Of a DNA stretch of 27,250 bases, positions 1-27,250 are shown in pieces (positions within the stretch are counted from its first letter, which is position 1; every line of letters begins with the position of its first letter). The notes beneath the pieces were generated by a model. It did no database searches. It saw only the letters and a program-made list of their open reading frames with translations, and was not told the DNA's origin. Source of the DNA: a virus. Made by a program: the position numbers and the translations under genes. The stretch is taken from IMG/VR virus record IMGVR_UViG_3300028025_003015, positions 1-27,250 of that record, one strand, 5' to 3'.

Positions 1-1
1 G

Positions 2-1213
2 GACGCGCAAGGACTCCCAAGAATCGGGATTGAAGATGCGGCTGTTGAGTTCTTCACAGATAATGGAACGGCAGCTTTGTTTGATGACGTTGTATCTGGC
101 AAGTTGACTAAGGCTGCGGTTAAAACTCCGTTACGCAGGAAGATCGAGGATATTTTCGAGACTGTCTTTGCGGCAACCCCAATCGTTAAGGATTTGCACT
201 ACAAGCTCGGTGGTGCTACGGATGTGAACGGCAACCTAGTAATGGGTTCTGGACTGCTGGCAGACGGCATGAAGGAGCTTCCAGAGGTGAAAGCAATGGT
301 TCGTAAGATGTATCGTGAATCTGCTGGATTACCTAAGTCGCCTATTAAGCCTGACGCGATGGGTGATCTTCCATCGTCTAATCCAAGGCACTACAAGGCT
401 GCGGAAATCATAGATAAGATTAATAAGAAGAACGTCAAAGATAGCAAACCTTTGATTGAAGGAGTGATGATTCCAGACAAAAAAGGCAATGGAACTGGTT
501 TGCTTTCAGATGAACATATCCAAGCACTTGAAAAAGCACGAGTAATTAAAGAAGGAGGAGCGCAAGAGCTTATCCATATTCAATCTGCATTTGATGCTGA
601 TATGGCGGGGGTAATAGATTACACTCCGATTGAGCAAGGACGTTCCGTTCAGACAGCAGGGAAAACAACTAACAAGATTAAGCCGATTGACTTCATGTTG
701 AAGAACGGAAGGCTTTATTTAGTTGCAATGGATATTACCCAGCTGGGGCTAAACATCAATAGGTTTGAACGCAGGGCTGCTACAATGGGAATGTCTAGGG
801 CAAACGTCCTAACTGACATTGTTGAAACTGCTAAACTGCAAAAGAAAGGCGTTTCAACTGATGGCTACTTCAAAAGCGTTGGCGGCAAGAAATGGAAAGA
901 TAGACAGCGGTTTATCAACGCAGTTCAAGGACTAAACACAAAGTCACAGCGTGTTATCAATCCAATGTTTGACAAGCTCGGCATGGATAAACAAACGGGA
1001 ACATACCGCACGTTTGCCTACGATAGAGTTGATGGATTCACAGACCTTACTGGCGACATGGTTATCCCGTATGGCAACAATGCTTACTACACGCTCAAGG
1101 CAAATCTTATGCCACAAGCTCCACGGATTAACGTGAAAGGTGAGATCATAAAGGATGCGCCAAATGTTCGTCTTGCTCCAGAAGGAAACGCAAAGCCAAT
1201 AAGTCCACCTTAA
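2..1213 (+). CDS. C-terminal part of a large phage protein, unidentified
   Basis: The frame is open from the left edge, so the start lies outside the window and only the last 403 codons are visible. A TTG at 77 could act as a start, but the reading frame continues upstream through residues that look coding (for example GLPRIGIEDAAVEFFTDNG), so a partial gene is the better reading. The protein is soluble and lysine-rich with no obvious membrane segment or catalytic motif I can name. It ends 85 bases before the terminase genes. In many phages with circularly permuted maps a large virion or polyvalent protein ends just before terS, so a virion-associated role is an inference from position only. 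Confidence 0.75.
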   Translation, partial: DAQGLPRIGIEDAAVEFFTDNGTAALFDDVVSGKLTKAAVKTPLRRKIEDIFETVFAATPIVKDLHYKLGGATDVNGNLVMGSGLLADGMKELPEVKAMVRKMYRESAGLPKSPIKPDAMGDLPSSNPRHYKAAEIIDKINKKNVKDSKPLIEGVMIPDKKGNGTGLLSDEHIQALEKARVIKEGGAQELIHIQSAFDADMAGVIDYTPIEQGRSVQTAGKTTNKIKPIDFMLKNGRLYLVAMDITQLGLNINRFERRAATMGMSRANVLTDIVETAKLQKKGVSTDGYFKSVGGKKWKDRQRFINAVQGLNTKSQRVINPMFDKLGMDKQTGTYRTFAYDRVDGFTDLTGDMVIPYGNNAYYTLKANLMPQAPRINVKGEIIKDAPNVRLAPEGNAKPISPP

Positions 1214-1219
1214 AAGAAG

Positions 1220-1248
1220 TTTACAAGTGGGTTAAAACGCGATAATAG
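1220..1248 (+). promoter_or_regulatory. Candidate sigma70-type promoter before terS
   Basis: TTTACA (1220-1225) and TAATAG (1243-1248) are separated by 17 bases, directly after the stop of the upstream gene and about 50 bases before the terS start. Each box departs from consensus at a few positions, so this is a prediction from spacing and placement. Confidence 0.4.
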
Positions 1249-1298
1249 TGTTGCAACTGGAATCTCCGTAGCTTTAGGTAGCTCTGGTGAAAAACGTA

Positions 1299-1880
1299 AT
1301 GAGCGATGAACAACTAGAAAAGTTTAAAGAGAACTACTACGACGATCGACCCGACAAGAGCGAGTGGTTTCTTGAAGTGCGTGAACGTGCGAAGTTAATC
1401 TCCCGTAATAATGTCGAGCATTACGCTCCCCACAAGGCAGCGTTGGCGTTGTTTCTTTTATCCCAAGGAGCAAGGATAACCGAGATTTCCAAGAAAACTG
1501 GAATGGGTCGTGATGTTATTCGTGGGTTGGAATGGCGGCACAACGATACCCTAGAAACAAAGCGTAAGGAGTTCTCTATGCGTTACGCAATCGCAGCGCA
1601 GGAATACACCGATTTGCTATTTGAACGCGCTACACAGCTATTTGACGATCCAGACAGCCTCGCTAAGATTTCACCTGAGAAGCTGGCAATCACGGTTGGT
1701 ATCCTTACAGACAAGGCAGCACAGCTTACTGGCATGGCTACTACCGTAGTGGAGCATCGCAAGGGAGCAAGTATTGATGATGCGGCTAAAATGATTTCAG
1801 AGGCAAAGACTAGAATTGCAAATAAAATTAGAGAAAGTGCAATCGAAGCTGAAATTGTTGACGAGCCTAAGAATCTTTGA
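1299..1880 (+). CDS. terS: Terminase small subunit
   Basis: Predicted DNA-recognition subunit of the packaging motor, 193 aa from the ATG at 1299. A GTG at 1287 would add four residues. Residues around 50-75 read as a helix-turn-helix (ALALFLLSQGARITEISKKT, then GMGRDVIRGL), the usual N-terminal module of small terminases. It is followed by a long helical region and a charged C-terminus (EAEIVDEPKNL) suited to oligomerisation and TerL contact. The assignment rests on this HTH plus position immediately before terL. No Shine-Dalgarno is obvious before either start. The gene ends at 1880 and is separated from terL by the inserted HNH endonuclease. Confidence 0.75.
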   Translation: MSDEQLEKFKENYYDDRPDKSEWFLEVRERAKLISRNNVEHYAPHKAALALFLLSQGARITEISKKTGMGRDVIRGLEWRHNDTLETKRKEFSMRYAIAAQEYTDLLFERATQLFDDPDSLAKISPEKLAITVGILTDKAAQLTGMATTVVEHRKGASIDDAAKMISEAKTRIANKIRESAIEAEIVDEPKNL

Positions 1881-1901
1881 TAAAAAACAAGCGTCAACCG
1901 G

Positions 1902-1949
1902 ATGTGCGATCCAGAAGACGCTTTAATACAAAACATATCAAAACTATGA
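1902..1949 (+). pseudogene. Stranded 5' end of terL (candidate remnant)
   Basis: A 15-codon ORF, MCDPEDALIQNISKL, lies 21 bases after terS and stops with TGA inside an ATGA overlap with the HNH endonuclease start at 1946. If the 517 bases from 1947 to 2463 are removed, this peptide runs in frame into the terL body (SKL-KWTDHP), giving an ordinary-looking terL N-terminus. I infer it is the original terL start displaced by insertion of the endonuclease gene. Alternatively it is a coincidental leader peptide that couples translation of the endonuclease to terS. Comparison with uninterrupted relatives would decide. Confidence 0.45.
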
Positions 1950-2464
1950 GAAGTACTGAGAAAAATAAGTCACAAGAATTAATTAATGTCAAGGATATAT
2001 CCAATTATTTGGATTATAATTCAGATTCTGGCATTTTCGTTTGGAAGGTAAAAACAAAAACTAGCAATGCTGGTGATGTTGCAGGAAACGCAAATTGGCG
2101 TGGATACGTTTCTATCTGGATTAACGCAAAACCATATTATGCTCACCGATTAGCTTGGGCGTTTTGCAATGGAACATGGCCTATTGGAGATATTGACCAT
2201 ATAAACGAAAACAAGTCAGACAATAGTATTTTAAATCTAAGGGTTGCAAGTAGATCAGAAAACATGTTTAATCGTGGTTCTAATAAAAACAATACATCTG
2301 GGATGAAAGGGGTGGTTTTTTGCAAGAAAACAAATAAGTGGAGAGCGCAGATGATGGTTAATAGAAAAAGCGTCAATATTGGAAGATTTAAGACAAAAGA
2401 AGAAGCAGCAAATGCTTACATACTTAAAGCTCAAGAAATTAGGGGAGAGTTTGCTAAATGCTAA
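1946..2464 (+). CDS. HNH homing endonuclease with AP2 DNA-binding domain
   Basis: 172 aa from the ATG at 1946; an upstream in-frame TTG at 1877 would add 23 residues overlapping the terL remnant and is less likely. The core is an HNH_3-type nuclease: the AHRLAWAF helix, then the IDHINENKSDN segment with catalytic His and Asn, then LNLR. The C-terminal part, from SGMKGVVFCKKTNKWRAQMM to the GRFKTKEEAANAY helix, is a typical AP2/ERF DNA-binding fold that these phage enzymes use for site recognition. The gene is visibly more AT-rich than its neighbours, a sign of transfer. It sits between terS and terL. Its stop codon overlaps the present terL start by 7 bases, and a GGGGAG ribosome-binding sequence inside its last codons probably serves terL. 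There is no room for a group I intron, so it is free-standing. Confidence 0.9.
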   Translation: MRSTEKNKSQELINVKDISNYLDYNSDSGIFVWKVKTKTSNAGDVAGNANWRGYVSIWINAKPYYAHRLAWAFCNGTWPIGDIDHINENKSDNSILNLRVASRSENMFNRGSNKNNTSGMKGVVFCKKTNKWRAQMMVNRKSVNIGRFKTKEEAANAYILKAQEIRGEFAKC

Positions 2465-4059
2465 AGTGGACAGACCATCCAGTTCTTTCCGTTCCCACGG
2501 ATGAAGAAATCACTCAGATGAGTGCGGAAGAATTGATGGAGTTTCATCAAATCCGCGAAGAAGCTATTCGCAATGCTGCGAGAGATCCATTTAGATATGG
2601 ATGGAAGTTTGAAAACTGGAGAAAAGTTGAAGAATACTTATCAACCAGAAACGAAGTCCTAATCAGTGGAGGAAATCGTTCGTCGAAAACGCAGGTCGGT
2701 GCATACTTTGTTGTTAAGGCTGCTGTTGAAAATCCCAATTCAGACATTTTTTGCTTTGCTCAGAATGCCGAAGTTTCAATTCGCCAACAACAAGCAGCCG
2801 TATATGATTGGATGCCAGCAGAATTCAAAAGTAAGCAGACGAGCCAAAACACATACCTATCTTATTCAAGAAAAAATGGATGGACTGACAATTCGTTAAT
2901 TTTACCTAATGGTTCGCGCATTTCCTTTAAGACTTATGCAGCATTTGCAAACAATCAGACTATTCTGGAGGGTGCAGAGCTTGGTTCGAAAGAAGCGACT
3001 TGGTTAAACATAGGTGCTTGGTGCGACGAGATGCTTGGAGGGCCTGAGATAATTGACACGTTAAGATTTCGATTGGCAACTAGAAATAGTAAGATGATGC
3101 TTACGTTTACTCCGATCTTTGGATATACTGAGCTAATTAAGCAATATCTTGATGGGGCAAAAGTCATTGAAAGCAGAGAGGCTGAATTGCTCAATGGTGA
3201 AATTGTTCCCACAATTCTTGAGTGCAAGAATATCAAAGGAACTGTTCACTACTTTCACTCTCAAGATAACCCTTTTGGCGGTTACGACCGGATAAGGCAA
3301 ACATTAATTGGAAAGCCAAGAGAGGAAATCTTAATCAGGGCTTACGGCATACCAACTAAAGCAGCCGCCACCAAGTTCCCTAAATTCAACAAAGTAGTCA
3401 ACGTGGTCGATCCCGACAAGATTCCCAAGACTAACATCACAAGGTATCATGTTATCGACCCAGCAGGATCAAAGAACTGGTTCATGTGCTGGATCGCCGT
3501 AGATGAGACTGGAACAATGTGGGTTTACCGCGAATGGCCTGGGGTTGACGTTGGCGACTGGGCTGAATGGCGGAATGGTAAGTGGATGCCTGGCGAGGGT
3601 GCTAAAGGGCAAGGCTACGGTATCCGTGACTATGTTGACCTTATCGAGGAGATGGAAGGCGAAGAGGATATTTTCGAGAGGTTAATTGACCCGCGACTTG
3701 GAGCTGCAAAGTATCAGGTGCAGGATGGTTCATCTTCGATTATCGAGGATTTGAACGATGCTGGCATGGTTTGCATTCCTGCACCAGGGTTGGAGATTGA
3801 CGATGGATTACAAGCATTGATAGGGAAAATGGCATGGGACACGTCTAAGCCGTTGGATTCTGTCAATCGACCGCATTTCTACATTAGTTCCGACTGCGAG
3901 AACATCATCCAAGCATTATCGGAATATACTGGTGACGGTGGTTTAAAAGAAGCTCACAAAGACCCTATTGATGTATTACGCTACGCAGCCATCGCAGGAA
4001 TAGATCACGTTGACAATTCCGTCAGTTTAGTTACAACTCAGGGAGGTGGAGGCTATTAA
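2458..4059 (+). CDS. terL: Terminase large subunit
   Basis: Packaging ATPase and headful nuclease, 533 aa. The N-terminal ATPase shows a Walker A variant GGNRSSKT at residues 71-78 and a Walker B-type strand ending in CDE (residues 189-191). The C-terminal RNase H-like nuclease shows three acidic positions: D334 in HVIDPAG, D411 in RLIDPRL, and D502/D505 in KDPIDVLRYA. The start at 2458 lies inside the end of the HNH gene and is preceded 8 bases upstream by GGGGAG. This is one of the few clear Shine-Dalgarno sequences in the window, and it is supplied by the endonuclease gene. The upstream peptide at 1902-1949 may be the ancestral first 15 residues, so the protein could be slightly N-terminally shortened without touching the ATPase. 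Confidence 0.95.
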   Translation: MLKWTDHPVLSVPTDEEITQMSAEELMEFHQIREEAIRNAARDPFRYGWKFENWRKVEEYLSTRNEVLISGGNRSSKTQVGAYFVVKAAVENPNSDIFCFAQNAEVSIRQQQAAVYDWMPAEFKSKQTSQNTYLSYSRKNGWTDNSLILPNGSRISFKTYAAFANNQTILEGAELGSKEATWLNIGAWCDEMLGGPEIIDTLRFRLATRNSKMMLTFTPIFGYTELIKQYLDGAKVIESREAELLNGEIVPTILECKNIKGTVHYFHSQDNPFGGYDRIRQTLIGKPREEILIRAYGIPTKAAATKFPKFNKVVNVVDPDKIPKTNITRYHVIDPAGSKNWFMCWIAVDETGTMWVYREWPGVDVGDWAEWRNGKWMPGEGAKGQGYGIRDYVDLIEEMEGEEDIFERLIDPRLGAAKYQVQDGSSSIIEDLNDAGMVCIPAPGLEIDDGLQALIGKMAWDTSKPLDSVNRPHFYISSDCENIIQALSEYTGDGGLKEAHKDPIDVLRYAAIAGIDHVDNSVSLVTTQGGGGY

Positions 4060-4060
4060 C

Positions 4061-4330
4061 ATGATTGCAAAAAAAGAACCAAAGAAACGAGGACGACCAG
4101 CAAAGGTTGTTGAGGCTGTTATTACAGACATTCCAGAAGCTCAAGAAGCTCCATTGAAAGCAATGATTATAGGCACTTGCAACAACCCTACATGGGTAAG
4201 AGGAAGAATCGACGGATTTGGCGTCAATGTCAAAGTTTCCGCCCAAATGTCAAGACGCTTGATTGGAAAGGAAGTTAATGTTATCCTAGTCAATTCCGAC
4301 CTTGGAGATTACTACCAATATACAGCATGA
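4061..4330 (+). CDS. Small AT-hook-containing protein between terL and portal
   Basis: 89 aa from the ATG at 4061, chosen because a purine-rich GGAGGTGGAGG ribosome-binding sequence lies just upstream; a GTG at 4046 is in frame but lies within that signal. The N-terminus KKEPKKRGRPAK contains an AT-hook core (RGRP), suggesting DNA minor-groove binding. The rest (MIIGTCNNPTWVRGRIDGFG to the C-terminus) looks like a small beta-rich domain. I do not recognise the family. It overlaps the portal start by four bases (ATGA) and so is translationally coupled to head genes. A role in packaging or virion DNA handling is inference. Confidence 0.75.
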   Translation: MIAKKEPKKRGRPAKVVEAVITDIPEAQEAPLKAMIIGTCNNPTWVRGRIDGFGVNVKVSAQMSRRLIGKEVNVILVNSDLGDYYQYTA

Positions 4331-6393
4331 ATGATATTCAACAAATAGAAGATGAGTCACTTGTCTATGTGGACAAAGAACCTGATATTGGTGCGTTAGC
4401 GAATGCTTACGATACTTGTTTAATTGATCTTGATTACTACTTTGAGTCTTGCTTGCGTTCTTACAATGACCGTAGGAACATCTGGGATGGCAAATCTGAT
4501 GATCTTCGTAAAAACGGAGCGAATGCCTTTCCGTGGCAAGGTGCTTCCGATCAGGAAGTGAATGTTGTCGGGGAACGCATTGATATGTATGTCGCCTTGT
4601 TTGATCAAGCGTTGGCTCGTTCCCATATCAAGGCGTTCCCGACTTCAATGGCTGCAATGCCCAAGGCTGCTGTTGTTTCTGGCTTCCTTAAATGGATGCG
4701 TTCTTCTTACATTCCTGACTTTAAGCGTCAAATGGAGCTTGGTGGTAACTACCTAATGGAGAAAGGTATCATGGTTTCCTACGTTGGTTGGAATCGTGAG
4801 AAGCGTTCTTACCTTCAAAGTATCAGCCTAGAGCAGATTGGTGAAGCATCTCCTGACCTTGTTGAGTTGATTCTCAGCGGTCAAGATGATAAGATGTTAC
4901 TTGATTTGATTCAAGATTCCTTCCCTGACCTTTCTACCAAGAGAGCGAAGAAAGCAATCAAAGACCTTCGCAAGATGGGGGTGGCAGAAATCCCACTTCC
5001 TCGTCAAACTGTTGACTGTCCTGTTGTCTATGCTTGCGCTCCCGATGGTGAGGTAATGTTTCCATCTTATATTTCAGATCCACAACGCGCACCATATATG
5101 TTCTGGCGAACATTCCTCACGGCTCAAGAGCTAGAGAAGAAGGTAGCGAATGAAGGATGGGACAGAAAATGGGTAGATAATGCTATTGAAACACTCCGTG
5201 GAAAGGATTCCATGTATCTCGATGGCGAGAAGGTTAAGACCCAGACCCGCCTACCGATTACCGACGATAACGACCTTGTGATGGTTGTCTATGCGTATCA
5301 GCGTTTGATTGATGAAGAAGATGGTTCTGAAGGTATTTACTGCACAGTATTCCATCCACAGACAGAAGGCTTTGCAAAGCATGAACTCCTCAACGGATAC
5401 GATGATTATCCTTTCGTAGTCACCCGCCTTGCCAATGACCAAAAGAGGATGTATGAGGTGCAGACCTTTTCCGATATTCTCCGTGGCCCACAAATGCAAA
5501 TCAAAACAGAGCGTGACAGTCGCATTGACCGAGCGTCTCTTGCTACTTTACCTCCTATCATGCATCCTGCTGGAAGGCCTCCTTCTGATTGGGGTCCTGG
5601 TCGCAGAGTCCCGTATAGGCGTTTGGGTGAAATTGCATTCGGGCCAATTCCTCCGAGGGACGATGGTTCTGTTGAAAGTGAGCTTTCGATGCGTGGGCAA
5701 GCTGATCGCGCTATTGGTTTGGATCTTACGAATCCCCTTTCGTCGGCGCGTCAACAATACTACATCGGAAAGTTCCTAGATCATGTGAAGGATGTTCTTA
5801 CGATGGCGTGGAAGCTGTATCAACGGATGGGGCCTGATGAAGTTTTCTTCCAAGTTACCGGCAATCCTAACCCACAAGTAATGACCAAGGGTAGTCCAGA
5901 TGAGGATTTCTCAATTATGGTTTCCTTTGATTCCTTGTCGAGTGACCCAGAGACAGCGGAGACTCAGTTGAAGAACATGGTTCAGTTGGTTCAGTTGGAT
6001 CGTAACGGCATCATGGATGTGAACAAGCTACTTGAGTTTGCGGCTTCCTCGATCAATCCAATCTTTGCTGACTACGTTCTCCAGCCAGTTGAAGAGGCAC
6101 AGCAGAAGGTTGCAAAAAATGTTACTGACGATCTTGCTAAGATATTCTCTGGCATCGAAGTGCCAGCACAACCTAACGGCGCACAGATTGCCATGCAGAT
6201 GGTGCAAGCATACATCCAGCAGCCTGATGTTGCAGCTAGGGCGCAGTCTGACGAGGCTTTCGCAGGTCGCTTGCAGAAATACATGCAACAATATCAAATG
6301 ATGATAACACAAGCCCAGAACGCTGAGATTGGAAGATTGGGAACTGCACCTGCACAGATGGGTGGCGTAACAACTCAAGGAATGGAACAATGA
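4327..6393 (+). CDS. Portal protein
   Basis: 688 aa, the expected size for a large portal of the phiEco32/P22-like type, located directly after terL. The N-terminal half has the features common to such portals: a tryptophan-rich FPWQGASDQEV segment near residue 65, then long alpha-helical wing and stem regions. The C-terminus is glutamine-rich (QQPDVAARAQSDEAFAGRLQKYMQQYQ), consistent with the helical barrel. The portal forms the dodecameric ring through which DNA enters and onto which the tail assembles. The assignment rests on size, composition and gene order rather than one diagnostic motif. The start overlaps the preceding stop (ATGA), and the stop overlaps the next small gene. Confidence 0.85.
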   Translation: MNDIQQIEDESLVYVDKEPDIGALANAYDTCLIDLDYYFESCLRSYNDRRNIWDGKSDDLRKNGANAFPWQGASDQEVNVVGERIDMYVALFDQALARSHIKAFPTSMAAMPKAAVVSGFLKWMRSSYIPDFKRQMELGGNYLMEKGIMVSYVGWNREKRSYLQSISLEQIGEASPDLVELILSGQDDKMLLDLIQDSFPDLSTKRAKKAIKDLRKMGVAEIPLPRQTVDCPVVYACAPDGEVMFPSYISDPQRAPYMFWRTFLTAQELEKKVANEGWDRKWVDNAIETLRGKDSMYLDGEKVKTQTRLPITDDNDLVMVVYAYQRLIDEEDGSEGIYCTVFHPQTEGFAKHELLNGYDDYPFVVTRLANDQKRMYEVQTFSDILRGPQMQIKTERDSRIDRASLATLPPIMHPAGRPPSDWGPGRRVPYRRLGEIAFGPIPPRDDGSVESELSMRGQADRAIGLDLTNPLSSARQQYYIGKFLDHVKDVLTMAWKLYQRMGPDEVFFQVTGNPNPQVMTKGSPDEDFSIMVSFDSLSSDPETAETQLKNMVQLVQLDRNGIMDVNKLLEFAASSINPIFADYVLQPVEEAQQKVAKNVTDDLAKIFSGIEVPAQPNGAQIAMQMVQAYIQQPDVAARAQSDEAFAGRLQKYMQQYQMMITQAQNAEIGRLGTAPAQMGGVTTQGMEQ

Positions 6394-6476
6394 AAAAGAA
6401 GTCCACAGTCAACGCAGCAGGTAACTCTAGTAAGTCATTGACGCATTCTAAGCCTAAGCCTAAGCCTAAGAAGTAA
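6390..6476 (+). CDS. 28-aa lysine-rich peptide
   Basis: ATG overlaps the portal stop (ATGA) and its own TAA overlaps the next ATG (TAATG), so it sits in an unbroken translational chain. The product starts with MKKKSTVNAAG and ends in a KPKPKPKK tail encoded by a CCTAAG hexamer repeated in tandem (about 6448-6471). It is basic and probably unstructured. A nucleic-acid or scaffold-tail contact is possible, but no function can be assigned. Confidence 0.5.
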   Translation: MKKKSTVNAAGNSSKSLTHSKPKPKPKK

Positions 6477-6718
6477 TGGAAAAGAGGTTCACCAAGGTAG
6501 TCACGAATCCAGCCACGGGACGCAAGAGGACTGTGAAGTTTGGGCAAGCCGGTAAAGCGGCAGATGGTGGTGATCGTATTCGTCCTTCCACAAAAAAAGC
6601 AGACGCGTACTGCGCGAGATCCAATGCAATCAAAGGAGATTGGCGTAGTGACCCTAACTCACCAAATCAGTTAAGTCGAAAAAAATGGCGTTGCAAAGGC
6701 AGTAAATCAATGAAATAA
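6476..6718 (+). CDS. Small conserved basic phage protein
   Basis: 80 aa, strongly basic (pattern VTNPATGRKRTVKFGQAG, then KADAYCARS, then NQLSRKKWRC). I have an impression of similar short proteins next to portals in other phages, but cannot name a function. Two cysteines (AYCARS and WRCKG) could bind metal, though the spacing is not a classic zinc finger. It overlaps the upstream stop by one base. Confidence 0.75.
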   Translation: MEKRFTKVVTNPATGRKRTVKFGQAGKAADGGDRIRPSTKKADAYCARSNAIKGDWRSDPNSPNQLSRKKWRCKGSKSMK

Positions 6719-6722
6719 CTCT

Positions 6723-6854
6723 ATGAAAAAAACCAAATCAAATGGCTGCGGCCACGAAAGCAAGGAATACGGAAAAGGTAAAAAAGGCAAAGGTTACGTC
6801 GAGATTGAAATCAAGATGGGTAAAATGCCAAAGAAACCAACCAAACGTAAATGA
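6723..6854 (+). CDS. 43-aa Gly/Lys-rich small protein
   Basis: ATG at 6723, four bases after the previous stop, and TGA overlapping the next ATG (ATGA). The middle is glycine- and lysine-rich (EYGKGKKGKG), followed by a short strand-like stretch YVEIEIKMGK and a basic tail. Its main support is the tight packing between two coupled genes. The function is unknown. Confidence 0.55.
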   Translation: MKKTKSNGCGHESKEYGKGKKGKGYVEIEIKMGKMPKKPTKRK

Positions 6855-7063
6855 CACCATTCCCTAAACCAACCATCCAGCAAGCCGTTGAAGCTCTATC
6901 CGATCGTGATGAGTTCAAAGCTATCATCCAGTTCATCCAAGATGAGCGTGAGAGATTCTTTGCTGACCTTCGCCAGTGTGTAGAAACTAACGAGGTAATG
7001 AAGATTGTAGGAAGCGTTTCAACATTAGATGAGCTTCTATCTCTATTGAAAAAAGAAGGTTGA
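6851..7063 (+). CDS. Hypothetical helical protein, 70 aa
   Basis: Acidic, helical protein (TIQQAVEALSDRDEFKAIIQFIQDERERFFADLRQ) with no recognised domain. It is the last gene of the packaging/portal unit; a strong terminator follows about 65 bases after its stop. In many phages a short gene of this style follows portal, but I cannot assign a role. Confidence 0.7.
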   Translation: MTPFPKPTIQQAVEALSDRDEFKAIIQFIQDERERFFADLRQCVETNEVMKIVGSVSTLDELLSLLKKEG

Positions 7064-7127
7064 CATAAATCCATAAAATGCTTTTATTGATTCGCCGTTG
7101 TGTTTTTCGGCGTGTTTGTGTGTCGAG

Positions 7128-7164
7128 AGCCGTAGGGGTTAATCCTCTACGGTTCTTCTGTTTT
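7128..7164 (+). terminator. Intrinsic terminator closing the portal operon
   Basis: A stem of 11 pairs, AGCCGTAGGGG (7128-7138) with CCTCTACGGTT (7144-7154), including G-T wobbles, encloses a short loop and is followed by CTTCTGTTTT. Its partly symmetric structure could also stop leftward transcription from the gene ending at 7175. A weak second hairpin, CGCCG/CGGCG, lies at 7093-7112. Confidence 0.75.
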
Positions 7165-7174
7165 ACACTACTTA

Positions 7175-7579
7175 CTAGGTGATAGCTAAATGTGATTCAC
7201 GCATACGATTGTAAAGACAATTTGCTTGTTTGCTAAATGTTTCTCCATCGCTTGACATGAACCCTAGGGCAAATATGCGTTTAACTATATCTAGTCTATC
7301 TGATTCTAGCATCTTAATTTCCTCGATTAACGCATCGTATTTAAAGATGCATTGGCGAGCTGCATCAGCAAGAGCTTCAACCCAGTCAATCTCCCATCCG
7401 TTTTCCTTGGCAAGTTCATAGGACATATCAATCGGGAAACCTTCCTGATCGCGCATCGTAAATACGCCTTGAAGTTTAGGAACTCCATTAGTTTGTGACT
7501 TCAATCTTAGATGACTGGATTCAGATAGAATTACTGATGGTTTCAACATATTTACTGTGCGTTGTTTTGTTGATTTCAT
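7175..7579 (-). CDS. Leftward orphan hypothetical protein, 134 aa
   Basis: The only leftward gene in the left half. The start ATG at 7579 is preceded by an AACAAACAAACACA leader of the same style as the early genes, with no Shine-Dalgarno. The middle contains a motif, MRDQEGFPIDMSYELAKENG, that I associate with small hypothetical phage proteins; it is followed by an amphipathic helical region (WVEALADAARQCIFKYDALIEEIKMLESD) that may form a coiled coil. Sitting alone between the portal and scaffold operons in the opposite orientation suggests an accessory (moron-like) gene with its own promoter. The function is unknown. Confidence 0.65.
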   Translation of the reverse strand: MKSTKQRTVNMLKPSVILSESSHLRLKSQTNGVPKLQGVFTMRDQEGFPIDMSYELAKENGWEIDWVEALADAARQCIFKYDALIEEIKMLESDRLDIVKRIFALGFMSSDGETFSKQANCLYNRMRESHLAIT

Positions 7580-7683
7580 TGTGTTTGTTTGTTGCGGGGT
7601 TAGTTTCCCTTTTCTGTCATTTGATTCAAGAAGAATCAGTTCGTTTCACTCAAAATTATTCTCCCCGAGAGGATGAAGCCAAA

Positions 7684-8018
7684 CCGATCTCTTAGGGTTA
7701 CGTTTCCGTAATCCTATGTTCCTCGGTTCACCATGCAGAACCCCTGCTTCCAGAGACCTGATTCGGTTTTACGCTCTTCCCCCCGCTTCGGATTGTGCCG
7801 TTACGGATGCTAGGTGACAGATCGGAGTCAGAGCTAGCCGCGAGCCTAATGGTGATGAAGCCTTGCAGCTCCTTTGCCCGTTCACTTGGCTGTCTAGTTC
7901 CAAGAGAAACCAGCCCAAAAGAAAAGGGCTAGCACAAGTAGGTAGGATTACTCGGCTAGCCCTTTAACACTATGCTCTGAAGCCGTAGTGGGGAAAACTA
8001 TTACGTGGAGTCCTACCT
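7684..8018. other. Gene-free region with strong RNA-structure potential
   Basis: Between 7580 and 8180 there is no convincing gene, but 7684-8018 is dense in inverted repeats. Helices include AGGGTTACG/CGTAATCCT (7694-7702 with 7707-7715), GGTTC/GAACC (7725-7729 with 7738-7742), CTTGG/CCAAG (7885-7889 with 7900-7904), and an 11-bp stem AAAGGGCTAGC/GCTAGCCCTTT (7923-7933 with 7955-7965). The loop of that last stem carries AGGTAGGA (7940-7947), which pairs with TCCTACCT (8011-8018), an H-type pseudoknot. CCGATCT (7684-7690) can also pair with AGATCGG (7819-7825). It could be a non-coding RNA on either strand, a long structured leader of the leftward gene, or a DNA site. I do not recognise a known RNA family. 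Confidence 0.5.
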
Positions 8019-8124
8019 CTCGTCAACGGGAATCTACGCATATTTCTTAAACAACGCAACATCTTTTTTCATAGAGACTAAAAGTAAATTAAAACACCCG
8101 ATTGAAACGCATTAACATCCACTA

Positions 8125-8154
8125 TTGACAACTGTAACAAATTCGCGTTAATGT
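8125..8154 (+). promoter_or_regulatory. Promoter for the scaffold-capsid operon
   Basis: A perfect TTGACA (8125-8130) and TAATGT (8149-8154) are separated by 18 bases. The predicted start is near 8161, leaving a short leader to the ATG at 8181. It stands immediately downstream of the gene-free structured region and upstream of the most highly needed structural genes, which supports a real promoter. Confidence 0.65.
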
Positions 8155-8180
8155 GCTGCAAATCGCACCGCCGAGCGTAA

Positions 8181-9206
8181 ATGGCGTTTCCCAATATGAG
8201 CAATCCAGAAGCTACCGCTGAGGCTATCGAATCAGTGTCCAATATGTCATTTGAAGAGCTTGTAGCTCAGAGAACGGCAAGACAAAATCCAGAACCTGAA
8301 TCCGAGGAGCAACCCGAAGAAGAAGTAACCGAAACCGAGGAGGAAGAGATTCCTACCGAAGAAGAGGAGACTGAAACCGAGGAAGAACCCGAAGAAGAAG
8401 AAGAGGAAAGTGAAGTTGATCTACTGTCGTTGACCACGGAGCAGATTCAATCTTTAGCCAAAAAGGGTAAAAGCCGACTCCTGCAACGGATTGGTGAGCT
8501 AACCGCTCAAAAGAAAGCCCTGGAGGAAAAGATTCAATCTCAGCCGGAAATCAAGGAAGTCCCTCAAGAACAAAACCCATTCCGCGAAATACAATCATTT
8601 GATGATCTAAAGGCGAAATACAAGGAACTTGAGCAAACCCTCGATTCAACTGATGAACTACTGGAAGAATACGAAGATTATCGTTCTGAGGACATAATCC
8701 TAGTTGGAGACCGCGAGTTCACCAAGCAGCAAATCCGCAAAGCCAACCGAAACGCTCGTGAGGCGTTGACTAAATACATACCGGCTCAACAAGCACATCT
8801 CGCCCAGATTGCCAACTTGGATCAGTTAAAAGGTCAATACATCGCAGCTGCACAAGAAGAAGTTCCAGATATCAAGGATGAAACCACGACTGTCGGGAAA
8901 CAATTCAAGGATTTAATGTCTGACCCGCTTATCGAAAAGCTACGTAAACAAGTTCCAGAGATTGGCTACCAAATAGAATACATCCTGGCACATGCGTCAA
9001 ACTCCATCAACGGAGGAACGAGAATTAAGAAGCAACCTGCGGTGGGAACAAAACTGAAAATCAGTCCATCTCCGTCCCCATTTGGTGCGGGTGCTGCAAA
9101 ATCCTCAACATCTTCTAAGACGAAAGTAACTGACGCATACGCACGCTTTGAAAAGAGTGGGAGTCCAGAGGACTTGATTGCTGCAAGAATCGCTAGATAC
9201 AAATAA
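8181..9206 (+). CDS. Scaffolding protein
   Basis: 341 aa, placed directly before the major capsid gene. The composition is typical of scaffolds: an extremely acidic low-complexity stretch (about residues 38-77, runs of EEE with T, P and S), then long predicted coiled coils (IGELTAQKKALEEKI, DDLKAKYKELEQTLDSTDELLEEYEDY), and a basic, Ser/Pro-rich C-terminus that would contact the capsid shell. Scaffolds guide prohead assembly and leave before packaging. No protease motif is visible in the protein or nearby. The start is taken at the first ATG after the promoter; no clear Shine-Dalgarno is present. Confidence 0.85.
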   Translation: MAFPNMSNPEATAEAIESVSNMSFEELVAQRTARQNPEPESEEQPEEEVTETEEEEIPTEEEETETEEEPEEEEEESEVDLLSLTTEQIQSLAKKGKSRLLQRIGELTAQKKALEEKIQSQPEIKEVPQEQNPFREIQSFDDLKAKYKELEQTLDSTDELLEEYEDYRSEDIILVGDREFTKQQIRKANRNAREALTKYIPAQQAHLAQIANLDQLKGQYIAAAQEEVPDIKDETTTVGKQFKDLMSDPLIEKLRKQVPEIGYQIEYILAHASNSINGGTRIKKQPAVGTKLKISPSPSPFGAGAAKSSTSSKTKVTDAYARFEKSGSPEDLIAARIARYK

Positions 9207-9224
9207 ATTTAACTAACTAAGAAA

Positions 9225-10223
9225 ATGCCTATTTCAAATACTTATCAGCCATCCGCTCCAGCCGCCAAGGTTGGAACTGGTTCCGCCGTCTCCAACCGTG
9301 AGGATCTTAGCAATGAACTTGCTATCCTCGCTCCAGAAGAGACTCCTATCCTTTCGCTTTGCAGCAAAGGTAAAGCATCCGCCACCTTCTCTGAGTGGAC
9401 TGTTGATTCCCTAGCCGCTCCTGTTATCACTGGTATCAGCGAAGGTTCAGACGTTACCTCGTTCTCCGACAAGTTCGCAGATCGCGCTCGTCTTGGAAAC
9501 TACGTCCAACTTATGCGCCGTGACTACATTGTGTCCAACCTTCAGCAAGCTGTCACTAGTGTCGGCCCTGCTAACGTGGCACAAGCAGAAGCAAAATCAA
9601 TGCGTGAGATCAAACGTGATATCGAAGCGACCATCGCATCGAACAACGAAATGACTGTTGAGAACGGTGCTGGCACTCCTTACGGAATGCGCGGTCTTGG
9701 TAAATGGATTCAATCCACCGCCCAAGCAACCAACCCTGTTCCTGCTGCGTATCTTACCCCATCTGGTTCGATCATCACGTCTACCCTTAGCGAAACTTCG
9801 TTCAACACCATGATTGGTTCGATCTTTGCTAAAAACGGCGAGGTGAACAGCTTGACCCTTGTTGCTAACGTGGCACTTCGCCAGCTTATCAGCAACTTCA
9901 CCCGTGCGCAACCTGCTTCTGCCGGTGTTACCTACCATGTCAACCAAGACGCTACGAGCAAACAGATCACCCTCTCGGTGAACATCTATGACTCCGACTT
10001 TGGTCTTGTGAAGATTGTCAACGGTAACCCTAGCTGTATGCCAACCGCATCCACCAACGTGGGCTATGTCCTCAATCCTAAGTATCTGGGCTTCAACACC
10101 CTTATCCCTATGGGTGCTACTCGCCTTGAGAACCAAGGTGGTGGAGAGCGTGGATTCATTGACGTTGCAGGAACTCTGTGTGTCAAACATCCGCAAGCAC
10201 ATGGTAAAATCGCTTACTCTTAA
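9225..10223 (+). CDS. Major capsid protein, SU10/DUF5309-like
   Basis: 332 aa. The N-terminus (PISNTYQPSAPAAKVGTGSAVSNREDLSNELAILAPEETPILSL) and the following TFSEWTVDSLAAP segment resemble the SU10/DUF5309 family of HK97-fold capsid proteins found in phiEco32-like and related phages. The central IKRDIEATIASNNE helix would correspond to the spine helix. The gene is immediately downstream of scaffold. Codon use is skewed toward C-ending codons (ACC, ATC, AAC), unlike the AT-rich homing endonucleases, as expected for an abundantly expressed protein. The leader is AACTAACTAAGAAA with no Shine-Dalgarno. Confidence 0.9.
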   Translation: MPISNTYQPSAPAAKVGTGSAVSNREDLSNELAILAPEETPILSLCSKGKASATFSEWTVDSLAAPVITGISEGSDVTSFSDKFADRARLGNYVQLMRRDYIVSNLQQAVTSVGPANVAQAEAKSMREIKRDIEATIASNNEMTVENGAGTPYGMRGLGKWIQSTAQATNPVPAAYLTPSGSIITSTLSETSFNTMIGSIFAKNGEVNSLTLVANVALRQLISNFTRAQPASAGVTYHVNQDATSKQITLSVNIYDSDFGLVKIVNGNPSCMPTASTNVGYVLNPKYLGFNTLIPMGATRLENQGGGERGFIDVAGTLCVKHPQAHGKIAYS

Positions 10224-10246
10224 TCCAAACTAATAAAGAAACAAAT

Positions 10247-10681
10247 ATGAAAGTTACAATTCAAGAATCGTTTAACGGTTTCACCGACATCTACAAACTG
10301 ACTGCCGCTGAAATCACATCGCTTACCACTGGTCTGCAACGCACCATTGCTGTTATCCCTCCCGGTGGAGTAGTGACTGCTTGTGCGGTGTATGAGAACG
10401 TGGACTTCGCGGGAACATCGACTAACCTTACGCTGGACGTTGGCACTACTGCTGGTGACCCAGATGAGATGATTGATGCTCTCGACCTTGACGGATTGAC
10501 TAAAGCTGCCTTCAACACTGGAGACGTGCTTATCAATACCTCCACTGGTTATGTTATCAACAACACGGCATCCGCTGTGCCAATCCTGATTGAGCCTAAC
10601 TTCACTGGAACGGTGACAGCCGGCGAGTGGTGGATTGGAATTCGCATCATGGATCTTGGTCTCCTTGCATCAAACGTCTAA
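10247..10681 (+). CDS. Putative head decoration or minor capsid protein
   Basis: 144 aa, beta-rich and hydrophobic/threonine-rich (ITSLTTGLQRTIAVIPPGGVVTACAVYENVDFAGTS), ending in a strand-like GEWWIGIRIMDLG. It lies 23 bases after the capsid gene and before a terminator, so it is in the highly expressed scaffold-capsid unit, where decoration or cement proteins are commonly encoded. The motif LDVGTTAGDPDEMI looks like a conserved core in phage proteins of this position. The role is inferred from position and fold character. Confidence 0.7.
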   Translation: MKVTIQESFNGFTDIYKLTAAEITSLTTGLQRTIAVIPPGGVVTACAVYENVDFAGTSTNLTLDVGTTAGDPDEMIDALDLDGLTKAAFNTGDVLINTSTGYVINNTASAVPILIEPNFTGTVTAGEWWIGIRIMDLGLLASNV

Positions 10682-10690
10682 ACCCAAACT

Positions 10691-10731
10691 GAGGGGGGGG
10701 GAGGTAAAATCTCCCTTCCCTTTCTTTCTTT
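10691..10731 (+). terminator. Terminator with a G9 run after the capsid unit
   Basis: Nine consecutive G residues (10693-10701) followed by AGG can pair through about ten positions with CTCCCTTCCC (10711-10720), with G-T wobbles, around a GTAAAAT loop. TTTCTTTCTTT follows. It would attenuate transcription between the capsid genes and the connector genes. The next ATG (10732) begins within the T-rich tail. The homopolymer is prone to slippage. Confidence 0.55.
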
Positions 10732-11010
10732 ATGTTTGTTGACGAACAAATCAATGCTGCCCTTATTCGTGAGTTATGCTCAGGACGCAAGTTCGTTGAG
10801 AGCTTGGAGAATCGCAGGGAGATTGAAGCCGCTGCTGAAGCGAGACAAATGCGTGAAGTAAAATCCGTAGCAGGGAAGCCTGTTGGATCTATTCCGCAAC
10901 GCGAGTATATGTTACTCGCAAATAAATACGGGAGCGAATGCTGGGATAACCGCGAGTTCGTCCGTGACTTTTTCAAATCACAATCACACCTCAAAGCAGG
11001 TAACATTTAA
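10732..11010 (+). CDS. Small hypothetical head-module protein, 92 aa
   Basis: Soluble helical protein (ENRREIEAAAEARQMREVKSVAG then IPQREYMLLANKYGSECWDNREFVRDFFK). Its stop overlaps the start of the connector gene by one base, indicating coupling with head completion genes. I do not recognise the family. Position between capsid and connector suggests a head-tail joining accessory, by inference only. Confidence 0.7.
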   Translation: MFVDEQINAALIRELCSGRKFVESLENRREIEAAAEARQMREVKSVAGKPVGSIPQREYMLLANKYGSECWDNREFVRDFFKSQSHLKAGNI

Positions 11011-11624
11011 TGCAAACAAGAACCTACGCTGAACTGCTGTCTTTAATCCAGTCATTGAGCGGGGTTATCTTTGCAACCCTTGAGCTTGGGAGAATCAAAG
11101 CTCTGATTAACCGCCGTGCATTAAGGGCGTATCGTTCGACTAATTACTGGCCTCGCTTCCTCAAGATCGGGGAAGAGCGCGTTGTCGCTAGTGATGTTGT
11201 TCCCTATACTGAATCCGGCAAGAGTTCGATTGATACTTACTTGCGTATTCATGTGCAAGCTCCGTATGTGACTACTTCCGTGCAGGAGTATGACATTATG
11301 GTGACGGCGGATGGTGCTACGTTGGTAGCTGGTAATACTGCCCCTACATCGGCGTTTGTTACTTACAAAGCGCAACTAAGTGATACTTACGGTGACGGGT
11401 CTGGCGAATCAACGGCAATCCCCGCTGAGTGGTATCAATACATGGCGCATGGGACTTATGCTGATTACCTCCGTGCTGAGGGACAACAAGAGAAGGCAGC
11501 GTTGGCAGACCAAGAAGCGGATATGTTGCTCCAGGAAGAAATGATTCGCATTGATGAGCAACATACATTACAGCTTGTTGCAAACAGGATTTTTACAAAC
11601 GCTAACATGCAGATGCGCTACTAA
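11010..11624 (+). CDS. Head-tail connector/adaptor-like protein
   Basis: 204 aa. The N-terminal helix (YAELLSLIQSLSGVIFATLELGRIKALINRRALRAYRSTNYWPRFLKIGEERVV) and the C-terminal AEWYQYMAHGTYADYLRAEGQQEKAALADQEADMLLQEEM stretch match the architecture of gp4-like adaptor proteins that ring the portal: helices around a beta insertion (residues 65-120). It lies downstream of the capsid genes and upstream of the fibre. The assignment is from overall pattern and order. A tail tubular protein is the main alternative. Confidence 0.6.
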   Translation: MQTRTYAELLSLIQSLSGVIFATLELGRIKALINRRALRAYRSTNYWPRFLKIGEERVVASDVVPYTESGKSSIDTYLRIHVQAPYVTTSVQEYDIMVTADGATLVAGNTAPTSAFVTYKAQLSDTYGDGSGESTAIPAEWYQYMAHGTYADYLRAEGQQEKAALADQEADMLLQEEMIRIDEQHTLQLVANRIFTNANMQMRY

Positions 11625-12622
11625 TGAATTACTCACTTGGAAATACACTTAGTAGAGGAGGGTCTTTGAATGCCGATGGGCTTTCCCTTAACCTCCAGTT
11701 CGCCACCGATAAGACCCTCACGGCTCGCAAAGGTCCCACCCCTGTGTTCACGAGGGCATCCACGGCTACCTTTGTTGGGAGTGATGGACTGATCCAATCT
11801 GCTGCTATTAACCAAGCACGTTTCGACCACGACCCTGTTACTCTTGCAAGCAAGGGGTTACTTATTGAAGAGAGCAGGACTAACTTGGTATTCCCAAGTG
11901 CAACGCTAACCACGCAAACGCGCACGGTCACGGCAACCGCCCACACGCTCTCGTTCTACGGAACAGGAACAGTTGTTTTGTCTGGAGTAGCCATAGCAAC
12001 CGTTACAGGAACTGGAGCTTATCCAACCCGCACCACGCTTACATTCACGCCGACCGCTGGTAGTCTTATTATGACTGTGACAGGATCAGTGACACAAGCA
12101 CAGCTAGAAGCAGGGAGCTTCCCCACGTCCTACATCCCGACCACCACAGCGTCCGTGGTTCGTAGTCAGGATCTTTGCTCGATTACTGGGAGTGACTTTA
12201 CGGGGTTCTATAACCAAAACGAGGGGACATTGTTTACGAATATCCAATCCACAGGATCTGGCGACAGGAGACCTGTTGCTTTCGATATAGGAAACAACAG
12301 TCAATCCTACAATTTTTATGCAACATCCGCATTAAGTAGATATGCACAAGCAAATGGCTCTTTAGGTAGCTTTACTATGGCTGGAACTGTTCCATCTACT
12401 CCTTTGCTCTATGCAGGGACGCTTAAACATGGAGATTATTCATTAGCTTTAAATGGCTCAATAGTTGGATCTTCAGCGGTATCGCTTGGTGCAACTTTTA
12501 CCGCTCTGCGGATCGGGGCAGGAGGTGGTGGCGGTGGGCAATTCCTTTGTGGACACATCGCCGCCATCCGCTATTATAAAAAACGCCTAGCCAATGCGAA
12601 ACTTATAACAATCACAACATAA
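11624..12622 (+). CDS. Fibre or head-spike protein with LamG-like C-terminal domain
   Basis: 332 aa, rich in Thr, Ser, Gly and Ala with low charge, typical of phage fibres. The front part (DKTLTARKGPTPVFTRASTATFVG, then LLIEESRTNLV) and QAQLEAGSFPTSYIPTTTASVVRSQD form the module common to phage spike/fibre proteins. It is followed by a concanavalin/LamG-like jelly roll (DFTGFYNQNEGTLFTNIQ, then LRIGAGGGGGGQFLCGHIAAIRYYKKRLANAKL) that may bind surface sugars. It overlaps the connector stop and the next gene start by one base each. It is the best candidate host-recognition protein in the window. Confidence 0.75.
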   Translation: MNYSLGNTLSRGGSLNADGLSLNLQFATDKTLTARKGPTPVFTRASTATFVGSDGLIQSAAINQARFDHDPVTLASKGLLIEESRTNLVFPSATLTTQTRTVTATAHTLSFYGTGTVVLSGVAIATVTGTGAYPTRTTLTFTPTAGSLIMTVTGSVTQAQLEAGSFPTSYIPTTTASVVRSQDLCSITGSDFTGFYNQNEGTLFTNIQSTGSGDRRPVAFDIGNNSQSYNFYATSALSRYAQANGSLGSFTMAGTVPSTPLLYAGTLKHGDYSLALNGSIVGSSAVSLGATFTALRIGAGGGGGGQFLCGHIAAIRYYKKRLANAKLITITT

Positions 12623-12912
12623 TGACTGATTATATTTTAAAATTTCCGTCCAAGTCCGTAGCAGAACAGTTCGGCATCGCCAGCGGTTACGCAGTGGACA
12701 ACGAGGGTATCGTAGAGACAACACTAGCGACCCACATGTATGCACTCCACGAGATCGGTGAGCATAACGGAACTGACTACTGGGTTCTATTCCGCGACCT
12801 TGTGGGCATCCCGATTCCCGAAGGTGCTGCACAGTTTATCTATTGGGCTTCCACAATGGATACCCCACGACCTGAAGATCAACCCGATGTTCCCAGCATT
12901 TTCTGGGCATAA
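12622..12912 (+). CDS. Small hypothetical protein downstream of the fibre
   Basis: 96 aa, acidic, with aromatic-rich end (FIYWASTMDTPRPEDQ...FWA). The start overlaps the fibre stop by one base (TAATG), so expression is coupled to the fibre. Many phages place a short tail-fibre assembly or attachment protein here, but no motif confirms that for this protein. Confidence 0.7.
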   Translation: MTDYILKFPSKSVAEQFGIASGYAVDNEGIVETTLATHMYALHEIGEHNGTDYWVLFRDLVGIPIPEGAAQFIYWASTMDTPRPEDQPDVPSIFWA

Positions 12913-12916
12913 TGCT

Positions 12917-13048
12917 ATGATTGAACCAGACGATGATGGAGATTGGGGCGAAGGCACAGGATCACCTTGTGACCGCGCACTAGACCTATTTCTCGGCGTT
13001 GGCTGGATTTTAGCAACCATCGCGCTATCTTATGCTTTTACCCGTTAA
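12917..13048 (+). CDS. 43-aa single-span membrane protein
   Basis: Acidic N-terminus (MIEPDDDGDWGEG) followed by a C-terminal hydrophobic helix, ALDLFLGVGWILATIALSYAF, then TR. The ATG at 12917 is the first in frame after the previous stop; longer in-frame starts lie inside the upstream gene. It opens the lysis block of three consecutive membrane proteins, so a holin or antiholin-type role is possible. Its small size makes it a moderate call. Confidence 0.5.
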   Translation: MIEPDDDGDWGEGTGSPCDRALDLFLGVGWILATIALSYAFTR

Positions 13049-13052
13049 ATCA

Positions 13053-13241
13053 ATGAACGAACACTCCTCACTTGCTCACACTCTTTGTAATGGACTCCTA
13101 GGAATGGCATCGACCAGCCTTGCCGTCATTACCTCGTTTCAGGAACAGATCGAATACAGCGTGAGAATGACGGGTGCGCTTATTGGTTGCGTAATCGGTG
13201 CAATTACTTTATACAATCTCCTCAGCAAAAAAAAGAAATGA
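13053..13241 (+). CDS. Two-span small membrane protein, holin candidate
   Basis: 62 aa from the ATG at 13053, just after the previous stop; an ATG at 13032 would add seven residues overlapping that gene. Two hydrophobic segments, NGLLGMASTSLAVITSF and MTGALIGCVIGAITLYNLL, are separated by a short charged loop, and the protein ends in a KKKK tail. This is the layout of a class II holin. It overlaps the next gene (AAATGA), which is the stronger holin candidate, so the pair may be holin and antiholin. Confidence 0.6.
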   Translation: MNEHSSLAHTLCNGLLGMASTSLAVITSFQEQIEYSVRMTGALIGCVIGAITLYNLLSKKKK

Positions 13242-13399
13242 AAACTGTAATCACATATCTACAATCAGAATCAACTTGGCGCGGAATTATCGCCATCGCA
13301 ATGGCACTTGGTATCAGCCTCTCACCTGAGCAACAAGGTGCTATCCTTGCCGGCGGTCTTGCACTAATCGGCTTAATCAACACCTTTAAAAAGGATTGA
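13238..13399 (+). CDS. Holin-like small membrane protein
   Basis: 53 aa from the ATG at 13238, overlapping the preceding stop as ATGA. The sequence TWRGIIAIAMALGISLSPEQQGAILAGGLALIGLINTFKKD has the pattern of a small phage holin family: a hydrophobic span, a conserved S-x-E-Q-Q turn, a second hydrophobic span and a KKD tail. Holins permeabilise the inner membrane at the end of infection so that the CHAP endolysin reaches the peptidoglycan. A longer in-frame ORF begins at 13187, but its extra residues lie inside the neighbour. Confidence 0.7.
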   Translation: MKTVITYLQSESTWRGIIAIAMALGISLSPEQQGAILAGGLALIGLINTFKKD

Positions 13400-13611
13400 A
13401 CCTTTTAAACACAATCAACCTTGCTCTCCGTGCCTATATTCTGTGGGTGGAAAGCTCGGTTGGTCGTGAACTCGATAACATTGAAGATGAGATCGACACC
13501 CTTGCTGCTAGTGGCACTCCTGTTGACAAGTTGCGCATCGAAAGACTCGCTTCCCGCCTTCAACGTAAACGCGAGCGCATTACACGATCCAGAGACGATT
13601 CACCTGCTTGA
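13396..13611 (+). CDS. Putative inner spanin-like coiled-coil protein (TTG start)
   Basis: 71 aa. The TTG at 13396 overlaps the holin TGA (TTGA); no in-frame ATG exists near the 5' end, so this non-standard start is the reasonable choice. The N-terminus (LLNTINLALRAYILWV) is moderately hydrophobic and the rest is a charged helix (GRELDNIEDEIDTL ... DKLRIERLASRLQRKRERITRSRDD). A lipoprotein gene starts inside it in another frame, the layout of Rz/Rz1 pairs, so an inner-spanin role is likely. The weak membrane segment is a caution. Confidence 0.55.
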   Translation: MNLLNTINLALRAYILWVESSVGRELDNIEDEIDTLAASGTPVDKLRIERLASRLQRKRERITRSRDDSPA

Positions 13612-13729
13612 CGGGGTGGAATACACCTTTGCAGAGGGAACACTAATGGGGCGTGGTCAACGCTTCCATAATGACTATTCATACCGCCGTGCTGTTATCA
13701 TCGGTGAAAAAGGCAGAGTAACTAAGTAA
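13487..13729 (+). CDS. Lipoprotein, putative outer spanin embedded in the preceding gene
   Basis: 80 aa from the ATG at 13487, in the +1 frame relative to the upstream gene and overlapping its 3' part by 125 bases. The N-terminus MRSTPLLLVALLLTSC is a compact signal peptide with lipobox L-T-S-C, so the mature 65-residue protein would begin at Cys16 and be lipid-anchored. Overlapping out-of-frame genes of this kind are the hallmark of Rz1-type outer spanins, which disrupt the outer membrane with the inner spanin. The C-terminus (NDYSYRRAVIIGEKGRVTK) is not proline-rich as in lambda Rz1. If correct, the host is a diderm. Confidence 0.65.
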   Translation: MRSTPLLLVALLLTSCASKDSLPAFNVNASALHDPETIHLLDGVEYTFAEGTLMGRGQRFHNDYSYRRAVIIGEKGRVTK

Positions 13730-13736
13730 TACAAGT

Positions 13737-14426
13737 ATGAATACAAATCAATCGAAAGGTCTTGTAGAAGAAATCATCCGCATCGCCAAAGCTGAAGATA
13801 ATCATTGCGTTTATATCCACAAAACATCTGACACTTGTTCTATTTTTTACGTTGGGCGGGCAGTGAAATCAATTAGAAGAGGTAGATTTGAAAGAGCCTT
13901 TTCAACCAAACAAAGAAGTGCATTCTGGAAGGCTATTGTTGAAAAGCATGGTTTTATAGTATCAATTGTTTCAACTTTCGAAACAAAAGAAGAAGCTGAT
14001 AATGAAGAAAGAAGATTAATTTCTTTTTATGGTAAGCGTTGCGATGGTGGGATTTTATGCAATCTTGCTGATGGAGGACAAGGTAATGTGGGTAGTCCTA
14101 GAACAATTGAGTGGAGACAAAAAATATCATCTTCCCATAAAGGTAAAAAATTAACCGATGAGCATAAAGCAAAATTGAGCTTAGCACACAAAGGAGTCGC
14201 ACTTACTGATTCCCATAAACAAGCTATTGGCGAATCCTCTAAAAAATTAAAAAACTTTAAATTAAATGATCCCGATGTAAAAGAGAAATCTAGACTAGCA
14301 AGATCCAAGGTTAAGCGTAAGCCAAGAACTAGGGAACATCAAGATAAAATCAATGCTGCAAACAAAGGGTCTAAAAGAAGTTTGGAATCTCGTCTTAAAA
14401 TGTCATTAGCTGCACAAAAAAAATGA
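13737..14426 (+). CDS. GIY-YIG homing endonuclease with NUMOD3-type repeats
   Basis: 229 aa. The GIY-YIG nuclease begins near residue 24: CVYIHKTSDTCSIFYVGRA holds the two signature strands (VYI and YVG), with a catalytic Arg in the following helix and E92 in the EEADNEERRLI helix. The C-terminal half has repeated basic NUMOD3-like DNA-binding motifs (KISSSHKGKKLTDEHKAKLS, AHKGVALTDSHKQAIG, REHQDKINAANKG), as in Seg/I-TevI-like enzymes. Its first 18 residues are different in kind: LVEEIIRIAK matches residues 4-13 of the endolysin that follows. The gene is AT-rich compared with neighbours. It lies between spanin and endolysin, and its stop overlaps the endolysin ATG. Confidence 0.92.
   Translation: MNTNQSKGLVEEIIRIAKAEDNHCVYIHKTSDTCSIFYVGRAVKSIRRGRFERAFSTKQRSAFWKAIVEKHGFIVSIVSTFETKEEADNEERRLISFYGKRCDGGILCNLADGGQGNVGSPRTIEWRQKISSSHKGKKLTDEHKAKLSLAHKGVALTDSHKQAIGESSKKLKNFKLNDPDVKEKSRLARSKVKRKPRTREHQDKINAANKGSKRSLESRLKMSLAAQKK
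13764..13790 (+). repeat. Direct repeat: start-proximal endolysin codons, upstream copy
   Basis: 27 bases encoding VEEIIRIAK at the start of the GIY-YIG gene match 14435-14461 in the endolysin gene (VEEIVRIAK) at 21 of 27 positions, beginning with an identical GTAGAAGAAAT. All differences are synonymous or a single Ile/Val change, so both copies have been kept as coding sequence. The two copies flank the endonuclease. Confidence 0.75.
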
Positions 14427-14929
14427 AAGATATGGTAGAAGAAATTGTTCGCATTGCTAAGTCGCAAGTTGGCGTGAGAGAAATCGGCAATACGAACTGC
14501 GGTGAAATTGTAGATCAATACAAAGCAGCAACATGGCTGAACCCAAAGAAAGGTTGGGCGTGGTGCGCAGCTTTTGTATGCTGGGTAATCCGCGAGGCAC
14601 TAGCATCATCTGGCACAAAACAAACCAAGACATTCAAGCGTCCTCGCACGGCTGGAGCGTGGGATTTTGAGAACTGGTCAATCGACCAAGATTCAACAAC
14701 GTGGTTACGGAGAAATCCTGCTGGTGACATTATACCTGGCGACATTGTAATGTTTACCTTTTCCCATATCGGCATTGCCGTATCATCCCCTGATAAGAGT
14801 GGTAACGTCACAACCGTAGAAGGAAATACTGACACGGCTGGATCTCGCGAAGGAGGAGGTGTTTACCTAAAGACACGAAACATTTCAAAGATTCGTTCAC
14901 GCATTCGTTTCAATATCAAACAAGGATAA
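14423..14929 (+). CDS. Endolysin, CHAP-domain peptidoglycan hydrolase
   Basis: 168 aa. The catalytic Cys48 lies in GWAWCAAFVCW, the His115 in FSHIGIAV, and the E133/N135 pair in VEGNTD, the C-H-E/N arrangement of CHAP amidase/endopeptidases. The whole protein is one catalytic domain with no separate cell-wall-binding domain, usual for phages of diderm hosts. There is no signal peptide, so it would depend on the upstream holin. The ATG overlaps the stop of the GIY-YIG endonuclease (ATGA), so the gene is now translated by coupling to a mobile element. A second copy of its first codons is found at the start of that element. Confidence 0.9.
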   Translation: MKDMVEEIVRIAKSQVGVREIGNTNCGEIVDQYKAATWLNPKKGWAWCAAFVCWVIREALASSGTKQTKTFKRPRTAGAWDFENWSIDQDSTTWLRRNPAGDIIPGDIVMFTFSHIGIAVSSPDKSGNVTTVEGNTDTAGSREGGGVYLKTRNISKIRSRIRFNIKQG

Positions 14930-14930
14930 C

Positions 14931-15239
14931 ATGAAGATAACGCTACCCGCATTCATAAGTATAGGCGGGAGGCGAATAGCTATCCGCATTGACCCTAAGT
15001 TAGAAGCATGGGGAGAATATCACGCAGATGAACGTGAAATAGTTCTTGCATCGAGAACACTTGAGAAGCAGTCTACCATGCGTGAGACGCTGCGCCATGA
15101 AATACTTCACGCATCTCTTGACATTGCTGGATTATCCTATCTAACTACCTATCAAGAAGAGGCAACAGTTCGTTGCATTGATAACATTTTTCACCCTGCA
15201 TGGGACAAAGTTCGCAAACAATTAATTCCATCAGAATGA
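14931..15239 (+). CDS. Small zincin-type metallopeptidase-like protein
   Basis: 102 aa. The helix MRETLRHEILHASLD carries HExxH (H56, E57, H60), and E76/E77 in TTYQEEATVRCID could supply the third zinc ligand, as in gluzincin- or ImmA/SprT-like small proteases. The N-terminus forms short strands (ITLPAFISIGGRRIAIRI then YHADEREIVL). It begins one base after the endolysin stop. The substrate is unknown. Its place in the lysis block allows a cell-wall or anti-host role, while related small phage proteins are often called putative peptidases without proof. Confidence 0.7.
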   Translation: MKITLPAFISIGGRRIAIRIDPKLEAWGEYHADEREIVLASRTLEKQSTMRETLRHEILHASLDIAGLSYLTTYQEEATVRCIDNIFHPAWDKVRKQLIPSE

Positions 15240-15296
15240 GTAAACAACTGCACAAAAAGCAGTTATTATGTCCAGTTTGAGCAACATTATACGCAA

Positions 15297-16097
15297 ATGA
15301 AACCATTAAAAAGTAAGTCAAGAATCATCGTTCTTTTATCAGACCTTCATATCGGCTCGGTTGTCGGGCTATGGCCGTCTGAGTTTATCTGTAACGAGGG
15401 ATTCCCCATCGGGCAGAACCCGTTCCAGAAATGGTTGTGGGCTTGTTGGGAAGATTGCCATCAATGGATTGCTAAAACCGTAGGTGATGAACCTTACGAT
15501 CTGGTAATTAATGGAGACTTGGTAGAAGGTATCCACCATCGGACAACCCAAGTTATGAGTGCAGATGTTGGAGATCAATCTTCCGCTGTCATTCAGATTC
15601 TTGAACCTATCACAAGCAAGGCTGCTAGTGTCCACATCATCAAAGGAACAGAATGCCATACGCGCAATGACGAGATTCGACTAGGTAGAGCTTTAGGTGC
15701 ATCGAAGAATCCTGAGAACGGACAAAACGCTTGGGATAACTTGGACATTGAAATCAATGGAACGCTTATTAACTTTGCTCACCATATCTCTGCAACCTCC
15801 CGTCCGTATCTTGAAGCAGGAGCGCACAGTATCGCCTTAGGAACTATCACTCATTCCCGTGCAAGGGTCGGCAAACGTGTCCCATCGGTTATCTGCCGAG
15901 CGCATCGCCACCGGCACGGCATCTGGACAGACGGAAACCAAGCATCGCTCATAACAGGCGCGTGGCAGGGGCTTACCCGTCATGGTCACAAGGTTGTCCC
16001 AGATGCGATCACAGAGCCTTCCTGCATCATCCTCGATACAAGGACAACCGACAAGGGCGACCTCCCACTATTTCATCAACGTAAATACATACCGTAA
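15297..16097 (+). CDS. Calcineurin-like metallophosphoesterase
   Basis: 266 aa. Metal-binding motifs occur in family order: SDLHIG (D16, H18), NGDLVEG (residues 72-78, D74), KGTECHTRND (residues 116-125, replacing the classical GNHD/E box), AHHIS and AHRHRH near residues 199-204. These are the five blocks of calcineurin-like phosphoesterases, which include Mre11/SbcD nucleases and small phosphodiesterases. No capping or coiled-coil domain is present, so a nuclease or a nucleotide/phosphoprotein phosphatase are both possible. The 57-base gap before it holds a small AACTGC/GCAGTT hairpin (15246-15264). The stop overlaps the next start (TAATG). Confidence 0.85.
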   Translation: MKPLKSKSRIIVLLSDLHIGSVVGLWPSEFICNEGFPIGQNPFQKWLWACWEDCHQWIAKTVGDEPYDLVINGDLVEGIHHRTTQVMSADVGDQSSAVIQILEPITSKAASVHIIKGTECHTRNDEIRLGRALGASKNPENGQNAWDNLDIEINGTLINFAHHISATSRPYLEAGAHSIALGTITHSRARVGKRVPSVICRAHRHRHGIWTDGNQASLITGAWQGLTRHGHKVVPDAITEPSCIILDTRTTDKGDLPLFHQRKYIP

Positions 16098-16327
16098 TGG
16101 CAAAAAGCATCCCCAAAGTAAGTGGCATGGACTGGATTGTTGAGAATCTAAACGAATCCATTCTTGAGCCAGACGAGTTCACAGCGAGAATGGTAGCAGA
16201 CAAAGCAAAAACATCCTTAGCAGCAATTAGGTGTAAGCTGCAAAGGATGTTTGATGCTGGCGAAGTAACCAGACGCAAGATTTTAGAAGATGGTCACCAA
16301 ATCAACGCTTACAAGCGCGTGGTTTAA
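16097..16327 (+). CDS. Small helix-turn-helix-like protein
   Basis: 76 aa. Residues 27-60 (DEFTARMVADKAKTSLAAIRCKLQRMFDAGEVTRRKI) look like a winged-helix or HTH segment: a resistance helix, a recognition helix and a short wing ending in NAYKRV. It is the last rightward gene, coupled to the phosphoesterase by a one-base overlap. A DNA-binding regulatory role is inferred. Its stop codon overlaps that of the opposing gene (16324-16327), with no terminator between them. Confidence 0.65.
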   Translation: MAKSIPKVSGMDWIVENLNESILEPDEFTARMVADKAKTSLAAIRCKLQRMFDAGEVTRRKILEDGHQINAYKRVV

Positions 16328-16527
16328 AAATCATGTTCTGATTCCGTGAAATCATAGTATTGGTGGATTCTTTCCATGATGGCTGTGAAAACAGCTTCCT
16401 CGATTTGCTCGAAAGATGGATCTTCCGTGTGCTTGTGCGCTCTGGAAACTCCATAACGGCAGCCTTCTTCAATGCAGTTGCTTATTATTACTAGGTGTTT
16501 TGGTTTCATATTATTGTTTAGTTCCAT
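16324..16527 (-). CDS. Hypothetical acidic protein, 67 aa
   Basis: The last gene of the leftward operon. The start region overlaps the ruvC end by 17 bases, which suggests translational coupling; a second in-frame ATG lies six codons in. The sequence has a helix with EEAVFTAIMERIHQYYDF and several His/Cys residues (NCIEEGCRYGVSRAHKHTED), but no finger pattern that I can name. The function is unknown. Confidence 0.65.
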   Translation of the reverse strand: MELNNNMKPKHLVIISNCIEEGCRYGVSRAHKHTEDPSFEQIEEAVFTAIMERIHQYYDFTESEHDF

Positions 16528-16933
16528 ATTTTGCGAGAAGTAAAGAATCTGCGGTTGCGTGAGTAACCTTCATGCTGGGGAAAAGCTCTTGTGCCTTACG
16601 CTTGGAGACATTCTTATCACCTTTCGTCATGCATCCAAGCTCTTTCTGCCATACTTGTGGACGCACTCTGGTGAAAGGAATCCCCGCTGCCGTAAGTGCC
16701 ATCTCAAGGTGTCCAAATCCATTGCCAAAAGTGAAGGCGGAGACAACTCCCATCTGAGGTGAGCTGTGGACTTGCTCAAGGTAAGCATGGCAATCTCCTT
16801 CGCTGGCAATGTCGCGGAGTAACTCCCACAAATCTTGTAGGGTGTCAGGCATCTTCTCAACGCAGGGTTTCCCGTCAGTAATCCATGCGATACCGCCATT
16901 GACTCCTGGATCAACCCCTATTACACAAGGCAT
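16511..16933 (-). CDS. RuvC-like Holliday junction resolvase
   Basis: 140 aa, RNase H fold. D8 in VIGVDPGVNGG is the first catalytic Asp, E53 in YLEQV the second acid, and D129 in THATADSLLLA the third. The SSPQMGVVSAFTFGNGFGHLEMALTAAG block is typical of phage RuvC-type resolvases. It would clear branched DNA before packaging or act in ERF-driven recombination. The ATG at 16933 lies 13 bases inside the end of the HNH endonuclease gene, whose own N-terminus copies this protein's IGIDPG...GGI motif. This suggests that the present start is a replacement created by the insertion. Confidence 0.9.
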   Translation of the reverse strand: MPCVIGVDPGVNGGIAWITDGKPCVEKMPDTLQDLWELLRDIASEGDCHAYLEQVHSSPQMGVVSAFTFGNGFGHLEMALTAAGIPFTRVRPQVWQKELGCMTKGDKNVSKRKAQELFPSMKVTHATADSLLLAKYGTKQ

Positions 16934-17685
16934 AATTTGTTTCCCTTTCTAATATTGGCTTTTGATTCCAATGGTTGGATATTCTTAATAGCCCAACATT
17001 TCTTAAACGCTTCACAATCTGGAGTTGTGAACTTAAACCAAGAGGCAGGGGTTATATGATCCATATGCCAATAAGTTCCATAGTTATCCCAATTCATTTT
17101 TTTGTCAAATTTTGATTCCAAATGGTCACAAAGTTGTTTTGTTGTATAACCTAGTAAGTCTTGCCATTTCCTATTGTTTTTTGTCCCCCTTTTCACATAA
17201 GACAGAATTGATCGGCGCACGTTGTCTTTTATTCGCTTTCTAATTTTTACAACTTCTGCTCTTTTCTTCATGATTTCTATTCTGCATTCTTTAGCGCAAT
17301 ATGGGCTTTGGTATTTAGCTCGCTTCTGGGTAAAGTGTTTTCCACAACCCTTGCATTTCTTGTTAATTTCTCCTCCTTTATAATTGGGGTTAAGTGATCC
17401 ACTTAATGAAGATCGGTAACAAAAAGAGGAGCAAAAGTTACGCTTAGTGGATGGGTCTTTTAATGCACAAAATTCCATTCCGCATCCCGCACATATCATT
17501 GTGTGATTGCTTTTATATCCAACAATTGAAGGTAATCCCGGCTTCATTAGCGGAACATCATGCCCTTTCTTCCTCAGGTTATACCTTTGGCTTCGAGTGA
17601 GTTTTGAGTAATCCATACCAAACAATAATTCAATACCCCCGCTTGTCAATCCCGTGCCAGGATCTATGCCGATTGTAGTTTTCAT
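16921..17685 (-). CDS. HNH homing endonuclease fused to a RuvC-like N-terminus
   Basis: 254 aa. The first 18 residues, MKTTIGIDPGTGLTSGGI, are the beginning of a RuvC resolvase. After a basic linker (KLTRSQRYNLRKKGHD) come two cysteine knuckles (CAGCGMEFC ... CSSFC and CKGCGKHF ... YCAKEC). The HNH nuclease follows near the C-terminus (YWHMDHITPASWF ... NIQPLESKANIRKGNKL). The architecture is that of phage HNH homing enzymes with zinc-binding targeting modules. It is AT-rich relative to neighbours and overlaps ruvC by 13 bases. The D8-like aspartate alone cannot make the fused piece a resolvase. Its start is probably the ancestral ruvC start. Confidence 0.9.
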   Translation of the reverse strand: MKTTIGIDPGTGLTSGGIELLFGMDYSKLTRSQRYNLRKKGHDVPLMKPGLPSIVGYKSNHTMICAGCGMEFCALKDPSTKRNFCSSFCYRSSLSGSLNPNYKGGEINKKCKGCGKHFTQKRAKYQSPYCAKECRIEIMKKRAEVVKIRKRIKDNVRRSILSYVKRGTKNNRKWQDLLGYTTKQLCDHLESKFDKKMNWDNYGTYWHMDHITPASWFKFTTPDCEAFKKCWAIKNIQPLESKANIRKGNKLCLV

Positions 17686-17699
17686 TTCTTTAAAGTTAT

Positions 17700-17897
17700 C
17701 TATCTAATGTCTAATGCTTTTCTTACAGCTGCTTGGTTATCTTCTTTGCCTTTAATGTAGCCCTTAATGTAAATATCACTAACTAATCCAACCCAAGACG
17801 GCTGTTCATATTTCAAGATTGGTTGGTTAAAATGTTGCCATACTTTACCGTATTTCTTGAATCCCAACTTAATCATGTTTTCCTTATTTATTTTCAT
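17700..17897 (-). CDS. Hypothetical protein, 65 aa
   Basis: The ATG at 17897 overlaps the preceding stop as ATGA and is preferred to one three codons upstream. The protein is basic (MKINKENMIKLGFKKYGKVWQHFN) with an amphipathic end (YIKGYIKGKEDNQAAVRKAL). It is followed directly by the endonuclease gene. Pattern GFKKYGKVWQH ... resembles small phage proteins that recognise no known ligand. The function is unknown. Confidence 0.65.
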   Translation of the reverse strand: MKINKENMIKLGFKKYGKVWQHFNQPILKYEQPSWVGLVSDIYIKGYIKGKEDNQAAVRKALDIR

Positions 17898-18097
17898 TCG
17901 TTCCAAAGTTTAAGTTTCAGCTTCTTTGCAAGGCCAACAACTGCGTCAACCTCCTCCTCATGCGTGTAATGGTGCTGTGTCTCGCTCTTGTAAGCGATCC
18001 ATCTCCCATCCTTTGTCTTCATCGTGCGGATATTCTTACTATCCATCCACTTGAGGCGTGGTGAAGGTTCTTCCGGTAGTTCTGGGAATAGGTTCAT
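17894..18097 (-). CDS. Hypothetical protein, 67 aa
   Basis: Begins with MNLFPELPEEPSPRLKWMDSKNIRT and ends in a basic helix (VVGLAKKLKLKLW). ATGA overlaps join it to both neighbours, showing a compact operon. The DGRWIAYKSETQHHYTHEEE section is histidine-rich but has no recognised motif. Confidence 0.65.
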   Translation of the reverse strand: MNLFPELPEEPSPRLKWMDSKNIRTMKTKDGRWIAYKSETQHHYTHEEEVDAVVGLAKKLKLKLWNE

Positions 18098-18303
18098 AAT
18101 AAATGCTGCTTCGGTCTACCCACTTCTAAGCCTCCTCGCGTCTCGATTAAACAATGGTCAATACCGATCATGTCAATTAGCACGTTGGTTAAGTATTCTT
18201 GTTCGATTGGGTTACTGCTTGAATACGTTGTAGTGATTGATTGGTAGCCTAGTCGTTCAGCATCTTGCATGGAGTAGGTCGGTGGTATTGGTGGTTGGTT
18301 CAT
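18094..18303 (-). CDS. Hypothetical protein, 69 aa
   Basis: Polar protein starting MNQPPIPPTYSMQDAERLGY, with a hydrophobic centre (YLTNVLIDMIGIDHCLIE). The ORF has good coding character and overlaps the next gene by four bases. No domain is recognised. Confidence 0.6.
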   Translation of the reverse strand: MNQPPIPPTYSMQDAERLGYQSITTTYSSSNPIEQEYLTNVLIDMIGIDHCLIETRGGLEVGRPKQHLL

Positions 18304-18323
18304 ATTATTTGGAGATTATTTGT

Positions 18324-18509
18324 TCAGGATTCTTGACTATCTGTGCGGTTTTTAAACTCGTCTACCGCAATCTGCATCTCTGCGTGGACGGATGCAATCC
18401 TTTTCGTAGCGGTTAGGCGTAATTTATGCGCTCGTCTCTCACTGGTTTCTGCTTCCGCCATCTCGTAAGCGGCAAGCTGCATCTCTCGTAGCATTATGTT
18501 AGCGTTCAT
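18324..18509 (-). CDS. Hypothetical helical protein, 61 aa
   Basis: Nearly all-helical and alanine-rich (EMQLAAYEMAEAETSERRAHKLRLTATKRIASVHAEMQIAVDEFKNR), likely a coiled coil. The start overlaps the end of the HTH gene by 11 bases, consistent with translational coupling. Its role is unknown. Confidence 0.65.
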   Translation of the reverse strand: MNANIMLREMQLAAYEMAEAETSERRAHKLRLTATKRIASVHAEMQIAVDEFKNRTDSQES

Positions 18510-18684
18510 AATGTCTTATTGCTTCGTTTGACAGTATATTAATGATGATATTCTGCATCCATGATGGGGGATTGCGCCTTCCCGACTTCCAATCATAAAC
18601 TGTTGGGATAGGGCATCCAATTCTTGCTGCGATCTCCTTCGCTGGAATGCCGATAAGCCGTTCGTAAAATGGTTTCGTGTTCAT
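18499..18684 (-). CDS. Small helix-turn-helix DNA-binding protein
   Basis: 61 aa, a single Cro/CI-like or transposase-type HTH: helix 2 IPAKEIAARIGC, turn, recognition helix PIPTVYDWKSGRRNPP, then a hydrophobic C-terminal helix (WMQNIIINILSN) that could dimerise. Such minimal HTH proteins often regulate early phage operons. Two palindromes near 26640-26667 are possible targets, but nothing links them directly. Confidence 0.75.
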   Translation of the reverse strand: MNTKPFYERLIGIPAKEIAARIGCPIPTVYDWKSGRRNPPSWMQNIIINILSNEAIRHYER

Positions 18685-18688
18685 GTGT

Positions 18689-18919
18689 TTATTCGTAATC
18701 TCTTGCTATTATTAGGTGTTCTGGTATCCCGTGGTATTGGGTTTGGATTAGGTCAAAGTCATATCCCCCAGCGCAATGCGGTTCAATGTCCGGTAGGGGA
18801 GTGTGAGTATAGATAGGTTTGCGTATTTGTTCCTTCATTTTCGTTAGCCATCCATCTTGAGGATAAACTTTATCGAGAAGGAGGAATGCTTTTATCGGCA
18901 AATCGCAATCGTGGTTCAT
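18689..18919 (-). CDS. Hypothetical protein, 76 aa
   Basis: Soluble protein (DLPIKAFLLLDKVYPQDGWLTKMKEQIRKPIY) with a proline-rich middle and an aromatic/acidic tail. It overlaps the loader gene by a single base. Not recognised; position directly after the loader suggests a replication accessory, by inference only. Confidence 0.65.
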   Translation of the reverse strand: MNHDCDLPIKAFLLLDKVYPQDGWLTKMKEQIRKPIYTHTPLPDIEPHCAGGYDFDLIQTQYHGIPEHLIIARDYE

Positions 18920-19497
18920 TATTTTCTCCTAAATGATTCCCAAGTGAAGGCGAGTTTCTCCCCGTTCTCCTCGATCCTGTCAATCACGGCAGGGGATAGC
19001 GTAGATGCTAACCTCTCCCATGTATAGTTTGAAATAAGAATCGTCGGCATATCGGCGGCGTATCGTGCATCAATGATAGCGGTTAGCTGCCTGTCCTCGT
19101 ATTGGGTTTCCCCACGCTCCTGCACTTCATCAATCACAAGCAAAGCGGCTTCGGTGTAGTCTGAAACAACCTCCTTCTCAGACTTCTCAGTTCCAGCCGT
19201 GTAGGTGGATTTGATCGTGGAGAATAGGTTCACCGCCGTGGTGTAAATCATGGGGCGTTTCTTCGTGATTGTTGACCAACCTATCCCACCGATGCTGATA
19301 TTCGGGCGTTTAGGCTTGTGCGCTCGTGCCACCTCCCATGCCATGCGGGTCTTGCCTGTGCCGTAACCTCCGTAAAGGATTGTAATACCTCCAGAATCGG
19401 TTACAGCGAGGGCTTTGGAGTAGTTAGTTAACCATCCATCACCCCCCGCTGGTAGAGCATCCTCGTAGCGTTTCGGGAATCCTCGTAGTAGGTTCAT
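18919..19497 (-). CDS. DnaC/IstB-like AAA+ helicase loader
   Basis: 192 aa. Walker A GGYGTGKT at residues 43-50, Walker B LLVIDEV at 119-125, a sensor-1 Asn in ILISNY (N157), and an arginine-finger-type R174 in VIDRI. The size and the absence of an N-terminal helicase-interaction extension resemble phage DnaC-type loaders, which place a hexameric helicase on DNA. No helicase or polymerase gene is in the window, so it probably recruits the host DnaB unless a phage helicase lies outside. It overlaps the neighbouring RHH gene by four bases. Confidence 0.85.
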   Translation of the reverse strand: MNLLRGFPKRYEDALPAGGDGWLTNYSKALAVTDSGGITILYGGYGTGKTRMAWEVARAHKPKRPNISIGGIGWSTITKKRPMIYTTAVNLFSTIKSTYTAGTEKSEKEVVSDYTEAALLVIDEVQERGETQYEDRQLTAIIDARYAADMPTILISNYTWERLASTLSPAVIDRIEENGEKLAFTWESFRRK

Positions 19498-19775
19498 CGT
19501 GGTAGATTGAGGAGTTGTGATACGGTGTAGCTGCCACCTTTGTTGAGGATATGGGAGTAGTCCACAGGAAGGGTTGGCTCGATCCTTTCGGAATCATCGG
19601 TGCGAAACAGTAATTCCGCTGCCTGGCTGACGCTGCATTTCCTTTTATCGGCTAGCCGGCGAATGCGCTGGTAGGTTTCCTGCTCCAGTCGAAGGGTGAG
19701 TAATGCTTTTTGCTCCCAAGGTTTCTTCCTTGGCCGTCCTGCTACGATGCTAAATCCATTGTCGTTAGCTCTCAT
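19494..19775 (-). CDS. Ribbon-helix-helix DNA-binding protein with AT-hook-like arm
   Basis: 93 aa. An N-terminal basic arm GRPRKKPW resembles an AT hook. Next is a predicted beta strand (ALLTLRLEQ), then two helices (ETYQRIRRLADKRKCSVSQAAELLFRTDDSE), the pattern of MetJ/Arc proteins. The C-terminus has no recognised domain. It is ATGA-coupled on both sides and directly upstream of the helicase loader, which fits an origin-binding or operon-regulating role. Confidence 0.75.
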   Translation of the reverse strand: MRANDNGFSIVAGRPRKKPWEQKALLTLRLEQETYQRIRRLADKRKCSVSQAAELLFRTDDSERIEPTLPVDYSHILNKGGSYTVSQLLNLPR

Positions 19776-19975
19776 ACTGCTTGATACTGGGCGAAGGTTT
19801 TACCGTTGCGGGTGATTGGGGTGGTCTGGATGCTTATTCCTCTGTTGCGGAGTTCCAATATCCGTGCTGATAATCGCATACATCCCCATTTTTCAAGGGC
19901 TTGCAATGGTGTGAGTTTGTAGCCACGGAGTAGCCATTCTTCGATTTTCTTTGTTGTGCTTGGTTGTGTGTTCAT
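19772..19975 (-). CDS. Small winged HTH protein (HTH_39-like)
   Basis: 67 aa. KIEEWLLRGYKLTPLQALEKWGCMRLSARILELRNRGISIQTT follows the helix-turn-helix plus wing pattern of the phage HTH_39 family. The end (NGKTFAQYQAV) forms the wing strand. The leader CACTAAAAACAAAAAT precedes the ATG without a Shine-Dalgarno. It is probably a DNA-binding accessory to replication. Confidence 0.75.
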   Translation of the reverse strand: MNTQPSTTKKIEEWLLRGYKLTPLQALEKWGCMRLSARILELRNRGISIQTTPITRNGKTFAQYQAV

Positions 19976-19994
19976 ATTTTTGTTTTTAGTGAGA

Positions 19995-20078
19995 TTATTT
20001 TTCGGTTCGTCGGTAGTTGTGCGTATTTGCCGCTGATTTGTCGGGTAACTGGTTTTGTCGTGTATCTGTGTCGGTCAT
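19995..20078 (-). CDS. Possible 27-aa peptide
   Basis: ATG at 20078 encodes MTDTDTRQNQLPDKSAANTH and a short basic tail, filling part of a 133-base gap between genes. It is polar and without a motif. It may be a real leader peptide for the downstream HTH gene or chance; there is no overlap to support it. Confidence 0.25.
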   Translation of the reverse strand: MTDTDTRQNQLPDKSAANTHNYRRTEK

Positions 20079-20108
20079 GTCGTTAAAATTCGTTTTTTGA
20101 ACAGGTCG

Positions 20109-20549
20109 CTAGACCGAACCTTGCGGTCGGTCAGCTTGGCTGTTCTCTGAATCCAAGCCGAGGTCAGCCTTTGTCGGAAAATGCTTAGCGCGGAACGGTT
20201 CGACGATCAGATCGCGCCCCTCTTGGTCGTCGTGGCTATCCGCTATCCAGTTGAGTGCCACCCGAAGGCTTTCTTTCGCTTCGTGGTAGGCAATGAACAG
20301 GTCGATGGCCTCCTTGCGCGTGGCTTCCAGTTCCTCGCGGACGATTTTTGCCTCGTGCTTCCACACTTCCGTTTCCTTGCTCCGTAGCGCGGATTCGTCC
20401 TTCCACTCGTCGCGGTCTTTTTTGAGTGCGGTCACAGCTTCGGAGAGTGTGTCTCCGTCGCCGTCGTATGGTTCTGCCACATCAAGATATTTACAGCACA
20501 GCGCGTGCTGAGTGATGGCGTAGTGTTTCTGCTCTTCTGCTGGTGTCAT
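20109..20549 (-). CDS. Hypothetical coiled-coil protein, 146 aa
   Basis: The start is chosen at ATG 20549 because it carries the AACCAACTAGACCAACC leader style of its neighbours; a TTG at 20594 would add 15 residues. The middle is a long heptad-like helix (TALKKDRDEWKDESALRSKETEVWKHEAKIVREELEATRKEAIDLFIAY). A GACCG/CGGTC hairpin overlaps the 3' end (20112-20128). It resembles generic phage coiled-coil proteins of unknown function. Confidence 0.65.
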   Translation of the reverse strand: MTPAEEQKHYAITQHALCCKYLDVAEPYDGDGDTLSEAVTALKKDRDEWKDESALRSKETEVWKHEAKIVREELEATRKEAIDLFIAYHEAKESLRVALNWIADSHDDQEGRDLIVEPFRAKHFPTKADLGLDSENSQADRPQGSV

Positions 20550-20614
20550 GGTTGGTCTAGTTGGTTGGTAATTTCGGGCTGATTCAGAGAACAAGTCGTG
20601 AGACGCAACGGCGA

Positions 20615-21043
20615 TCAGCCGTCAGATGGATTCGGAGTTTTATCCCGCCGTGCGTCCACATCGGCGTTCTCGATCATTCTATCGAGGTCAGTAAAATGAT
20701 CTTGGGTTTCGACCATATTGTCGGCATCAGCAAAATGGTTCGTGGTTAGGAGTGCTTGTCGTAGCCCATTATAAGCGAGCATCGTGTTGTGTCGTCCCTT
20801 GGCTGCAATTAGGATGGTTGCTGCGTTGACAGCCTCAGCCAGCCTGTCCCGCTGCTCGGTGACTTTGCTTAGTTGATCGCTCGCTGCCTGCCATGCTTCC
20901 CATGCTGCATAGGTGCTAATGTCCCAATAATGGTTGATTCCATCATCCGAATCTAGCTCCAAATCTAGCTCCAAATCCAAATTAATAGTTGTATTAGATG
21001 AGGCCCATTCTTCAAACTCTTTGCGTTGTTGTTCTTTGTTCAT
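20615..21043 (-). CDS. Hypothetical phage protein with WEAWQAA motif
   Basis: 142 aa. The start at 21043 is preferred over 21067 because its leader CCCAAACAAACT-ATGAAC nearly copies that of the gene at 21346 (ACCAAACAAACA-ATGAAC). The N-terminus QQRKEFEEWASS, the later ISTYAAWEAWQAASDQ and the helical tail match a widespread phage early-protein style. A small in-frame repeat (LDLELDLELD) is encoded by AATCTAGCTCC repeats near 20955-20975. A 7-bp inverted repeat GGCTGAT/ATCAGCC (20577-20583 with 20614-20620) starts at its stop codon. The function is unknown. Confidence 0.65.
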   Translation of the reverse strand: MNKEQQRKEFEEWASSNTTINLDLELDLELDSDDGINHYWDISTYAAWEAWQAASDQLSKVTEQRDRLAEAVNAATILIAAKGRHNTMLAYNGLRQALLTTNHFADADNMVETQDHFTDLDRMIENADVDARRDKTPNPSDG

Positions 21044-21059
21044 AGTTTGTTTGGGTTGG

Positions 21060-21158
21060 TTACTCATGATCTTGTTCGTGTGTAGCGACTCTGTGCAGGT
21101 TAGATATCAATGCAACCATAAAAACAACCAATGTCGTTAAAATAATCGCTGGTTTCAT
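21060..21158 (-). CDS. 32-aa single-span membrane peptide
   Basis: ATG at 21158 overlaps the preceding stop as ATGA. The sequence MKPAIILTTLVVFMVALISN then LHRVATHEQDHE is a clear transmembrane helix with a charged tail. It is short enough to be overlooked by gene finders. The overlap and the strongly hydrophobic profile make it likely real. The function is unknown. Confidence 0.55.
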   Translation of the reverse strand: MKPAIILTTLVVFMVALISNLHRVATHEQDHE

Positions 21159-21346
21159 TGTATTGCAAGTTTAAGGTTCTCCAATAATGCCAATCTGCCC
21201 TTGTGATAACCCATCATGTGAGCTTCTAGGCGAAAGTTGTCATGCTCGTAAGTGACAGTTTTCATTACCTCCACCTGCTTCTCTAGCTCGTCCTTGCAGT
21301 AATCGTAAGTCGATTCAATCAGCTTTTTAATTTGTTCTTCGTTCAT
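21155..21346 (-). CDS. Hypothetical protein, 63 aa
   Basis: Helical and acidic/basic (EEQIKKLIESTYDYCKDELEKQVEVMKTV ... LEAHMMGYHKGRLALLENLKLAIQ). The leader ACCAAACAAACA before the ATG lacks a Shine-Dalgarno. It is coupled to the membrane peptide downstream. The family is not recognised. Confidence 0.65.
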   Translation of the reverse strand: MNEEQIKKLIESTYDYCKDELEKQVEVMKTVTYEHDNFRLEAHMMGYHKGRLALLENLKLAIQ

Positions 21347-21433
21347 TGTTTGTTTGGTTGTGTTTTGGAAAGTTTGCCCTGCTGCGATTCCCTGGGCTAG
21401 GGGATTTGTTACCGTTGCAGCTCGGTGGTTACA

Positions 21434-21739
21434 TCAGAAAGGCACATTAGAGAGGTCATTACCCGTCACGGCTCCAGCGTCAATCTTCCAACCGGCAAGG
21501 GAAACGTAGTATTTCCCGTTGTATTCATTGCCACGGATGTTCACGCCAACAGTGACTTCTTGTCCTTCAACGATGTTTGCGAGCAGTTCGATCTTCTCCT
21601 TTGCAAAGTCAATGGCGACCTTCTGGGGAAATTTTCCTCCCGTGTCGATAACCAAGGTTTGTTTCTTAAAGCCTGAAGCAAACTCTTGGATTGCAAGAAT
21701 TGTTTCGACTACTCCTTTTATGTCTATTTTTTCACTCAT
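21434..21739 (-). CDS. DUF3127-like OB-fold protein, possible SSB substitute
   Basis: 101 aa. The pattern ETILAIQEFASGFKKQTLVIDTGGKFPQKVAIDFAKEKIELLANIVEGQEVTVGVNIRGNEYNGKYYVSLAGWKI matches the DUF3127 layout: an SSF/SGFKKR-type strand, a PQ turn, IRG strand and a final W. DUF3127 proteins are thought to be single-strand DNA-binding OB folds. Lying just downstream of the exonuclease and annealase, it would protect the 3' strand they produce. No acidic SSB tail is present. It is followed at 21757-21775 on the 5' side by an AAGCG/CGCTT hairpin. Confidence 0.75.
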   Translation of the reverse strand: MSEKIDIKGVVETILAIQEFASGFKKQTLVIDTGGKFPQKVAIDFAKEKIELLANIVEGQEVTVGVNIRGNEYNGKYYVSLAGWKIDAGAVTGNDLSNVPF

Positions 21740-21787
21740 ATTTTATTTAGTTAATTAAGCGTGTTAGATGCGCTTCCCCTATTAGAT

Positions 21788-22594
21788 TTATAGATAAGCT
21801 GGTTTCTCAATGATTGTGATTCCCTCATGTTGGCGCGGCCATGCATCCACTGCAACACATGATTGCCATTTAGCCAGCGCGTTCATATAGCCGGCACGTC
21901 CTGCTTCGATAAGCTCCTGTGATACCTCTACCCATGCGGATTCATGCGGCTCGGAGACTTCAATGAAGCAGATGACAAAGCGGGTGCGTTTCTCCCCAGT
22001 GGCAGCGTTCCACAGATCCAAGTAGAGCGCGGCTTGCCAATGATACCCACGGGAAATAATGGTTCTCGCAATGTCAAACAAGCTCCCGATTCGTGCCGTA
22101 GTTTTGAGATCCACAAGCACGTCGAGGTTATCAGGAACGAGGTCAATCATGCCTTTAATCTGCGTTGCTCCGATGATTCCGAATACTGCAACCTCGGTTT
22201 TATAACCGCCAGCGAATCGTTGAGCGTAATCCTCGGAAAAGACTAGCTCGCAACCTGAAGCTGCGCGTATATCCTCGTCGGTGGCGATCATTTTCCCCAT
22301 TTCCCGCTGGTCAGCTTTCCATTCCTGGGCTGCTTTCGTGCGGAAGTCGTTAAACGGCGAGACCGCTGCAATATCCTCAAGAGGAATGTTTGGTTCTAGG
22401 ATTGCTGAGTGAATCAGCGTTCCAAGATCCATTGCACGGGTCACTTCCTTGCCGGTGGAATGTCTCCACTTGTAGGGTGACTCGTTGAAATCCCACAAGA
22501 GAGACTTAGAGACGGGTGCGTCAAGTTTCTGGGGTGAGGCGGTGCGTAGGTAGTAAGCCTTGCCTAAGTTGTATTCTATCGTTGCGTTTTGCAT
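21788..22594 (-). CDS. PD-(D/E)XK exonuclease, RecE/exonuclease VIII-like
   Basis: 268 aa. The Cas4/RecB-type motifs are in order: H62 in DLGTLIHSAIL, D151 in KGMIDLV, D162-x-K164 in VDLKTT, and Q187...Y191 in WQAALYLDL. Such phage enzymes degrade one strand from DNA ends to make single-stranded tails for annealing. The partner ERF annealase is two genes upstream, with a 50-aa protein between them. The start at 22594 lies within the end of that small gene. The size (268 aa) is normal for the DUF3799-type phage exonucleases. Confidence 0.88.
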   Translation of the reverse strand: MQNATIEYNLGKAYYLRTASPQKLDAPVSKSLLWDFNESPYKWRHSTGKEVTRAMDLGTLIHSAILEPNIPLEDIAAVSPFNDFRTKAAQEWKADQREMGKMIATDEDIRAASGCELVFSEDYAQRFAGGYKTEVAVFGIIGATQIKGMIDLVPDNLDVLVDLKTTARIGSLFDIARTIISRGYHWQAALYLDLWNAATGEKRTRFVICFIEVSEPHESAWVEVSQELIEAGRAGYMNALAKWQSCVAVDAWPRQHEGITIIEKPAYL

Positions 22595-22728
22595 AATTTA
22601 AACAGTCGTTTGATTTTCTGAAGCGTGGTTTGTTTTGGTGATAGTAAGCCGATCATTGCGGAAGTCAGGGCGTAATCGCTCCCTATGGCTCTTGTCGGCG
22701 TGTTAAATGGTGTGTGTGTAATTCTCAT
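22576..22728 (-). CDS. 50-aa basic protein between ERF and exonuclease
   Basis: The ATG at 22728 overlaps the ERF stop as ATGA, and the gene runs 19 bases into the exonuclease. The product MRITHTPFNTPTRAIGSDYA, then LTSAMIGLLSPKQTTLQKIKRLFKLCKTQR, has a hydrophobic centre and a strongly basic amphipathic C-terminal helix. The overlaps at both ends are good evidence that it is translated. Its position suggests an adaptor or accessory of the recombination pair, an inference only. Confidence 0.55.
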   Translation of the reverse strand: MRITHTPFNTPTRAIGSDYALTSAMIGLLSPKQTTLQKIKRLFKLCKTQR

Positions 22729-23306
22729 GCGGCAGCGGATTTGTTTTTAGCGATAAAGGCAGCGTCGATTGACGGGATTTTATCAGTTGTGAGTTGAGCA
22801 ATGGATTTAACTCCGTAGTGGCGAAGGAAAGCGGCTTCGTCGATGTTTAGCGATTCAATGCTCTCCTTGATACGCGCCCCTTCTCCCGTTGAAATGAGCG
22901 GGTGAGTTACGGGTTTCGTATGTGCTGCGGTGTTTCCATCATCATCTTCCTGCGCGACTCCACAAACGGCGGCTAGGCTGTAACGGCGAAGGTAGGTTGT
23001 GGCTGCGCCGATGCCTTGGCCGTCCTGTTTAGCTGGGACGCATGACATAGTGCCGTAGATATAACCTCCCCTGCTGTGTGCAAGCGTGGTGGTGACGTGA
23101 CAGATTCCCCCATCAAATGACGGGGATTGAATGACGGACAAGCCGTTTGAAGCAAGGACAGGGCGAACGGTGTTTAATACCTCCGCTAGGTCTGCGTATT
23201 TACTCTTGAAATGGGGATTGAGACTCCCCTTGGTTGCGTTTTCAACTTCTCCCTGCATTTTGGCTAGGGCTGTGAATAATTCTGCTGTGCTATGTTCTAG
23301 GTTCAT
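22725..23306 (-). CDS. erf: ERF-family single-strand annealing protein
   Basis: 193 aa. Residues 1-125 carry the ERF signature: LFTALAKMQGEVENATKGSLNPHFKSKYADLAEVLNTVRPVLASNGLSVIQSP, then the TTLAHSRGGYIYG strand and GIGAATTYLRRYSLAAVCGVAQEDDDGN. This is the classic ERF end, where the polar GxATTYxRRYxL segment is most conserved. ERF proteins anneal complementary strands in phage recombination. The C-terminal 60 residues (TGEGARIKESIESLNIDEAAFLRHYGVKSIAQLT) are a helical accessory region. The leader ACAAACTAAAATAAA lacks a Shine-Dalgarno and a T-arm-like hairpin lies just upstream. Confidence 0.92.
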   Translation of the reverse strand: MNLEHSTAELFTALAKMQGEVENATKGSLNPHFKSKYADLAEVLNTVRPVLASNGLSVIQSPSFDGGICHVTTTLAHSRGGYIYGTMSCVPAKQDGQGIGAATTYLRRYSLAAVCGVAQEDDDGNTAAHTKPVTHPLISTGEGARIKESIESLNIDEAAFLRHYGVKSIAQLTTDKIPSIDAAFIAKNKSAAA

Positions 23307-23330
23307 TTTATTTTAGTTTGTGTTATAATT

Positions 23331-23347
23331 CGGAGGATCGGACTCCG
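23331..23347 (-). other. Intercistronic hairpin, T-arm-like (copy D)
   Basis: On the transcript: CGGAG, loop TCCGATC, CTCCG. Five pairs and seven loop bases sit between the DnaA-like gene stop (23360) and the ERF start (23306). The loop agrees with the tRNA T-loop at C56, G57 and A58. There is no T run after it. Confidence 0.55.
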
Positions 23348-23359
23348 TGTGAGGATGTT

Positions 23360-23677
23360 TTATAATTCTGGGTTGTACTCTGCAAGAATATTTTCTGAAT
23401 ATTTTTTCAATATCTTCTCTAAGCGTTCACGGGTTGTTTCGCAATAGCAGATTCTCTCGTGTATCTTTCGCCTAGCGTAGAATGCAGCTGTATGGTGATG
23501 TCGATTGACGATTTCCGCCGATGCCTGGAGTGAGTGAGATTCCGCCCAGAGGGTCATTACAATCTGCCTGGCGAGTGATTCCGCGAAGGTTTTGCGAGTG
23601 CCGATTACTGATTCAGGCGTAACTCCCATTACCTCGGCGGCAGCACGGACTAGAGCGGGTGCGTTGTCGATTAGCAT
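23360..23677 (-). CDS. Stand-alone DnaA domain IV-like DNA-binding protein
   Basis: 105 aa from the ATG at 23677, selected because AGGGGAAC, a good Shine-Dalgarno, precedes it; an ORF extension upstream overlaps the neighbour. Residues 34-75 (ESLARQIVMTLWAESHSLQASAEIVNRHHHTAAFYARRKIHE) follow the DnaA domain IV pattern: the basic helix with ARQI, then the recognition helix RHHHTA in place of RDHTT, then ARRKI. There is no AAA+ ATPase, so it cannot open an origin alone. It could bind DnaA boxes to recruit or block host DnaA. A near-consensus box lies at 27008-27016. Confidence 0.75.
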   Translation of the reverse strand: MLIDNAPALVRAAAEVMGVTPESVIGTRKTFAESLARQIVMTLWAESHSLQASAEIVNRHHHTAAFYARRKIHERICYCETTRERLEKILKKYSENILAEYNPEL

Positions 23678-23982
23678 ACGTTCCCCTTTCTGAGTGTGCG
23701 GAGCATTTTGGCTGCTGATTCGCGGGTGCATTCCAATAGCGGCTCGCTCAAGGTGAATTTCACTCCGACAGCGGCATACTTTCTGAAGCTATTTCCACCT
23801 ATCGTGTAAAAGCCTGTGTAAAGGCGCGTTTCAGCGTGCAGCGTGTGAATCTGTCCGTGCTGTGTGCGCCACGTCTCAAAGGGCGGTTTGCGGCGCATTG
23901 CGGGTGGTTCTGGCACGTCCATTGCTGGATCGTATTCTAGGCGCGGTGGGTTTAGCTCGTGTGCGTGTTCGTATAGGCTCAT
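23671..23982 (-). CDS. Hypothetical protein, 103 aa
   Basis: Proline-rich N-terminus (ELNPPRLEYDPAMDVPEPPAMRRKPP), then a beta-type core (GQIHTLHAETRLYTGFYTIGGNSFRKYAAVGVKFTLSEP) and a basic helix ending in KGNVC. It overlaps the DnaA-like gene by 7 bases and may supply its ribosome-binding sequence. The family is not recognised. Confidence 0.65.
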   Translation of the reverse strand: MSLYEHAHELNPPRLEYDPAMDVPEPPAMRRKPPFETWRTQHGQIHTLHAETRLYTGFYTIGGNSFRKYAAVGVKFTLSEPLLECTRESAAKMLRTLRKGNVC

Positions 23983-24155
23983 TTAGTTAGTAAGTAAGTG
24001 ATTATGGATGCGATTGCGGAGCTGATGGCTATCAAAAGCCATACGCCAAGCGGTGCGGGTGGTTCTGGCCGTCTACGGTTTTTATTCCGATGCGGCGGTG
24101 TGATGATAGCGGAGGGAAGAAATACATCTCCCCTGGCGGTTGTGTGTGTGTGCAT
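23979..24155 (-). CDS. 58-aa C-terminal membrane-anchored protein
   Basis: ATG at 24155 follows the leader ACTATCACCAATAAAAACA; the stop overlaps the next ATG (ATGA). The first 34 residues are proline/arginine-rich (HRNKNRRRPEPPAP), and residues 37-56 (GVWLLIAISSAIASIITYLL) form one transmembrane helix near the C-terminus. Overlap and hydrophobic profile support a real gene. The function is unknown. Confidence 0.6.
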   Translation of the reverse strand: MHTHTTARGDVFLPSAIITPPHRNKNRRRPEPPAPLGVWLLIAISSAIASIITYLLTK

Positions 24156-24173
24156 TGTTTTTATTGGTGATAG

Positions 24174-24404
24174 TTAATAGTCATGTTCGCGCTCTGGGGG
24201 ACTTTCCAGAATGTCCTGTGTGAGTGTTTCAATCTCGGCATTGGTCAGCTCGATCTCCTCCCCTGTGTCGAGTGTAGCAGTGAGAATGTCCACTGATGCG
24301 TATTCGGGCGGGTCAAGATGGGTAGCTTTCCGGTGCGGGTGATAGCGATATTCTATTTCAATCTCTATTTCCCTGGTGAGGTATGCGGTGTGCTTTGTTT
24401 TCAT
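24174..24404 (-). CDS. Hypothetical acidic protein, 76 aa
   Basis: Contains a repeated EIEIEIEYRYH strand at residues 12-22 and an acidic tail (ATLDTGEEIELTNAEIETLTQDILESPPEREHDY). The leader has ACTATCA close to the start, after the T-arm-like hairpin C. The fold may be a small beta/alpha domain. The function is unknown. Confidence 0.65.
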   Translation of the reverse strand: MKTKHTAYLTREIEIEIEYRYHPHRKATHLDPPEYASVDILTATLDTGEEIELTNAEIETLTQDILESPPEREHDY

Positions 24405-24419
24405 GGTTTGTGATAGTGC

Positions 24420-24436
24420 GCGGGGATAGAACCCGC
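24420..24436 (-). other. Intercistronic hairpin, T-arm-like (copy C)
   Basis: On the transcript: GCGGG, loop TTCTATC, CCCGC, followed by GCACTATCACAAACC and then the ATG at 24404. It lies 7 bases after the stop of the 24444-24572 gene. The 5-bp stem and 7-base loop equal a tRNA T-arm in size. Confidence 0.6.
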
Positions 24437-24443
24437 TTGTTTT

Positions 24444-24572
24444 TTAGTTTTTAGCTTTTTGCCAGATTTCTTCTAGTCCATAGTCTAGTTGGACTAGGAA
24501 ATGGTTTCCGTTTTCATCCTCCACCGTAAAGCAGGCGAAATGATGGCGTTTAAGTATGCGTGTTATTTTCAT
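24444..24572 (-). CDS. Hypothetical protein, 42 aa
   Basis: The ATG at 24572 is preceded by ACTATCACCCATAAAAAC, nearly the same leader as the gene at 24155; a longer in-frame start at 24626 lies within the upstream gene. The product KITRILKRHHFACFTVEDENGNHFLVQLDYGLEEIWQ looks like a small beta-sheet domain. The function is unknown. Confidence 0.6.
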   Translation of the reverse strand: MKITRILKRHHFACFTVEDENGNHFLVQLDYGLEEIWQKAKN

Positions 24573-24592
24573 GTTTTTATGGGTGATAGTGT

Positions 24593-24805
24593 TTATTTTG
24601 CATAAGACATTGCTTCGACTCGGCAAATGCTAATGTCGGACGGTTTAATCGGTGGGTATTCTCCGTTGCTGTCGTTGTCGGCGTTTAGTTTTGCGGCGAT
24701 CATGCGAGCAGATCCGGCATAGGTTGGGCGTTTATCGCGTGTGCGGATAAATGATAGTGTTCTCTCGGAGTTTCCGCCGATAAATGTAATGTTTATAAGT
24801 GTCAT
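24593..24805 (-). CDS. Hypothetical protein, 70 aa
   Basis: The start at 24805 is chosen because ACACCCACAAAAACAAAAAT is a leader typical of this operon; nine more residues are possible upstream. TLINITFIGGNSERTLSFIRTRDKRPTYAGSARMIAAKLN, then KPSDISICRVEAMSYAK suggests an alpha/beta small domain. Not recognised. Confidence 0.6.
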   Translation of the reverse strand: MTLINITFIGGNSERTLSFIRTRDKRPTYAGSARMIAAKLNADNDSNGEYPPIKPSDISICRVEAMSYAK

Positions 24806-24836
24806 ATTTTTGTTTTTGTGGGTGTTCGTCAACTTT

Positions 24837-24866
24837 TTGAAATGTCGGTGTTCGAAAACATTTCAA
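24837..24866 (-). other. Intercistronic 9-bp hairpin
   Basis: TTGAAATGT (24837-24845) pairs perfectly with ACATTTCAA (24858-24866) around a 12-base loop holding TTCGAA. It begins two bases beyond the stop of the 44-aa membrane gene and before the next gene. It has an AAAAAG tail on the transcript, not a T run, so it may be a processing or stability element. On the plus strand the stem is preceded by CTTT. Confidence 0.5.
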
Positions 24867-24867
24867 G

Positions 24868-25002
24868 TTAAGCCATGACTAGCACGGCGAGTAAATAAGC
24901 CATGCTAGCTGCCAATAGTCCGGGTAATGCGTAGCGGGTTAGTCCTAGCGCAATGAAGGCGCATAGGGTGAGTGTGGCTATTATGGCGAGTGATTCTTTC
25001 AT
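24868..25002 (-). CDS. 44-aa two-span membrane protein
   Basis: ATG at 25002 after the leader TATCTACAAACTAAAAAC. Nearly all residues are hydrophobic: SLAIIATLTLCAFIALGL and GLLAASMAYLLAVLVMA form two transmembrane helices joined by TRYALP. Framed by two hairpins, it is a probable membrane peptide of the early region. It may be a small inhibitor or superinfection factor, which is inference. Confidence 0.6.
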   Translation of the reverse strand: MKESLAIIATLTLCAFIALGLTRYALPGLLAASMAYLLAVLVMA

Positions 25003-25020
25003 GTTTTTAGTTTGTAGATA

Positions 25021-25039
25021 GCAAGGGGTAGAACCTTGC
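25021..25039 (-). other. Intercistronic hairpin, T-arm-like (copy B)
   Basis: On the transcript: GCAAGG, loop TTCTACC, CCTTGC, then TATCTACAAACTAAAAAC and the ATG at 25002. It is 9 bases after the stop at 25049. The loop matches copy A except for one C/T change. Confidence 0.6.
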
Positions 25040-25048
25040 GGGTTAGGG

Positions 25049-25237
25049 TTAGCCTAGGCGAGTCATTCCGCCAGCGTAAAACGTCCATTGGTTTTTCTCA
25101 TTCATAGCGTATCCACAGGGAGGGCAAGCGGAATTTACCCATTCCCGCCCATCGCTGGCGCGGATATATGCTAGGGAGAGGCGTTTGTTACAGATAGGGC
25201 AAGCGGCAGGCTTGGTGGTTTGTTCGATTGTTTGCAT
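25049..25237 (-). CDS. Small zinc-ribbon protein
   Basis: 62 aa from the ATG at 25237, immediately after ACTATCATTCACTATC. Two CxxC knuckles, ACPICNKR and SACPPCGYA, 21 residues apart form a zinc ribbon; the segment between contains LSLAYIRASDGREWVNS. Such proteins bind nucleic acid or partner proteins. A nucleic-acid role is a plausible inference from context. Confidence 0.7.
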   Translation of the reverse strand: MQTIEQTTKPAACPICNKRLSLAYIRASDGREWVNSACPPCGYAMNEKNQWTFYAGGMTRLG

Positions 25238-25253
25238 GATAGTGAATGATAGT

Positions 25254-25274
25254 GGCAAGGGGTGGAACCTTGCC
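25254..25274 (-). other. Intercistronic hairpin, T-arm-like (copy A)
   Basis: On the transcript: GGCAAGG, loop TTCCACC, CCTTGCC, followed by ACTATCATTCACTATC and the ATG at 25237. It is 10 bases after the ArdC-like stop. With its 7-bp perfect stem it is the strongest of the set. Confidence 0.6.
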
Positions 25275-25284
25275 TGGGTTTGGT

Positions 25285-26118
25285 TTAGGCTTCGGAGGTT
25301 GTCTTTCCGAGGATGAAGTTTGCGGCCTTGGAAGCGGCGCCGGCGGCGGAAATGGCAAGGGTGGAGTCGCCTTTCAATGCCTTAATCCAACCTTGCAAGT
25401 AAGCGGCAGAGTTTTCCAGCGTTGAATCAATCCCGTGTTCAGCGCAAAGGAAGGCGGCGCCCATTTCCGCAATCAATTCTTCCTTGGAATAAGTAGCCGA
25501 TCCAAAGGCTGCCACTTCTTCAATTCCTTTTCTTGCAAGCCTGGAAGTGTGTCCCGTCCAGTGTGCTAACTCATGAAAAGCGGTTGAATAATACTCTTCC
25601 GGCGCGTGAAAGGCTTCCTTGTTTGGCATTTGGATTTGATCCGTAGCTGGGCGATAAAAGGCACGATTTCCGCCGTGGGAAATTTCCGCGCCCGTCTTGG
25701 CAATAGTCTCTTCCGCCCGTTCAATAGGCATGAAAGGCACGGTTTCCCCTTCCGTTTCCGGCGCGGGTAGTTCCAAGCCTTCACACTGGGAGACGTTAAA
25801 AACCGTATAAGAGCGCAAGAAAGCAACCTTTCCAATATCTCCATTGGCTTTCTTTTTTTCCATGAAGTTCCAGAAAATAATTGGAGTTCCTTTCTCCCCT
25901 TTCTTTACGTTTCCGCCTAGGCTTTGCGCTTGCTTATAGGTTAGGAACCCGCCCCCGCCTAGCATGGAAAGAAGGAACCAGTTAATCCCTTGGTAAGTCT
26001 TGCCCGTTGTGACGTTGTGAGGCGCGGAAGAGCCTTTCCAAGGCTTGCGCCAAGGGGCTGTTCCGCTTTCTAAGGCGGCGATGATTTGAGCGGTTACAGT
26101 TTCTTGAATGTCTTTCAT
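25285..26118 (-). CDS. ArdC-like antirestriction protein with zincin domain
   Basis: 277 aa from the ATG at 26118 (leader ACTAAAAAC). The N-terminal 110 residues (IIAALESGTAPWRKPWKG, NVTTGKTYQGINWFLL, YKQAQSLGGNVKKGEKGTPIIFW, RSYTVFNVSQCEGL) are the single-strand DNA-binding domain of the ArdC/DUF1738 family. The C-terminal half is a metallopeptidase-like domain with FHELAHW (H182, E183, H186) and a third ligand probably among E213/E214/E218 in SKEELIAEMGAAF. ArdC proteins protect incoming DNA from restriction. Its position second in the early operon suits immediate-early expression. A longer frame to 26295 would translate the CA repeat as HTHTHT and is unlikely. Confidence 0.85.
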   Translation of the reverse strand: MKDIQETVTAQIIAALESGTAPWRKPWKGSSAPHNVTTGKTYQGINWFLLSMLGGGGFLTYKQAQSLGGNVKKGEKGTPIIFWNFMEKKKANGDIGKVAFLRSYTVFNVSQCEGLELPAPETEGETVPFMPIERAEETIAKTGAEISHGGNRAFYRPATDQIQMPNKEAFHAPEEYYSTAFHELAHWTGHTSRLARKGIEEVAAFGSATYSKEELIAEMGAAFLCAEHGIDSTLENSAAYLQGWIKALKGDSTLAISAAGAASKAANFILGKTTSEA

Positions 26119-26121
26119 GTT

Positions 26122-26157
<36 letters not shown>

Positions 26158-26158
26158 A

Positions 26159-26407
26159 TTAGTCCATGTTACAATAGACCAAGGAATCGGAATAACTACA
26201 TCCGGTCTCTTCCGCAAATTCAACGGCGTAATCCCCACAGCGGGGAAGGTCTGTGTGAGGAACAAAAGAAACGCATCTTTCCTTTTCAGCATCAAAGATC
26301 AATTTTGCACCGTGTTTTTCAGCGGCATAAATCGCATCTTCTAAGGAGTCGGCAAGCGCAACAACGCTTTCCATGCTGTCGAGTATTTCGTATCTGTATG
26401 TTTTCAT
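26159..26407 (-). CDS. First early gene, hypothetical acidic protein
   Basis: 82 aa from the ATG at 26407, preceded by four tandem CAAAC units (26412-26431 as GTTTG on the plus strand) instead of a Shine-Dalgarno; a longer in-frame start at 26470 exists. KTYRYEILDSMESVVALADSLEDAIYAAEKHGAKLIFDAEKERCVSF has an alpha/beta pattern, and the tail GDYAVEFAEETGCSYSDSLVYC is acidic. Being first after the early promoter suggests a takeover or antidefence role, but no motif shows it. Confidence 0.65.
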   Translation of the reverse strand: MKTYRYEILDSMESVVALADSLEDAIYAAEKHGAKLIFDAEKERCVSFVPHTDLPRCGDYAVEFAEETGCSYSDSLVYCNMD

Positions 26408-26855
26408 TTTCGTTTGGTTTGGTTTGGTTTGTCGCGCTGGCGATGCAATCAACATAGGAAACCATTTCAATTTGTCTACATCTTTTGTTCAAATAACTAA
26501 AAATAAATTATTATTTTAAGCTTGCCAAGTCGCAAAGCCTAGCAACCACAAGCGTTACAGCGATTATCTACCAGGGATAAAATCGGAAAAAACTTTTCGG
26601 CCAGCGTCAAACTCCGGCGAAGATCAGCAGGAAATCAACGCGATCAATCGCCAGGTGGTACGTACCAAGAAATAAACCAAAGTGGGAAACCCAAGCGGAA
26701 AGGACAAGGGAAAGGAATGGAATGAAAAGCAAGTAAGGAAGGGAATAGATACGCTGGAAATCTATTACTCATTCCCGTAAATAATACTAAATAAGCGACT
26801 ACCTTTGCTTTGCTTGTAAGTCGCATCTCTTATAGCCCACCGGTAAGAGAAGAAA
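26408..26855 (-). promoter_or_regulatory. Long untranslated leader of the early operon
   Basis: About 450 bases separate the early promoter from the first gene, with no credible ORF (a 60-aa frame at 26644-26826 has poor coding character). It holds a GCGACT/AGTCGC hairpin (26797-26802 with 26821-26826), two palindromes at 26640-26667, purine-rich tracts on the plus strand (26685-26745), and an A/T-rich stretch at 26500-26520. It may contain operators or a small RNA, but no riboswitch class is recognised. Confidence 0.4.
26640..26667. promoter_or_regulatory. Two adjacent palindromes, possible operators
   Basis: GCGATCAATCGC (26640-26651, 5-bp arms around CA) and the perfect 12-bp TGGTACGTACCA (26656-26667) lie four bases apart in the leader of the early operon. 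Symmetric pairs like this are typical of dimeric repressor sites. Candidate binders are the small HTH proteins encoded in the same operon. No direct link is visible. Confidence 0.4.
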
Positions 26856-26885
26856 AGTATAATGACATATCCCTAACAGTGTCAA
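26856..26885 (-). promoter_or_regulatory. Strong early leftward promoter
   Basis: On the minus strand a perfect TTGACA (26885-26880) is followed after 18 bases by TATACT (26861-26856), one change from the -10 consensus. The next bases TTTC also make TACTTTTC, close to the Bacteroidota TAnnTTTG box. It points into the early operon and lies about 75 bases beyond the dyad repeats. Confidence 0.7.
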
Positions 26886-26959
26886 GCATTAATTTTTAGC
26901 TAGATGCGCATGTAGTGTACGTAGTTAATAAGCGTACTTAATGAGGCTATAGCTAGTAA

Positions 26960-27190
26960 GTCAAACGATTGTTTTAAGCGTTGGTCTGATGCGATGGTTG
27001 TGCACACTTATTCACGATGTAGACATTCAAGCGTACGTTTAACTTGCCTCGATGTTCACTCACCCAGCGTTCAATTGAACACTACTTAAACGGATGTTTC
27101 ATTCAAGCGATTCATTCAAGCGGTCGTTTAACTAAGCCACTGTTCATCAAGGCACTACTCACGCGGACACTATTCAAACGGTCGCTTCAA
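26960..27190. repeat. Seven degenerate 18-bp dyad repeats (iteron-like)
   Basis: The unit TTNAARCG-NN-CGYTTNAA appears at 27026-27043 (TTCAAGCGTACGTTTAAC), 27115-27132 (TTCAAGCGGTCGTTTAAC), and 27173-27190 (TTCAAACGGTCGCTTCAA), with weaker copies at 26960-26977, 26973-26990, 27085-27102 and 27102-27119. A perfect palindrome GTTCAATTGAAC is at 27069-27080. The first two strong copies continue similarly for about 24 bases. The region from 26886 to 27250 has no convincing gene. This could be a replication origin or an operator cluster for the adjacent early promoter. Confidence 0.55.
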
Positions 27191-27250
27191 TCGCAAGTAT
27201 GTCGCTATTGCAAGTTAGTCGCGTTAGGGGGGAGGGGGTCGAGCCGGTGG

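Follow-up and report, generated by a model that had tools for sequence, protein, structure and literature searches.

In the 27,250-nucleotide stretch of viral DNA analysed here (the window), the homing-endonuclease genes that precede endolysin and ruvC are probably cassettes inserted by an "end swap", a reading to which we give a probability of about 0.86. The sequences compared show how the insertions are built, that one copy of the gene end is native and the other of foreign origin, that the arrangement recurs at several genes and at either end of them, and one exact before/after pair. The mode these insertions share, judged from the same comparisons, is the replacement of a gene end and not the capture of translation.

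The three nuclease genes of the window

By Pfam and PHROGs matches the window holds three nucleases of different kinds (HNH_3/AP2, NUMOD3/GIY-YIG, and HNH/endonuclease-VII type), which bears out the first-pass annotation in calling them unrelated. All are GIY-YIG or HNH ORFs lying outside any intron or intein, and no Rfam match was found anywhere in the window. Each site is polymorphic, being empty in L007/L008 (endolysin), L083/L086 (ruvC), and L166/L171/L179 (terL). The first-pass annotation drew attention to the overlap of each nuclease with its target, and these overlaps are real: 7 nt for terL, 4 nt for endolysin, and 13 nt for ruvC, with the targets starting at or inside the nuclease stop codon. 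They are, however, the norm in this phage and no special feature, since 17 of 33 adjacent same-strand gene pairs in the window overlap, and overlap length was dropped as evidence for a takeover of the start. The endolysin and ruvC genes of nuclease-free relatives also have an ATGA start that overlaps the stop codon of the gene before. Sequence comparison indicates that two of the three window nucleases, those of endolysin and ruvC, sit within the very start of the target and have captured its native first codons, and that each brought the target a substitute start spelled differently.

The clearest case in the window of a native 5' end becoming a nuclease N-terminus is ruvC. The HNH/endonuclease-VII-like ORF (16921..17685, minus strand; phrog_1271 5e-11, phrog_1035 1e-6) has zinc-finger-like CxxC pairs, HMDH, and N residues, with the catalytic-type columns invariant in alignment A1. 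Its first 11 codons, MKTTIGIDPGT (17653..17685, minus strand), resemble the RuvC start MPCVIGVDPG, and the start-anchored score of 35 for this pair was exceeded by 1 of 527 nulls. This nuclease-borne copy matches empty-site L083 at 25/27 nt, as against 14/27 for the present ruvC start, while the gene body is about 90% identical to L082/L083. The foreign stretch covers approximately the first 13 codons of ruvC (16895-16933, minus strand), where identity is 54-56% versus 89-90% in the body, a contrast more extreme than in all 43 background pairs. The gene upstream of the nuclease ends in ...KALDIR*, as it does in empty-site L086. Downstream of the nuclease the RuvC-like resolvase (16511..16933, minus strand; phrog_1770 6e-25, matched over residues 3-139) is complete, its N-terminus being full-length and including the DPG active-site motif. 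A scan with the pattern C-V-I-G-x-D-P-G for a donor of the present start gave 18 loci, the nearest matching at 31/39 nt and none being close to identical, and single-sequence patterns recovered no close relative of the HNH nuclease from IMG/VR.

At the endolysin locus the nuclease ORF (13737-14426, plus strand; NUMOD3 plus GIY-YIG, phrog_314 7e-21) consists of a 20-codon displaced endolysin 5' end, MNTNQSKGLVEEIIRIAKAE (13737..13796), and a GIY-YIG/NUMOD3 coding part (13797..14426) in which NUMOD3 is over its cut-off and GIY-YIG lies 0.7 bits below. The endolysin itself (14423..14929, plus strand) is complete, with a CHAP domain and a phrog_9589 match from residue 4, and carries a second, diverged 5' end, MKDMVEEIVRIAKSQ. 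The resemblance of the two starts scored 53, above all 358 null scores (maximum 52; flanks from other loci). Apart from the captured endolysin start, a start-codon scan gave the GIY-YIG nuclease no in-frame start before residue 43, past the YVG motif, so the nuclease relies on the captured one. In empty-site L007/L008 a spanin-like gene is followed by ATGGCAACAAATCAAAAAAAAGACCTTGTA..., matching the upstream flank and leader of the window. The later part of the endolysin and its downstream flank are also closest to L007/L008, while the residues KSQ of the present start are common only to the lineage L002-L006. The assignment of the displaced copy as native is only partly resolved, and rests on the leader, these three residues, and flanks that are 70-97% identical; over the 39-nt core both copies match L007 at 28/39, with no discrimination between them, and the drop in identity over the first 20 codons is not unusual against background. 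The best long matches to the GIY-YIG nuclease in IMG/VR are 34-36% identical and none precedes an endolysin. For neither the endolysin nor the ruvC nuclease did the comparisons turn up an exact empty parent or donor.

The first-pass annotation had the nuclease give its target a new start. If a makeshift start is meant, this does not hold, since the ruvC N-terminus is intact and the short endolysin start is native in nuclease-free L009, L011, and L013.

The HNH_3/AP2 gene (1945..2464, plus strand; HNH_3 E=4e-16, AP2 E=9e-11) lies in the gap between terS and terL (2458..4059, plus strand), and most close terL relatives have it with the same AAATGCTAA-type junction. In nuclease-free L179, terL starts MLKWTEHPVL immediately after the terS stop, and in nuclease-free L171/L173 it starts GTG-LKWTEHP, at the same residue as in the window. 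This is the outcome that the first-pass annotation had itself named as counting against a displaced start. No terL 5' remnant was found upstream of the nuclease, where the stretch 1881-1944 holds instead a conserved hairpin (1889..1923, plus strand). The hairpin has a folding z of -3.1 in the window and of -4.8 and -6.5 in relatives; 5 of 12 pairs are changed on both sides, and the covariation score was reached by 0 of 500 shuffles. With the start shared by nuclease-free relatives and a covarying hairpin as leader, terL is ruled out as a third end-swap case, and its nuclease is, on these comparisons, an ordinary free-standing intergenic insertion with no captured gene end. The earlier proposal that the original 5' ends survive upstream thus stands for endolysin and ruvC, where they are fused to the nuclease, and falls for terL; the comparison of 5' ends between filled and empty relatives that it called for likewise points to displacement at the first two genes only.

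Gene-end duplications in other phages

An exact before/after pair was found at the 3' end of a portal gene. Between the empty L163 and the filled L362, identity is 100% across 1215 nt to the left and 500 nt to the right (the limits of the loci), and 729 nt in L362 stand in place of 10 nt of L163. The insert consists of a 109-nt foreign portal 3' end and an HNH ORF that continues into the native end displaced beyond it. This native end is the same as in L163 at 81/81 nt, the foreign end matches the nuclease-free lineage L169 at 77/81, and the two L362 copies agree at 55/81. The same insert was found in L361, adjoining a different native end.

The search for nucleases whose N-terminus matches the downstream gene, which the first-pass annotation had suggested, was successful in two further settings. 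A third 5' start-capture case is the helicase loader of L144, whose 5' flank through the start is common to empty L146/L149; the related nuclease of L280 has no captured end. In the cultured Pseudomonas phage MPK9 the HNH nuclease carries the first 31 native TerS codons, and MPK9 TerS compared with that of YA3 has a foreign N-terminal half (50-63% identity) followed by 83-100% identity. Empty-site relatives of this locus are HB2107-3I, YA3, and Tr60_Ab31. At 3' ends, insertions in relatives affect portal, endolysin, terL, and a small ORF; C-terminal duplications are seen in L362, L340, and L353, P8625 is a case at the terL 3' end, and further 3' or 5' cases are L317/L356/L357, L340, L353/L355, L320, L408/L414, L311, L459, and L248. 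Some insertions of the same type carry the nuclease in the opposite orientation to the target. On this evidence the end swap recurs at several genes, at both ends, in related and unrelated phages. The "HNH homing endonuclease" of Escherichia phage phiv205-1 was rejected as a case, being a mis-named TerS in the same place as in CUS-3. The duplicated N-terminus of L263 (MEAKQV...LMEAYASVY) belongs to genes other than nucleases.

The 3' and inverted cases were brought out by a flank-versus-flank six-frame survey and an anchored start/end survey, gene-end duplications being under-detected by surveys of ORF pairs or of N-termini only. Over threshold were 14 of 179 nuclease ORFs and 2 of 220 non-nuclease genes (Fisher p=4e-4), or 8 nuclease ORFs and 1 control by a conservative count (p=0.008); L249, L275, L293, L335, L406, L413, L419, L430, L456, and L461 scored over threshold but were set aside as low-complexity sequence or nucleases in tandem. 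Since no end duplication was detectable in more than 160 of the 179 nuclease loci surveyed, the end swap is one mode among several.

Origin of the insertions

Such a cassette is made up of a nuclease ORF and a version of one end of the target gene that has diverged by synonymous changes; it inserts a few to about 35 codons from that end. The body of the target is joined to the foreign end, leaving the essential protein complete, and the native end comes to lie beyond the nuclease. Orientation and frame permitting, it becomes part of the nuclease, as N-terminus with a start codon at 5' sites and as C-terminus with a stop codon at 3' sites. The event may be initiated by a nuclease-made break in the native end, with repair from a co-infecting donor supplying both nuclease and end by means of homologous crossover within the gene body and short-range joining where the cut was made. 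The diverged end would then render the new allele uncleavable and rescue the essential gene, and the swapped and displaced copies (about 50-74% identical) may be too unlike for clean excision by recombination. We infer both the cleavage by these nucleases and the immunity of the swapped ends.

The first-pass annotation proposed instead a shared takeover of starts, in which the target is translated only by coupling to the nuclease, protecting the latter from loss. Captured native starts at endolysin, ruvC, L144, and MPK9 agree with this, as does the position of the window targets at or inside the nuclease stop, but it is improbable. Neither capture nor displacement is seen at terL, which has its own Shine-Dalgarno-like gaggggag in the tail of the nuclease and kept its start in L166, where the nuclease has been lost with a deletion remnant. 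Overlapping starts are usual both here and in nuclease-free relatives, and insertions of the same type occur at 3' ends and with inverted nucleases, for which coupling is impossible. That the gene end was simply copied when the nuclease inserted, through fill-in or target-site duplication, and that the two copies later drifted apart, is very improbable. The copies do directly flank the nuclease on either side, and divergence could build up with time; however, the flanks of L163 and L362 are identical while the copies differ at 26/81 nt and the new one resembles L169, and divergence in ruvC and MPK9 is far greater at the new end than across the body of the gene. Homing endonucleases commonly reside in group I introns, and a self-splicing element, or a gene in pieces whose upstream part serves as an exon and is reunited with the target through splicing or subunit assembly, might be considered, but the window lacks any Rfam match. 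Phage nucleases can split genes (mobE in Aeh1 nrdA; PMC2988022), yet the downstream genes here are complete, with a full second end and their own start codon, and the upstream fragment is redundant, 10-31 codons long, and fused to the nuclease, so that this explanation is barely credible.

The possibility that nucleases only mark recombination boundaries, the end duplication arising incidentally from imprecise exchange and doing nothing for the nuclease, is less likely than not. Homing endonucleases are known at exchange boundaries in phages (PMC10448857), and the structures observed would follow from a donor in which a nuclease lies alongside, given a homologous crossover and an illegitimate one. 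Counting against it, the arrangement recurs across many genes and at either end, the replaced stretch is small and precisely positioned (109 nt in L362), and the captured end frequently completes the nuclease in frame. This reading and the end swap part chiefly over whether the swapped end would protect the cassette.

The end swap would explain how a selfish nuclease can reside inside an essential phage coding sequence without an intron or intein, and would make gene ends mobile cargo that produces hybrid genes and mosaic boundaries at the scale of a single gene. Cleavage sites would be predictable from sequence, being expected at or close to the breakpoint of the displaced native end. Such nucleases will be mis-named by annotation pipelines, as with the 31 TerS codons in that of MPK9, and the hybrid genes mis-dated. 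Direct tests of the mechanism are possible with the L163/L362 pair and with the MPK9/YA3/HB2107-3I set. The odds are about even that phages harbor a general class of natural "home-and-rescue" cassettes, in which several nuclease families carry a diverged replacement for either end of the essential gene they cut, the swapped end giving rescue and immunity and the captured native end a nuclease start or stop.

Comparison with known systems

The free-standing Seg and Mob nucleases of T4-type phages are likewise GIY-YIG or HNH genes beside conserved genes with overlapping frames, in some cases with hairpins upstream, and co-convert their flanks; unlike the end-swap cassettes they are typically intergenic and cut hundreds to thousands of bp away, with no duplicated target end described (Edgell, Gibb, and Belfort, 2010; PMC2988022). 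The terL nuclease of the window fits this class, and those of endolysin and ruvC do not. As cited there, mobE also lies inside a conserved coding region, but nrdA stays in two parts (Friedrich et al., 2007), whereas the endolysin and ruvC genes are whole downstream, a second copy supplying the missing end, with their own 5' end and start codon and no self-splicing flanks by Rfam. Nucleases exactly at mosaic boundaries beside essential genes have also been reported, and the portions of that report consulted do not describe gene-end replacement with a nuclease-captured native end (Barth, Dunham, and Seed, 2023; PMC10448857). Synthetic home-and-rescue drives such as HomeR, as far as the account was consulted, work alike in homing into an essential gene and rescuing it, but are engineered CRISPR constructs (PMC7968924); resistance of the swapped end in phages is our inference, and the cassettes would be a concrete natural counterpart.

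Titles and abstracts of the literature yielded no recognizable earlier example of an end swap in phages or at an N-terminus. In fungal mitochondria, mobile ORFs create gene hybrids in Allomyces atp6, Glomus sp. atp6, atp9, cox2, and nad3, Rhizopus atp9, and Mortierella cox2 (Beaudet et al., 2013; PMC3630166). There too an endonuclease ORF and a foreign, synonymously diverged end enter an essential gene, and the native end lies beyond the endonuclease and is closest to insertion-free relatives (PMC3630166). Two copies flank the endonuclease in the window as they do in Allomyces and Glomus, and a displaced native end with a foreign end in use is found for ruvC (25/27 versus 14/27), portal (81/81 versus 55/81), and MPK9 TerS, and in part for endolysin. 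The fungal cases described are C-terminal only, mitochondrial, and of LAGLIDADG type with one GIY-YIG (PMC3630166), whereas the phage cases are N- and C-terminal, involve HNH and GIY-YIG nucleases in either orientation, and often have the displaced end completing the nuclease ORF. Because their duplicated end is N-terminal, the window cassettes are a variant of the Allomyces/Glomus type and not a member of it. The best reading of these likenesses is that end-swap cassettes represent a phage counterpart of the fungal mitochondrial endonuclease "hybrid genes".

Nucleases and overlaps at terL, endolysin and ruvC

Three genes of the 27,250-base viral window are directly preceded by nuclease genes, an HNH_3+AP2 gene (1945-2464, plus strand) before terL, a GIY-YIG+NUMOD3 gene (13737-14426, plus strand) before the endolysin gene, and an HNH/endonuclease-VII-type gene (16921-17685, minus strand) before ruvC; they overlap their targets by 7, 4 and 13 nt, respectively. 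Families and coordinates thus agree with the first-pass annotation that these are nucleases of different kinds, each overlapping its target. The overlaps, which it had taken as a sign of start displacement, are uninformative because gene overlaps are common in the window (9 of the 22 neighbour pairs on the plus strand and 8 of the 11 on the minus strand) and at nuclease-free loci of relatives (L numbers): the endolysin gene of L002, L009 and L011 begins at an ATGA overlapping the stop of the gene before, as does ruvC in L082, L085 and others. Elsewhere in the window, a CA/GT dinucleotide repeat run (26100-26200; HTHTHTHTH in a minus-strand ORF) lies just upstream of the probable start of an ArdC/zincin-like gene.

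The HNH/AP2 gene is found with an identical junction before terL in most close relatives. The proposal that it displaced the terL start did not hold, as relatives lacking it use the same start residue as the window (L179, ...GATTCTTAAT-ATGCTAAAATGG; L171/L173, GTGCTAAAGTGG at the terL start). The leader upstream of the nuclease gene was ruled out as an old terL start; it holds a conserved, covarying hairpin (1889-1923; also in L162-L196) directly after terS, with a short U run behind it. In 12 relatives, 93% of its pairs are formed, with 5/12 pairs changed on both sides, a covariation score reached by no shuffle and folding z of -3.1 to -6.5. Possibly this hairpin acts on the nuclease or on terL as an attenuator or other regulator; regulatory hairpins of a similar kind are found at several T4-type nucleases (PMC2988022). 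In L166, upstream of an intact terL (at 3001), the leader gataaaaaacaagc is fused to the last nuclease codons, aagaggggaatttgctaa; this is a deletion remnant, the footprint of nuclease loss, apparently joined across a short AAGC repeat. Since nuclease-free relatives share the start, the leader is a hairpin and the L166 terL is untouched, the terL nuclease is an ordinary intergenic insertion that did not displace the terL start.

Captured starts at ruvC and endolysin

Takeover of the native start is well supported at ruvC. Sites without the nuclease (empty sites) are present in L086 and L083, and the upstream gene (...KALDIR*) is common to L086 and the window. Over 27 aligned nt, the nuclease's first codons agree with the start of ruvC in L083 at 25 positions and the present window ruvC start at 14; the ruvC body is ~90% identical to L082/L083. 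Among relatives, conservation of the first 13 ruvC codons is lower than that of the rest by 11 points (sd 9); between the window and L082 this gap is 36 points, more extreme than in 43/43 background pairs. Given these matches and this gap, the native ruvC start is now on the nuclease, with ruvC bearing a foreign start that restores the DPG active-site motif. What looks like a degenerate nuclease occupies the ruvC site in L120 (2771-3013): a truncated 80-aa zinc-knuckle/endonuclease-VII-like ORF that precedes ruvC and overlaps it by 13 nt, just as the window nuclease does. Several adjacent small ORFs lie upstream of ruvC in L089-L100 and L130, a small paralogous family with similar MxDTPxTD / TPETD starts and ERERDEA-type coiled-coil-like stretches.

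Capture of the native start is also supported at the endolysin gene. The upstream flank, stop and leader of the nuclease match the empty site of L007/L008, and the 20 N-terminal nuclease residues come right after this type of leader. The KSQ of the present endolysin start is common only to L002-L006, while L007/L008 give the closest match to the later part of the gene and to the flank downstream of it (60-nt bins, mostly 82-97%). The short core by itself does not discriminate between the copies, so the end-swap assignment is weaker here than at ruvC. The nuclease appears to need the captured start, since its first possible in-frame start codon comes not before residue 43, past the YVG motif. 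The short endolysin start is the native form in L009, L011 and L013. No exact empty parent or donor for either window nuclease was found among the loci compared.

A before/after pair and recurrence of the end swap

In an end swap, a nuclease and a foreign, diverged gene end are inserted and the native end is displaced to the nuclease's far side. This is seen most directly at the portal gene, where the empty L163 and filled L362 are identical over 1215 nt on the left and 500 nt on the right, the limits of the compared loci, and 729 nt of L362 replace 10 nt of L163. The insert opens with a second, differing portal 3' end of 109 nt that includes a stop; the HNH ORF behind it reads in frame into the displaced native portal end and terminates at that end's stop codon. 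The displaced end is identical to that of L163 (81/81), and the new end agrees with it at 55/81 nt and with L169, a lineage without the nuclease, at 77/81 nt. In L361 this new end recurs unchanged (81/81), with a 92-99% identical nuclease, next to another native end. It might be supposed that a gene end was duplicated at insertion and that the copies later drifted apart; this is strongly disfavoured, because the copies agree at only 55/81 and the new end is of the L169 type while the L163/L362 flanks remain identical.

Nucleases whose N-terminus matches the downstream gene also occur in other phages. In L144, a third start capture, the N-terminus of an endonuclease-VII-type nuclease, MNTLRGFPKR, resembles that of the DnaC-like helicase loader encoded behind it, MNTLKGFPHR; the upstream flank, up to and including the start, is common to L144 and the empty sites L146/L149, and a homologous nuclease at another place (L280) has a different N-terminus. 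Among cultured phages, end swaps were seen in 2 of 20 named loci. In Pseudomonas phage MPK9 (L470, OP868670.1), the N-terminus of a nuclease annotated 'hypothetical protein' is 31 native TerS codons, continuous with an upstream flank 100% identical to the empty phage HB2107-3I over the aligned stretch; TerS is a hybrid with a foreign N-terminal half, at 50-63% to YA3 for ~210 nt and 83-100% thereafter. The other, Verrucomicrobia phage P8625, has an end swap at the terL 3' end. For the TerS of Escherichia phage phiv205-1 (L491, MN340231.1), the label 'HNH homing endonuclease' is apparently a mistake, as the gene and its place are those of CUS-3 TerS.

In a flank-versus-flank six-frame comparison of 179 distinct nuclease ORFs from chosen families, to which these frequencies apply, 14 exceeded 52, the highest of 358 null scores; on inspection ~8 were gene-end duplications, the others being tandem, low-complexity or unclear. 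Only 2 of 220 non-nuclease genes passed the same threshold (Fisher p=4e-4; p=0.008 on a conservative count). An anchored start/end survey added further short gene-end duplications, and most of the 179 surveyed loci lacked end duplication. Besides the endolysin and ruvC 5' ends of the window, cases in its phage group involve the 5' ends of the helicase loader (L144) and of an MSSPVSYDL gene (L317, L356, L357; inverted nuclease), and the 3' ends of portal (L361, L362, L320), endolysin (L340; inverted nuclease) and a small ORF (L353, L355); other phages contribute the terL 3' end (L408/L414), the dnaX 5' end (L248) and two genes with inverted nucleases (L311, L459). With 3' ends and inverted nucleases included, a shared mode of start takeover is not borne out, and the insertion mode appears to be general rather than about starts. 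Adjacent or neighbouring genes in L263 (1080-2350), L256 and L269 have in common the N-terminal stretch M[ED]A(K/Q)..LxEAY..VY, which might serve virion proteins as a propeptide or as a tag for scaffold binding.

Proposed mechanism and relation to known systems

A mechanism may be proposed for this arrangement, whose structure, native-versus-foreign polarity, recurrence and, in one comparison, single-event change are established at the sequence level. In an allele that lacks the nuclease, the native end would be cut by it, and a co-infecting phage carrying the nuclease at that gene end would serve as repair template, with one homologous crossover within the gene body and a second, in-place join at the cut. 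The donor's end would complete the recipient gene, the new allele would lose the cleavage site, and a poor match between the two end copies would hamper clean excision. That the nuclease often takes in the native start or stop would then follow from the swap rather than cause it.

No earlier description of the phage end swap was found in the literature searched, which left subscription journals mostly outside, and one may exist. The nearest described structures are hybrid genes made by endonucleases in fungal mitochondria, with duplicated, synonymously diverged C-termini and a native end displaced past the endonuclease (PMC3630166). The phage cases are like these in their working, but involve both gene ends and nucleases of both the HNH and the GIY-YIG family, with the nuclease ORF frequently completed by the native end. 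They differ from T4-type free-standing nucleases and genes-in-pieces insertions (PMC2988022), and are consistent with the location of phage nucleases at exchange boundaries (PMC10448857).
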